Shown in pieces: positions 1 through 64,000 of a stretch of DNA of 64,000 nt (its first letter is position 1; every line of letters starts with the position of its first letter). Both the position numbers and the translations under genes were made by a program. Under the pieces are notes generated by a model that was not told where the DNA came from, did no database searches, and saw only the letters and a list, made by a program, of their open reading frames with translations. Source of the DNA: Hexactinellida sp. DTS-2022 (Eukaryota > Porifera > Hexactinellida); assembly GCA_028753945.1 (NCBI GenBank), contig JAPNXP010000001.1:8546501-8610500 (forward strand), read 5' to 3'.

Positions 1-920
1 AACGACTAGAATCACAAGGATGAGGGACTGCAGCATCCAAAGTTTTAGAAGTTGAGAATAATTTGAAGATACTAACGTTCATAGGGTAGTTATCAGTACA
101 CAGCACTTTAACCTGAAGGTTACAAAGTTCGATGTCACAGATAATTCGCTTAACCAGAGGGAAAAAGTTTCAGCTGATGTCGTAGAGCAGGGAATAAGAC
201 GAACAATTGTGGACCATTTCTTGTGTAAGCTTGAAACCATTAGAGCTAAATCTGTACGAGTTGGTTCGTTAAAATTCCTCGAAGATTCAATAGCTTTTCT
301 GCTTTGTATGCTAATTCAATGTGTTGTAGCCTGCTTGAGGTATACAATATAGTCGTCATCTATACCGACATTTGAGAATAATTTTTGGATATTCCTATGG
401 TGGGGAAGGGATAAACAGTCTAGAGATTGTAGATAATTGTAGCAAATTGGTGAGATGAGATGAGATTTTAATGCGACTACTTGTGTGATAATATTAAACC
501 TCCGTCTTTTATTGGGAACAATTGCGTTCTTTAATTGACACAAAACAAAGTGTAAACGAGAAATGTGTGAACGTGTATCAGACGGATCAGTCGACAGAGA
601 TTTGGGTTCTAAATCTGTGTCTCGATTAATAGCTTGTTCAAGCAATCTATAGACTGCTCGATGTGATCTGAGGCCTTATGTTGATACGCGTTGTTGGATG
701 GAACTTCTAGAACTCTCTGTTTGTAATTTATTTCAAGAAAAATTGTTTCAATCTGTCTAATATCATTGATAACCACCGTATAAATCTTTATAACTTCCCC
801 CTCCGAAAGGCCTGGACGTTAAGAGAACTGTTAATGGTCACAGTTGAGTCAATTGATACAGAGGGCTCAGTAAACGAAAGTCGTATTAAGTTAAGGATAT
901 TATTATCAGAGTACCATTGA

Positions 921-1231
921 ATGCAGTTGTCAGGTAAAGATAATGAGGGAAGCTTTTCTATCAGGTCCTTAATGTCACGTAGTTTGAATTTTTCTTCTTC
1001 AGCAAGTCGTTCGGCAATGCTAGCTCTCACTGCTTCATCGAACAATTCTTGTTCCTTAGACTCATACGAGAGGCGGGCAGGTTTGTTAGCTGTGGAAGAT
1101 AAGTATTTCGGACATTCAGGTAGGCTACTTGTATCCTGTATCCGACTTGCTGAAGAAGAAAAATTCAAACTACGTGACTTTAAGGACCTGATAGAAAAGC
1201 TTCCTTCATTATCTTTACCTGACAACTGCAT
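921..1231. repeat. Short inverted duplication inside the P-like gene
   Basis: Positions 921-1009 and 1143-1231 are 89-bp inverted copies with about two mismatches, around a 133-bp spacer. The inner copy (921-1009, minus sense) is at the expected place in the protein; the outer copy is an inverted insertion. The minus-strand frame stays open through it (788-1234). Confidence 0.9.
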
Positions 1232-1435
1232 CATACAAGGGATTGCAGTGTCTAATAGTTTGGGTTTTGAACGTTCAATATGCTGTATTGAGCCGTCGGC
1301 TTGATGAATTTCAAATGTTCTTAGGATATCTTCCTCGCGAAAATGCTTAATACAGACATAGACGGACTTTAATTCAAATGCTCCTTCTCTACAAATAGCT
1401 CATCGCCATTTGTCCGCTATTTCAGAGACTTAGCC

Positions 1436-1686
1436 GCATACGCGTGCCGTTTTTTTAGCGGGACGTCCCGTTTAATTGACGGGACGTCTCGTTTTATGCA
1501 ATTGGAGCAAGGTTCCTTCCGTTGAGATAATCAAATTATTATTATTATTAACTAGTAATAGTAAATTAGTAATAATACTTCACATATTTATGTACTAATG
1601 TTCTTTGTCCCGCCAAACTTCCTTATGTCCCGCCAAAATTCATTCCTCCGTCTCGCCAAAGACTTGCTATAGGTTGGCAAGTATGC
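1436..1686. mobile_element. Probable MITE splitting the THAP domain
   Basis: This block separates the two THAP halves. Its ends form an imperfect inverted repeat (GCATACGCGTGCC at left, inverted GGTTGGCAAGTATGC at right) with CGGGAC/GTCCCG-rich subterminal motifs. A CTTAG-like flanking repeat is possible but weak, so the exact ends are uncertain. Confidence 0.45.
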
Positions 1687-1820
1687 TTAGTATAGAAAAA
1701 ACAGGTGTATAAGCTTCTGCCTTGTAGTTGCTTCTGCAATTGGGAACTGAACATGTATTGGACATTGATAATGAAGAAATAAACAGGCCAATATTCAAGT
1801 GAGAAAGAAAAGAAAAAAAT

Positions 1821-1933
1821 CCAAAATTGCAGCCCGTGCCGACGCATGATCCTTTGGTGGCAATATATTTAGATAGTGGTTTATTGATTGTGCCTCCAAA
1901 GGAACATGCAGTCGGCACAGGCTGCAATTTTGG
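1821..1933. mobile_element. AAAATTGCAGCC hairpin MITE, copy 1
   Basis: A fold-back of about 113 bp with arms CCAAAATTGCAGCC...GGCTGCAATTTTGG and an inner GTGCCGAC/GTCGGCAC stem. Same family at 35451-35562, 39717-39832, and degraded at 58793-58905 and 63545-63600. Confidence 0.8.
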
Positions 1934-1944
1934 ATTTTTTTCGC

Positions 1945-4230
1945 TAAGTCATCATCACTATGAAGGTGTTAAATTATTTCAGAAAGGTGTTTCAAAATGC
2001 ACCTTTAGCTCACTTCATTTAAAAGATATTCAAGTTCCAGTAGAATATAATAAGTGATGAGTCAGCATTTTTTATGTGCGTGTTGTGTGATCCCCAAACA
2101 TCAACCAACCCGTTCGAAATATAGAATTCACAAAATTGTAAAACACATTTTTTGATGATGTCATCATCACCTCAAGGTATCAAGACCCATTTGTAGAGGT
2201 GTTACGTGGCATAAGGATCAATTGATAAATTGGAAGTTTGTTTCTATCTTGTATCATCTCTGAGATTATCATAGTTAATTAATTAGTATAAATAATTATA
2301 AATATTATTTATAATATAACACCAATTTCAATGTCAACTTACAATTATTAAGTTAAATTATTTGTCATAAATAATTAATTAATTAATTTGGCTATCACAT
2401 TTCAATTCCGCACACTCGATAACCCCTAATAAACAAATTGGAAGCATCTATATAAGTCATACTCATATACTGACTGAATTAATTATAATTAATTACGTCT
2501 GTATATTTATAGGAGTTGACTGAATTAGACCGAAAATCTAGGCAGAAAATCTGATTTTCTAGGACTGGAAAAAGACCGAATGGAATAAGCCCGAAAAAAT
2601 ATAAGGGCTGGAATAAGACCGAAATAAAATCAGTACTGGAATAAGGCCGAATGGAATAATACCGAAAGGAAATCAGTACTGGAATAAGACCGAATGGAAT
2701 AAGACCGAAATAAAATCAGTACTGGAATAAGACCGAATAATATAAGGGCTACTCTATGCTTAGAAATATGTATTTGTAAGAATAAAAGTAAATCTCGGCT
2801 TTCTAAGCGTGAATTATGGTTCATTGAGAAAACACCCGCCTATCTAAAGGTGTGCAATGCAGGCTTGGACCGGGTCACCAGGTCAACCGGGTCACTTAAT
2901 TTTGATTTTACCCGATTCGTCACAGTAATGATAATTAAATTTTATTGGTTTGTAGAATTATAACTTAGAAAGATTCATTACAATATAGTAAGTCGTTTAA
3001 TATTTTTGAGACATAGTACTTCAATTGAAATTTATTTGGTATCGCTGGTCACTGTATAGTGTATACTTAATTACCGGGTCAACCGGGTCACCGGGTAAAA
3101 ATTTACCGGGTTGGCCTGGTCAACGGGTCTGAGCATACCGGGTCATGAAATCTTGACCCGGTTGAGGTGTAATGATTCATGGAATAACACTCGCCTTTCT
3201 AAGTGTGATGTATTGATCATGGAGAAAACACTGGCCACTCTATTTGTCATTTATGGAGAATGGTTAAAACACTAGAACTTTCTAAAGTTGAGTTATGGAC
3301 TTATGGTTCATTGAGAAAACACTCGACTATGTAAGCGTGTGTAATGATTCATTGAGAAAACACTCATCCTATCTAAGTGTCTTGTATTAATCATGTAGAA
3401 AACACTTGCCACTCTCATTGTCTTTTATGGAGAATGGTTAAACGCTCGCCTTTCTAAGTGTTTAATATTGATCAGGGTGAAAAGCTGCCCTTATATTTTT
3501 TCGGTCTTATTCCAGTACCGTACTGATTTTCTTTCGGTCTTATTCCATTCGGTCTTATTCCAGTAATGATTTTCTTTCTGTCTTATTCCATTCGATCTTA
3601 TTCCAGTACTGATTTTCTTTCGGTCTTATTCCAGTCCGTGTTTTTTTTCGGCCTTATTCCATTCGGTCTTATTCAGGTTTCCCCTTTATAGGGCAAAAGT
3701 ATTCCTGCAGTAAATATAATCACATAATCTTTCGTTGTTAAGAAATGTAAAATCTTAGTTTTCAATTAGAAATTAGAAGCCTACTCGACCTCACAAGTTG
3801 AATCAATATAATTATTACAAGTTGAAATAATAGAATTATAATTAACACTTTCCTTTGAACTGAAGTGTTAGTAAACAAAGGGAATTTTCAACTCAATTGT
3901 GGCACAAACGAAGCCCAATTTGAAAATTCGTGCACTGTGAAAGGGTGTAGAATTAAATTCTCTATCGAATGCATATAAATTTATTAGTCGGGTACTATTT
4001 ATTGTTCCTTCTCTAACATTAAATAGGTGTAGAAATGTGTCCAAAAAATGAGATCAAAAATCGTGACCCCAGGTGCACATCTGTAACCCATGAGACACCT
4101 GTCCTGAAAATTTCAGTTCTCAGTTAATAAAACTCTCTTGTGTGGATGAGCTACTGATAAATAACTAACCAAAGCACTAAGACCAATACTGGGCCACTAG
4201 ACTATAGTATAGTCGGCACAGTAATAATAC
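1945..4230 (-). repeat. X repeat family, left palindrome end (interrupted)
   Basis: Anonymous AT-rich dispersed repeat. Recognisable blocks, in plus orientation of the family: TATAGTGGCCCAG; a block with GGGGTCACGATTTTTGA; CACAGTGCACGAATTTTC; AGTTGACATTGAAATTGGTG; ACCTTCATAGTGATG. Copies lie at 30720-34597, 34600-35450, 38440-39700, 39836-40621, 58370-59330 and 63660-63830. This copy is split by the element at 2526-3690. No coding potential recognised. Confidence 0.7.
2526..3690. mobile_element. Element with inverted terminal arrays of AATAAGACCGA repeats (left arm)
   Basis: Both ends (2526-2755 and 3476-3690) are arrays of GGAATAAGACCGAA units in opposite orientation, separated by CAGTACTGAT spacers. 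The interior holds a second inverted cluster of CCGGGTCAACCGGGT motifs (2868-3172) and degenerate repeats containing TTGAGAAAACACTCG (2820-3480). Mirror copy at about 31250-32415, with different unit numbers, so the arrays changed after duplication. No ORF recognised. Confidence 0.7.
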
Positions 4231-4446
4231 AGTAGAAATCGGGGTTTTTTGCCTCTCCGGGTTATTTTGCCTCCTTGCTTCTCCTTGTTTCTTCATAACC
4301 TCATAGCCCACTCTATATATGGCCCAACAGTAAAAAACCATGGATATTTTAGAATTCATAACTCGTAATTGAATTCAATATTGTAGTAATTACAATAATA
4401 AATACACGTTAACAACAGTTACTAAGTTTGAATAATAATTCTATAA

Positions 4447-7400
4447 TCAAGAGGTTCTAGACTTCTTTGCGCTCTTAACTTTACTATCAGTTGTTCTGGG
4501 ACGAGTTAGTTTCTTGAGCTTTCGAGTAGTTTGCCTTTTTCTTGATAGTGATACGACGGTAGAATTGAAATTTTTAACTTTATTGGCAATTATGCAGTTA
4601 GACGTGATGGTTAAAATTCGTTTAAGATAATCCCATCCAAAGAGGTTGCAATTTGGGCATTTGTTTCTCCAATGTTCGCATTGAACATCTTCTAGCGATT
4701 TTATTGAGAGGTTCATAAGAATTTTTCTTGATGATCCAGCAGCGAATTGAAGAAGCAGATCATTATCCAACTCAATTTTTCCAAACTAATACTACAGCGT
4801 CTAGAACAACATCAGATGGCCACTTCAGATTTCCTCGATCAATTAAATCTAAAATTTTGTATTTTGAACCCATAGGTTCGTCGAAATGAAGATATTTATC
4901 CTCTGTCAAATAAATCATACAATTAGTGCAAGGACTAAGATGCTTCCATAATTGCTGAACAGTATAACCTCCAATAAAGGCTAAAGACTGTAGAGATTCA
5001 GTGTCCAGGAAAATATCAGACAATTTAAAGATTACAGACGAGTAAATATTGATATCATATGGAGTATTGATACATGTATCAGGTTGAGTGTCATCAGTTG
5101 TCGCAGAAAATGAGCTTATAAAATTGGCCAAAGTTAATTCATTTGAGTGTAGATTGGAAAATAAATTTAAGATAGTAGAGACCTTGAGCCGTCGCTCACT
5201 CTCGAGGACTTGACAATAAGAAATGTGGTAGTTGGCTCCTGACATCATTCAATATAAACTGAAATGATGTTCTAATGCGTCTGTTTGCAAAAAGTAACTC
5301 AAAAAGTAAGTGAATCCACATTCCTTTGTAAGATATCTAACTATTCTTGGTAACGCAAGACAGGAGTGCTTCATACTGGTAAACGTCTGAGGACTAAGTT
5401 TACCATCTTTTTCTGGGAGAGATTTCCAATGATCTAGCCAGTCAATTACTTTCGCTAAAAAGCCAAAGCGAACGTAATTGAAGTAAATTGTTCGGAAAAA
5501 TCATCATTGAGACGAATATTCTTGTTTGGCCTGTTAATATTAAATAGTTTCCATAGTTGATTAATAACATCAATAAAATCTGATGTATGGGTCTGGAAAA
5601 TCTGACTACGGGATAAGTTCTGAATTTTTATGGCCGAACTGGTGGATTCGCAAAATATTCTCAGAGCAAGGTTAACATTTTGTCGTTCGAAAGAAGTCGG
5701 CCAGCAAGACTTTGCAATTAATCTAGGAGCCAGTTTGGCACATTTGTACTGCTCTTCCCTATACAAAAGTAGAATGTCCTCAAAAGAAGCGGTGTTCAAT
5801 TGTTGAAAGTCATGAAAGTCTGGATACTTAAGTATTTTGTCATGGTTCTTGACGTTAAGCCAGTTATTACGAATAGATTTTAAGATATTAACGAAGTCAA
5901 AGATTAAAAACAAATTACGAGTGGAATCTAACGGATGTGGTACAACAGGTTGGAGTGTGTGATCAGGAGAAAATAGTTTTAAAAGGTTGACGTTCAGAGG
6001 ATAGGCATCTGTACCTATTACTTGAACTGAGAGGTTACATTGTTCGATATCATTTATCACGGATTGAACTATAGGGAATAATTGTTGTGCAGAAGAACTA
6101 CCTAGCGGTAAAAGACGAATTATTGTAGACCATTTTTTAAACAAGCTAGATACCATAATAGAGAAAACTGTCCTTGTCGGGTCATTCGGATCAAGAGAAC
6201 CTCCAATAATTTGTCCAGCCTTGTAAGTAAGATCAGACTTTACATGAATCTCATCCATTTGTAAAATTACATTCTTTTCTTGAGGTTTAAAGTTTGCAGT
6301 TGCTTGCTTAAGAAATGTAGTAAACTCATTATCCAACCCGAATGAAGAATACAGTTTTTGGATCGTATTGAAATGGGGTAGAGCGATACATTCAAGAGAC
6401 TGTAGGAAGTTATAACATGTTGAAGAAATCAGGTGGGCTTTAAGGGCAATGATTTGAGTAATTGTATTATATCTGCGCCTATTCTTCTGAATGCATAGAT
6501 TTCGGAGTTGGCAAACTATAAATTGGAGCGAAGGAAGAAAAGGAGCATCATTGGATATATCAACGATGTCATCCTTTGAGTGGTCTTCAATACTCAGGGA
6601 TGGAAACAGCCAAGCTGTTAACAGCCACTGGCTGTTAACAGCAAGTGAAAATCGAAGCTGTTAACAGCTAGATGCTGACCAATGCAATAATTGAAATATT
6701 ATTATACGTATAATCATTTAGTTTCGTTTTCACTGTTATGTAAATACGATATGCAATTCGAATCTAAACATTTTTGAATATAACCTTCTTTGCTTGTCCC
6801 TTTCCTTAATTTTTACTGATACAATTATTGAATTTGAATAGCTTGAATTGGCTGTTAACAGCTAGAATTGGCTGTTAACAGCTCACATTGGCTGTTAACA
6901 GCTCAAAGGCTACTTAAATGCGTTAAGGTTGAATGCCAATTGGGGACGAATTCTTAGCTGTTAACAGCAAACAGCCAAAATGGCTGTTAACAGCAGATTC
7001 ACCACCCCTGTGACAATACTAGATATTGCATTATGAAGAAGAGCAGTGGCTTCAGCTATCATATCTCTAGGTTGGGAAATCTTTCTGGAAGAACGAGATA
7101 TTGTATTTACTAATTCTGTAAGCAGAGTTTCGATGCCTGACATCAGAAATGCAGTCAATCCCTAAGGATATTTCTTTGGACTAGAAGAAACCTCGTGATT
7201 TCAACGTAGAGTCAATGATCAAAGCTGCTTCTACTCTAATAACTCCCTCTGATTTACATGGATAAATGAAGTTTACCATATCTTCTTACAACCACACAAG
7301 CCAAGGATCAGGATCGTTAGAATTTATTTTCTCCTTCAGGTCAGAAAAACTATCGACATCAAACATTTTCCCTTCTGTATCTTTTGTTTCGAGACTAAGA

Positions 7401-7780
7401 TTACGAGCGATAATAAATAATTCTTCTTCCTTAGTTTCATGTGAGAAACGAGATGCTCGCGATGTCTGCGTAGAAGATAAATAGCTAGGACAGCCAGGAA
7501 GAAGTGAAGGTATAGCACCTTTAACTAAAAGAGGTCTGTCTCGTTTGAGGTACTTGATTTCTACGCCGTCATTAATTCTAAACGTATAGTCAATGTCTTG
7601 TTTGAGAAAATGCTTTATACACGCATAGAATGTCTTAGGAGGATTAAGATGTTCTCTGTGTAACGCGTTTAGCCAAGCTTGACGTAATTCTGGGTCTTCG
7701 GGAGATTTGAATACGGGTGTATAGGCATCATTCGGATAGTAGTTGCTTTTACATCCAGGAGCCCAGCATTTGTTTGGCAT
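4447..7780 (-). pseudogene. P-element (THAP9-like) transposase, left-arm copy
   Basis: Mirror of the right-arm copy at 27160-30493, where the reading is described. On this strand the THAP finger starts at 7780 (7289-7780), the leucine-rich segment is near 6995-7158, and the catalytic core lies at 5455-6594, followed by the C-terminal parts (4772-5460, 4447-4770). It shares the same MITE insertion, frameshifts and stop as the right copy, so the damage predates the inverted duplication. One difference noted: Ala here for Val there, in the segment around position 4980. Confidence 0.88.
6595..7010. mobile_element. hAT-like MITE carrying eight GCTGTTAACAGC palindromes (left arm)
   Basis: Inserted in the P-element gene. 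Ends CAGGGATGG / CCACCCCTG, with flanking CAATACT at 6588-6594 and 7014-7020 (seven or eight bp, slightly offset on the right). Inside are eight copies of the perfect 12-bp palindrome GCTGTTAACAGC: three near the left end, three at about 6850-6902, two near the right end. Mirror at 27930-28345. Confidence 0.75.
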
Positions 7781-7879
7781 ACTCTCAGTCGATGTGATAT
7801 GAACCAAAAATATCTAATAAAGGTATATTGAAAATGAATAGGTTAGAACAGGTACAAAAGATTGGCAAAAGCATACATA

Positions 7880-8152
7880 CTTTACAGGGTTTCATTTAGG
7901 GGGGGGCGAGGGGGGGCATTTGCCCCCCCTCGGATCCTATGTGCCCCCCTCGGATCCTATGTGCCCCCCTCGGATCCTATGTGCCCCCCCTCGGATCCTA
8001 TGTGGCACCCTCGGATCCTATGTGCCCCCGCTTGGGATTTGAAAAAATATATTGAATCAATGATCAAAGCTGAAGCCGCCCCCCCCTCACATTCCCAAAA
8101 CTCTACTTTGCCCCCCCTTGCCTAAATGTCTGGATGAAACACTGCTGTATAT
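7880..8152. mobile_element. G/C-run MITE with CCTCGGATCCTATGTG tandem repeats (left arm)
   Basis: Ends CAGGGTTTCATTTAGG and CCTAAATG....GATGAAACACTG form an imperfect terminal inverted repeat of hAT type. The interior has about six tandem units of CCCCCCTCGGATCCTATGTG (about 20-22 bp each) bounded by G7-8/C7-8 runs. No matching TSD visible. Mirror at about 26788-27060. Confidence 0.65.
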
Positions 8153-8203
8153 GGAAGAAGAAAATTCGTTGTAAAGTAAAATATAATGAAAATATTGTGT
8201 TAA

Positions 8204-8590
8204 GGCCACTGTTTGTTGGAATCTTGTTTCAGCTCCACCGCCCGCGTCAGATTTCACTCCCGCACGAATATTGTCATTATTGTAATTATTCCCATTATTA
8301 CACCTACATTTCAAGTAAGGCCACTGTTCGTTGCCAATTTTATTGTAGCTTGTAGGACACACTCTAAAATAGCCATAATTATCTAGTAACAAAATCAGAA
8401 CCTATAACAAGCATTATTACCCAACGATTGCATATTTTATCAATAAGCACTCACAAATTAGAATATTTCCTCATATAATTATTAACTATGTCGTCATCAA
8501 ATAGTGAGTAATGATAATGAGATACCGCCCGCCCGCATCCTCAGATAGACTTCGTGTGGAGCTGAAACAATATTGTGATTAACAGTGGCC
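8204..8590. mobile_element. GGCCACTGTT-ended MITE (left arm)
   Basis: The terminal inverted repeat starts GGCCACTGTT and includes TTTCAGCTCCAC; the right end reads GTGGAGCTGAAACA...AACAGTGGCC. The interior has short ATTGTCATTATTG-type tandem motifs. Mirror at 26350-26736; a third, rearranged copy at 57925-58352. Confidence 0.7.
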
Positions 8591-8913
8591 TAAACGTAGT
8601 AACACAAAATTCGCAAATATTAATTATGGTTGTGTTTTATCCTATAATATTAATAATTGTATACCCATAATAAATTGCAAGTAATGTAGTCTTAGATGGC
8701 GCAAAATATGATATGACTTCTAGTCCATCCTTGGTTACAATTATTCCTTCAGTTGTTGGGCCATATATAGAGTATAGGCTATGCCCTGTATAATGTTAAA
8801 TACGGGGTTTTTTGCCTCTTTTTCCATGCATTTAGGGGGCAAAAAAACCCGATTTCGACTGCAATAATATTAAAGGCAGTCATTTCAATACTGGGCCACT
8901 ATACTATAATATA

Positions 8914-9313
8914 CAGGGCCGTATGAGCAGGTTCGGCAGGTGCGGCCATGGCCGCACCAATAATTTGGTGACCACACAAATATTCGGGGACACATTTAAG
9001 TCACCGACAACTATAGGAGCGGAATAATGGTATTGGCAAACACAACTGCTACAGGTGTGGCATAGGTGCTGCTGCCACCGCCAATCTGTTCGGTACCATT
9101 ATAATATATCGTATTTGGATAAACCATTATATTATTTATGGACTTCAATAAAGACTATAAAATCATTATTATGTCATTTTTGTATTTCCCTTAGTTGAGT
9201 AACTTAAAACATAGAGTAAAGCGCGTATAAAGTACAAAAGATTAATGTCTGTTTATAATAAATATGGTGACGTCACTTTGCCGCACCAAAAATGTTGGCG
9301 TGCTACGGGCCTG
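8914..9313. mobile_element. hAT-like MITE, CAGGGCCGTATGAGC ends (left arm)
   Basis: 400-bp element with ends CAGGGCCGTATGAGC and CGTGCTACGGGCCTG, GC-rich hairpin motifs near both ends (GGTGCGGCCATGGCCGCACC near the left) and an AT-rich middle. The flanks no longer match exactly. Mirror at 25627-26026. Confidence 0.6.
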
Positions 9314-9905
9314 CGATAGTATAGTCGGCACAGTAAAAATAATATTAAAGACAGTAAGATTAGAACTGGGCCACTATACTACACTATAGTCGGCACAGTA
9401 AAATTATAAGAGTGGGTAGATGGACATGAAAATTATAATAAACTCGGGATATAGTCAACGAAAATTGTTAGGAATTTTAAAATTATACATAGATGGTAGA
9501 TGTGTGATAAGTAGGCATTCAGAAATCAATATTATGGTTCAATATAAACTTACCCTTTTACTCTATCCATGGTTTTTCTGTGCCTAGGCCTTATATTACG
9601 TAGGTCACGATTTATGCTAAATTCATTTTCAGCATACTTGTAAAATTATTATAACATTTGGGAGTCTCTCGAATATAAATAGGTTTTCTATAATGTATCC
9701 CTTTATTAATTAAATACAATCCGGACAAAAAACTACCCATCCGCCCTGAGAATGCCTTTATGTCCAAAAGTATCATTTAAGGGAGGGATTTTGGAGAAAA
9801 TCAATATAATCATAGGATATAGAGACATGAGTTGGGGCTTCAGGGGCATCGACATGGATACACAATCGAGTTTTAAGAATATACGTAAATTTAGTAACAA
9901 ATAGA

Positions 9906-10784
9906 TTATCGATCTAAGCTAACAACCCAAGAAGCATACCAAAGATGTATGGCGTAGATATCGGGATCCTTCTTGAATTCAGCTAGTTTGGAATGGCACT
10001 GTTTCCGATGATTGAAACCGCATTGATAGAACAATTTCTTATTATAGACATACATGCAATCACTACTTATGTTATACTGCCTAACCATCTTAGCGAGAAA
10101 ATAAGGTCCTGTTTTTACAACAGGTGATTCCGGCCCAAGTGCAACTTTCAAAATTAACTTTACAGCATGTCTAAATAAAATGTGATCTGGTATAGCTCCA
10201 ATCAGTCCATTTGACACAATCAAATTGAACACATTGTCTTCTTCTGCTTCTGCGCTACCAGCGAATGCAGTGCAGTACTGTTGCTTTAGGAGAGGTTCAA
10301 AGCTACGCACACAAAGGAAATCCGTGTCCATATAGATCCCACCGTATCGAGCTATAATGTTCATACGCAGTATGTCACTGATGACAGAAGGAACTGAAGC
10401 AGCGATTAATAAATCAATCAACTTTGGGAATTCTCTACGAACTAAATCATCTGTCCAAATTGTATAACTCCAGTTTGGATGCAGATCCAAACATGTTTGT
10501 ATATTCTCCCTCACCCGCATCTCTACGTTGGATTTGCTAGTTTCATTAAGAGATGAAGAAATCCAAATGTAATGTAATCTCTTTGGAATCTTGTAAAACA
10601 ATGAATTGGGAACGTCTAATCGTTGCAAAATTACATTGTTTTCACTCTCTAAACGTTTGTATTCTAGACTATATTCCTGTTTCTTAACTTCAATTGAATA
10701 TTCGGTATAGAAGAATAAGAAGATAAGCAATAGAATAGGAAAAAGTATCAATATTGCTATGCAGGGATGACACAGTTTAACCAT
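9906..10784 (-). CDS. GT32-type glycosyltransferase (DXD), left-arm copy
   Basis: 292-residue protein identical to the right-arm copy (24156-25034), where the domains are described. Intact ORF with ATG start; a poly(A) signal (AATAAA on the minus strand) lies at 9702-9707. The 5' leader, about 180 bp and ending at a TTCTTTCAG-like splice acceptor (near 10965), is shared with the copy at 56128. Because both arm copies are intact and identical, either the duplication is recent or gene conversion keeps them alike. Substrate unknown. Confidence 0.85.
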   Translation of the reverse strand: MVKLCHPCIAILILFPILLLIFLFFYTEYSIEVKKQEYSLEYKRLESENNVILQRLDVPNSLFYKIPKRLHYIWISSSLNETSKSNVEMRVRENIQTCLDLHPNWSYTIWTDDLVRREFPKLIDLLIAASVPSVISDILRMNIIARYGGIYMDTDFLCVRSFEPLLKQQYCTAFAGSAEAEEDNVFNLIVSNGLIGAIPDHILFRHAVKLILKVALGPESPVVKTGPYFLAKMVRQYNISSDCMYVYNKKLFYQCGFNHRKQCHSKLAEFKKDPDIYAIHLWYASWVVSLDR

Positions 10785-11309
10785 TATTTTGGAAATTTTT
10801 AATATTTTTCATCGATTTATGTTATATATAATTTGTACTTCACACATTGATGCATTTGTGAATATGTGAAAAAGAACCAGAGAATTACCTCAATTATTCG
10901 TATATTTATTAATTCAAGCATATTTTTTATTATACAGATAGTATCCTATCTGAAAGAATTTCAGTGAGCATGAAATAACTGTCAAAATTAACATGAGTCT
11001 CGATTTAAATACAGTATAACATACGTAGAATGTATTCTCTTTAGATTCAGACAATATGCAAACAAGTCTATATGCGGGGGTACCACGAGGAATACGGCGG
11101 CTTTATCCCGTTATACTAACTTTAGACGAGCTATGGCTCCTAAGCAGTGACGGCGATTGGCTCCGGTCACCCATGGATCTGCATGTGCATTTTGGGTTAA
11201 TTAAACACCAAATATAGTATAATTAAATCATTTTTCATCTAGTTTCTCAAGCTCTAACAAGGTGCTCAGCACAGCAGGGTGGTCAAGCACTAAATAGGGT
11301 GGTCAGTTG

Positions 11310-11467
11310 CATAGGCGTCGTAAATGCAAAGGCCAATCCTTCGGGCCGCCCGGAAATTCCGGGTAAAATGTTCGGGTAAACTCCGGGTATAGTATTAGTA
11401 GCATAGGGGCAACCCTTTCGGGCCGCCCGGACATTTTCGGGCACCCGGGCGGGTTACGACGCCTATG
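11310..11467. mobile_element. hAT MITE, CATAGGCGTCGTAA ends (left arm)
   Basis: 158-bp element with perfect ends CATAGGCGTCGTAA/TTACGACGCCTATG and an exact 8-bp TSD GTCAGTTG (11302-11309, 11468-11475). The interior has repeated GGGCCGCCCGG and TTCCGGGTA motifs that can fold. Same family at 23473-23630 (mirror) and 51857-52012. Confidence 0.9.
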
Positions 11468-11669
11468 GTCAGTTGACAACCCTTGAGCACCCTTGGCGCA
11501 GCCACTGCTCCTAAGTTAGCCTGGTATCTGTCATAGGAAAGAATTTGGGCAATTTAATTGAAATTTATATTCTATGAAATTTAACACCTTAGTGCGTATT
11601 AGAGCTGTCAACGAATCCTAAATTTCTAATACACAAGATACTTGGGCATCTTGTGCAAGATTAATAAAT

Positions 11670-11788
11670 ACGAGCCCTTCGGTCTCGGTCGCTTTGCGAC
11701 GGATCGGTGCTACGTACCAAAGTTAACGGCCGCTGTACGGCCTTAATCCTCACCCATTCTACCATGTAAAATGGTAGAAAGGGACGTT
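11670..11788 (-). repeat. Serial-hairpin cassette, Helitron-like 3' end (left arm)
   Basis: Read on the minus strand: a TTCTACCATTTTACATGGTAGAA hairpin region, then GGCCG-CTGTA-CGGCC, then GTCGC-AAA-GCGAC, ending in CGAGACCGAAGGGCTCGT. That terminus is itself a hairpin (CGAG/CTCG) and is followed by T, which resembles a Helitron-family 3' end. Related cassettes at 23152-23270, 43172-43298, 43571-43640, 45033-45158 and 55458-55577. Confidence 0.6.
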
Positions 11789-11879
11789 ATATACAGTAAA
11801 CCTCCAATTAGGGAACACTTTGGGGACTGGTGAGAAGTGTTCCTGATATGGAGGATTGGAGGTGTTCCTTGATAAGAGG

Positions 11880-12033
11880 TGTAATATTGGGAGTGTCTCT
11901 ATTACTAGATTGATAATTCAGTTACACAAGACTAGAATGCAACAAAGCCTAATTGGTAACTATTTTACTCACTAGTATATAGTCATTCCATACTAAGGAA
12001 TGTTCTAGAATAACCTCCCACTAAGATACTACA
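11880..12033 (-). mobile_element. Gypsy-I 3' LTR (left arm)
   Basis: 154-bp LTR, TGTAGTATCTTAGTGGG...ATATTACA on the minus strand, preceded by a purine-rich tract just downstream of the pol stop. Mirror at 22907-23060. The same LTR family (about 159 bp without its MITE) is at 49629-50095. Confidence 0.85.
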
Positions 12034-12080
12034 CATCTCCCTCCTAATAAAGTAGTCTTGTGTTGCACTGTTCCTCATCC

Positions 12081-12233
12081 TAGTCTTCTGGTTGATACCT
12101 CTTAGTTGGGTAACGAACCCTTTGCGAACGGCGTAATGGTGGAGCTTCTATATGTATTGTTGGGTCAAACTCAGTGACGACTTCATCCGGTGGATACTGA
12201 AAGTATTCATCCTGGTAGTTACCATATTCATAT
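12081..12233 (-). pseudogene. Gypsy-I pol C-terminal fragment (left arm)
   Basis: C-terminal tail of the gypsy-I polyprotein, ending RRSQRVRYPTKRY then a stop, directly upstream of the gypsy-I 3' LTR. It is cut off from the rest of gypsy-I by the inserted gypsy-II. Mirror at 22708-22860. Confidence 0.75.
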
Positions 12234-14994
12234 ATAACAGATAAAGTAAATTTAATAACTGAATAGTTACGAATAATTACAAATCTCAATAGTCCAAAGT
12301 AAAGCGCTAAATAACTATCTAATTCTATATGTCAGTCCTATTATATAATTTCCTTATTGAAGTACATCTGTTATATTATTAGAACCCGCTATATTCCTTC
12401 CCCCTACAATTAGCTAACACTTCGTAATCTTCTAGGTACTTTGGCATACGCCTTGTTCTCTGGGCCCGTGACCTAACACCTATACTTTATACGTTCACCC
12501 CACGGTTTGTAGGTTTTATTGGTGTTGAACTTGAAATATTATAATTTGTTCTGACGGTGGTGACCATTGCACATCGCTTAAAACTGAGTCATTGATAGAA
12601 ACTTTATGTGATGTATCTAACAGGGTACTTGTATTGCTAGATAATTTACTATCTTCTACCAATGATTCATTTATCTTCGAAGTTTCCTTAATTGACTGAT
12701 TGTTAATTAATGGCACATCCCTACAATGTATACCCGGGGCTGTGAGTAAGTATCGTTGCTATATTCATCGTCCATCCGTCGAATATGAGGTTGAAGTCGA
12801 TTAATATGGACCGTCTTGATTCTACCATCCCTGTTCTGGATCGACACATCGACTGGGCCTTTGACTTCTGTTACCTTCCATCCACCTTCCCATCTGTTTT
12901 CGAACTTCTTAGCAACTCCCACATGAGGAATAGGAACCCAAACGTCATCACCTACTTTGAACCTCATTAAATCACTCAAATTCGAATTCCTGTCGTAACA
13001 TTCCTTTTGCCTCCTCTGTGCTTGAATTAGTTGCCCTTCCACGAATTCCCTAATTTCAAACAATTTTCTGCTTAGAGAACATTCGTATGATGTCTGTTCA
13101 TACCAGGAAGTGGTGGCAAATAGCTTATGTTAGGAGACTCTCGTCCGTACATGAGCTGAAAAGATGACACTGCTGTGCTTGAGTGTTTCGAAGTGCGGTA
13201 AGCAAACAATACTAATTGAAGGTATTTCTCCCAGTCCTCATTTCTTTCCACATAGCATCGCAACATCTGAAGAACCGTTCGGTTACTTCTTTCCACCAAA
13301 CCATTGCCTTGAGGGTGGTAAGGCGTGGTGTGAGTTTTCCGAATTCCAAGTACCCTGCAAGTTTCCTTCAGGAGCTGCGACTCAAAGTTTCGTCCTTGAT
13401 CAGAATGAAGGAATTCTGGGATTCCATATCTAGAAAATATCTCTACCAGAATTTCTATTATTGTTTCTGACTTTTGATTAGACATCGGATAACATTCCAA
13501 CCACTTTGTGAACGCATCTTCTACAACTAACAGATACCTATTCCCCTTACTACTCACCGGCACTTCCAGGACATCTACTTGAAGTAGTTGCATTGTACGC
13601 CCAATAGGTGTATTCATTAATGGGGCCTTAGTCGGAACCGAAAGTTTGGCTTTCTGACATGTTTCACATGATCTTACATACTCAATTACATCCGAACTCA
13701 TATTAATCCAGTAGGCTAAATCCTTTAGGTGACTTAAGGTACGCTCGGTCCCTTGGTGACCAGCATCATCATGTGCTTGGCAGAGCAAATCACGGTGCAT
13801 TACCTTAGGTGCAATAATAACAGTCTGAAGATTAGAAAAGGGTTGAATCTTGTAATTTCGGGTAACAACCCCATTGACTAGTTGCAACTGAAAACGAATC
13901 TGATTATAACGTTTAAGCTCTGTTTGATTCCATTCGGAAGCCAAAAAACGTTGTGAAATCGGGATTACCTCTAATTCATACAATACTTTTCCCAATACCG
14001 GATCATTAAGTTGTTTGATTCTAATTTCTTCCATTGTCGGTAATCGGGATATTCCTGTAAGCGCACAATGTACTTCCTCATGCGAGGAGTTCTGGTTCGG
14101 GTTATCAGAACTATTTGGAGTAGAACGAGATAATGCATCTGCATTATCATTTGTACTACCTGGCCTTACTGTATGATAAAATCAAATTATTGCAGCATTA
14201 CAGCCCAGCGCCATAACCGCCCCCACGCTCTTTTGCTTTGCTAGCCACTCCAAGGGCTTATGATGTGTGAGTACGACAAACTCCCTTCCCAATAAATAAT
14301 GTCGGAAGCGTTTTACTGACTCCACAATTGCGAGGCACTCCAATTCAATTGTACTGTAGTTTCTTTCAGCATTTCTTAATCCTCTACTGTAGTATGCTAC
14401 CATCTGACCCTCTTGTTCTAGTACATCCCCCAAACCTGTTCCACTCGCATCCGTACACAGAGTAAACTTCTTTCCAAAATCTGGACAAGTTAATATTGGT
14501 TGTGAAGTTAATAACTCTTTAAGTTTCTTGAAAGCAAAATCGGCATGGTCATTCCAGACAAATGGTATATCTTTGGCCAATAATGAGTTTAAGGGCTGTG
14601 CTATATACACGTATAGATGCAAAATTCTGAATATATCTCCGATAGTAGTTTGCTAAACCCAAAAACTGTTTTAATTCTCTCTGATTCGCGGGTTGTGATC
14701 ATTGCTTGATGCATTCTACTTTAGACGTTTCCGGTAACATGCCCATCTCATTGAATGTGTGTCCTAAGTAGGAAACTGAGTGTTTACCGATTTCACATTT
14801 CCTACCGTGTAATGTTAAATTGTTGTCACGAAGTCGTTGCAGCACTTTACAGAGAGTTATTCGATGTGATTTCACATCTGTTGAGAAGACTAAAATGTCA
14901 TCAATAAAGTTATCAGTGCAATCATTAAGTCCAATAAGAACTTGGTCCATGATTCTCTGAAATTGGCTGGGTCCACCAGTGAGTCCGAATGGCA
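12234..14994 (-). mobile_element. Gypsy-II Ty3/gypsy retrotransposon, 3' part only (left arm)
   Basis: Contains the 3' LTR (12234-12394), pol tail and integrase (12516-14034), RNase H (14182-14622) and the second half of RT (14699-14994). It stops abruptly inside the RT PFGL motif, the inner boundary of the left palindrome arm. Domain details are given for the complete copy at 15812-22707. The same damaging changes are present in both arms, including His for Asp in the RNase H motif THHKPL. Confidence 0.9.
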
Positions 14995-15040
14995 TGAGGG
15001 ACACCCCGGAATATCCAGAATGAAAGTCTAGCTCGTGGGT
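14995..15040 (-). other. Chimeric breakpoint block between palindrome arm and spacer
   Basis: About 45 bp that reads on the minus strand as a different gypsy RT fragment (LDFHSGY...MPFGL). It joins the left arm exactly at the shared RT motif PFGL on one side and an oppositely oriented integrase on the other. It looks like a recombination junction. Confidence 0.55.
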
Positions 15041-15816
15041 TCGTCTGGTGGCCGGGAATGGACGGCCACCTCGAAGAAAGGGTGAAGAACTGTGAACAAT
15101 GTCAATTTAACCGACACTCACCTGCAAAGTTTCCCTTACATCCATGGGAATGGCCGCGACGTCTTTGGGGAAGGGTTCATATCGACTACGCTGGCCCATT
15201 CCTCGGGAAGATGTTTCTCTTAATAATCCAAACCTTTAAGGAAGCGATGAAAAAAGATGCAACAGATTCCTTACAAACAAGGGTGTCAAGGTTTCTATTT
15301 AATTATCGAAATACACCTCACTCTACGACCGGGGTTTCCCCAGGTGAGTTATTGCTTGGCAGACAACCTAGGACCCACTTGAGTCTTTTGATTCCAAGTA
15401 CAGCATCCCCGGTTGCTCGCCGTCAGGAAGACCAAAAGAGAAGATACGACACTAATACAGTAGATGTCGGATATAAGCACACCGGTTATAAGAACAAATC
15501 GGATATAAGAACACTATGTTGGGAAACGGTTGCCATATACCCTGTATAATTTATGTCGGTTATAAGCACATTAAGTGCAGTTCCCGACGATGTGCTTATA
15601 ACCGGCATCCACTGTACTAGGGATAAATCTATGCAAGACGGGGACAAGGTTTTGATACTTGATTTTACATCAATTAAGACTAAATGGATAATAGGAAAGA
15701 TCATGCATCAAAGCGGCCCAATGTCGTACAACATAAAGCTAGATTATGGTAGGATGGTAAAACGTCATAAAGATCACGTTAGACCTTACACGGGGACAAC
15801 CGAAACATATGTATAG
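15041..15816 (+). pseudogene. Gypsy-I integrase/pol fragment interrupted by a MITE
   Basis: Plus-strand integrase region: zinc-binding end (WWPG, CEQCQFNRHS), start of the DDE core (HIDYAGPF), then an internal deletion that jumps to the NYRNTPHSTTG motif, and a C-terminal integrase module (KWIIGKI...KRHKDHVRPY). A 157-bp MITE interrupts it at 15458-15614. It ends where the gypsy-II LTR begins, with TATG at 15808-15811 duplicated at 22708-22711; the gypsy-I tail resumes at 22708. So this is the upstream half of a gypsy-I element split by gypsy-II. Non-functional. Confidence 0.8.
15458..15614. mobile_element. Tc1/mariner-type MITE with TA TSD
   Basis: 157 bp; ends CAGTAGATGTCGG / CCGGCATCCACTG, extended by TATAAGCACA, with TA on both sides (15456-57, 15615-16). 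Excision would restore the reading frame of the host integrase fragment. Confidence 0.85.
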
Positions 15817-15975
15817 CGGGATTCTAATAATATAACAGATGTACTTCAATAAGGAAATTATATAATAGGACTGACATATAGAATTAGATAGTTATTTAGC
15901 GCTTTACTTTGGACTATTGAGATTTGTAATTATTCGTAACTATTCAGTTATTAGATTTACTATATCTGTTATATT

Positions 15976-17700
15976 CAGTGGCGTAGCCAGCTCTAGACTT
16001 GTGGTGGTGCCTCGGTGCCTCGGTGGTGCATGGGCTCATCTCGGTGGTGCGTCGGTGGTGTATGGGATCCTCGCGGTGGTGCGTCGGTGGTGATGGGCTC
16101 ATCTCGGTGGTGCACGGGGTTGTCTTTTCTACCCTCCCCTCCCCCTATATCCCAAACAATCCTTGGCAATTCACAAAGTGCAAATCAATTTGCGAACGAA
16201 GTATAATCGGGCCGGTGATAGGCGAATTAACTACGCACAAACGTCGAGGGATTTTCCAAAAGTTCATGTACAGTCCACAAAAAATTATATCCGAGATGTA
16301 TTCCATTTCAAACATAGTGTATACAAGTATCGAAGATGATTGGGAATGCCGTTGTGCAGTTCTTAGATATTGAAGTATCTCCTTTTAAAATTTTCGAATT
16401 TCTTGTCCGATCGAAGGTGCTATCACCTTACTCTGCAGGGTAAAAATGCCACATTGGGAGGACTAAAGTTTCAGATCTCGGGCATACGTTTTCGAGTTTG
16501 GGAATTTCTTCAGATCAATCTAACGTAGAATCGAATATTTAATGGCCTCATCCTCAAGTCAAAAAGAAGTAAAACATTTCTTGGGATAAGCAGGATATTA
16601 TCGTCGAAGATTTTCCTTCTATAGAAAATCCATTAATTTCCTTGCTGAGGACCAGGGACGTTGCCAGGATATTTCACCTAGGGGGGGCATAGAAATTGCC
16701 AGGGGGGGCAAACATTATATTGGTGTTAGATCTAGCAGTTGACGTTACCAAAAACTAGGCGATAAAGATGAAGCTTTCTAGTTTAATGTCCTGCAAAGTA
16801 TGAAAAGTAGCCTACAAAAATCAACACATTAACAAGAATTTTGCACTCCAGCAAAAACTACAGCTTAACTACTAGCTATAATGACAGTAAAAGTCAATTT
16901 TGACAGGTAACAGGTCTAAAGTAAAAGGTATATTGGGTTTATAAAACAGTTGATTAGAAGTTAGAACCAAAGTTGCCAAAATAACTAGGAATATCCTACA
17001 AGACGCATCTAGATTGTCAACAGTCCATTCCTGTCAACTGTACAGGGATTTCAACCATTTTGAATGTTCTGTCCAGGCATACAGGGATGTAATAAATTGG
17101 TATATGGATTACTAGTTTGGATAAATTATAGATTGTTTGTCGAATAATACCTAAAAATGCCTAACCCTAAATGTAGCATTATGTTTTGTGTAAATTAATA
17201 CCCTATTCAAGCGTACATGGATTCTCTGTACAAAATATATATTTCTATATTATCTGCGTTCATACTTGATTAAATTGATTTATGTCAAACTTAATAAGAA
17301 TAAATTTCATTATCGTATGTATATCTTGACATACATAATAAAATGTTTTGGTTAGTGTAATTCGTTTAGTCTAAGTGTAGATTTACATTTTAGACGAGCG
17401 AGCGAAGCTTACGAGAAAAAAATTTGAGGTGTCTAGGCATCTTGACCAATCTATAGGGGAAAATCGGAGCCTTGGCGACTTCCCTGCTGAGGACAGATAT
17501 GAGTTTTAAATCATGTTATTTTTAAGTGTTCATTTCAATCAAGGTTATTTTAAAGTGGTATTTCAATCACTACAAGTGATGATTTGGGAATTAATGCTTA
17601 CTACTTAAGGTGTATAAAAAATGCACACCACCTCAGGTGGCGCGCAAAAACATTTTGGTGGTGCGCCGCACCACCGCGCACCACCCTGGCTACGCCACTG
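15976..17700. mobile_element. Non-autonomous hAT element, 1725 bp
   Basis: Perfect ends CAGTGGCGTAGCCAG / CTGGCTACGCCACTG with exact 8-bp TSD GTTATATT (15968-15975, 17701-17708), typical of hAT. It lies two bases downstream of the gypsy-II 5' LTR. Both ends carry GGTGGTGCG-rich repeats (about 16005-16115 and 17628-17690), and a G-run segment (GGGGGGGCA) occurs near 16680. No transposase was recognised in it. Confidence 0.95.
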
Positions 17701-17732
17701 GTTATATTAGTAGCAGAGAGTGGTTCTCATTG

Positions 17733-18200
17733 AGATGGCTAACTTGGTTCAAGTGGATAAATTTGAAAATGGTGATGTGGAAGATTTCATTGATCATTTC
17801 GAAATATGCTCTTTAGCGAACGAGTGGTAGTATCTGAAGAAGCCTTTAATGATCGCTACGTGTCTAAAGGGAGAAGCTTTAGAAGTTTATAAATCATTGA
17901 ATGTCGATGATCGTAAAGAATATGGAATAGTTGTGACCGCATTGCGAGAAGCATTTAAGCCGGAGGATATTAAATTCACTTCATTGAGTGAATTTCACGA
18001 ACGGACGATATATCCAGGGGAGAGCCCCCAGAAGTTTCTTTTTGAACTTAAACGTCTCCTCAAGAAAGCTTTTCCGGAAATGGTTGAAGAGGCTAGAGAG
18101 CAGCTGGTATTCGAACAATATATATACGTGGCCTCCCAAAGTTTGTATATGAGAAAATTCGTACCTCCCCAGACGTAAGAACATCTAATGAGGCAATGAA
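17733..18200 (+). pseudogene. Gypsy-II gag (capsid region)
   Basis: Starts MANLVQVDKFENGD shortly after the LTR and continues with a retrotransposon gag capsid-like segment (ATCLKGEALEVY, ALREAF, ESPQKFLFELKRL). An in-frame TAG near 17828 and loss of frame near 18178 inactivate it. It would build the intracellular particle. Confidence 0.8.
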
Positions 18201-18378
18201 GAGGTTCAAATACTCATAAGACTGCAGGTAGAAGTGCAACCCAGAGTTCTGAATATGTAGCCACTATAGACTCAAAAACAAAAACAGAGATGGTGGACGA
18301 AGGTATTAGTATTAAGATTGCTTCTTTCCCCTTCGGAAAGAAGCAATTGATGAAGCAGTTAGAGTTATTACAGAAAAG

Positions 18379-18690
18379 TTGGGATTGATAGGCATTCCAA
18401 AAGATCATGATTATGCTTTCACTGTGCAAAGAAGGAATATGCGATATTCCCCAGAAGGAAGAAAACAGAGATATGACTCGAAATGTTCCGTTTGTGGAGA
18501 AAGGGACCATCACGCACAAATCTGTCCAAGTTCCCGCCGGGATTCCAGAAGGCAGATTCGTTGTTTTAATTGCAATCAGATAGGACATTTAATGAATAAT
18601 TGTCCAGATCGTCCTACAGGACAGACTTTAAACTACAAGGGACCTGTCGGGAGAGCCAAGACATGGTCCCAGAACTTCTAAATATGGCTC
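18379..18690 (+). pseudogene. Gypsy-II nucleocapsid with two CCHC knuckles
   Basis: Two zinc knuckles of form CX2CX4HX4C: CSVCGERDHHAQIC and CFNCNQIGHLMNNC, linked by a basic stretch. They bind element RNA. The frame is offset from the capsid part upstream. Confidence 0.85.
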
Positions 18691-18759
18691 CATCAATTCG
18701 TGTTGCACTACCAACGACAGTTTCGTGGCATTGTGTAAACCGGTTCAACCAATATGCTT

Positions 18760-19404
18760 TGTAGCTCAAGTTGAGGGCACGGATTGTAAAACTATGTTAG
18801 ACAGCGGATCTTCTGTCAGTCTTATTGCAGACGTTGTTATTAAAAATCTTTAGAGAAGTCAGGCCTAAGCCAGCAGGACAACTATTGTTAACAGCCTCTG
18901 GAAAGAGGATGCATTCTCTTGGCGAAGTAGATTTAGAAATTGAAATTGGGAATTTAAGGACTATCCAAAAATTCATAGTAGCTTCACCGTTAATTACAGA
19001 CTGTGTTTTAGGCACAGATTTCTTGGCGAGGCATCGGATTAATCTTGACTTTGGAAACAGGGTGGCAACTGGTCCTACTATTGGTAGGATTAACTCTTCA
19101 GAGTTGTCTTCAGATAATTTAGATAATTCAGGAGGTGTAAGTTCTTGTCCAATATACGAAGAATTTCAGTTTCATCCAGAGCCATATTTACAAGTAGCGT
19201 CAATAAATCAGGCAGATGAAAAGGATTGGAAATGCTTGGGAACGGTCCCTAGATACGATCAGTCACCAATTATCGATTTTCCGGATACGAATGAAGAATT
19301 TATCGATATAATTGAACAATTTCGGGAGTCATTCTCTTCGGTTCCTGGAGTAGCGATTGTCGATCTTTTTCCAATTCGTACTGGCGAAACAACACCGGTT
19401 AAAG
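18760..19404 (+). pseudogene. Gypsy-II aspartic protease region
   Basis: The active-site motif LDSGSS is at about 18797; the frame then shifts and continues with conserved protease sequence (CVLGTDFLARHRINLDF, about 18995-19050) and an acidic linker up to the MITE. The frame break between the active site and the rest makes it a pseudogene. Confidence 0.75.
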
Positions 19405-19569
19405 CAAGGCCGAATTAAGGGGGGAGCTATGGGTGCTGCAGCACCAGGGCCCAGGGCCTGAGGAACCCATTAGGGGCCCGCATAGCGTGCCTTTAGAGAG
19501 TGTAAGACAAATAGGGGGCCTGAAATTTTGTACAGCACCAGGGCCCAGACGACTCTTAATGCGGCCCTG
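19405..19569. mobile_element. hAT-like MITE between protease and RT of gypsy-II
   Basis: 165 bp; ends CAAGGCCGAATTAAG and CTTAATGCGGCCCTG; exact 8-bp TSD GGTTAAAG (19397-19404, 19570-19577). Rich in GGGCCC/CAGCACCAGGG motifs. Confidence 0.85.
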
Positions 19570-20241
19570 GGTTAAAGTACCACCGAGGATGATACCCCAA
19601 GCATATCAACAGGAAATGATGTCACAAATTCAAGAAATGCCTGATAAGAATATTATTAAAAGATCAAGTAGTCCTTGGCCTGGCTTGCTCCTCCAGTACT
19701 CATTTTTAAAAAAGATGGCAACGTTCGCTTTTGTATCGATTATAGAAATTTGAATAAAGTTACTCAAAAAGATGCATATCCCTTGCCGTTTCCCGATCAA
19801 GTCCAAGACAAGCTCAATGGGATTAAATATTTTGCAAAGTTAGACCTTAACTCAGGTTACTGGCAAATACCTGTATTGGAATCGGAAAGAGAAAAAACGG
19901 TCTTTTCTCCAGGACCAGGGATGGGACTCTTCGAATTTAATGTGTTGCCGTTCGGACTCACTGGTGGACCCAGCCAATTTCAGAGAATCATGGACCAAGT
20001 TCTTATTGGACTTAATGATTGCACTGATAACTTTATTGATGACATTTTAGTCTTCTCAACAGATGTGAAATCACATCGAATAACTCTCTGTAAAGTGCTG
20101 CAACGACTTCGTGACAACAATTTAACATTACACGGTAGGAAATGTGAAATCGGTAAACACTCAGTTTCCTACTTAGGACACACATTCAATGAGATGGGCA
20201 TGTTACCGGAAACGTCTAAAGTAGAATGCATCAAGCAATGA
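19570..20241 (+). pseudogene. Gypsy-II reverse transcriptase
   Basis: RT fingers/palm motifs: IDYRNLNKVT, KLDLNSGYWQ, LPFGLTGGPSQFQ and FIDDILVFS, where the two Asp of the YxDD-type box are kept (FIDD). A frameshift lies just upstream near 19675, and a stop at 20239-20241 separates RT from RNase H. Arm identity with the left copy starts at about 19946, inside the LPFGL motif. Confidence 0.9.
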
Positions 20242-20317
20242 TCACAACCCGCGAATCAGAGAGAATTAAAACAGTTTTTGGGTTTAGCAAACTACTATCG
20301 GAGATATATTCAGAATT

Positions 20318-20758
20318 TTGCATCTATACGTGTATATAGCACAGCCCTTAAACTCATTATTGGCCAAAGATATACCATTTGTCTGGAATGACCATGCCGA
20401 TTTTGCTTTCAAGAAACTTAAAGAGTTATTAACTTCACAACCAATATTAACTTGTCCAGATTTTGGAAAGAAGTTTACTCTGTGTACGGATGCGAGTGGA
20501 ACAGGTTTGGGGGATGTACTAGAACAAGAGGGTCAGATGGTAGCATACTACAGTAGAGGATTAAGAAATGCTGAAAGAAACTACAGTACAATTGAATTGG
20601 AGTGCCTCGCAATTGTGGAGTCAGTAAAACGCTTCCGACATTATTTATTGGGAAGGGAGTTTGTCGTACTCACACATCATAAGCCCTTGGAGTGGCTAGC
20701 AAAGCAAAAGAGCGTGGGGGCGGTTATGGCGCTGGGCTGTAATGCTGCAATAATTTGA
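20318..20758 (+). pseudogene. Gypsy-II RNase H
   Basis: RNase H motifs TDASGTGLG (first Asp) and YSTIELECLA (Glu) are present, but the usual TDHKPL motif reads THHKPL, so an active-site Asp is replaced by His. The same change is in the left arm (14182-14622). It degrades the RNA strand in RNA:DNA hybrids in active elements. Confidence 0.85.
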
Positions 20759-20905
20759 TTTTATCATACAGTAAGGCCAGGTAGTACAAATGATAATGCA
20801 GATGCATTATCTCGTTCTACTCCAAATAGTTCTGATAACCCGAACCAGAACTCCTCGCATGAGGAAGTACATTGTGCGCTTACAGGAATATCCCGATTAC
20901 CGACA

Positions 20906-22233
20906 ATGGAAGAAATTAGAATCAAACAACTTAATGATCCGGTATTGGGAAAAGTATTGTATGAATTAGAGGTAATCCCGATTTCACAACGTTTTTTGGC
21001 TTCCGAATGGAATCAAACAGAGCTTAAACGTTATAATCAGATTCGTTTTCAGTTGCAACTAGTCAATGGGGTTGTTACCCGAAATTACAAGATTCAACCC
21101 TTTTCTAATCTTCAGACTGTTATTATTGCACCTAAGGTAATGCACCGTGATTTGCTCTGCCAAGCACATGATGATGCTGGTCACCAAGGGACCGAGCGTA
21201 CCTTAAGTCACCTAAAGGATTTAGCCTACTGGATTAATATGAGTTCGGATGTAATTGAGTATGTAAGATCATGTGAAACATGTCAGAAAGCCAAACTTTC
21301 GGTTCCGACTAAGGCCCCATTAATGAATACACCTATTGGGCGTACAATGCAACTACTTCAAGTAGATGTCCTGGAAGTGCCGGTGAGTAGTAAGGGGAAT
21401 AGGTATCTGTTAGTTGTAGAAGATGCGTTCACAAAGTGGTTGGAATGTTATCCGATGTCTAATCAAAAGTCAGAAACAATAATAGAAATTCTGGTAGAGA
21501 TATTTTCTAGATATGGAATCCCAGAATTCCTTCATTCTGATCAAGGACGAAACTTTGAGTCGCAGCTCCTGAAGGAAACTTGCAGGGTACTTGGAATTCG
21601 GAAAACTCACACCACGCCTTACCACCCTCAAGGCAATGGTTTGGTGGAAAGAAGTAACCGAACGGTTCTTCAGATGTTGCGATGCTATGTGGAAAGAAAT
21701 GAGGACTGGGAGAAATACCTTCAATTAGTATTGTTTGCTTACCGCACTTCGAAACACTCAAGCACAGCAGTGTCATCTTTTCAGCTCATGTACGGACGAG
21801 AGTCTCCTAACATAAGCTATTTGCCACCACTTCCTGGTATGAACAGACATCATACGAATGTTCTCTAAGCAGAAAATTGTTTGAAATTAGGGAATTCGTG
21901 GAAGGGCAACTAATTCAAGCACAGAGGAGGCAAAAGGAATGTTACGACAGGAATTCGAATTTGAGTGATTTAATGAGGTTCAAAGTAGGTGATGACGTTT
22001 GGGTTCCTATTCCTCATGTGGGAGTTGCTAAGAAGTTCGAAAACAGATGGGAAGGTGGATGGAAGGTAACAGAAGTCAAAGGCCCAGTCGATGTGTCGAT
22101 CCAGAACAGGGATGGTAGAATCAAGACGGTCCATATTAATCGACTTCAACCTCATATTCGACGGATGGACGATGAATATAGCAACGATACTTACTCACAG
22201 CCCCGGGTATACATTGTAGGGATGTGCCATTAA
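20906..22233 (+). pseudogene. Gypsy-II integrase
   Basis: N-terminal HHCC finger (HQGTERTLSHL ... CETCQ), catalytic core with Asp in LLQVDVLEV, Asp in LHSDQGRNF and Glu in NGLVERSNR, the last two separated by 35 residues (DD35E). C-terminal part (21877-22233) with VGDDVWV and a chromodomain-like segment after a stop/frameshift near 21868. The catalytic triad is intact, but the frame is broken. Mirror at 12707-14034. Confidence 0.88.
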
Positions 22234-22546
22234 TTAACAATCAGTCAATTAAGGAAACTTCGAAGATAAATGAATCATTGGTAGAAGATAGTAAATTATC
22301 TAGCAATACAAGTACCCTGTTAGATACATCACATAAAGTTTCTATCAATGACTCAGTTTTAAGCGATGTGCAATGGTCACCACCGTCAGAACAAATTATA
22401 ATATTTCAAGTTCAACACCAATAAAACCTACAAACCGTGGGGTGAACGTATAAAGTATAGGTGTTAGGTCACGGGCCCAGAGAACAAGGCGTATGCCAAA
22501 GTACCTAGAAGATTACGAAGTGTTAGCTAATTGTAGGGGGAAGGAA
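22224..22546 (+). pseudogene. Gypsy-II pol tail
   Basis: Low-complexity Ser/Asn-rich tail, then a basic RTRRMPKYLEDYEV segment in another frame, running into the polypurine tract and LTR. Mirror at 12395-12716. Confidence 0.55.
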
Positions 22547-22707
22547 TATAGCGGGTTCTAATAATATAACAGATGTACTTCAATAAGGAAATTATATAAT
22601 AGGACTGACATATAGAATTAGATAGTTATTTAGCGCTTTACTTTGGACTATTGAGATTTGTAATTATTCGTAACTATTCAGTTATTAAATTTACTTTATC
22701 TGTTATA

Positions 22708-22860
22708 TATGAATATGGTAACTACCAGGATGAATACTTTCAGTATCCACCGGATGAAGTCGTCACTGAGTTTGACCCAACAATACATATAGAAGCTCCA
22801 CCATTACGCCGTTCGCAAAGGGTTCGTTACCCAACTAAGAGGTATCAACCAGAAGACTAG
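22708..22860 (+). pseudogene. Gypsy-I pol C-terminal fragment (right arm)
   Basis: Continuation of the gypsy-I frame interrupted at 15811 by gypsy-II; ends RRSQRVRYPTKRY then a stop, followed by a purine tract (TATTAGGAGGGAGA) and the LTR. Confidence 0.75.
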
Positions 22861-22906
22861 GATGAGGAACAGTGCAACACAAGACTACTTTATTAGGAGG
22901 GAGATG

Positions 22907-23060
22907 TGTAGTATCTTAGTGGGAGGTTATTCTAGAACATTCCTTAGTATGGAATGACTATATACTAGTGAGTAAAATAGTTACCAATTAGGCTTTGTTG
23001 CATTCTAGTCTTGTGTAACTGAATTATCAATCTAGTAATAGAGACACTCCCAATATTACA
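22907..23060 (+). mobile_element. Gypsy-I 3' LTR (right arm)
   Basis: TGTAGTATCTTAGTGGG...CCAATATTACA, 154 bp; mirror of 11880-12033. Same family as the LTR at 49629-50095. Confidence 0.85.
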
Positions 23061-23151
23061 CCTCTTATCAAGGAACACCTCCAATCCTCCATATCAGGAA
23101 CACTTCTCACCAGTCCCCAAAGTGTTCCCTAATTGGAGGTTTACTGTATAT

Positions 23152-23270
23152 AACGTCCCTTTCTACCATTTTACATGGTAGAATGGGTGAGGATTAAGGC
23201 CGTACAGCGGCCGTTAACTTTGGTACGTAGCACCGATCCGTCGCAAAGCGACCGAGACCGAAGGGCTCGT
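23152..23270 (+). repeat. Serial-hairpin cassette (right arm)
   Basis: Mirror of 11670-11788. Hairpins in order: CTACCATTTTACATGGTAG, GGCCGTACAGCGGCC, GTCGCAAAGCGAC, CGAGACCGAAGGGCTCG. Confidence 0.6.
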
Positions 23271-23472
23271 ATTTATTAATCTTGCACAAGATGCCCAAGT
23301 ATCTTGTGTATTAGAAATTTAGGATTCGTTGACAGCTCTAATACGCACTAAGGTGTTAAATTTCATAGAATATAAATTTCAATTAAATTGCCCAAATTCT
23401 TTCCTATGACAGATACCAGGCTAACTTAGGAGCAGTGGCTGCGCCAAGGGTGCTCAAGGGTTGTCAACTGAC

Positions 23473-23630
23473 CATAGGCGTCGTAACCCGCCCGGGTGCC
23501 CGAAAATGTCCGGGCGGCCCGAAAGGGTTGCCCCTATGCTACTAATACTATACCCGGAGTTTACCCGAACATTTTACCCGGAATTTCCGGGCGGCCCGAA
23601 GGATTGGCCTTTGCATTTACGACGCCTATG
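23473..23630. mobile_element. hAT MITE, CATAGGCGTCGTAA family (right arm)
   Basis: Mirror of 11310-11467, with CAACTGAC on both sides (the same TSD read on the other strand). Confidence 0.9.
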
Positions 23631-24155
23631 CAACTGACCACCCTATTTAGTGCTTGACCACCCTGCTGTGCTGAGCACCTTGTTAGAGCTTGAGAAACTA
23701 GATGAAAAATGATTTAATTATACTATATTTGGTGTTTAATTAACCCAAAATGCACATGCAGATCCATGGGTGACCGGAGCCAATCGCCGTCACTGCTTAG
23801 GAGCCATAGCTCGTCTAAAGTTAGTATAACGGGATAAAGCCGCCGTATTCCTCGTGGTACCCCCGCATATAGACTTGTTTGCATATTGTCTGAATCTAAA
23901 GAGAATACATTCTACGTATGTTATACTGTATTTAAATCGAGACTCATGTTAATTTTGACAGTTATTTCATGCTCACTGAAATTCTTTCAGATAGGATACT
24001 ATCTGTATAATAAAAAATATGCTTGAATTAATAAATATACGAATAATTGAGGTAATTCTCTGGTTCTTTTTCACATATTCACAAATGCATCAATGTGTGA
24101 AGTACAAATTATATATAACATAAATCGATGAAAAATATTAAAAATTTCCAAAATA

Positions 24156-25034
24156 ATGGTTAAACTGTGTCATCCCTGCATAGCAATATTGATACTTTTT
24201 CCTATTCTATTGCTTATCTTCTTATTCTTCTATACCGAATATTCAATTGAAGTTAAGAAACAGGAATATAGTCTAGAATACAAACGTTTAGAGAGTGAAA
24301 ACAATGTAATTTTGCAACGATTAGACGTTCCCAATTCATTGTTTTACAAGATTCCAAAGAGATTACATTACATTTGGATTTCTTCATCTCTTAATGAAAC
24401 TAGCAAATCCAACGTAGAGATGCGGGTGAGGGAGAATATACAAACATGTTTGGATCTGCATCCAAACTGGAGTTATACAATTTGGACAGATGATTTAGTT
24501 CGTAGAGAATTCCCAAAGTTGATTGATTTATTAATCGCTGCTTCAGTTCCTTCTGTCATCAGTGACATACTGCGTATGAACATTATAGCTCGATACGGTG
24601 GGATCTATATGGACACGGATTTCCTTTGTGTGCGTAGCTTTGAACCTCTCCTAAAGCAACAGTACTGCACTGCATTCGCTGGTAGCGCAGAAGCAGAAGA
24701 AGACAATGTGTTCAATTTGATTGTGTCAAATGGACTGATTGGAGCTATACCAGATCACATTTTATTTAGACATGCTGTAAAGTTAATTTTGAAAGTTGCA
24801 CTTGGGCCGGAATCACCTGTTGTAAAAACAGGACCTTATTTTCTCGCTAAGATGGTTAGGCAGTATAACATAAGTAGTGATTGCATGTATGTCTATAATA
24901 AGAAATTGTTCTATCAATGCGGTTTCAATCATCGGAAACAGTGCCATTCCAAACTAGCTGAATTCAAGAAGGATCCCGATATCTACGCCATACATCTTTG
25001 GTATGCTTCTTGGGTTGTTAGCTTAGATCGATAA
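24156..25034 (+). CDS. GT32-type glycosyltransferase (DXD), right-arm copy
   Basis: 292 residues, single coding exon. An N-terminal hydrophobic anchor (about residues 8-26) suggests a type II Golgi/ER membrane protein. The catalytic region resembles the DXD sugar-transferase family (Pfam Gly_transf_sug, CAZy GT32): KIPKRLHYIWI (64-74), NWSYTIWTDD (104-113), SDILRMNIIARYGGIYMDTD (136-155, DXD at 153-155), C-terminal IHLWYASW (279-286). Sequons at N80 and N238. The 5' leader contains a likely splice acceptor (TTCTTTCAG, about 23985), so a non-coding upstream exon is likely. AATAAA at 25233-25238. Animal GT32 members include the alpha-1,4-Gal/GlcNAc transferases; donor and acceptor here are unknown. 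Confidence 0.87.
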   Translation: MVKLCHPCIAILILFPILLLIFLFFYTEYSIEVKKQEYSLEYKRLESENNVILQRLDVPNSLFYKIPKRLHYIWISSSLNETSKSNVEMRVRENIQTCLDLHPNWSYTIWTDDLVRREFPKLIDLLIAASVPSVISDILRMNIIARYGGIYMDTDFLCVRSFEPLLKQQYCTAFAGSAEAEEDNVFNLIVSNGLIGAIPDHILFRHAVKLILKVALGPESPVVKTGPYFLAKMVRQYNISSDCMYVYNKKLFYQCGFNHRKQCHSKLAEFKKDPDIYAIHLWYASWVVSLDR

Positions 25035-25626
25035 TCTATTTGTTACTAAATTTACGTATATTCTTAAAACTCGATTGTGTATCCATGTCGATGCCCCTGA
25101 AGCCCCAACTCATGTCTCTATATCCTATGATTATATTGATTTTCTCCAAAATCCCTCCCTTAAATGATACTTTTGGACATAAAGGCATTCTCAGGGCGGA
25201 TGGGTAGTTTTTTGTCCGGATTGTATTTAATTAATAAAGGGATACATTATAGAAAACCTATTTATATTCGAGAGACTCCCAAATGTTATAATAATTTTAC
25301 AAGTATGCTGAAAATGAATTTAGCATAAATCGTGACCTACGTAATATAAGGCCTAGGCACAGAAAAACCATGGATAGAGTAAAAGGGTAAGTTTATATTG
25401 AACCATAATATTGATTTCTGAATGCCTACTTATCACACATCTACCATCTATGTATAATTTTAAAATTCCTAACAATTTTCGTTGACTATATCCCGAGTTT
25501 ATTATAATTTTCATGTCCATCTACCCACTCTTATAATTTTACTGTGCCGACTATAGTGTAGTATAGTGGCCCAGTTCTAATCTTACTGTCTTTAATATTA
25601 TTTTTACTGTGCCGACTATACTATCG

Positions 25627-26026
25627 CAGGCCCGTAGCACGCCAACATTTTTGGTGCGGCAAAGTGACGTCACCATATTTATTATAAACAGACATTAATC
25701 TTTTGTACTTTATACGCGCTTTACTCTATGTTTTAAGTTACTCAACTAAGGGAAATACAAAAATGACATAATAATGATTTTATAGTCTTTATTGAAGTCC
25801 ATAAATAATATAATGGTTTATCCAAATACGATATATTATAATGGTACCGAACAGATTGGCGGTGGCAGCAGCACCTATGCCACACCTGTAGCAGTTGTGT
25901 TTGCCAATACCATTATTCCGCTCCTATAGTTGTCGGTGACTTAAATGTGTCCCCGAATATTTGTGTGGTCACCAAATTATTGGTGCGGCCATGGCCGCAC
26001 CTGCCGAACCTGCTCATACGGCCCTG
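25627..26026. mobile_element. hAT-like MITE (right arm)
   Basis: Mirror of 8914-9313; ends CAGGCCCGTAGCACG and GCTCATACGGCCCTG. Confidence 0.6.
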
Positions 26027-26349
26027 TATATTATAGTATAGTGGCCCAGTATTGAAATGACTGCCTTTAATATTATTGCAGTCGAAATCGGGTTTTTTTG
26101 CCCCCTAAATGCATGGAAAAAGAGGCAAAAAACCCCGTATTTAACATTATACAGGGCATAGCCTATACTCTATATATGGCCCAACAACTGAAGGAATAAT
26201 TGTAACCAAGGATGGACTAGAAGTCATATCATATTTTGCGCCATCTAAGACTACATTACTTGCAATTTATTATGGGTATACAATTATTAATATTATAGGA
26301 TAAAACACAACCATAATTAATATTTGCGAATTTTGTGTTACTACGTTTA

Positions 26350-26736
26350 GGCCACTGTTAATCACAATATTGTTTCAGCTCCACACGAAGTCTATCTGAG
26401 GATGCGGGCGGGCGGTATCTCATTATCATTACTCACTATTTGATGACGACATAGTTAATAATTATATGAGGAAATATTCTAATTTGTGAGTGCTTATTGA
26501 TAAAATATGCAATCGTTGGGTAATAATGCTTGTTATAGGTTCTGATTTTGTTACTAGATAATTATGGCTATTTTAGAGTGTGTCCTACAAGCTACAATAA
26601 AATTGGCAACGAACAGTGGCCTTACTTGAAATGTAGGTGTAATAATGGGAATAATTACAATAATGACAATATTCGTGCGGGAGTGAAATCTGACGCGGGC
26701 GGTGGAGCTGAAACAAGATTCCAACAAACAGTGGCC
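26350..26736. mobile_element. GGCCACTGTT-ended MITE (right arm)
   Basis: Mirror of 8204-8590. Confidence 0.7.
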
Positions 26737-26787
26737 TTAACACAATATTTTCATTATATTTTACTTTACAACGAATTTTCTTCTTCC

Positions 26788-27060
26788 ATATACAGCAGTG
26801 TTTCATCCAGACATTTAGGCAAGGGGGGGCAAAGTAGAGTTTTGGGAATGTGAGGGGGGGGCGGCTTCAGCTTTGATCATTGATTCAATATATTTTTTCA
26901 AATCCCAAGCGGGGGCACATAGGATCCGAGGGTGCCACATAGGATCCGAGGGGGGGCACATAGGATCCGAGGGGGGCACATAGGATCCGAGGGGGGCACA
27001 TAGGATCCGAGGGGGGGCAAATGCCCCCCCTCGCCCCCCCCTAAATGAAACCCTGTAAAG
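26788..27060. mobile_element. G/C-run MITE with CACATAGGATCCGAGG tandem repeats (right arm)
   Basis: Mirror of 7880-8152, with the same number of about 20-22 bp units. Confidence 0.65.
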
Positions 27061-27159
27061 TATGTATGCTTTTGCCAATCTTTTGTACCTGTTCTAACCT
27101 ATTCATTTTCAATATACCTTTATTAGATATTTTTGGTTCATATCACATCGACTGAGAGT

Positions 27160-30100
27160 ATGCCAAACAAATGCTGGGCTCCTGGATGTAAAAGCAACTA
27201 CTATCCGAATGATGCCTATACACCCGTATTCAAATCTCCCGAAGACCCAGAATTACGTCAAGCTTGGCTAAACGCGTTACACAGAGAACATCTTAATCCT
27301 CCTAAGACATTCTATGCGTGTATAAAGCATTTTCTCAAACAAGACATTGACTATACGTTTAGAATTAATGACGGCGTAGAAATCAAGTACCTCAAACGAG
27401 ACAGACCTCTTTTAGTTAAAGGTGCTATACCTTCACTTCTTCCTGGCTGTCCTAGCTATTTATCTTCTACGCAGACATCGCGAGCATCTCGTTTCTCACA
27501 TGAAACTAAGGAAGAAGAATTATTTATTATCGCTCGTAATCTTAGTCTCGAAACAAAAGATACAGAAGGGAAAATGTTTGATGTCGATAGTTTTTCTGAC
27601 CTGAAGGAGAAAATAAATTCTAACGATCCTGATCCTTGGCTTGTGTGGTTGTAAGAAGATATGGTAAACTTCATTTATCCATGTAAATCAGAGGGAGTTA
27701 TTAGAGTAGAAGCAGCTTTGATCATTGACTCTACGTTGAAATCACGAGGTTTCTTCTAGTCCAAAGAAATATCCTTAGGGATTGACTGCATTTCTGATGT
27801 CAGGCATCGAAACTCTGCTTACAGAATTAGTAAATACAATATCTCGTTCTTCCAGAAAGATTTCCCAACCTAGAGATATGATAGCTGAAGCCACTGCTCT
27901 TCTTCATAATGCAATATCTAGTATTGTCACAGGGGTGGTGAATCTGCTGTTAACAGCCATTTTGGCTGTTTGCTGTTAACAGCTAAGAATTCGTCCCCAA
28001 TTGGCATTCAACCTTAACGCATTTAAGTCGCCTTTGAGCTGTTAACAGCCAATGTGAGCTGTTAACAGCCAATTCTAGCTGTTAACAGCCAATTCAAGCT
28101 ATTCAAATTCAATAATTGTATCAGTAAAAATTAAGGAAAGGGACAAGCAAAGAAGGTTATATTCAAAAATGTTTAGATTCGAATTGCATATCGTATTTAC
28201 ATAACAGTGAAAACGAAACTAAATGATTATACGTATAATAATATTTCAATTATTGCATTGGTCAGCATCTAGCTGTTAACAGCTTCGATTTTCACTTGCT
28301 GTTAACAGCCAGTGGCTGTTAACAGCTTGGCTGTTTCCATCCCTGAGTATTGAAGACCACTCAAAGGATGACATCGTTGATATATCCAATGATGCTCCTT
28401 TTCTTCCTTCGCTCCAATTTATAGTTTGCCAACTCCGAAATCTATGCATTCAGAAGAATAGGCGCAGATATAATACAATTACTCAAATCATTGCCCTTAA
28501 AGCCCACCTGATTTCTTCAACATGTTATAACTTCCTACAGTCTCTTGAATGTATCGCTCTACCCCATTTCAATACGATCCAAAAACTGTATTCTTCATTC
28601 GGGTTGGATAATGAGTTTACTACATTTCTTAAGCAAGCAACTGCAAACTTTAAACCTCAAGAAAAGAATGTAATTTTACAAATGGATGAGATTCATGTAA
28701 AGTCTGATCTTACTTACAAGGCTGGACAAATTATTGGAGGTTCTCTTGATCCGAATGACCCGACAAGGACAGTTTTCTCTATTATGGTATCTAGCTTGTT
28801 TAAAAAATGGTCTACAATAATTCGTCTTTTACCGCTAGGTAGTTCTTCTGCACAACAATTATTCCCTATAGTTCAATCCGTGATAAATGATATCGAACAA
28901 TGTAACCTCTCAGTTCAAGTAATAGGTACAGATGCCTATCCTCTGAACGTCAACCTTTTAAAACTATTTTCTCCTGATCACACACTCCAACCTGTTGTAC
29001 CACATCCGTTAGATTCCACTCGTAATTTGTTTTTAATCTTTGACTTCGTTAATATCTTAAAATCTATTCGTAATAACTGGCTTAACGTCAAGAACCATGA
29101 CAAAATACTTAAGTATCCAGACTTTCATGACTTTCAACAATTGAACACCGCTTCTTTTGAGGACATTCTACTTTTGTATAGGGAAGAGCAGTACAAATGT
29201 GCCAAACTGGCTCCTAGATTAATTGCAAAGTCTTGCTGGCCGACTTCTTTCGAACGACAAAATGTTAACCTTGCTCTGAGAATATTTTGCGAATCCACCA
29301 GTTCGGCCATAAAAATTCAGAACTTATCCCGTAGTCAGATTTTCCAGACCCATACATCAGATTTTATTGATGTTATTAATCAACTATGGAAACTATTTAA
29401 TATTAACAGGCCAAACAAGAATATTCGTCTCAATGATGATTTTTCCGAACAATTTACTTCAATTACGTTCGCTTTGGCTTTTTAGCGAAAGTAATTGACT
29501 GGCTAGATCATTGGAAATCTCTCCCAGAAAAAGATGGTAAACTTAGTCCTCAGACGTTTACCAGTATGAAGCACTCCTGTCTTGCGTTACCAAGAATAGT
29601 TAGATATCTTACAAAGGAATGTGGATTCACTTACTTTTTGAGTTACTTTTTGCAAACAGACGCATTAGAACATCATTTCAGTTTATATTGAATGATGTCA
29701 GGAGCCAACTACCACATTTCTTATTGTCAAGTCCTCGAGAGTGAGCGACGGCTCAAGGTCTCTACTATCTTAAATTTATTTTCCAATCTACACTCAAATG
29801 AATTAACTTTGGCCAATTTTATAAGCTCATTTTCTGCGACAACTGATGACACTCAACCTGATACATGTATCAATACTCCATATGATATCAATATTTACTC
29901 GTCTGTAATCTTTAAATTGTCTGATATTTTCCTGGATACTGAATCTCTACAGTCTTTAGTCTTTATTGGAGGTTATACTGTTCAGCAATTATGGAAGCAT
30001 CTTAGTCCTTGCACTAATTGTATGATTTATTTGACAGAGGATAAATATCTTCATTTCGACGAACCTATGGGTTCAAAATACAAAATTTTAGATTTAATTG

Positions 30101-30493
30101 ATCGAGGAAATCTGAAGTGGCCATCTGATGTTGTTCTAGACGCTGTAGTATTAGTTTGGAAAAATTGAGTTGGATAATGATCTGCTTCTTCAATTCGCTG
30201 CTGGATCATCAAGAAAAATTCTTATGAACCTCTCAATAAAATCGCTAGAAGATGTTCAATGCGAACATTGGAGAAACAAATGCCCAAATTGCAACCTCTT
30301 TGGATGGGATTATCTTAAACGAATTTTAACCATCACGTCTAACTGCATAATTGCCAATAAAGTTAAAAATTTCAATTCTACCGTCGTATCACTATCAAGA
30401 AAAAGGCAAACTACTCGAAAGCTCAAGAAACTAACTCGTCCCAGAACAACTGACAGTAAAGTTAAGAGCGCAAAGAAGTCTAGAACCTCTTGA
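27160..30493 (+). pseudogene. P-element (THAP9-like) transposase, right-arm copy
   Basis: THAP zinc finger at the start (C5 and C10 in MPNKCWAPGC, later CIKH), ORF to 27654. Then a leucine-rich segment (27770-27930), a MITE (27930-28345), and a long catalytic ORF open from the MITE to 29485: CQLRNL, Asp in LQMDEIHV, KKWSTII, Asp in GTDAYPLNV. After a frameshift near 29475 comes LQTDALEHHFSLY (probable catalytic Glu), a TGA at 29689, then MSGANYHISYCQ and the basic C-terminus (30170-30493, another frameshift near 30160). All three acidic catalytic positions of P transposases appear kept. Start chosen at 27160 because the finger requires it. Inactive as it stands; lesions are shared with the left arm. 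Confidence 0.88.
27930..28345. mobile_element. hAT-like MITE with eight GCTGTTAACAGC palindromes (right arm)
   Basis: Mirror of 6595-7010; one base differs between arms near 28030 (AAGTCGCC here, AAGTAGCC in the mirror). Confidence 0.75.
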
Positions 30494-30719
30494 TTATAGA
30501 ATTATTATTCAAACTTAGTAACTGTTGTTAACGTGTATTTATTATTGTAATTACTACAATATTGAATTCAATTACGAGTTATGAATTCTAAAATATCCAT
30601 GGTTTTTAACTGTTGGGCCATATATAGAGTGGGCTATGAGGTTATGAAGAAACAAGGAGAAGCAAGGAGGCAAAATAACCCGGAGAGGCAAAAAAACCCG
30701 ATTTCTACTGTATTATTAC

Positions 30720-32825
30720 TGTGCCGACTATACTATAGTCTAGTGGCCCAGTATTGGTCTTAGTGCTTTGGTTAGTTATTTATCAGTAGCTCATCCACAG
30801 AAGAGAGTTTTATTAACTGAGAACTGAAATTTTCAGGACAGGTGTCATGGGTTACAGATGTGCACCTGGGGTCACGATTTTTGATCTCATTTTTTTGGAC
30901 ACATTTCTACACCTATTTAATGTTAGAGAAGGAACAATAAATAGTACCCAACTAATAAATTTATATGCATTCGATAGAGAATTTAATTCTACACCCTTTC
31001 ACAGTGCACGAATTTTCAAATTGGGCTTCGTTTGTGCCACAATTGAGTTGAAAATTCCCTTTGTTTACTAACACTTCAGTTCAAAGGAAAGTGTTAATTA
31101 TAATTCTATTATTTCAACTTGTAATAATTATATTGATTCAACTTGTGAGGTCGAGTAGGCTTCTAATTTTTAATTGAAAACTAAGATTTTACATTCCTTA
31201 ACAACGAAAGATTATGTGATTATATTTACTGCAGGAATACTTTTGCCCTATAAAGGGGAAACCTGAATAAGACCGAATGGAATAAGGCCGAAAAAAAACA
31301 CGGACTGGAATAAGACCGAAAGAAAATCAGTACTGGAATAAGATCGAATGGAATAAGACAGAAATAAAATCATTACTGGGATAAGACCGAATGGAATAAG
31401 ACCCAAAGAAAATCAGTACTGGAATAAGACCGAAAAAATATAAGGGCAGCTTTTCACCCTGATCAATATTAAACACTTAGAAAAGCGAGCGTTTTAACAT
31501 TCTCCATAAAAGACAATGAGAATGGCGAGTGTTTTCTACATGATTAATACAAGACACTTTGATAGGATGAGTATTTTCTCAATGAATCATTACACACGCT
31601 TACATAGTCGAGTGTTTTCTCAATGAACCATAAGTCCATAACTCAACTTTAGAAAGTTCTAGTGTTTTAACCATTCTCCATAAATAACAAATAGAGTGTC
31701 CAGTGTTTTCTCCATGATCAATACATCACATTTAGAAAGCGAGTGTTTTCTCCATGAATCATTACACCTGGACCGGGTCAAGATTTCATGACCCGGTATG
31801 CTCAGACCCGTTGACTTGGCCCACCCGGTAAATTTTTTCCCCCTGACCCGGTAGACCCGGTAACTAAGTATTCACTATACAGTGACCAGCGATACCAAAG
31901 AAATTTCAATTGAAGTACTATGTCTCAAAAATATTAAACGACTTACTATATTAAATGAATCTTTCTAAGTTATAATTCTACAAACCAATAAAATTTAATT
32001 ATCATTACTGTGACGAATCGGGTAAAATCAAAATTAAGTGACCCGGTTGAACCGGTGAACCGGTCCAAGCCTGCATTACACACCTTTAGATAGGCGCGTG
32101 TTTTCTCAATGCACCATAATTCACGCTTAGAAAGTCGAGATTTAACTTTTATTCTTACAAATACATATTTCTAAGCATAGAGTAGCCCTTATATTATTCG
32201 GTCTTATTCCAGTACTGATTTTATTTCGGTCTTATTCCAGTACTGATTTCCTTTCGGTCTTATTCCAGTACTGATTTTATTTCGGTCTTATTCCAGTACT
32301 GATTTCCTTTCGGTCTTATTCCATTACTGATTTTATTTCGGTCTTATTCCAGCCCTTATATTTTTTCGGGCTTATTCCATTCGGTCTTTTTCCAGTCCTA
32401 GAAAATCAGATTTTCTGCCTAGATTTTCGTTCTAATTCAGTCAACTCCTATAAATATACTGACCTAATTAATTATAATTAATTCAGTCAGTATATGACTT
32501 ATATAGATGCTTCCAATTTGTTTATTGGGGGTTATCGAGTGTGCGGAATTGAAATGTGATAGCCAAATTAATTAATTAATTATTTATGACAAAATAATTT
32601 AACTTAATAATTGTAAGTTGACATTGAAATTGGTGTTATATTATAAATAATATTTATAATTATTTATACTGATTAATTAATTATGATAATCTCAGAGATG
32701 ATACAAGATAGAAACAAACTTCCAATTTATCAATTGATCCTTATGCCACGTAACACCTCTACAAATGGGTCCTTTCTACAATTTTGTTAATTCTATATTT
32801 CGAATGAGTTGGTTGGTGTTGGGTG
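30720..32825 (+). repeat. X repeat family, right palindrome end
   Basis: Mirror of the left outer end, about 98% alike near 30.8 kb, with small indels (for example GTGTCATGGG here, GTGTCTCATGGG there), and clearly less alike beyond 32 kb. Contains the AATAAGACCGA element at 31250-32415. Continues after the hAT at 34428-34597. Confidence 0.7.
31250..32415. mobile_element. AATAAGACCGA terminal-array element (right arm)
   Basis: Counterpart of 2526-3690. The array at 32185-32400 has more GTCTTATTCCAGTACTGATT units than its mirror. Confidence 0.7.
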
Positions 32826-34419
32826 CAGTGGCGGCGCTAGCACATCAAAAGAGGGGGTGCAACTGGAGGTGCTATTGCATTTCAGGGGGTGCAATCATTT
32901 GTTCAGTTACAACCTGCCAGAATGTTTGAATGATTATTGTGTCATGTTATAACGGTGGTCTTTTATAGAAAGTAGCTATTACTTTAAGTTGCTACTCAAA
33001 TTTATTATTCGGAAACTAAACATATTAGCAATATGGCGACATACGTAGATCAGTGGCGGATCCAAGGGGAGGCGGGCATATGCCCTCCACTGCCCCCTTC
33101 CTCTATTGCCCAACGGTAGGATCTTAGTTCGGCGAGATACCAAAACAACAAATGCGGTAGGCTTATTTGCCTTTTCCTTTAAGAGTTACAACAGAAGCTC
33201 GTTAGTACAAACACGGTAAATGAGAATTTCGGGATAACAGGAACAAATGGCTTCACAAAATCAGGTTCCTAGATTTGCTATTCAATGGGTAATACTCCTG
33301 TTATGTAGATCTCTAAAATTGAGATATTAGAATTCCAGAAGCTACTTATCTTTAGCTAGTTATGTAGTTATTGTATCGTGTTTAGTTGGCAACATCCTCA
33401 TCACAAGATCCGTGCCCACCCAGACCTGAAAGTTCAGTTTCGCATATGGCACCAATTATATACCTTTAGTCAGGGCCGGATTTACCATTATAATATTGCT
33501 AAGTAGGCTATAGCCTTCGGTCCACTACAAGACCAATGTCAGGACACTACAGGACCAATGGGCCACTACAGGACCACTACCGACCAATGCCGATCATGTT
33601 CGGACCACTTGTGTGGTTCATCCTTCAGGCCACTCAAGGGTAAATCCTGCCCTGCCTTTAGTATAATTACAGATAGATCTAACTCCCTCACTATACATCA
33701 TTGTATTTACATATTTGAGATAAATAAGATTTTAGTATGTTGAATTTTAGTTAGGAATTTGAAGATACCCCTGAAATAGTCTCTGTTCACCCCTCAGATT
33801 TGTTTCTCGAACCGTCTCTGACGTAGATATCAAAGTACAAAGTGCTAAATTTGACTAGTCATTCATGCTAATTCTTATATATGTACGAATTGAAGTGGGG
33901 TAGTTCATAACTGCCAACCGTACAGGGATTTAATTATTTTGGCTGATCTGTAAAGCATACAGGGATTTATTCCATTTGTATTGGGATTTTGATTTACTAA
34001 TTATGAGTTAATATTATTGCCTAAAATATCTACAGTGATGATAGTATACTCTGCCATGCATTCTGCATTTACCACATAAAGACACAACTTGGTTTATATA
34101 TCTATTCAAGCGTTTACGGAATCCCTATACAGTATATATTTCATTGCTTTACCTTTCCAAAGTAATAATTTTGATATGTCTTTCGTGTGTCCCTGAATAA
34201 TAATTTCCGGGACGAGCGAGCTTAGTCGAGCGAGAAATCTTTGGGAGGCGTACACGGATTTTTGGACAATGTACAGGGGAAAATTTGAGCCCTATGAGGG
34301 ATATGACTCAAATAGGTTGGCAGGTTTGCTAGTTATGCTATTCAACTTGAATACAATAAATTCTAAACACACCTTGAATTCTCTGAGCACCCCCTAGCAC
34401 CCCCTTGGCGCCGCTCCTG
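32826..34419. mobile_element. Non-autonomous hAT element, right arm only
   Basis: 1594 bp; ends CAGTGGCGGCGCTAGC and TTGGCGCCGCTCCTG; exact 8-bp TSD GTTGGGTG (32818-32825, 34420-34427). No transposase recognised. It carries a nested MITE (33471-33654) and the start of another hAT-like end (CAGTGGCGGATCC at 33052). Absent from the mirror position near 2.1 kb in the left arm. Confidence 0.93.
33471..33654. mobile_element. hAT MITE nested in the 32.8-34.4 kb hAT
   Basis: 184 bp; ends CAGGGCCGGATTTACC / GGTAAATCCTGCCCTG; exact TSD CCTTTAGT (33463-33470, 33655-33662). Interior has ACTACAGGACCAATG tandem motifs. Confidence 0.92.
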
Positions 34420-34599
34420 GTTGGGTGATCACCCAACACTCACCTAAAAAATGCTGACTCATCACTTATTAAATTCTATTGAAACTTGAATACGTATTTT
34501 TGAAATGAAGTGAGCTAAAACGAAACTTCCAACTCACTAATGGTCGTTGCCTTTTGAAACACCTTTCTGAAATAATTTAACACCTTCATAGTGATGTAC

Positions 34600-35450
34600 T
34601 TTAGTATAGTGGCCCAGTATTGAAATGACTGCCTTTAATATTTTACTGTGCCGACTATACTATAGTATAGTGGCCCGGTTCTAATCTTACTGCCTTAATT
34701 ATTATATTTCTCCGTAGCAGGTGCCCTGGCCACACATCTGTATACATAGGGGGCTGAAACTTGGCATGTAGGTGCAGAGTGATCGTCTAATTTGCACCTG
34801 GGGTTACGATTAGTGATCAAAGATCGGTTTAAACTAATTATGGCTCATAACATGAAATCATACCTAGTGAACTTGATAAAATTTACATATTTGGATAAAT
34901 AATTTAATTCTACACCTTTTGGCAAATCACAAATGTTTAATTTGTCGGAGGTTTGTACCATAATTGGGCTGCCAATCTCCTGTGGTTCCTCACACTTCAG
35001 ATTCGCTAAAACTGTTAAATCAATTTTCATTGTTTCAACTTGTAATAATTCTATTGAAACTAATTCTATTGTTTCAACTTGTAATAATTATATTGATTTA
35101 ACTTGTTAAATCCTACTTATTGTTTCAACTTTCGATAAATATATTGATTTAACTTACAAATTCCAGCTGGTTTCTATTTAATTGTAGTATTACTATACAA
35201 TGGATTAAATAAAATAATATAATATAAGGAATTTGTTGACTCGACTCAACCAACCGTGGATAACATTGCTAAAATAAAAAACTAATAATATAATTTATTA
35301 TCAATACATAATTAATGAATGGCATTAAACTCTAGATGGTTTATGATAGAAACAAACTTCAAATTTATCCACCGTTCCTTGTGACTCGGACCAGTTAACA
35401 AATGGATCTTGACACCTTTAGGCGTTGATGACTTGGCGAAAAAAAAATAT
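34600..35450 (+). repeat. Diverged X repeat copy
   Basis: Starts with TAGTATAGTGGCCCAGTATT and contains GTGCCCTGGCCACAC, CACCTGGGGTTACGATT and ATAGAAACAAACTTC blocks of the X family. No gene seen. Confidence 0.6.
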
Positions 35451-35562
35451 AAAATTGCAGCCTGTGCCGACAGTATGTTCCTTTGGAGGCACTATCAGCA
35501 AACCACCAACAAAATATAGTGCCACCAAAGGAGCATGCGTCGGCACAGGCTGCAATTTTGTT
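35451..35562. mobile_element. AAAATTGCAGCC hairpin MITE, copy 2
   Basis: Arms AAAATTGCAGCCTGTGCCGAC and the near-exact reverse complement, loop about 30 bp. Confidence 0.85.
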
Positions 35563-35786
35563 TTGATTCAAAATCTTATCACAATTCTTTAGATGTTCTG
35601 AAACTTTATTCTGAGGGTTAACTTATCTACTAGTATATACTGAATAATGCTGAATCCAGAAATCATCAAATACTTCTTGAGATTTTTTGTAGGCTTGCGA
35701 ATGTGACATCACATTCATTTAAAATGATTTCTAAAATTAATACATTTATATGGAGAAGAATGTACTTCCGGTGTTGATATTTTCCA

Positions 35787-36466
35787 ATGTATTTGGAATT
35801 TCTTAATGAAACTTTCAGTGAATACTCTTATCGTATAGAGCTTGCTGAATATGCACTAAACATTAAAATTATACATTTTGAAAATTCATTTTCAACTTGC
35901 GACTCGAACCTTAATTTTGAACTTATACAAAAATGTTGCCCGGTTGAAGGAGGTGTCCGGATCTTGGAGGTTTGACTGTATACTACTTTCTTTTCTTTTT
36001 TCGTTCACAATTTATTTCTTCTCAAATGACTGAAAATCTCAACCACTACAGAAATCTTATTCAATACCAGCAGAAATTTATTTCAACGAAACTTGAAGAG
36101 GAGAAGAAGATAACTTCTATTCAAAGATTAGAATTTAAAGTTTCGTCACTCTATAAGGCTTTAAGTTGTTCAAAGAGCGATAATGCAAGATTGGAAAGAA
36201 TAATTTCGAATATCCGAGCTAGATTGCTAAAAGTTGAAAAATATGTCCATGATGAAGAGCTACTAAACCAAACATTTGCAAGCTTTGAGCAAGAACAAGC
36301 CCAGAATGCTACAATTACTGAAATCATTGAAGCTCCGCAGCAAGCACAAGATAGTACAATGTCTGAAAATGTGGAACCATCGCAAGAAGCACATGATGGT
36401 GCAATTACTGAGAGTATTGAAGCTCCGCAGGAAGCACTAGATGATTCAATGAAAATAGCATTTTGA
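35787..36466 (+). CDS. Unassigned coiled-coil protein ORFs (possible two-exon gene or fragment)
   Basis: Two adjacent ORFs (35787-35975, 35972-36466) overlap by a few bases in different frames. The second (164 residues; a more natural start may be the internal Met at 36026) has a heptad-rich segment (about residues 18-95: NLNHYRNLIQYQQKF, IQRLEFKVSSLYKAL) predicted as coiled coil, then three acidic repeats of about 17-18 residues around ITEIIEAPQQAQD. Pyrimidine-rich TTTTCTTTTTTCG at 35991-36004 could be part of an acceptor. I do not recognise the family. It lies between X-type repeats and the 36825 transposon, so it may be a host exon, a THAP-like coiled-coil region, or transposon debris. 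Confidence 0.35.
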
Positions 36467-36841
36467 AGAATCGCGGCAATCTTTGATTGAAGTTTAAAGT
36501 ATGAAAGCTTCCTCCATCGTTACTTTCTTCAGTGTGTTAGTTATATCATTTACTCTTCAATTCTTGTATTTCTCTTTTCTTGATCCATTTCAATCTGACT
36601 TTATTAATAGATTTCCTTTCTATTTATTCTAAGTTACGTTACATTATTACCAGGGTCGGGATCAAGTACTTTTGAAAGTACTTAATTACCTAGAATTATT
36701 TCTTAAGTTTCAAGTACAAATAAAAGTACAAGTAGAGGGGAAATTTACAGTGCCAACTACAAATAATTTGGTACAACTATCGAACGAATTTTCAATCTCA
36801 ACTGTGCCAACTACTACGTAGTAACTACTGTATTTCTCGGT

Positions 36842-36960
36842 CAATTATCCGATTCGGGCAACCAATTATCCGATTCGGGCAACCAATTATCCGATTGGGT
36901 CAACCAATTATCCGATTCGGGCAACCAATTATCCGATTGGGTCAACCAATTATCCGATCG
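36842..36960 (+). repeat. 21-bp repeat array, left terminus
   Basis: About five and a half copies of the 21-bp unit, spacer variants in order F,F,G,F,G (F = GATTCGGGCAAC, G = GATTGGGTCAAC). Confidence 0.9.
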
Positions 36961-37073
36961 GAATTACTTTTGATTTTCATTGGTTTATCTATTTAGGATA
37001 CTGGGTTGATATGTATAAAACAAAGTAATACGAAATAAATATATTCCTAAATATTCAATATTCATCATAAATT

Positions 37074-38189
37074 ATGGCTTCGAGTTCATACGATGCAGGA
37101 CAACACTCTGCCACATCATCTACAGTTGCTATTTCACGAGGTGGGAGAGCAATTTCAAATGAATTACGGCAAAGACTTATCGGTGCCCACGAGTCGGGAG
37201 TAACCTATAAACAGATGACCAGATTGTTTGGCGTTAAGAAGGATACCGCTTACAGAATTTGTAGCACCAGACAATATTCTACCAAACTTCGCGGTGGTCC
37301 AAGAGGAAAAAAGTTGGACGAGGATTCGAAAAGTCTTCTCTTAATTTCCATTGAAGCCCGTCCCGATATCACTCTTGGCGAGATGAGAAATAAACTAATT
37401 CTCGAACGAGGGATAACTGTTTCGATATCTACGATCGCTCGGTGTCTTGAAGGATGCTTAATTACAGTAAAAAAACTTGAATTACTTCCGAGTGTACGTA
37501 ATTCACCGGCAAACAAAGATTGTAGAAGAACTCATGCTCTATGGTTGCAAGAACAGCATGAAATAGGAGCAAGATTCTGTTACGTTGACGAGTGTGGATT
37601 TGGCTTATATACCGCTCGGAATCGTGGTCGATCAATTCAAGGATTGCCAGCTCGAAGGGTTGCTGACAATCAACGAACTCCCCATGTCACTCTGATATGT
37701 GCTATCTGTCCAGGTGTTGGACTCGTCCATTCAAAGATCCTTTTCGGAGGTGCTAAACAAACACATTTTGATCAATTTATAAGTGAATTATTCCATCTCT
37801 CGTTTGGTTTGGCATTGGAACCAAGTAGCTCAGTTGACACGGCATTTATCGTACTTGACAACGCTCCTTGTCACCGTGGGATTGAAAATAGACTTGAAGC
37901 TTCTATCCCTTCACACATCGAATTGAAACGCCTCCCTCCATACAGTTGCGAGTTGAATCCGATTGAGTTGTGCTTCCAAAGTCTAAAATCCTATATAAAA
38001 CGAACTCTCAGCGCTCAAGGACCAATTATACCAATTGAGGGCCAAACTATGGTAAGTGCAAGGAGAGATAAACTATTGCAATTATGCCCAAATGCTTTGG
38101 CTCAAATTACTCCAGCAACTTGCCTGAATTCGTTCTACCATGTATTGACAGCAACAGTTCCGAGAGCAATACGCCTTGAAAATCTCTAG
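37074..38189 (+). CDS. DDE transposase, IS630/Tc1/mariner type (DDE_3-like)
   Basis: 371 residues, intact. N-terminal helix-turn-helix region (about 24-65: ELRQRLIGAHESGVTYKQM...FGVKKDTAYRI) with a second DNA-binding-like segment (about 90-130, ending STIARCLEG). Catalytic core: YVDECGF (D172), LDNAPCHRG (D262), NPIELCFQSLK (E298); D262 and E298 are separated by 35 residues. Such enzymes bind terminal repeats and cut and paste the element. The ATG start lies just inside the left 21-bp array region. The intact ORF and matching ends suggest recent activity. The TAA flanks are longer than the TA usual for this superfamily, so a TA target with a chance A is possible. Confidence 0.88.
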   Translation: MASSSYDAGQHSATSSTVAISRGGRAISNELRQRLIGAHESGVTYKQMTRLFGVKKDTAYRICSTRQYSTKLRGGPRGKKLDEDSKSLLLISIEARPDITLGEMRNKLILERGITVSISTIARCLEGCLITVKKLELLPSVRNSPANKDCRRTHALWLQEQHEIGARFCYVDECGFGLYTARNRGRSIQGLPARRVADNQRTPHVTLICAICPGVGLVHSKILFGGAKQTHFDQFISELFHLSFGLALEPSSSVDTAFIVLDNAPCHRGIENRLEASIPSHIELKRLPPYSCELNPIELCFQSLKSYIKRTLSAQGPIIPIEGQTMVSARRDKLLQLCPNALAQITPATCLNSFYHVLTATVPRAIRLENL

Positions 38190-38296
38190 TAGCTACATTA
38201 TCCAATATATATATCCAATAAATCACTTTATCCTATATTAATTAACTGCATTCATTATCACTATTATATCAAATATATCACTATAATTGTTGATTG

Positions 38297-38420
38297 CTTG
38301 AATCGGATAATTGGTTGCCCGAATCGGATAATTGGTTGACCCAATCGGATAATTGGTTGCCCGAATCGGATAATTGGTTGCCCGAATCGGATAATTGGTT
38401 GCCCGAATCGGATAATTGAC
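38297..38420 (-). repeat. 21-bp repeat array, right terminus
   Basis: Inverted counterpart of the left array; about six units, variants from the outer end in order F,F,F,G,F. The order differs from the left array, so the two arrays have turned over independently. Confidence 0.9.
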
Positions 38421-38439
38421 CGAGAAATACAGTAGTAAG

Positions 38440-39700
38440 GCCAATATTGAAATCACTAGCCTTATTATTGTGCCGACTATACTAGCATAGTGGCCCAGTA
38501 TTGAAATCACTGCCTTTATTACTGTGCCGACTATACTATAGTATAGTGGCCCAGTTCTAATCTTACTGCCTTGGTTATTACTGTGCCGACTATACTATAG
38601 TATAGTGGCCCAGTTCTAATCTCAGTGCCTTGGTTAGTTATTAGTCCGTATTCTCTCCACAGAACAGAGTTTAATTAACTAAGAGCCCAAGTTTTCAGGA
38701 TATGTGTCTCATGGGTTACATATGTGCACATGGGGTCACGATTTTTGATTACATTTTTTTGGACACATTTTGCACCTGTTTAATATTAGAAAAGGAACAA
38801 TAAATAGTACCCGAATATTCAATTTGTATGCATTCGACAGAGAATTAAATTTTACACCTTTTCACAGTGCAAGAATTTTCAAATTGCGCTTCGTTTGTGC
38901 CACAATTGACTTGCAAATTCCTTTGTTTACTAACACTTCAGTTCAATTGAAAGTGTTAAATCTAATTATATTGTTTCAACTCGTTATTATTATATTGATT
39001 CAACTTGTGAGATCGAGTAGGCTTCAATTTTATAATTGAAAACTAAGATTCTACATTCCATAACAACGACAGATTATGTGATTATATTTATTTCTGCTTA
39101 GAATATTCTTGCACAATGGATACATGACATATTTAATTCTAATTAATTCGCTCTGTGTTTAACTTATAGAGATGGTTCCAAATAGATTAGTGGGGTTATC
39201 GAGTGCGCTGAATCCAAATATGATTTTGAAATTCAATTTAGATTAATAATTATTGCAAATAATTGAACTTAATTTATTTTGATGTCATAATATTGGTGTT
39301 AAATTATTAATAGATTAATTACATATTATAATAATTATCTAAATTTCATTAATCTCAGAAATGATATAAGATGGAAACAAACTTTAAATTTATCAATTGG
39401 CCCTTATGGCACGTACCACCTCTACAAGTGGGTCTTGACACCTTGAGGTGATGATGACATCGTTAAAAAAATGTGTTTTTACAATTTTGTGAATTCTATA
39501 TTTAAAATGGGTTGGTTGGAGTTGGGTGATGACCCAATACTCACATAAAAAATGATGTGTCATCAGCTATTATATTCTACTCAAACTTGAATATCTCTAA
39601 AATGAAGTGAACTAAATGGAAACTTCCACCACTCTAAGGGTCGATGCCTTCTGAAACATCTTTTTAAAATAATTTGACACCTTCATAGTGATGATGACAT
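38440..39700 (+). repeat. X repeat family, copy
   Basis: Begins with three near-identical TGTGCCGACTATACTATAG / TATAGTGGCCCAG motifs (38463-38612) followed by the full series of X blocks. No gene seen. Confidence 0.7.
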
Positions 39701-39716
39701 GGCGGGAAAAAAATCC

Positions 39717-39832
39717 AAAATTGCAGCCTGTGCCGACAGCATGTTCCTTTGGAGGCACTATCAATAAACCACCAACAAAATATAGTGCCACCAAAGGAAC
39801 ATGCTGTCGGCACAGCTGCAATTTTGGATTTT
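39717..39832. mobile_element. AAAATTGCAGCC hairpin MITE, copy 3
   Basis: Almost perfect hairpin of about 115 bp: arms include GTGCCGACAGCATGTTCC and its inverted copy. It sits in X repeat at the position also used at 35451 and 1821. Confidence 0.88.
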
Positions 39833-39835
39833 TTA

Positions 39836-40621
39836 TTATCCTTCCGTATGCTCTCCACAGAACAGAGTTTAATTAACTAAGAGCCCAAATTTTCAGGATA
39901 TGTGTCTCATGGGTTACACATGTGCACCTGGGGTCACGATTTTTGATTAAACTTTTTTGGACACATTTTTGCACCTGTTTAATATTGAAACAGGAACAAT
40001 AAATAGTACCCGGATATTCAATTTATATGCATTCGATAGAGGATTAAATTCTACTACTTTTCACAGTGCACGAATTTTCAAATTGCGCTTCGTTTGTGCC
40101 ACTATTGAGTTGTAAATTTCAATTGCTTTCTACACTCAGTTCAAAGGAAAGTGTTAAATCTAATTCTATTGTTTCAACTTGTGATAATTATATTGATTCA
40201 ACTTGTGAGATCGAGTAGGTTTCTATTTTCTAATTGAAAATTAAGATTTTACATTCCATAACAACTACAGATTATGTGATTATATTTACTTCTGCGATAA
40301 TATTATTGCACTTGTTAATATACTGACTTAATTAATTATAAACAACTCAGTCAGTATATGACTTATATAGATGCTTCCAATTTGTTTATTAGGGGTTATC
40401 GAGTGTGCGGAATTGAAATTTGATAGCCAAATTAATTAATTAATTATTTATGACAAAATAATTTAACTTAATAATTGCAAGTTGACATTGAAATTGGTGT
40501 TATATTATAAATAATATTTATAATTATTTATACTAATTAATTAACTATGATAATCTCAGAGATGATACAAGATAGAAACAAACTTCCAATTTATCAATTG
40601 ATCCTTATGCCACGTAACACC
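39836..40621 (+). repeat. X repeat family, second tandem copy
   Basis: Direct repeat of the preceding X copy, closer in its second half to the palindrome ends (AGTCAGTATATGACTTATAT). Ends at CACGTAACACC, where a truncated gypsy begins. Confidence 0.7.
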
Positions 40622-40662
40622 GAATGCAGATTCTTGTTCACTACCCCATATCCATTGTTCCC

Positions 40663-41098
40663 GTTGTCATAGGCTAGCGGTCCCCCCTAAATAATGTCCC
40701 CCCGGACCTATTGCATTGGGGCCAGCTGTTCCCCCGGACCTGTGACCCTAGTGTCAGATGTCCCCCCGGACCAGTGGCCCTAGTGTCAGATGTCCCCCAT
40801 CAGGGTTAGATGTCTTCCCTCAGAAACCTCTGCACTAGGGTCCCAGAACAATAAATTTCACAATGCTCATCACTATTGTTTCATATTCTACATTAAAGTA
40901 GTCCGATTGGGGACATCTAACCCTGAGGGGGGACAGCTGACACTAGGTCTACAGGTCCGGGGGACAGCTGGCTCTAGTGTGAGGAGTCCGAGGGGGGGAC
41001 ATCTGACCCTAGGGCTACATGTCTGGGGAGACATCTGACACTAGGGCCACAGGTCCGGGGGGACATCTGACACGGGGGGACCGCTGGCACTCCGACAC
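40663..41098. mobile_element. GGACATCTGAC/TGTCCCCCCGGA terminal-repeat MITE
   Basis: Inverted arrays of about 35-bp units (CTAGTGTCAGATGTCCCCCC at left, the inverted form at right) around a core with AATAAATTTCACAATGC. Right end GGACCGCTGGCACTCCGACAC. Same family forms layer 2 of the nested block at 59621-62979. It interrupts the gypsy RT-RNase H region. Confidence 0.8.
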
Positions 41099-41102
41099 CG
41101 CT

Positions 41103-41279
41103 TCTGGAGCAACCCATATAATGGAGCCAAGATGGTGGACATGTTAGGTAAGAACTTCCCATAATAATTCATCAGCCTTAAGAACGATCGTAATTGAGAA
41201 ACATCTGTTGGGCGAGGTACGTTCTTTACGGCCTGAATTTTATCCCCATTGGGTTTGATTCCTTCTGCGTTGATCGTAT
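41103..41279 (-). pseudogene. Gypsy RT thumb/connection fragment
   Basis: Reads on the minus strand as the region following RT (HTINAEGIKPN, LRSFLRLMNYYGKF). It continues the RT ORF at 47320-48094 that was split by the fold-back element. Confidence 0.8.
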
Positions 41280-41395
41280 GACCAAGCAGGGACTTCTTTA
41301 ATATAGGGACTCTAAACTTCGTTTTACGGTCAAATTAGCGTAGGCCTAAAACAGTATTGTTACTTATTGATATCCCGTAATCCGCTAATGCTAGA

Positions 41396-41702
41396 CACAG
41401 GAAATGTATTATTGTCGTATAGGAAGTCATGTTTTGGGAGTCCAACGGTCATATTGGTTTATCCAAAATATTTGTGGAATGTAAGTTATGCGATTTTCAC
41501 ACCCTTCCATATATGGTAATATTGTTAAAATCTTGAGATTACTTAACTATATACATATGAAATGTATCATTTTCGTACAGGAAATCATATTTTGGGAGGC
41601 CAACGGTCATATTGGTTTATCCAAAATATTTGTGGAATGTAAGTTATGCGATGTTCACACCTTTCCATATATGGTAATATTGTTAAAATCTCTAGATTTA
41701 TA
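41396..41702 (+). repeat. Tandem duplication in the left fold-back arm only
   Basis: Two diverged copies of a segment of about 165 bp containing CAACGGTCATATTGGTTTAT (41447 and 41600); the right arm has a single copy. Confidence 0.8.
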
Positions 41703-42730
41703 ATAGTTAACTTATCCATATGAAATTTATTATTGGCGAATGGGAAATGGGAATTCATATTTAGGGACTCAGTATATCACATTTATTTACCTAAGGCGTT
41801 CCCCTTAGCCTATATTATTATTTTGGCACTCTCCACAGGAGGATTGCCTCCACCCTGTTTTGTAGATTAGCTAATTCTTACCTATCAGATATCTGTCATT
41901 ATGTTGTTTATTAAAAAATCTTGATAAGTTTCTTCCAAATCTATATTTAAATCAATGTTTTCCAATAAAGCTTATTAAGTGGTGATGAGAAATGGTTTAG
42001 GACTACACCTATCTCTATATTAAAAGCGGAATTGTTGTGTGTTTGGATGTTTGTCCGTAATTAATTGGAAAGACTACGAGTCCCAGAAAGCTGAAAATTT
42101 GTATACAGGGGTAACTTTGTACTGCGACAACGATCTATTGGTTTTTGAAACAAAATAACGGAATTATGACGTCACAGTTGCGAAAAACAGATACTTTGTA
42201 CTAGCTTCCCAATTTTGCTCCGATTTGTAGAAAATTCAAATCATTAGACGTACACTAGATTTCTACACCTGATAGCAGTTCACGAATTCCCATCTTTTCT
42301 TCTGATTGTGACACAGTTAATTAATTAGTCCCTACACTAATCAACCATAAATAGTGTATCGTACCAACACAGGTATAGCAAAGTGCAAAATCGATTTTCG
42401 ATTGTGTTCTATTACAAACAATTCAAGTAAGAGTGATTAACGAAAGTTATTAGTTCAAATGTATCATATTATTCTTAGCACTATGTGGGTGATCTGATTT
42501 GTTTGGTTAACAAGAATGCACTCGAGTAGTTAACTTCTCTGATGCATTGTTTATTTATTACACCTATATTGGCTTCCTATTAATAAGACAATTAATGGAA
42601 TTACGTAATTTCTAACCTATACTGAAATTATGAAATTAATTAAGTAGTTGATTCATCAAGGATTTAGGATCTGTCTAATTATGAGATTGATATGTTTATT
42701 ATTACTATCAATTAAATCAAATATTTTACA

Positions 42731-42838
42731 ACCCTGGATTTAACCTCTGCATAATAATGGTTTAATGGTGAAAATATGACCGCGAAGCGGTCTTATTCTC
42801 ATCTTTAAACCATTATTATGCAGAGATTAAATCCAGGC
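42731..42838. repeat. Long hairpin with ACCGCGAAGCGGT tip
   Basis: CTGGATTTAACCTCTGCATA ... its inverse, closing on ACCGCGAAGCGGT. Only one side is present in the mirrored arm (about 45480-45515), so a MITE-like insertion or deletion occurred in one arm. Confidence 0.75.
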
Positions 42839-43171
42839 TAAGTAAATTACTTTGCAATATAATATACTGAAATAAATAATTGCGTAGAATTTATCAGCCA
42901 CGGGTTTCAATTATTTGAGCTAACAAGCTAACCTTTTAATGAAGCTGAAATGAGCTACCTTAATTAAGAATTATTGAGCCAATATCATATATTATTAACT
43001 AATAATTAATAACTAATAAGTAATGAGAATAACATACATAACACATCATTTCCCAAACAGATTACATTAACGAATCACAACCCAGAATGAATTTAAGCGC
43101 GCGTTAAGTAGTGTGTGTAATATACTAGCCACAGGTTAACTTATTTATTATTAATATTACTGTCTTTTAGA

Positions 43172-43298
43172 GGAGGGAAAGGCCGCAAAGCGGCCGTTAA
43201 TTGCATCGCGTAGTGCCTAACACGAACGAACAAAGGTCGCGAAGCGACCTTTGTGAGAGAGTGATCCGTCGCGAAGCGACCGAGACCGAAGGGCTCGT
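43172..43298 (+). repeat. Serial-hairpin cassette (fold-back, left)
   Basis: GGCCGCAAAGCGGCC, AAAGGTCGCGAAGCGACCTTT, GTCGCGAAGCGAC, CGAGACCGAAGGGCTCG in series. It pairs with the inverted cassette at 45033-45158. Confidence 0.7.
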
Positions 43299-43570
43299 AC
43301 TATTAAACACAAGCCTGGGTGTATATGTGTGTGTATATATTTGTTTGTATGTTACGAGTTGATTGAAGAAAGTGGACAGTTTCAAAATGTGATTTTTGGC
43401 ATATAGGGGTAACTTTTGGCACCCGCCAACAAGTTGAGGTTTCCACTCAAAATTTATCACACCTCGACAAGTTATGACGTCATTGTCACATTTAGAGAAC
43501 CCTGAAAAGTCACTTAATCGCACATAATTCGCGCCCTCTAAGAGATAAAAATCTGAAAATTTAATAGAAC

Positions 43571-43640
43571 ACGAGCCCTTCGGTCTCGGTCGCTTTGCGA
43601 CAGATCGGTGCTACGCACCTCAAGTTAACTTACTCCTCAC
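43571..43640 (-). repeat. Serial-hairpin cassette, partial
   Basis: Reverse-oriented CGAGCCCTTCGGTCTCG and GTCGCTTTGCGAC hairpins, 270 bp from the previous cassette. Between them, 43299-43570 has a TGTGTGTATATATTTGTTTG start typical of the family's other end. Confidence 0.6.
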
Positions 43641-44890
43641 ACGTTATGATTTTGAATTTTCATTAATTTGTTTACCTATTTGTGTAAACAACAACAACAA
43701 CAACAACAAATACTCATATTAGAATTTTATAAATGCGAAATTCGTGTTCAGCACGCTTGTTTACTTATAATACCCGTTGAAAGCTAACTTCTAGGTTGAT
43801 TTTGAATTTTCATTAATTTGTTTACCTATTTTGTGTAAACAACAACAACAAATATTCATATTATAAATTTATAAATGCGAAATTCGTGTTCAGCATAATT
43901 GTTTACCTATAATACCCGTTGAGAGCAAACTTCTAGGTTAATTTTGAATTTTCATTAATTTGTTTACTTATTTGTGTCAACAACAACAAATATTCATATT
44001 ATAAATTATAAATGCGAAATTCGTGTTCAGCATAATTGTTTACCTATAATACCCGTTGAGAGCAAACTTCTAGGTTGATTTTGAATTTTCATTAATTTGT
44101 TTACCTATTTTGTGTAAACAACAACAACAAATATTCATATTATAAATTTATAAATGCGAAATTCGTGTTCAGCATAATTGTTTACCTATAATACCCGTTG
44201 AGAGCAAACTTCTAGGTTAATTTTGAATTTTCATTAATTTGTTTACTTATTTGTGTCAACAACAACAAATATTCATATTATAAATTTATAAATGCGAAAT
44301 TCGTGTTCAGAATAATTGTTTGCCTATAATACCAGTTGAAAGCTAACTTCTAGGTTGATTTTGAATTTTCATTAATTTGTTTACTTATTTGTGTCAACAA
44401 CAACAAATATTCATATTATAAATTATAAATGCGAAATTCGTGTTCAGCATAATTGTTTACCTATAATACCCGTTGAGAGCAAACTTCTAGGTTGATTTTG
44501 AATTTTCATTAATTTGTTTACCTATTTTGTGTAAACAACAACAACAAATATTCATATTATAAATTTATAAATGCGAAATTCGTGTTCAGCATAATTGTTT
44601 ACCTATAATACCCGTTGAGAGCAAACTTCTAGGTTAATTTTGAATTTTCATTAATTTGTTTACTTATTTGTGTCAACAACAACAAATATTCATATTATAA
44701 ATTTATAAATGCGAAATTCGTGTTCAGAATAATTGTTTGCCTATAATACCAGTTGAAAGCTAACTTCTAGGTTGATTTTGAATTTTGATTAATTTGTTTA
44801 CTTATTTGTGTAAACAACAACAACAAATATTCATATTATAAATTTATAAATGCGAAATTCATGTTCAGCATACTTGTTTACCTATTATAT
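43641..44890 (+). repeat. Satellite array with dimeric higher-order structure
   Basis: Nine tandem units of about 137-150 bp, each starting GATTTTGAATTTTCATTAAT and containing AACAACAACAA and GCGAAATTCGTGTTCAG. Two variants alternate: A (TTTACCTATTTTGTGTAAAC) and B (TTTACTTATTTGTGTCAAC), mostly as A-B dimers of about 278 bp. Shared rare variants (AGAATAATTGTTTGCC) in units 5 and 8 show duplication of a larger block. Confidence 0.88.
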
Positions 44891-45032
44891 CATTTGTTTA
44901 CCAATTATAACATTTGACAGTTAGTTTATATCTCATATATTAATGCGGTTTCTAGTCCCCATCACTTTAATACAATCCGGACAAACAAACAGACAAACAC
45001 ACACGCACACACAACAATCGAGATTTAATAAT

Positions 45033-45158
45033 ACGAGCCCTTCGGTCCCTGTCGCTTCGCGACGGATCACTCTCTCACAAAAGTCGCTTCGCGACTTTTG
45101 TTCGTTCGTGTTAGGCACTACGCGATACAATTAACGGCCGCTTCGCGGCCTTTCCCTT
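45033..45158 (-). repeat. Serial-hairpin cassette (fold-back, right)
   Basis: Inverse of 43172-43298 with changed loops: GTCGC-TTC-GCGAC and GGCCGC-TTC-GCGGCC. Confidence 0.7.
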
Positions 45159-47319
45159 CCCAAAAAGCTATAATATTACTAATGAGTTTGAGTTCACCTG
45201 TGGCTAGTGAATTACACACTGTGACTTAATAACGCGTGCCTAAAATTCATTTTGGGTTGTGATTACTGTAATTTGTTTGGGGAATTATGTTGAGTAAGTT
45301 ATTCTCATTGCTCAATAGTTATTAATTATTAGTTAATTAATAGCTCAATAGTTCTTAAGGGTAGCTCGTTCAGCTATATTAAAGGTTAGCTTGTTAGCTC
45401 AATTAAATTGAGACATGTGGTTGGTAAATTATACGCAATTAATTATTTCAGTAAATTGTATTGCAAAGTAATTTACTAACTCTGGGTGTAATCTCTCCAT
45501 AATAATGGTTTAAAGAGGAGTTGCAAAATATTTGATTTAATAGTAATAAACATTTATAGATCTCACCATAAACAATTCTTTTTGCAGGAGCTGGGTTAGT
45601 GAATTATTTAATTTAATTGATAGCAATAATTAACATAATAAATCCCATCGTTAGGCAGAACCAAAATCTTAGATTACTTAACTTAATTCATTTCTAGTAG
45701 AAATCCTAGGTTCCATTGATAGTCTTATTATAGAAGCCAATATAGGTGTAATAAATAAACAATGCATTAGAGACTCTAAGCGCATTCTGTTAACAAACAA
45801 ATCAGATTGATAGTAATATTATGCATACATATGTCATTGACGTAAGCTAAATACATCACGAATAGAAATAAACTGATGGAAGCCAAACTGGATTAATCAA
45901 GTATGTAATTTCGGAAATAATGTAGGTGAAGATTAAATCATCAAACCTTAATATATGCAATGATGCAGCAATAGGAGGTTACATTTTTGTTATTGCCTGG
46001 CGCAGATTAAGTGCGAAAATTATAAAAATTTCTAGAGACATGCAATACATTCTGTTTTATAATGTGACAAAATTATTTGTCGATTGAACCAAAAATGTAA
46101 GAGCTGAATCCAAATTAGTTCCTACGTGACGTCACATTCCCATAAATTGGTATACGTGTGTCTCATTGCATGTTGTGTTATTATCGAAAATTGTGGGCGA
46201 ATCGAATGAAAACTGAATGAGTTATCCCCAAATATGTGCGTTTATGATGTCATAATCCCGTTATTTCGCTTAGAAAACCAATAGATCGTTGTCAGCGTGT
46301 AAAATTACCCCTGTATGCCAATTTTCAGCTTTCTAGGACTCGTAGTCTTTCCTATTAATTCTGGACAAACACACACTTGCACTTTGCTATACCTGTGTTG
46401 GTACGATACACTATTTATGGTTGATTAGTGTAGGGACTAATTAATTAACTGTGTCACAATCAGAAGTAAAATGGGAATTCGTGAACTGCTATCAGGTGTA
46501 GAAATTTAGTGTACGTCTAATGATTTGAATTTTCTACAAATCGGAGCAAAATTGGGAAGCTAGTACAAAGTATCTGTTTTTCGCAACTGTGACGTCATAA
46601 TTCCGTTATTTTGTTTCAAAAACCAATAGATCGTTGTCGCAGTACAAAGTTACCCCTGTATACAAATTTTCAGCTTTCTGGGACTCGTAGTCTTTCCAAT
46701 TAATTACGGACAAACATCCAAACACACAACAATTCCGCTTTTAATATAGAGATAGGTGTAGTCCTAAACCATTTCTCATCACCACTTAATAAGCTTTATT
46801 GGAAAACATTGATTTAAATATAGATTTGGAAGAAACTTATCAAGATTTTTTAATAAACAACATAATGACAGATATCTGATAGGTAAGAATTAGCTAATCT
46901 ACAAAACAGGGTGGAGGCAATCCTCCTGTGGAGAGTGCCAAAATAATAATATAGGCTAAGGGGAACGCCTTAGGTAAATAAATGTGATATACTGAGTCCC
47001 TAAATATGAATTCCCATTTCCCATTCGCCAATAATAAATTTCATATGGATAAGTTAACTATTATAAATCTAGAGATTTTAACAATATTACCATATATGGA
47101 AAGGTGTGAACATCGCATAACTTACATTCCACAAATATTTTGGATAAACCAATATGACCGTTGGACTCCCAAAACATGACTTCCTATACGACAATAATAC
47201 ATTTCCTGTGTCTAGCATTAGCGGATTACGGGATATCAATACGTAACAATACTGTTTTAGGCCTACGCTAATTTGACCGTAAAACGAAGTTTAGAGTCCC
47301 TATATTAAAGAAGTCCCTG

Positions 47320-48094
47320 GACCAAGGTAGTCAACTGAAGGAAGAAGAAATACACATTTGTGACGTTTAAGGCGGAACCCAGAATTCTCTAAGCGAATCA
47401 ATACTTCATTTAGATTGCAAAAATGTTCTTCCTCGTCTTTTCCTGTAATCAGGATATCGTCCAGGTATACACAAACCCTCGGAATACCCCTAAGTATGTT
47501 TTCAATAGTCCTCTGAAATATCGCTGGTGCTGAAGAAATGCCAAATGGTAAACGGTTATACTGATATAGTCCTTTGTGAGTATTAATTGTTGTAAACTTC
47601 TTCGAGGCCTCTTCTAGTGAAATCTGTAAATATGCCTGTGCCAAGTCTAGTTTGGAGAAATACTTCCCACCAGCTAATGACACTAGTAAGTCATCAATTC
47701 GAGGCAAAGGGTAATGATCTATCTTGGATGCCTGATTGATGGTGACTTTGTAGTCTCCGCATATGCGAATCTTCCCGTCGCTCTTCACCACCGGTACGAC
47801 TGGAGAAGCCCAATCTGCGAAACAAACTGGTTCAATCACCCCTTGCTCTTCTAGCCGAGAAAGCTCTTGTTCCACCTTCCCACGAAACGCATGGGGCACT
47901 GTCCTAGCCCTGCAAAATTTTGGAGGCACATCTGGGTCGACGTAAATCTTTACCCGAACCCCGGTGATATTGCCTAGCTCATCATTAAACACCTTTGTGT
48001 GACTAGCCAAAATCCTCTGAAGGCCATCTGAAGAGCAAACCTTGTTCTGTCGACAAAAATTGATCTTAAGCCTCGCCAACCAATCCCTACCCAA
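47320..48094 (-). pseudogene. Gypsy-I reverse transcriptase (N-terminal and palm)
   Basis: RT motifs in order: DWASPVVPVVKSDG, CGDYKVTINQ, KLDLAQAYLQI, LPFGISSAPAIFQ, VYLDDILITG (catalytic DD intact), ending in SVDYLG where the fold-back element is inserted. Removing the insertion and one TSD copy would rejoin the reading frame to 41279. Confidence 0.92.
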
Positions 48095-48229
48095 GAGACT
48101 GGGCCCTACACTCCTACAATCAATAAACTAAGTCGTTCACATCTCCCTTTGACAGTAACCTCTACCTCGATTTCACCAATTACCTTAATCATCTCCCCAG
48201 TATATGTTCTTAATTTAGTGGTTGTGCCT

Positions 48230-48640
48230 GGAGGGTGGGAGCAACCGACGTTCAGAGTTGATCAAATGTCTTCTTGCTAATAATTGATTAGTTGCCCCAG
48301 TATCGATTTCCATTTCGACTTCTTTACCTTCTTGACTATTATGTTCAAAGGCGCGATGCCCAATTCCTTAATGCTAAACATATCATATCCTGAATAATTT
48401 GCGTCATCGATTTGTTCCGCGAAATGTATATCCCTTCGAGCATTGGGTGTAAACTGTGAGTCAGATTTGGGTCTACTTCGGCAAACTTTGGCGTTTATGG
48501 GAACTAAAAGATGTTGCTTCCTTGAAAGAACAATCTTTAGATTAATGTCTTCCCCCACATCTATAGCAACAAATCCCTTGGCCATGTCTGTAGTTCGCAT
48601 TTGACCTGAAGACCCTAAGGCATGAACTTGAACTGACTCC
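48230..48640 (-). pseudogene. Gypsy-I zinc knuckle and protease
   Basis: One frame shows a CCHC-like knuckle (CYRCGGRH, then SKDC after a stop, about 48530); further on the protease motif EIDTGAT lies near 48295. Frames are broken; the apparent ORF at 48277-48600 is mostly a different frame. Confidence 0.65.
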
Positions 48641-48969
48641 CAGTGACGGCGTCAGGGGGGGGCCAGGGGGGGCACACTTTTGAAAGATTCTTTGGAAAAC
48701 AAATATTCTCAGATATTTTTAGCGAAATATGAACAATATTGAACATGAACAACAAGATCCACCAGTTTGAAATGCGAACGGCTTGCGATTCTTGGAGTTT
48801 TGGGCAAATTGGGATTAGTTTTTTATACTCTACTGGGCAAATATGTGGATTCTCGAGTCTCGACGGCAACTATGAATTCCTGCGCTTTTTCTAAAAAGGT
48901 GTGCCCCCCCTGGGTTCAGGTTTTCCCACCTGGTGCCCCCCCAGCGGCGGCGCCCTGGCGCCGCCACTG
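48641..48969. mobile_element. hAT MITE in gypsy gag
   Basis: 329 bp; ends CAGTGACGGCGTCAGGG and GCCCTGGCGCCGCCACTG; exact TSD CTGACTCC (48633-48640, 48970-48977). G/C runs next to both ends. Confidence 0.93.
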
Positions 48970-48977
48970 CTGACTCC

Positions 48978-49605
48978 TGGCTACTAGTGTCCACAATTGC
49001 TGTTTTGATGCTGTTGTGTCGACTGCTGCTGCCTGAAAGGGCCTCTCCCAAATTGCATGGATTCCCTCCTTGCGTTGCACTTGGAGATCATGGGCGTTAC
49101 GTTCTGCTGACTCCACTGCTTGAGCTAAATCAAATGCCCTTTTGTAAGTCAAGTCGGCCTCAGAGAGTAGCCTCCGTTGGATACGTCCGTCGTTTATACC
49201 GCACACCAAGCGATCACGTAGCATGTCATGTAGAGTGTCACCAAACCCGCAATGTTCCGATAGTCTCTTTAGCTCTGCCACAAATTTCTTAACCAACTTC
49301 GATTCCTTGCGTGTTCGAGACTTAAAAATGAACCTCTGAACTATAATAGAAGGTTTAGGATCCCAATGTTCCTTCACTAGTAGAACAATTTCAGCGTAAG
49401 TTTTATCTGCTGGTTTATCCGGAGCAAGCAAATTTTTGACAAGCTGGTAGGTTTGTGGTCCGCAACAGCTAAGGAGAATCGCCTTTTGTTTGCCTTCCGC
49501 TTCTATTTCATTCGCTGAGAAATAATGTTGGAGTCTTTCTGTATAAGAAGTCCAATCTTCATTACTATTATCAAATTCACTAATGGTTCCGTAACGAGTT
49601 GCCAT
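48978..49605 (-). pseudogene. Gypsy-I gag
   Basis: Starts MATRYGTISEFDNSNEDW (start at 49605) and carries the retrotransposon gag pattern (YTERLQHYFSANEI, AILLSCCGPQTYQL, FVAELKRLSEHCGFG, LRDRLVCGI). The region is open until the MITE at 48969, which cuts the C-terminus. Capsid protein of the element. Confidence 0.88.
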
Positions 49606-49628
49606 TGTGATCCCACCTTCGTCGCCAA

Positions 49629-50095
49629 TGTAATAATATTGGGAGTGTCTCTATCAGTGCTCGACAAAATTAAATTTTGATGGTGGCTAATTAAGCCACC
49701 ACCTCACTTTTTCTGGTGGCTAAAGAATAATTAACGGCCGGTTTAACAAACCACTGATGGCTTGACAAACTTCTGATGCCGGTAATAACACTAATTTTAA
49801 TAACAAATATTGGAATGAGCAATATAATCAAGACAACATCAAATAATTCCACAATTTATGGTGGATTAGTTAAGCCACCAAAGTTAAAATTTGGTTGCTT
49901 AAGAAAGATTTTTGGTGGCTAACGCCACCAAACCACCTAATTTGTCGAGCACTGGTCTCTATTACTAGATTGATAATTCAGTTACACAAGACTAGAATGC
50001 AACAAAGCCTAATTGGTAACTATTTATACTAACTAGTAGTATAGTTTAGTCATTCTAAGGAATATTCTAGAATAACCTCCCACTAAGATACTACA
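49629..50095 (-). mobile_element. Gypsy-I 5' LTR with MITE insertion
   Basis: TGTAGTATCTTAGTGGG...ATATTATTACA on the minus strand; about 159 bp once the MITE and one TSD are removed. Close match to 22907-23060. Confidence 0.88.
49655..49954. mobile_element. hAT MITE in the LTR
   Basis: 300 bp; ends CAGTGCTCGACAAA / TTTGTCGAGCACTG; exact TSD GTCTCTAT (49647-49654, 49955-49962). GGTGGCT/AGCCACC motifs inside. Confidence 0.94.
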
Positions 50096-50540
50096 AGAGG
50101 TCTGCCTTTTAGGAGCCTATCATAAACTTTGTGAGAGGTGTATGAATGTTTGTTATAAGCATGCGCAAGATGTACTACTACTGTGAGTAATGAACGTTAA
50201 TCAAATAATCTAATTTTAGTGTCTTTTATTAATCATATTCAGCATCACACAGTATTTACGTACACATTTAACGAATCTGGTTATTAAATGTTCTCGGCCA
50301 ATGTCTCAAGTTCTAACTTTCGTTCTATCACGCGGTTAACAACTCCCAGAGAAACGCTAAACTTAGCGGCAACAGTCCGCTGACAGGGCCGGATTAAGCT
50401 GGTGGCCGGCTTCTTTCGGACAGCTGGTGGGCGGCATATGCAACCAAAATTAATTTGTACATAATGCCTTTATTTATTATAAAAGAAACTGTAGATTCAA
50501 GTAAATTTAAGTGTTCCTGCATAGAAATAACAAATACAAT
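50096..50540. other. Unassigned; helix-turn-helix-like fragment and a hAT-like end
   Basis: The minus strand at about 50283-50388 reads RTVAAKFSVSLGVVNRVIER, a helix-turn-helix-like stretch seen in transposases. It is cut by a CAGGGCCGGATTAAGC hAT-type end at about 50384. No complete gene. Confidence 0.3.
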
Positions 50541-50542
50541 TA

Positions 50543-50716
50543 CAGTAGTGTTCGCCTAATAGCAATTGCTCTAATAGCAATATTTGCTCTATTAGCAAGT
50601 TACTTTTTGTCCCCAAGCGAGCATTTAATGTTAAATTTGTTCCTCTAATAGCAAGTTCGCCTATTAGCAAGGAAATTTCGTGCAAAATGCGACTTGCTAT
50701 TAGGCGAACACCACTG
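50543..50716. mobile_element. Mariner-type MITE with AATAGCAA motifs
   Basis: 174 bp; ends CAGTAGTGTTCGCC / GGCGAACACCACTG; TA on both sides (50541-42, 50717-18); repeated CTAATAGCAA inside. Confidence 0.9.
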
Positions 50717-51510
50717 TACTGTAAATTAAATCAAAATGAAATACACATTGACCATTGAACGGATTTTAGCAACAAATTAGATGATTGTGAAGTTAGCAGT
50801 GAAAGAACCGTGTACAACTTAACACCCTATAACTTAGTGATACATGATCCGATTGAGGCGCCATTTGGACTCAGATCATTTCAGCCTAGGAGGTTTCTGT
50901 CATTTAAGTAGAACTCTCCCTAACACCTCTACACCAGACAGTGACATAGCAAATATTATCAATCTTTTATGCATCATCGTCACTTGTCTTTAGAACAGAT
51001 CTGGATTTGTATGTACCATTTCTGGAGGAAATGAATATTATGTATTATTCGAGTGTAGGTACTAATCTAGTTAATATAACGTTACAAACTTGGTTAAAAA
51101 GAATTAGTACGTACTAAGTCGAAGCGTACTGACTGAGTTCTATGTAATGTATAACTTGGCCTACTTCATACTCATTTTGTTTTTCATTGTATGTTTCTAA
51201 ATGGTAACTTAATGTCATCAACACTGACTTGTACCAATCTATGAATTCTGTTGATGTTAGATTATTTTGGGCTAGATAGTAATTATACGTACCGTATAGC
51301 TACTCCACATATTAAAAAGTACAATACACATGCTCGTTAGGTACAATACACATGCGTTAGAAAAGTACAATACAAATAATATAATGTACAAATAATATAG
51401 TGTATGTATACAAATAGTATAATGAATGTATTCAGGAAACATAAAATCAAATAGTTAATCAATTAGATAAAAGAAAGAAAAATTGAGACGAGTCGAGTAA
51501 GAAGAGGTTC
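50717..51510. other. No gene recognised
   Basis: AT-rich sequence with short direct repeats (AAAGTACAATACA at 51314-51373, ATAATATA motifs to 51430). I see no coding signal. Confidence 0.5.
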
Positions 51511-51856
51511 TAAAATTCATTTCAATTGACATGGTTTGCACCTAAATGCTGTAACCTTGGCTTTCGAATTTGCTAGCCCAGCGCAAGGCTTATGGTACCA
51601 GTTTTGGCAATGTGGGCATTCCACCATAAATTTAAAAAAGCAAATGAATGAAGGCGACAGAAACAAAATAACTCAATTTCAAATTGGTGTTCACGGATAG
51701 TTTGAACTTTAGACTTAAGTTTCCTGTTCTTAATAATTGGAAACGGAATTATCTTTTGTGTGCGAAAACATTCACTAAGACTAAGATGATCTCTCATCTT
51801 ATTTTGTTGCCACCTTTGATTAGTAGGATCTTGACCCATTGCCAATGCCACACAGG

Positions 51857-52012
51857 CATAGGCGTCATAAATGCAAAAGTCAATCCTTCGGACCGCAAGG
51901 AAATTCCGGGTAATGTCCGGGTAAACTCCGGGTATAGTAATAGTAGCATAGGGGCAACCCTTCCGGGCCGCCCGGACATTTCCGGGCACTCGGGCGGGTT
52001 ACGACGCCTATG
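51857..52012. mobile_element. hAT MITE, CATAGGCGTC family, in the Ulp1-PHD exon
   Basis: 156 bp; ends CATAGGCGTCATAA / TTACGACGCCTATG; exact TSD CACACAGG (51849-51856, 52013-52020). Adds 164 bp and breaks the frame. Confidence 0.94.
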
Positions 52013-52297
52013 CACACAGGTTGCAATTGCAAACATGCCACAATCTGCGCCGCCACTCTGTTGTTGCTGATTAGCTTGTACATGAACGGTTAGATTCCCC
52101 ACCTCCCTACGGTACAATAGCGCTAGCTGTATGTCGAGGTCCTGACTTGTTGACTCCATGTACAAAGAACCATTGAGTGAAACTCTATGATTTTCGTCAA
52201 CGTGTGAACATACCCAGTGTAAGTGGCCGTCGTTGTGGATCTGCGTACTGTCACGAGGAGCCTTAGGAAATTGAAGTTTCTAGAATTGAATTAGATA

Positions 52298-52397
52298 CAG
52301 TAGAACCCAGGGTTTCATCTTTACCCCCTTCAAATATATGTTTTAGGAAAAGACCCCCTGAGAAATATCTCTGTTCGTATTTAACGAGGTTCTACTG
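52298..52397. mobile_element. Mariner-type MITE in the Ulp1-PHD intron
   Basis: 100 bp; ends CAGTAGAACC / GAGGTTCTACTG; TA on the left, TC on the right. Confidence 0.7.
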
Positions 52398-52964
52398 TCT
52401 TATGTTTGTACTACGTCTTCGTGGAATTTTGGATTCAATTACATTATTTGTTTTGGAACTACGTATATACTAAGATATTCTTAATCCGACACATATTACC
52501 TATCCCAATTTGTGTCGGATTAAGCAGGTTCTATTTTAATATATAAACAGTTGTAAAGTAATTGGAAACATAAATTGTTCGAAGTTTGAAAGTCTTTCGT
52601 GATACTTATATCAGTACAAAATGTTGTTACCTGAGAAAAGATGGAATCTTGTAAGCCCAACACATGGGAGAAACTGTTCTTCAGAAGATCCTAAAGCAAT
52701 TTAACTTATTAAAGTTTTGTTGGTAAATTTCAGTAGCATTACTTCAACCTTAGTTGTTCAATTAGTTTTTCAATGACACATATTATACATAACAAGTGTA
52801 TTAAAGAACTTAGCCTACAACGAAAATTACCACTTTCAAAGAAAATAATGTGTGCACTAACGTAACCATTGGCTATTTTTTTGAAATTTATCGGATATCT
52901 ATACTATATCATCTACATTATATGCAGTTCCAACGATGTTCTTATAACCGATATCCACTTGTAG

Positions 52965-52996
52965 TTACTTAGTTACTTAGTTACTTAGTTAATTAC

Positions 52997-53027
<31 letters not shown>

Positions 53028-53072
53028 ATTACTTAATTAGTTAGTAGTTGTTTGTTTGTTTGTTTGTTGTGT
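52965..53072 (+). repeat. TTAG/TTTG microsatellites
   Basis: Runs of ACTTAGTT and TTAG units (52965-53046) followed by a TTTG run (53051-53068), directly upstream of the first BBS2 exon. Confidence 0.9.
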
Positions 53073-53083
53073 ATCCACTGTAA

Positions 53084-53209
53084 TTAGTTCCATTTGTTGT
53101 TCCGGTATTTACACTCAAGTTGCATCAGAAGATTTACCCACGACTTGTGACAGTCGGGAAATTCGATGGAATTAATCCCAGCATTGCTGCTGCCACAACT
53201 GGAGGCAAG
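53084..53209 (+). CDS. BBS2: BBS2, N-terminal exon (partial)
   Basis: Encodes [15 protein letters not shown] and [19 protein letters not shown], matching the start of the beta-propeller of Bardet-Biedl syndrome 2 protein, a BBSome subunit that carries membrane proteins to cilia. The donor AAG|GTAACA ends the exon. No in-frame ATG lies between the upstream stop (TAA at about 53077) and the conserved VPVF, so the start codon is in an earlier exon (a TTAG acceptor at about 53083 is possible) or has been lost next to the microsatellite. Confidence 0.88.
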
Positions 53210-53336
53210 GTAACAAATAATAAAATATAAAATAACAAAATAATAATTATAAAATATTAAATCATTAAATATTCAATAATTTAATTCCTACTATGTAGAT
53301 AGTATGTATATAGTTTGTTTGCATGTGTATAATTTA

Positions 53337-53519
53337 CAGTCGAATCCGCTTTATAGAGTCACCTCGGGACCAGGTTGCTTTGATCCGATTATGCGGAGAA
53401 ATCTATTAACAGAAAATATTTTAAACAAAATGTAATTCCGTTCTATAAATCCTATGAAATTTTACCCCATTAAGCGGAGAAATATATTAACCGGTGGCTC
53501 TATTAAGAGGAATCGACTG
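53337..53519. mobile_element. Mariner-type MITE in BBS2 intron
   Basis: 183 bp; ends CAGTCGAATCCGC / TTAAGAGGAATCGACTG; TA on both sides (53335-36, 53520-21). Confidence 0.9.
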
Positions 53520-53607
53520 TAGTTTGTTTATATCTGTATACAGTTTATCTACACCTGTATAATGTTCCTAATAAGACCTGTATATATATATATGTGTCTA
53601 TCTACAG

Positions 53608-53847
53608 ATATTCATCCACAGAGCACATACACACACCAAACACGAGAATACCGGCCGTATAACGGTAGGGAACGGACCGAGCAGTAGTCTGGAAGTAGAC
53701 TGTGTGTTTCTAAATATCGGACAGCACATAACGGCCATAGCACCTGGGGCTTTGTCGAATGGAGATAAAGAGTTGTTGTTTGTTGGAACTCAGAATAATC
53801 TGTTAGCTTATGATGTGGAGAATAATCAGGATGTGTTTTATAAAGAG
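53608..53847 (+). CDS. BBS2: BBS2, second visible exon
   Basis: 80 codons in phase with the exon before, between TCTACAG and GAG|GTATTT. It reads IFIHRAHTHTKHENTGR, then LNIGQHITAIAPGAL and LLFVGTQNNLLAYDVENNQDVFYKE, the conserved VGTQTNLLAYDV region of BBS2. No stop and no frameshift, so the gene looks functional here. Later exons are not in the next 10 kb that I could recognise; the following intron would have to contain the MITEs and possibly the glycosyltransferase gene, or the gene is a fragment. Confidence 0.9.
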
Positions 53848-53884
53848 GTATTTGTTGTTATTTTGATTTGTAAACAACAAACTA

Positions 53885-54054
53885 CAGTGGAACCTCGTTA
53901 GTAGGAACACTAGGGAACCGTCAAATGCGTCTACTTATCCATTATTCGTATTAACTAATGTCATTTGTATTGAAAGGCTTTGAAGGGGATTGAAATAGTG
54001 TTCGTATTATCCGGATTTCGTAATAACCGTGTTAGTAGTAACGAGATTCTATTG
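53885..54054. mobile_element. Mariner-type MITE, CAGTGGAACCTCGTTAG ends
   Basis: Left TA and CAGTGGAACCTCGTTAG; the right end is degraded (AACGAGATTCTATTG). Confidence 0.7.
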
Positions 54055-54206
54055 CATATTATTGTTCGTAATATAAAAGGGTTACATGTTTGTCGTACCA
54101 ACACCTTTTCATTATAAAAACCCTGCTTTGCAAAGTGAATTTTTTATTCTTTAAATGACCTTGCCAGTGTCCGAAAATTACATTTGAAATTCCCATTAAA
54201 CATATA

Positions 54207-54393
54207 CAGTAGAGCCTCTGAACAACGGACACCTTGGGACCGGAACCGTTGTCCGTTATTTAGAAGTTGTCCGCTATTTAGAGGTTCCTTTTCTATTAGA
54301 CATTTGCTAAATAAATAAATCCGTGCCACGAGGGTTGTCCGTTATTTAGAGGTTGTCCGCTATTTGGAGTGTCCGTTATGGGAGGCTTCACTG
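54207..54393 (+). mobile_element. CAGTAGAGCCTCTGAAC mariner-type MITE, copy 1
   Basis: 187 bp; ends CAGTAGAGCCTCTG / GGGAGGCTTCACTG; repeated GTCCGTTATTTAGA and GTCCGCTATTT motifs inside. TA on the left only. Confidence 0.88.
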
Positions 54394-54715
54394 TTGCTGT
54401 TAGTTTGTTTGTTAAATTCTCTCTTTTGGATTCTCTATTTATTTTCATATAAATAAGCAATTACAAATACTAATTGGCTCAATTCATTTGTTATTAAGAC
54501 AAATATTATTCATTAATTCCATTTCACAAATATGTTGCTATGTTTGTACCCCTGTTTACACAAAGTTAGAAAGTGTAAAAGTTGAAAAATAGGTTTATTA
54601 GTTACAAATATATATAAACAAATAGATAATGAATAGTAAACAACAACAAACTAGTAAATATAAACAACACCATCATCACAAACAGAAATAATATTATTAT
54701 TATTATCAACAGTTA

Positions 54716-54902
54716 CAGTGGAGCCTCCCATAACGGACACTCCAAATAGCGGACAACTTCTAAATAACGGACAACCCTCGTGGCACGGATTTATTTATTT
54801 AGCATATGTCTAATAGAAAAGGAACCTCTAAATAGCGGACAACCTCTAAATAACGGACAACGGTTCCGGTCCCAAGGTGTCCGTTGTTCAGAGGCTCTAC
54901 TG
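54716..54902 (-). mobile_element. Same MITE family, copy 2, inverted
   Basis: 187 bp, opposite orientation to copy 1 and about 95% alike; TA on both sides (54714-15, 54903-04). Confidence 0.92.
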
Positions 54903-54917
54903 TAGTCTCAAATCTAT

Positions 54918-55577
54918 ATTATTAAATCTCGATTGTTGTTTGTGTGAGTGTGTGTTTGTTTGTCCGGATTGTAATAAAGTGATTGGGGGAATAGAAACCG
55001 CAATTAATATTGGGATATAAACTAACTTTCAAATGTTATAATAGGTAAACAAATGTTATAATAGGTAAACAAGTATGCTGAACACGATTTTCGCGTTTAA
55101 AAATTTCTCATATGAATATTTGTTGTTGTTTACACAAAATAGGTAAACAAATTAATGAAAATTCAAAATCAACCTAGAAGTTAGCTTCAACGAGTATTAT
55201 AGGTAAACAAGTATGCTGAACACGAATTTCGCGTTTAAAAATTTCTCATATGAATATTTGTTGTTGTTGTCTACACAAAATAGGTAAACAAATTAATGAA
55301 AATTCAAAATCAACCTAGAAGTTAGCTTCCAACGGGTATTATAGGTAAACAAGTATGCTGAACACGAATTTCGCATTATAAAATTCTAATATGAGTATTT
55401 GTTGTTGTTGTTGTTGTTTACACAAATAGGTCAACAAATTAATGAAAATTCAAAATCATAACGTCCCTTTCTACCATTTTCATGGTAGAAAGTCTGAGGA
55501 GTAAGGCCGCACAGCGGCCGTTAACTTGAGGTGCGTAACCGATCTGTCGCAAAGCGACCGAGACCGAAGGGCTCGTT
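54918..55577 (+). mobile_element. Helitron/Helentron-like non-autonomous element with satellite units
   Basis: Starts ATTAAATCTCGATTGTTGTT with a GTGTGTGTTTGTTTGTCCGG track, then about three satellite units (55030-55455; inverted relative to 43641-44890), then a serial-hairpin cassette (55458-55577) ending CGAGACCGAAGGGCTCGT. The plan (distinct 5' end, tandem core, 3' hairpin plus T) fits non-autonomous Helitron-family elements. No RepHel protein here. Confidence 0.6.
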
Positions 55578-55955
55578 AAATATATTACTAAACAAAGTTA
55601 TTCTGAAATAATTTTTTAGCATGCGCTTTATTTCCTTGTTGCCTTTTGGGATCAAATTTTTCGAAAAACTACATTGATATTATCTCAGAATAATATTTGA
55701 GACTTCCACGATCATAAAGTTCTTTATACCTAAACTAAGTCATGGATGAATCATCAATAGGAAATATTTATCAATGGTTTATAATTATAAATATTGGCAA
55801 ATATGACACTGACTATGTACTGATGTGTGGTGTAACCAGCAATAAAAGCTAATTACTAGTAATTAGCTGTACTGTACATTCGATGATGGATAAATCTGAT
55901 ATTTTCACTCAAGTAAGGAGGATAACGCACAAACATATCTAAAGCTTGTAAAGTT
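55578..55955. other. No gene recognised upstream of the glycosyltransferase
   Basis: AT-rich, unlike the upstream region in the palindrome copies; homology between the copies starts at the acceptor-like TTTCTTTCAG at about 55961. Confidence 0.5.
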
Positions 55956-56127
55956 TCTTTCAGATAGGACACTATCTGTATAATAAAATATATGCTTGAA
56001 TAAATAAATATACGAATAATTGAGGTGACTCTCTAGTTCTTTTCACAGAATCACAAATGCATCAATGTGTGAAGTACAAATTATATATAACATAAATCGA
56101 TGAAATTTTTTAAAAAATTCCAAAATA

Positions 56128-56994
56128 ATGGTTAAACTGTGTCGTCCCTGCATAGCAATCTTGATACTTTTTCCTATTCTATTACTTATCTTCTATACCG
56201 AATATTCAATTGAAGTTACGAAACAGGAATATAGTCTAGAATACAAACGTTTACAGAATGAAAAAAATGAAAATTTGCAACGATTAGACGTTCCCAAATC
56301 ATTGTTTTACAAGATTCCAAAGAGATTACATTACGTTTGGATTTCTTCATCTCTGAATGAAACTAGCAAATCCAACGTAGAGATGCGGGTGAGGGAGAAT
56401 ATACAAACATGTTTGGATGTGCATCCAAACTGGAGTTATACAATTTGGACAGATGATTTAGTTCGTAGAGAATTCCCAAAGCTGATTGATTTATTAATCG
56501 CTGCTTCAGTTCCTTCTGTCATCAGTGACATACTGCGTATGAACATTATAGCTCGATACGGTGGGATCTATATGGACACGGATTTCCTTTGTGTGCGTAG
56601 CTTTGAACCTCTCCTAAAGCAACAGTACTGCACTGCATTCGCTGGTAGTGAGGAAGCGGAACAGAACAATGTGTTCAACTTGGTTGTGTCGGGTGGATTG
56701 ATTGGTGCTATACCTAGACACTTTCTGTTTAGGCGTGCTGCAAAGTTAATTTTGAAAGTTGCACTTGGGCCGGAGTTACCTGTTATAAAAACAGGACCTT
56801 ATTTTCTTGCTAAGATGGTTAGACAGTATAACCTAAGTAGTGATTGCATGTATGTCTATAACAGGAAGTTGTTCTATAAATGCGATTTCAATAAACGAAA
56901 ACAGTGCCACTCAAAACTAGCTGAATACAAGAAAGATCCCGATATCTACGCTATACATCTTTGGTCTGCTTCTTGGATTATTGGTTTAGATTGA
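56128..56994 (+). CDS. GT32-type glycosyltransferase, third copy
   Basis: 288 residues, intact, with the same plan as the palindrome copies but four residues shorter in the membrane anchor (LLLIFYTEY). DXD at 149-151; C-terminal IHLWSASW. Identity to the arm copies is patchy: codons for about residues 75-173 differ at only three bases, while the following about 100 bp differ at about a quarter of sites. The 5' leader from about 55961 is shared. It may be the source copy for the palindrome gene or a sister copy. Confidence 0.87.
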   Translation: MVKLCRPCIAILILFPILLLIFYTEYSIEVTKQEYSLEYKRLQNEKNENLQRLDVPKSLFYKIPKRLHYVWISSSLNETSKSNVEMRVRENIQTCLDVHPNWSYTIWTDDLVRREFPKLIDLLIAASVPSVISDILRMNIIARYGGIYMDTDFLCVRSFEPLLKQQYCTAFAGSEEAEQNNVFNLVVSGGLIGAIPRHFLFRRAAKLILKVALGPELPVIKTGPYFLAKMVRQYNLSSDCMYVYNRKLFYKCDFNKRKQCHSKLAEYKKDPDIYAIHLWSASWIIGLD

Positions 56995-57045
56995 TATTGT
57001 AGCTATTAAATTAATTAAAACTATTTAATTGTTTGCTTCTATGTA

Positions 57046-57658
57046 TAGTAAAACCACCAAAAGTGAACACCTTCAAGAACTGAACAACTACGAAATATGG
57101 ACACTTTTCTCGTTTCCAAAATTTCCCCTTTTTTTACTCTGTGTCACCCTTATAATTTTTGAACACTGAAAATTGAAATATGAACACCTAATCTTGCCAA
57201 AATGTCTAAATTGCATAAGATATGACCCCTTAGAAAGTTTTTGTCAGAATTCTTTAGCTAGGCTGGAGGGGAGGGGTGAGGGTTACTTGATCTGCTTATG
57301 ATGGACTTGCTGGATATGGAGGCTAAATGACAGCTATGTTATCACACTTGTTGTGAAAGCAAAGATCGTTGATGATGTGGCTTCATTAGACAATAGAGGT
57401 TATAGTTATTAGACTCAGAGATATGTTACAAGAACGTTACCGGACGAAACCACTCACATAACATCCCTATGGGTTGAGGACGAATAGAGCGACTAGTCCT
57501 CATACTCAGCTCATAACCTAATTACCGCCGATATAAATACCGGACTACTATTTGTCAAATAAAAAACACGTTATGATATATCAGAAGTGAACACCTCTCA
57601 AATGTGAACATTTTGGATGGTCCTCAGGTGTTCACTTTCTGAAGTTTTTACTTTACTG
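57046..57658. mobile_element. Mariner-type non-autonomous element
   Basis: About 613 bp; ends AGTAAAACCACCAAAAGTGAACACC and the inverted GGTGTTCACTTTCTGAAG...TTTACTG; TA on the right. Other internal TGAACAC repeats. Confidence 0.75.
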
Positions 57659-57924
57659 TATATATGTACAGTTTCCCAAAAATCGGACTAACTCGAAATT
57701 GATGAATACTGGTATTACTAGTATGCGGCATTTCTAGGATCCCAAATAACTAATTATAGACGTTTTAATCTGAATAATCTAGCATCCTAAGTTCCTAACT
57801 AACTAACTAAGTAAAGAGACAAACGACATTCCATTTGGTTCAGATTTTCCCAATTTTTAACATTCGGCATAAACGAATATTCTTTTGGACGGAACCATAG
57901 GCGGCGATCCTGGGGACAGGTCCC

Positions 57925-58352
57925 ATAAGATTTCACTCCCGCACGAATATGCCATTATTGTCATTATTTCCATTATTACACCTACATTTACGCCCGCATT
58001 TGATTTCACTCCCGCCCCCACGAATATTGTCATTATTGTCATTATTTCCATTATTACACCTACATTTCAAAATAAGGCCACTGTTCGCTGTCAATTTTAT
58101 GGTAGGACCCACTCTAAAATAGCCATAATTAGCTAGTAACAAAATCAGAATCTATAACAAGCATTAGTATCCAAAGATTGCATATTTTTATCAATAAGCA
58201 CTCACAAATTAGAATATTTGCTCAAAGATAATTATTAACTATGTCGTTATCAAATAGTGAGTAATGATAATGAGATGCTGCCGCCCGCCCGCATCCTCTG
58301 ATAGACTTCGTGTGGAGCTGAAACAATATTATCATTAACACCGGCCTAATGT
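57925..58352. mobile_element. GGCCACTGTT-family MITE, third copy
   Basis: Same order of blocks as 8204-8590 (CCCGCACGAATATTGTCATT, AAAATAGCCATAATTA, CCCGCCCGCATCCTC, GTGGAGCTGAAACA), with a duplicated CACTCCCGC...ATTATTACACCTACATTT segment. Confidence 0.65.
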
Positions 58353-58369
58353 TCAATCAATTAATTAAT

Positions 58370-59330
58370 TAATTATTTATTAATTAACTAATTATATATT
58401 ATTATATACTTAATAAATAATAATTGAGAATTATCTCAGAGATGGTACATAATAGAAACAAAATTCCAAGTTATCAATTGATCGTTGTGCCACGTACTAC
58501 CTCTACAAATCGGTAATAACACCTTGAGGTGATGACAGCGTCAGAAAATGTGTTTTTACAATTTTGTCAATTCGACATTTTGAACGTGTTGGTTAGCATT
58601 GGAAGATCACCCAATATTGCCAGAAAAACCTGATTCATCATCAATTACATTCATACTATAACTACGTAGTATATCTCTGAAATATCTTGTGTTAAAAGGA
58701 AACTTTCAACACACTAGGGATCGTTACCTACCGAAACACCTTTCTGGAATGGTTTAACACCTTCATAGTTGTGATGACGTGACGGAAAAATCTAAAATTA
58801 GAACTTTGCCTACCGCATGGTCTTGTAGATGCACTATCAAGCGACCAACCACCAAAATATAATGCCTTCAAAGGAACATGCTGTCAGAACAGCTGTAATT
58901 TTAGATATATTTTCTCCATAGACGGTGCCCTGGCCAGAGCTTTATAGTTAATAGGCTGAAATTTGACATGTAGGTGTGGAGTTACCGTCTAATTTGCACC
59001 TGGGGTTACGATTTTTGTTTAACAAATTTTGGGCACATTTTTAACAAATTTGTCTATTCCATAACTCAAAATATTTTATACTAAACTCCCAATCTTTATT
59101 TAACCTTTGGACTCATCAAGGAATTCTGTGTCTCATGGGCGAAGAATAATTTTAATAATCGGTTTAACTTTAATTCATGCCATAAATGGGTTTGAAATTT
59201 CTTTGTTTACTCGCACTTCAGTTTCAGTAAACTATTAAATCTTACTCTTGAGTCTATCGTTTCAACTTTCGATAATTATATTGATTTAAATTGTGAATTC
59301 GAGCTGGCTTCTATTTAATTGTAGTACTGT
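58370..59330 (+). repeat. Diverged X repeat copy with degraded hairpin MITE
   Basis: X blocks (ATCTCAGAGATGGTACATAA, CACCTTCATAGTTGTGATGA, CACCTGGGGTTACGATTTTTG); the AAAATTGCAGCC hairpin at 58793-58905 is heavily mutated. No gene seen. Confidence 0.6.
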
Positions 59331-59804
59331 CACGAAATATTCGGTCTGTGTTGCTTTTGGTCCAGCCGGACCAAATATTTCAGTAATATTCGGTCCGGCC
59401 GGACCAAAATGTTTCCCGGACCAAATATTTCAGACATTGTTGGTCTGGTTTTACATTTTGGCCCCCCCCGGACCAAATATTTCAGTAATATTTGGTCCGG
59501 CCGGAACAAAATGTAAGCCGGGCCAAATATTCATACATTATTCGTCCGGGTTTACATTTTGGCCCCCTCGGACCAAATATTTCAGACGTTTTTGGTCCGA
59601 CCGGACCAAATTTTAACCCGGTGTCGGAGTGCCAGCGGTCCCCCCGTGTCAGATGTCCCCCCGGAGATGTGGCCATAGGGTCAGATGTCCCCCCGGAGAT
59701 GTGGCCATAGGGTCAGATGTCCCTCTTAGGGTCAGATGTACCCCCTCGGACTCCTCACCCTAGGGCCAGCTGTCCCCCCGGACCTGTGGCCCTAGTGTCA
59801 GTAG

Positions 59805-59982
59805 TGTAAGTGACTGGTCTAATATGTTTATTAATAACTTTAATAATAAGTGACTAAGAAATAACAAACAGTATGTCAATTATCCTATAGATAAGACGAC
59901 TGTATCTAAATACTAACTAAGAGCCTATTGTTACTAGTCTGCCTGGGAGGGCTTCTAAGTAGATAGTGTGATACTCATAACA
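59805..59982 (+). mobile_element. Solo LTR
   Basis: 178 bp beginning TGTAAGTGACTGG and ending CTCATAACA, flanked by GTAG on both sides (59801-04, 59983-86): a TG...CA LTR with 4-bp TSD. Confidence 0.8.
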
Positions 59983-60398
59983 GTAGTCCCCCTTCAGGGT
60001 TAGATGTCCCCCAATCGGACTACTTTAAATGTAGAATATGAAACTATAGTGATGTGCATTGTGAAATTTATTGTTCTGGGACCCTAGTGTGAGGTGAGGA
60101 TTTTGAGGGAAGACATCTGACCCTAGGGCCACTGGTCCGGGGGGGACATCTGATCGGACATACCTAATTTACGGAACGGAACGGAACGGAATGTTCCGTA
60201 ATTTGTTCATACCTAAATTACGGAACGGAACTGTTCGCATACTTTTAACAGATTCACCCTTTAAATATCAAGAAAGGCTTTGAAGCTTAAGAATATTTTT
60301 ATTTGTTTAGCTTAATAAAGGGAATAAATGATATAATAAATACTACGTATTATAAATATGTGAGAAAGAAAAGGTAGACTATCAATATCAAACTGTAG

Positions 60399-61377
60399 TC
60401 ATCTTCTACAATGCCATTTAAATTTTTTGTCCTTCATTTGGGCATCTGTTATAGAAACGCATGGTCCAATGTGGAACCATTCTGTACAAGTGGAGCACTG
60501 AATCATGGGATTGATCTGTGGCATCCTACAGTAGCAAAATACACAGATATTTCTTTCCATGCTTATTATATCGCCCTTTCTCCTCTCTATAATTATAGGG
60601 AACATTGTAAAATGCTCACGTTCTAAGCAGGGTTGCAAATGTTTCCGAAATAGCTCTTGTTTGAAGCGATACTTACCAGGACTTTTCCCCAAACATAGGG
60701 CCGTTGCATATGCTATTGCAAACAACCCGCAATCATTCACTCCAGCTTGTTTGACTATATTCACAAATTTCAAAATAATCGACTTCTCCTTCGTAGTACG
60801 TACAGAGTATACTTGAAATTTGCATCTTCCCTTCTTCTGCAACATTTGTGTGTAAGCTGTCATACAAGAGTACTTCAGGATGTTTAGTTCCAATTGTAGA
60901 AATTGTTAACCAATGGTTGGATCCACCATGAATAATTTGGATGAATTCGCCAGTTTATATCGTGAAATTGCCGCACAACCCAACAGCTGCATCTTGAAAA
61001 CCTGAACCAACGAATTTATTTTCAAATTGCTCGGCTAAAATTTTCTGACTTGCATCGACCAACTTATCATCGAGCCACCCACCGCTTAGTAAAATATGTT
61101 TGTGGTCCTGTAACAGTGTATATCGTTTGAGCCAGTATTCTTTCTCTCTACAGGGATCTTGCTCTACATTAGACTCATCAATCTCAATGACAGTAGCATC
61201 GTTTAGAATATAACTTTTCTTCTGTTTATGAAAAAACAATAGATGTCGTGCAAGTTCATTTTTCTTGCACTCATATTGAAGAGTGGATGCCTGTACCTCA
61301 GTTCCCTGTTTAGAAGTTAGGTTGAGGGTTACATTATTATTTCCATTTGAGGAGTTCTCGGTAATATAATCATCCAA
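60399..61377 (-). pseudogene. Ulp1/C48-type cysteine protease with C-terminal PHD finger, copy in layer 3
   Basis: Minus strand. N-terminal part (61377-60957): LLSGGWLDDKLVDASQ and GSGFQDAAVG, the typical start of an Ulp1 core. After an in-frame TAA at about 60956 come the catalytic His (GGSNHW), Asp (LLYDSL) and, after a frameshift, KQAGVNDCGLFAIA with the Cys. The end is a PHD finger (CVFCYCR, QCSTCTEWFH, WHC). Its domain order equals that of 51517-52690. Non-functional as read; the start may lie further upstream. Possibly a gene captured by, or native to, the surrounding element. Confidence 0.75.
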
Positions 61378-61680
61378 AATTAGAGAATGCGAGTTTGGGG
61401 AAGAGCCTTCTTTTTGTTTGGAATCTTGTGAGTTTACGGGTGAAATAGAATATAGAGAAAAGTTAAAATTTTAAATCTCTATCACCAATGGTTTAGTCAG
61501 GCCATCGCGTACGGCCGGCCGGCCGGCCGGAAGTCCGACAGGGGTAAATTCAATAGTGTGCACTTATAGTATAAAACTATAGTAGGACCCTACTATAACG
61601 TTTTTTACTAGAAGAAGCACACTAAAAAGTACCAACCAAATATTGTCAGAAGTATATTAATGTGTCAGGAAGAAATCATT
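61378..61680. other. Intergenic part of layer 3
   Basis: A CGGCCGG tandem stretch at 61512-61532 is the only structured sequence. The upstream continuation of the Ulp1-PHD frame may extend into 61378-61440. Confidence 0.4.
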
Positions 61681-61689
61681 ATGTCAAGA

Positions 61690-62486
61690 CATGGCCTACT
61701 ATATATACGGCTACACATGCTGCCGAATCATAAGAAAAAATAAGAGTCCAGTTTTGTAATTTTATTCTAGGCCAAACTATGCTTCCTATTGACATAATTT
61801 GCATTGTATATGGGATATCAACCATTGCGAGTCCAATGGAACCACTTTTGAGAATCTGAGATTTGTGGTTAAGGTGTTTAGGCGCCATTTAATGGTGACG
61901 ATAACAATTTATGATAAAATGCAAAAAATTTCAAATATCATAAATTTCATTTTCTTCCTACTTTTTAATAATTTTAAATAACAGGAATACTAAATAGGGA
62001 TTTATTTCATACCCCAAAGGCTACTAAATCACAAAATGGCGACATTCTAAAAATTCTAAAAATTCTAAAAATTTGTAAACCAACCACATGCTAAAATACA
62101 AGTAGCAGCCGAGTTACAACTTACTATTTTCGTTTATAAACCGTATATAATTGCTGGTTTATCTATATTCATTCTCATTATATTTTCGAAAAATGTATAC
62201 GAAGTATATTAGTAAAATATTTTCATTTTCTCGTAGTTATTTTGGACTCGAATTGTATATATAGTATATTTGTGGTGTCATAATTAAATGGCGCCTAAAC
62301 AGTAATCCAGAAATCTCAGATTCTCAAAAGTGGTTCCATTGGACTCGCAATGGTTGATTACCCCATATACAATGCAAATTATGCCAATAGGAAGCATAGT
62401 TTAGCCTAGAATAAAATTACAAAACTGGACTCTTGTTTCTTCTTATGATTCGGCAGCATGTGTAGCCGTATATATAGTAGGCCATG
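61690..62486. mobile_element. 797-bp fold-back element
   Basis: Ends CATGGCCTACTATATA / TATATAGTAGGCCATG; arms of about 200 bp (61690-61892, 62284-62486), paired coordinates summing to 124176 at the ends; exact 7-bp TSD GTCAAGA (61683-61689, 62487-62493). The centre is AT-rich with AAAATTCT repeats (62049-62074). Confidence 0.88.
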
Positions 62487-62567
62487 GTCAAGAGTATATG
62501 AATACTACAACAATTCTATGTGTCAAAAGTATACAAATGCTATTAAAAATGCATAGCAATGTGTAAG

Positions 62568-62706
62568 CAGGGCCGTAGGAAGCGTCCCCCGAACCCCCCG
62601 ACCGGGGGGGCCCCGCATTTAGGGGGCTCCATAAATTCATATAACAAAATTATATTACTTATTCATTCCTATGTAGGGGCCCCCAGGACACATAGCTATG
62701 GCCTTG
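62568..62706. mobile_element. hAT MITE
   Basis: 139 bp; ends CAGGGCCGTAGGAAGC and GCTATGGCCTTG; exact TSD TGTGTAAG (62560-62567, 62707-62714). Confidence 0.88.
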
Positions 62707-63091
62707 TGTGTAAGTGTATACTAAATTTGATAAAAGTATGCAAGCTCTGTCAGTTCCGTTCCGTAATTTAGGTATGAACAAATTACGGAACGGTTCCGTT
62801 CCGTTCCGTAAATTAGGTATGTCCCATCTAATCCTAGGGTGAGGAGCCTAGGGGGGGTACATCTGACCCTAAGGGGGGACAGCTGACTGTCACTAGGGCC
62901 ACATGTCCTGGGGGACAGCTGGCCCTAGTGCAATAGGTCCGGGGGGACATTATTTGGGGGGGACGCTGCACTATGACACCGGACCAAATATTTCTGACAA
63001 TTTGTCCTGGTTTACATTTTGGTCCCTCCAAGATGAAATATTTCATATGTTTTTGGTCCGATTGTATATTATTGTGTCCAATAGGGTAATA

Positions 63092-63259
63092 CAGTGGAGC
63101 CTCCCAAACGGACACTCCAAATAGCGGACAACCTCTAAATAACGGACAACCCTAGTGGCACGGATTTAATTATTTAGCATATGTCTAATAGAAAAGCAAC
63201 CTCTAAATAGCGGACAACGGTTCCGGTCCCAAGGTGTCCGTTGTTCAGAGGCTCTACTG
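63092..63259 (-). mobile_element. CAGTAGAGCCTCTGAAC mariner-type MITE, copy 3
   Basis: 168 bp; CAGTGGAGCCTCCC...CAGAGGCTCTACTG, TA on both sides (63090-91, 63260-61). A short internal deletion compared with 54716-54902. Confidence 0.9.
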
Positions 63260-63472
63260 TATATTCTAGAATCTAGATTTTGAGAGCAATATTTCTAATA
63301 AATATGCATTTCTTAAACAGATAAATATTGAGTTAATTTAACAAAAACATTGATTTTAACCATTAGTTTACTTCTTTTTGTTTGGTCCCTTTGGGGAACA
63401 CGCATTACAACTATTTTTAAGAATGTGTTTCACTGAATCTCTTCCCTCGAGACTAATTGGTAAACTATTGGC

Positions 63473-63600
63473 AGTGGCGTAGCTAAGGTTTCGGAGGCCC
63501 CGGTTCAAAAGTATGCGCCGAGGCCCCTGGCCCCACCAACCAGTAGCCACCAAAGATAGTGCCTACAAAGGGAAATGCGTCGGTACAGCTGCAATTTTGA
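63473..63600. mobile_element. hAT-like end and half of a hairpin MITE
   Basis: CAGTGGCGTAGCTAAGG is a hAT-type terminus; from 63545 the sequence is the right half of the AAAATTGCAGCC hairpin family (GCGTCGGTACAGCTGCAATTTT). The left hairpin half is missing. Confidence 0.5.
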
Positions 63601-63659
63601 ATATATTTATTATTATTAGTATTATTATTATATTATTATTATTATTGTCCCTTATCCCC

Positions 63660-63830
63660 CCCTCCACAGGACAGAGTTATATTTACTAAGAGCCCAAATT
63701 TTCAGGTAATGTGTCTGTCTCATCACTCTCATGGGTTAGAGATTTGCCCCTGGGGTCACGATTTTTGAACACATTTTTGAACACCAAAAATTTTTGTCTG
63801 GTCCATAACTAAAAAAATGTTATACTAAAC
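63660..63830 (+). repeat. X repeat fragment
   Basis: CCACAGGACAGAGTT, ATGTGTCTGTCTCATC and TGGGGTCACGATTTTTGA blocks. Confidence 0.6.
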
Positions 63831-63867
63831 CCCTTTTTTATTTGACCTGTTGCGTGTAAAATTGAGG

Positions 63868-63986
63868 CACGTAATTTTGAGTCAAATGCATTAGTGAACC
63901 ATGGATATTACTTTACCGTGTAATTTTGACTCAAATGCATTAGTGGACCATGGATATTACTTTACCGTGTAATTTTGAGTCAAACC
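63868..63986 (+). repeat. 49-bp tandem repeat
   Basis: About two and a half units of GTGTAATTTTGACTCAAATG...GGATATTACTTTACC, period 49 bp. Confidence 0.85.
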
Positions 63987-64000
63987 AAGTTCCTTTGTGA

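What the first reader, a model, noticed from the sequence alone, without database searches (positions are those of the whole stretch)
1945..34597. Giant palindrome with near-identical 11-14 kb arms and a 4.95 kb spacer
About 10.8 kb of each arm mirrors the other with no net indel and only isolated substitutions, while the outer 2-3 kb are progressively less alike (a few small indels near 4.1 and 30.8 kb, many mismatches near 2.1 and 34.5 kb). This gradient is expected if an older palindrome is kept uniform by arm-to-arm gene conversion, as in sex-chromosome palindromes, or if a recent fold-back duplication landed on pre-existing inverted repeats. The arms carry an intact glycosyltransferase gene.
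Basis: partly seen in the sequence, partly recalled or inferred. Interest (0 to 1): 0.82.

Follow-up and report, generated by a model that had tools for sequence, protein, structure and literature searches.

The report
Giant palindrome with layered arm ages
An animal chromosome carries two mirror-image stretches of about 13 kb that are almost identical inside and more different at their outer ends, best read as an older mirror repeat whose inside was copied anew recently, a known kind of genome rearrangement rather than a new one.

Summary
The palindrome is in the sequence: 14994-2184 and 19946-32771 align inverted at 99.2% over 12.84 kb, with 8,078 identical bases from 14989/19951 outward. 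Divergence rises in steps: 1/9,986 substitutions, 9/1,427 (0.63%), 45/1,378 (3.3%). The 3.3% zone looks homologous by descent: both arms share a MITE at one satellite site, a junction found exactly at two places in the 112-Mb genome, and each arm has its own derived changes (21 right, 14 left). So an older inverted repeat exists and the inner ~10 kb was copied or homogenised later. The inner left edge is a short-microhomology joint (GGCA) inside a Ty3/gypsy-like element. That element is full-length across spacer and right arm; the left arm has only its 3' part, so copying probably ran right to left. Beyond ~2184/32771 likeness is patchy satellite similarity. The arms carry an identical open glycosyltransferase frame, one of three local copies. 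I favour a fold-back or template-switch copy landing on older inverted repeats; long-term gene conversion of an old palindrome is not excluded. Reads, other individuals and relatives were unavailable. New member of a known kind.

The parts
2184..14994 (-). left arm (inverted copy)
   Evidence: blastn 99.2% over 12,841 columns to 19946-32771; 55 substitutions and 11 indels from 14989 outward
19946..32771 (+). right arm, probably the template
   Evidence: holds the 3' part of a Ty3/gypsy-like element that continues without break into the spacer
14995..19945 (.). spacer: integrase fragment of another element, a short dispersed repeat (about 15452-15619), then 5' LTR, a hAT-like insertion and the 5' half of the Ty3/gypsy-like element
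14991..14994 (.). inner left joint: GGCA shared with 19946-19949 (inverted), one mismatch beside it at 14990/19950
   Evidence: arm homology runs to 14994; 5 of 5 other integrase-like relatives align from 14992 or 14993
15812..22708 (+). Ty3/gypsy-like element with 163/162-base LTRs (15812-15974, 22547-22708; 2 substitutions, 1 indel) and TATG on both sides; reading frames interrupted
   Evidence: family name from domain order, recalled
15976..17700 (.). hAT-like insertion in the spacer, 8-base target duplication GTTATATT; holds a further dispersed repeat (about 16653-17472)
   Evidence: the name hAT is recalled from end sequence and duplication length
5004..14989 (-). inner layer of left arm, 1 substitution in 9,986 columns
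3575..5003 (-). middle layer of left arm, 9 substitutions in 1,427 columns (0.63%)
2184..3574 (-). outer layer of left arm, 45 substitutions in 1,378 columns (3.3%)
2514..3684 (.). MITE-like insertion (with a second one nested in it) in the satellite, TTTATAGG on both sides, left arm
31255..32446 (.). right-arm counterpart of that insertion, same site, same TTTATAGG
4302..8783 (-). P-element-like transposon (THAP and TNP-like domains), left arm; dispersed relatives elsewhere; does not include the glycosyltransferase
9906..10808 (-). glycosyltransferase open frame (PF04488), left-arm copy
24132..25034 (+). glycosyltransferase open frame, right-arm copy, identical to the left
55955..56996 (+). 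third, older local copy of the glycosyltransferase region (92%; dN/dS about 0.33 against the arm copy)
1811..2508 (.). satellite unit in which the left outer end lies
32826..34419 (.). right side only: hAT-like insertion with 8-base target duplication GTTGGGTG, in satellite just beyond the arm end

Best explanation
The locus is a layered inverted segmental duplication. Step 1 (well supported): an inverted repeat of at least the outer arm zone, with satellite, its MITE insertion and probably the adjoining end of a P-like element, already existed and its two copies drifted apart. Step 2 (inferred): later, a break or stalled fork left of the Ty3/gypsy-like element was primed by a few bases of inverted microhomology in that element, copied the right-hand sequence outward (element 3' part, glycosyltransferase, P-like element) and rejoined the chromosome by homology in the older inverted repeat, which built or rebuilt the left arm and left the spacer single. 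The middle layer suggests at least one further round of copying or conversion. Result (shown): almost identical inner arms and two identical glycosyltransferase frames.
For: Three divergence levels, 1/9,986, 9/1,427 and 45/1,378; three segments beat one, two and four by BIC; neighbouring levels differ by Fisher test at 6e-8 and 3e-7 (borders were chosen on the same data, so these P values are too small). The MITE core without its end repeats is 95% identical between arms over 737 bases. The satellite-MITE junction matches exactly at 2 of 6 places found with up to 3 mismatches, the two arms; the other 4 share the MITE end and differ only in the flank. Of 53 outer and middle differences with outgroup bases, 43 could be polarised: outer 21 right-derived and 14 left-derived (10 ambiguous), middle 4 and 4. 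Joint: arm homology ends at 14994 while 5 of 5 other integrase-like relatives align from 14992 or 14993. Polarity: the right copy of the Ty3/gypsy-like element has both LTRs and matching 4-base flanks, the left copy is cut in reverse transcriptase. Its LTRs differ at 2/162, more than the inner arms do (P=0.0008), so the last copying postdates the insertion.
Against: LTR divergence (2/162, 95% interval 0.15-4.4%) is not significantly different from the outer layer (P=0.22), so the insertion may predate the whole palindrome, and one birth event plus conversion would also fit. A plain two-level story does not explain the 0.63% layer; the preference for three levels over two is modest (BIC difference 6.4). 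The outermost ~300 bases of the right arm are closer to a satellite copy at 40317-40621 (97.0%) than to the left arm (95.5%), so satellite copies exchange sequence and the outer layer is not a clean clock. The junction search would miss a copy with more than 3 mismatches. The spacer (4.95 kb) is far longer than the yeast fold-back spacers in the passages I saw (6 and 35 bases), so a template switch rather than a small hairpin is needed. Microhomology of 2-4 bases and 4-base flanks (which shift by one base with the choice of LTR end) are weak signals.
Confidence: 0.5

Rival explanations
1. An old palindrome of about today's length was born once (joint inside the Ty3/gypsy-like element) and its inner part has since been kept uniform by repeated arm-to-arm gene conversion, with the ends escaping.
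For: Three nested layers, most diverged at the ends, fit several conversion events of different reach. Outer layers evolved independently on both arms. Maintained inverted repeats are described in C. elegans and relatives (PMC1803023, part 1 of 4 of the text read); multi-kilobase conversion tracts are described for human Y palindrome P6 (PMC3723533, passages).
Against: Needs the insertion of the Ty3/gypsy-like element to be older than the 3.3% layer, while its LTRs show 2/162 where 5.3 would be expected at 3.3% (my arithmetic; difference not significant). No outgroup or population data to show conversion directly.
Confidence: 0.35
2. Assembly artefact: a false duplication, or inner arms made identical by collapse and polishing of reads that could not be placed.
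For: Inner identity is complete over 8,078 bases and no reads were available. A polishing effect on the inner layer cannot be excluded.
Against: Each arm has its own derived substitutions in the outer and middle layers (indels were not polarised), the spacer is single and sharply joined, and a haplotype misjoin would be expected to show even divergence rather than steps from 0.01% to 3.3% (expectation is inference).
Confidence: 0.12
3. The arms are giant terminal inverted repeats of one mobile element.
For: Arms contain a P-like transposase and transposon-rich sequence.
Against: The glycosyltransferase region 23050-25050 matches in full only in the two arms among 40 scored candidates; relatives of the P-like element start and end at window 4302 and 8783 and lack the rest; arm ends lie inside a dispersed satellite and I saw no target duplication in the printed ends (not searched systematically).
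Confidence: 0.03

Closest known systems
Long inverted repeats of C. elegans and relatives (PMC1803023, part 1 of 4 of the text read)
   Same: Inverted paralogous genes with near-identical arms; active maintenance proposed
   Different: The examples I read have intergenic arms of 160 and 124 bp plus genes, and the same structure in sister species; here arms are 12.8 kb with outward layers and no relative was available
Human Y palindromes such as P6 (PMC3723533, passages)
   Same: Large arms, single spacer, high arm identity
   Different: P6 arms exceed 100 kb; no evidence that this contig is sex-limited; ongoing conversion not shown here
Willow W-chromosome palindromes (PMC7023750, passages)
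   Same: Similar scale (W.P1 arms 19.6 and 20.1 kb, spacer 3.6 kb); identity high only in portions of the arms
Fold-back inverted duplications in yeast (PMC10622511, passages)
   Same: Inverted duplication centred on a short inverted repeat (3-15 bp), second rearrangement at repeats
   Different: Spacer here is 4.95 kb rather than a small loop; here the duplication is interstitial and closed on both sides, in yeast it ends in dicentrics and telomere capture

Membership tests
Inverted segmental duplication | Two inverted copies over 1 kb and over 90% identity (definition recalled) | tested here: met
   12.84 kb at 99.2%
Fold-back or template-switch inverted duplication | Short inverted microhomology at the inner joint | tested here: inconclusive
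   GGCA at 14991-14994 against 19946-19949, one mismatch next to it; fits, but 2-4 bases are little above chance
Fold-back or template-switch inverted duplication | Outer joint at repeats | tested here: met
   arm ends lie in a satellite with many copies genome-wide (39 candidates scored)
Gene-converted palindrome | Arms more alike than their age allows | tested here: inconclusive
   outer layer more diverged than inner, but the age of the inner left arm itself is unknown
Gene-converted palindrome | Orthologous palindrome in a relative with concerted evolution | not testable with these tools
   the tool states that this genome has no relatives held
Sex-chromosome palindrome | Location on a sex-limited chromosome | not testable with these tools
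   contigs are unnamed; no sex or depth data
DNA transposon with long terminal inverted repeats | Whole unit dispersed | tested here: not met
   region 23050-25050 in full only at the two arms among 40 scored candidates
DNA transposon with long terminal inverted repeats | Target duplication at the outer ends | tested here: inconclusive
   none seen by eye in the printed ends; no systematic search

The most novel reading that the evidence does not exclude
A long-lived palindrome in an animal that may be a sponge, on a chromosome not known to be a sex chromosome, whose inner gene-bearing part is repeatedly rewritten arm to arm, so that the steps 3.3%, 0.63% and 0.01% record successive conversion events of shrinking reach.
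Probability: 0.3. Interest if true: 0.5.

Novelty: new member of a known kind. Interest (0 to 1): 0.32.

Why it matters
The palindrome papers that my searches listed are mostly about sex chromosomes, where conversion between arms is thought to protect genes. This locus keeps layers of different divergence in one structure: a shared unique insertion that points to common descent at the ends, an LTR pair that bounds the date of the inner joint, and a gene in two identical copies. With a few individuals or one close relative it would separate recent copying from long-term conversion. It also shows that identical inner arms with diverged ends can be read as layered copying in a transposon-rich region without any appeal to sex linkage.

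Tried and rejected
Palindrome as one giant transposon: disfavoured, see rivals. Glycosyltransferase as cargo of the P-like element: rejected, because relatives of that element start at window 4302 and end at 8783 and the gene is outside. Outer arm likeness as a chance meeting of unrelated satellite copies: rejected up to ~2184/32771 because of the shared MITE junction, accepted as likely beyond it. The right-only hAT-like insertion at 32826-34419 as a clock: dropped, because it lies beyond the arm end. Palindrome extending into the flanks: L073 (left flank) gave no match to the window at E 1e-10; L074 (right flank) only short matches at the window's edge and 72-74% matches to the Ty3/gypsy-like element. 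Rfam: 0 matches at gathering score; tRNA: 0. Species: a search for a sponge genome paper with '112.' gave 0 papers; two more searches listed sponges with 18 pseudomolecules (3 listed of 4; 40 listed of 427) and I saw none of 112 Mb there, the nearest being 117.37 Mb with 14. Two nuclear-receptor zf-C4 hits suggest an animal; that so few receptors fit a sponge is recalled. How common such palindromes are in this genome: not surveyed. Substitution types (24 transitions of 55) gave nothing usable on GC bias. A weak PF12919 label on the glycosyltransferase (22.6 bits, below its cut-off of 23.6) was not pursued. Names such as hAT-like, MITE, P-like, Ty3/gypsy-like, satellite rest on end sequences, duplications, Pfam domains and recalled family traits; no classification tool was run.

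Full report
What is there. A self-comparison finds one dominant inverted pair, 19946-32771 against 14994-2184, 12,841 columns at 99.2% identity. Ten single-base shuffles of the window reach an inverted exact match of 15-22 bases; here 8,078 consecutive bases are identical, counted from 14989/19951 outward.

Layers, not a smooth gradient. Over 12,791 aligned columns there are 55 substitutions, and besides them 11 indels. Fitting constant-rate segments to the substitutions, three are preferred (BIC 573.3) over two (579.7), four (582.0) or one (718.6). The layers are 1/9,986 (0.01%), 9/1,427 (0.63%, 95% interval 0.29-1.19) and 45/1,378 (3.3%, 2.4-4.3). Neighbouring layers differ at P=6e-8 and 3e-7; since the borders were chosen on the same data, the true P values are larger. 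The step from inner to middle layer falls inside the P-like element and the step from middle to outer inside the tandem repeats at the MITE's end, so the steps do not follow element borders. Part of the outer differences lie in those tandem repeats, where alignment is uncertain; the MITE core without them is still only 95% identical between the arms over 737 bases.

The outer layer looks homologous by descent. The arm ends lie in a satellite whose two parts alternate in arrays on many contigs (39 candidates scored, so counts are lower bounds). In both arms this satellite is interrupted at the same base by a 1.2-kb MITE-like element flanked by TTTATAGG. A 25-base pattern over that junction, with up to 3 mismatches, matches 6 places: the two arms exactly, and four others with 3 mismatches, all in the flank; the reversed control pattern gave 0. 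A more diverged copy of the junction would be missed. The element carries a second one: of 10 other places that match host parts on both sides (40 candidates scored), 6 run from query position 110 to 418 or 419 with a 7-8 base overlap, and none of the 10 shows the nested insert at that place. Sites that differ between the arms were polarised by majority of other genome copies (at least 3 votes, at least 60%): outer layer 21 right-derived, 14 left-derived, 10 ambiguous; middle layer 4 and 4, one without outgroup; the single inner site had none. Both arms have thus changed separately at their ends. Against a clean clock: 32453-32757 is closer to the satellite copy at 40317-40621 (97.0%) than to the left arm (95.5%). 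Beyond about 2184/32771 only short pieces pair, at 87-98%, so I end the arms there; that is a judgement.

Inner joint and direction. The Ty3/gypsy-like element runs 15812-22708 with LTRs of 163 and 162 bases and TATG on each side, if the LTR end is set one base short of the last shared base. Reverse transcriptase and RNase H lie at 19672-20758 and integrase at 20759-21868 (its translation is the same as that of the left-arm frame scored). Its frames are interrupted, and a hAT-like element with the 8-base duplication GTTATATT sits beside its 5' LTR. The left arm has only the 3' part, cut in reverse transcriptase at 14994 and joined to an integrase fragment (PF17921) that has no DNA match to this element's integrase. 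Arm homology runs to 14994 (GGCA shared, one mismatch at 14990/19950), and 5 of 5 other places that match the integrase fragment align from 14992 or 14993 (67-70% identity). The overlap is 2-4 bases. Since the right side keeps the element whole, the right-hand side is most simply the template. The LTRs differ at 2/162, more than the inner arms (P=0.0008), and not significantly differently from the middle (P=0.31) or outer layer (P=0.22). The inner copying is therefore later than the insertion; whether the insertion is later than the outer repeat is open.

What the arms carry. A P-like transposon with THAP and TNP-like domains occupies 4302-8783; listed relatives range from 70% to 98-99% identity. 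The glycosyltransferase (PF04488, E=9.5e-15) has an open frame of 292 codons from a presumed first methionine, the same in both arms. A third copy stands at 55955-56996 (92%) with dS 0.17, dN 0.056, ratio 0.33 (one codon past the stop of the 56-kb copy was counted, and the ratio was not tested against 1), which suggests constraint. Eight PF04488 matches were found in the genome, eight of eight candidates scored.

Reading. An older inverted repeat plus a later right-to-left copy of about 10 kb, begun at a microhomology and closed by homology in the older repeat, explains the joint, the layers and the cut element. The middle layer asks for one more event. An old full-length palindrome under repeated conversion explains the layers as well and the LTR data slightly worse; I give these 0.5 and 0.35. 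Literature seen: fold-back model with 3-15 bp inverted repeats and second events at repeats, passages of PMC10622511; multi-kilobase conversion tracts, passages of PMC3723533; maintained inverted repeats in nematodes, part 1 of 4 of PMC1803023; partly homogenised willow palindromes, passages of PMC7023750. Other papers were seen only in listings.

Limits. How usual such palindromes are in this genome is unknown.

Noticed in passing
window 41287-47319: A second, smaller inverted structure: 41550-42388 against 46377-47214 at 98.6%, around a centre with a tandem repeat of period 138 at 43697-44889. Part of its arm (from about 42009 to 43307) is a dispersed repeat with many copies, mostly 95-98% (40 candidates scored).
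   Followed up: partly
window 1811-2508, 3686-4229, 30711-31248, 38575-40621, 58373-59013: Satellite of two alternating parts (about 700 and 545 bases), in arrays on many contigs; palindrome ends lie in it.
   Followed up: partly
window 1-1500: Part of another transposon family with copies on C5, C6, C8 and C11, mostly 90-97%. The frame at 788-1399 looks THAP-like by eye, but has no Pfam match at 0.001.
   Followed up: no
window 37071-38189: Transposase with an open frame of 372 codons (DDE_3, E=8.3e-18), flanked by 21-base tandem repeats in inverted orientation at 36842-36958 and 38300-38418.
   Followed up: no
window 54202-54904 and 61690-62486: Further short inverted-repeat elements (197- and 205-column arms at 97.0% and 94.6%).
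   Followed up: no
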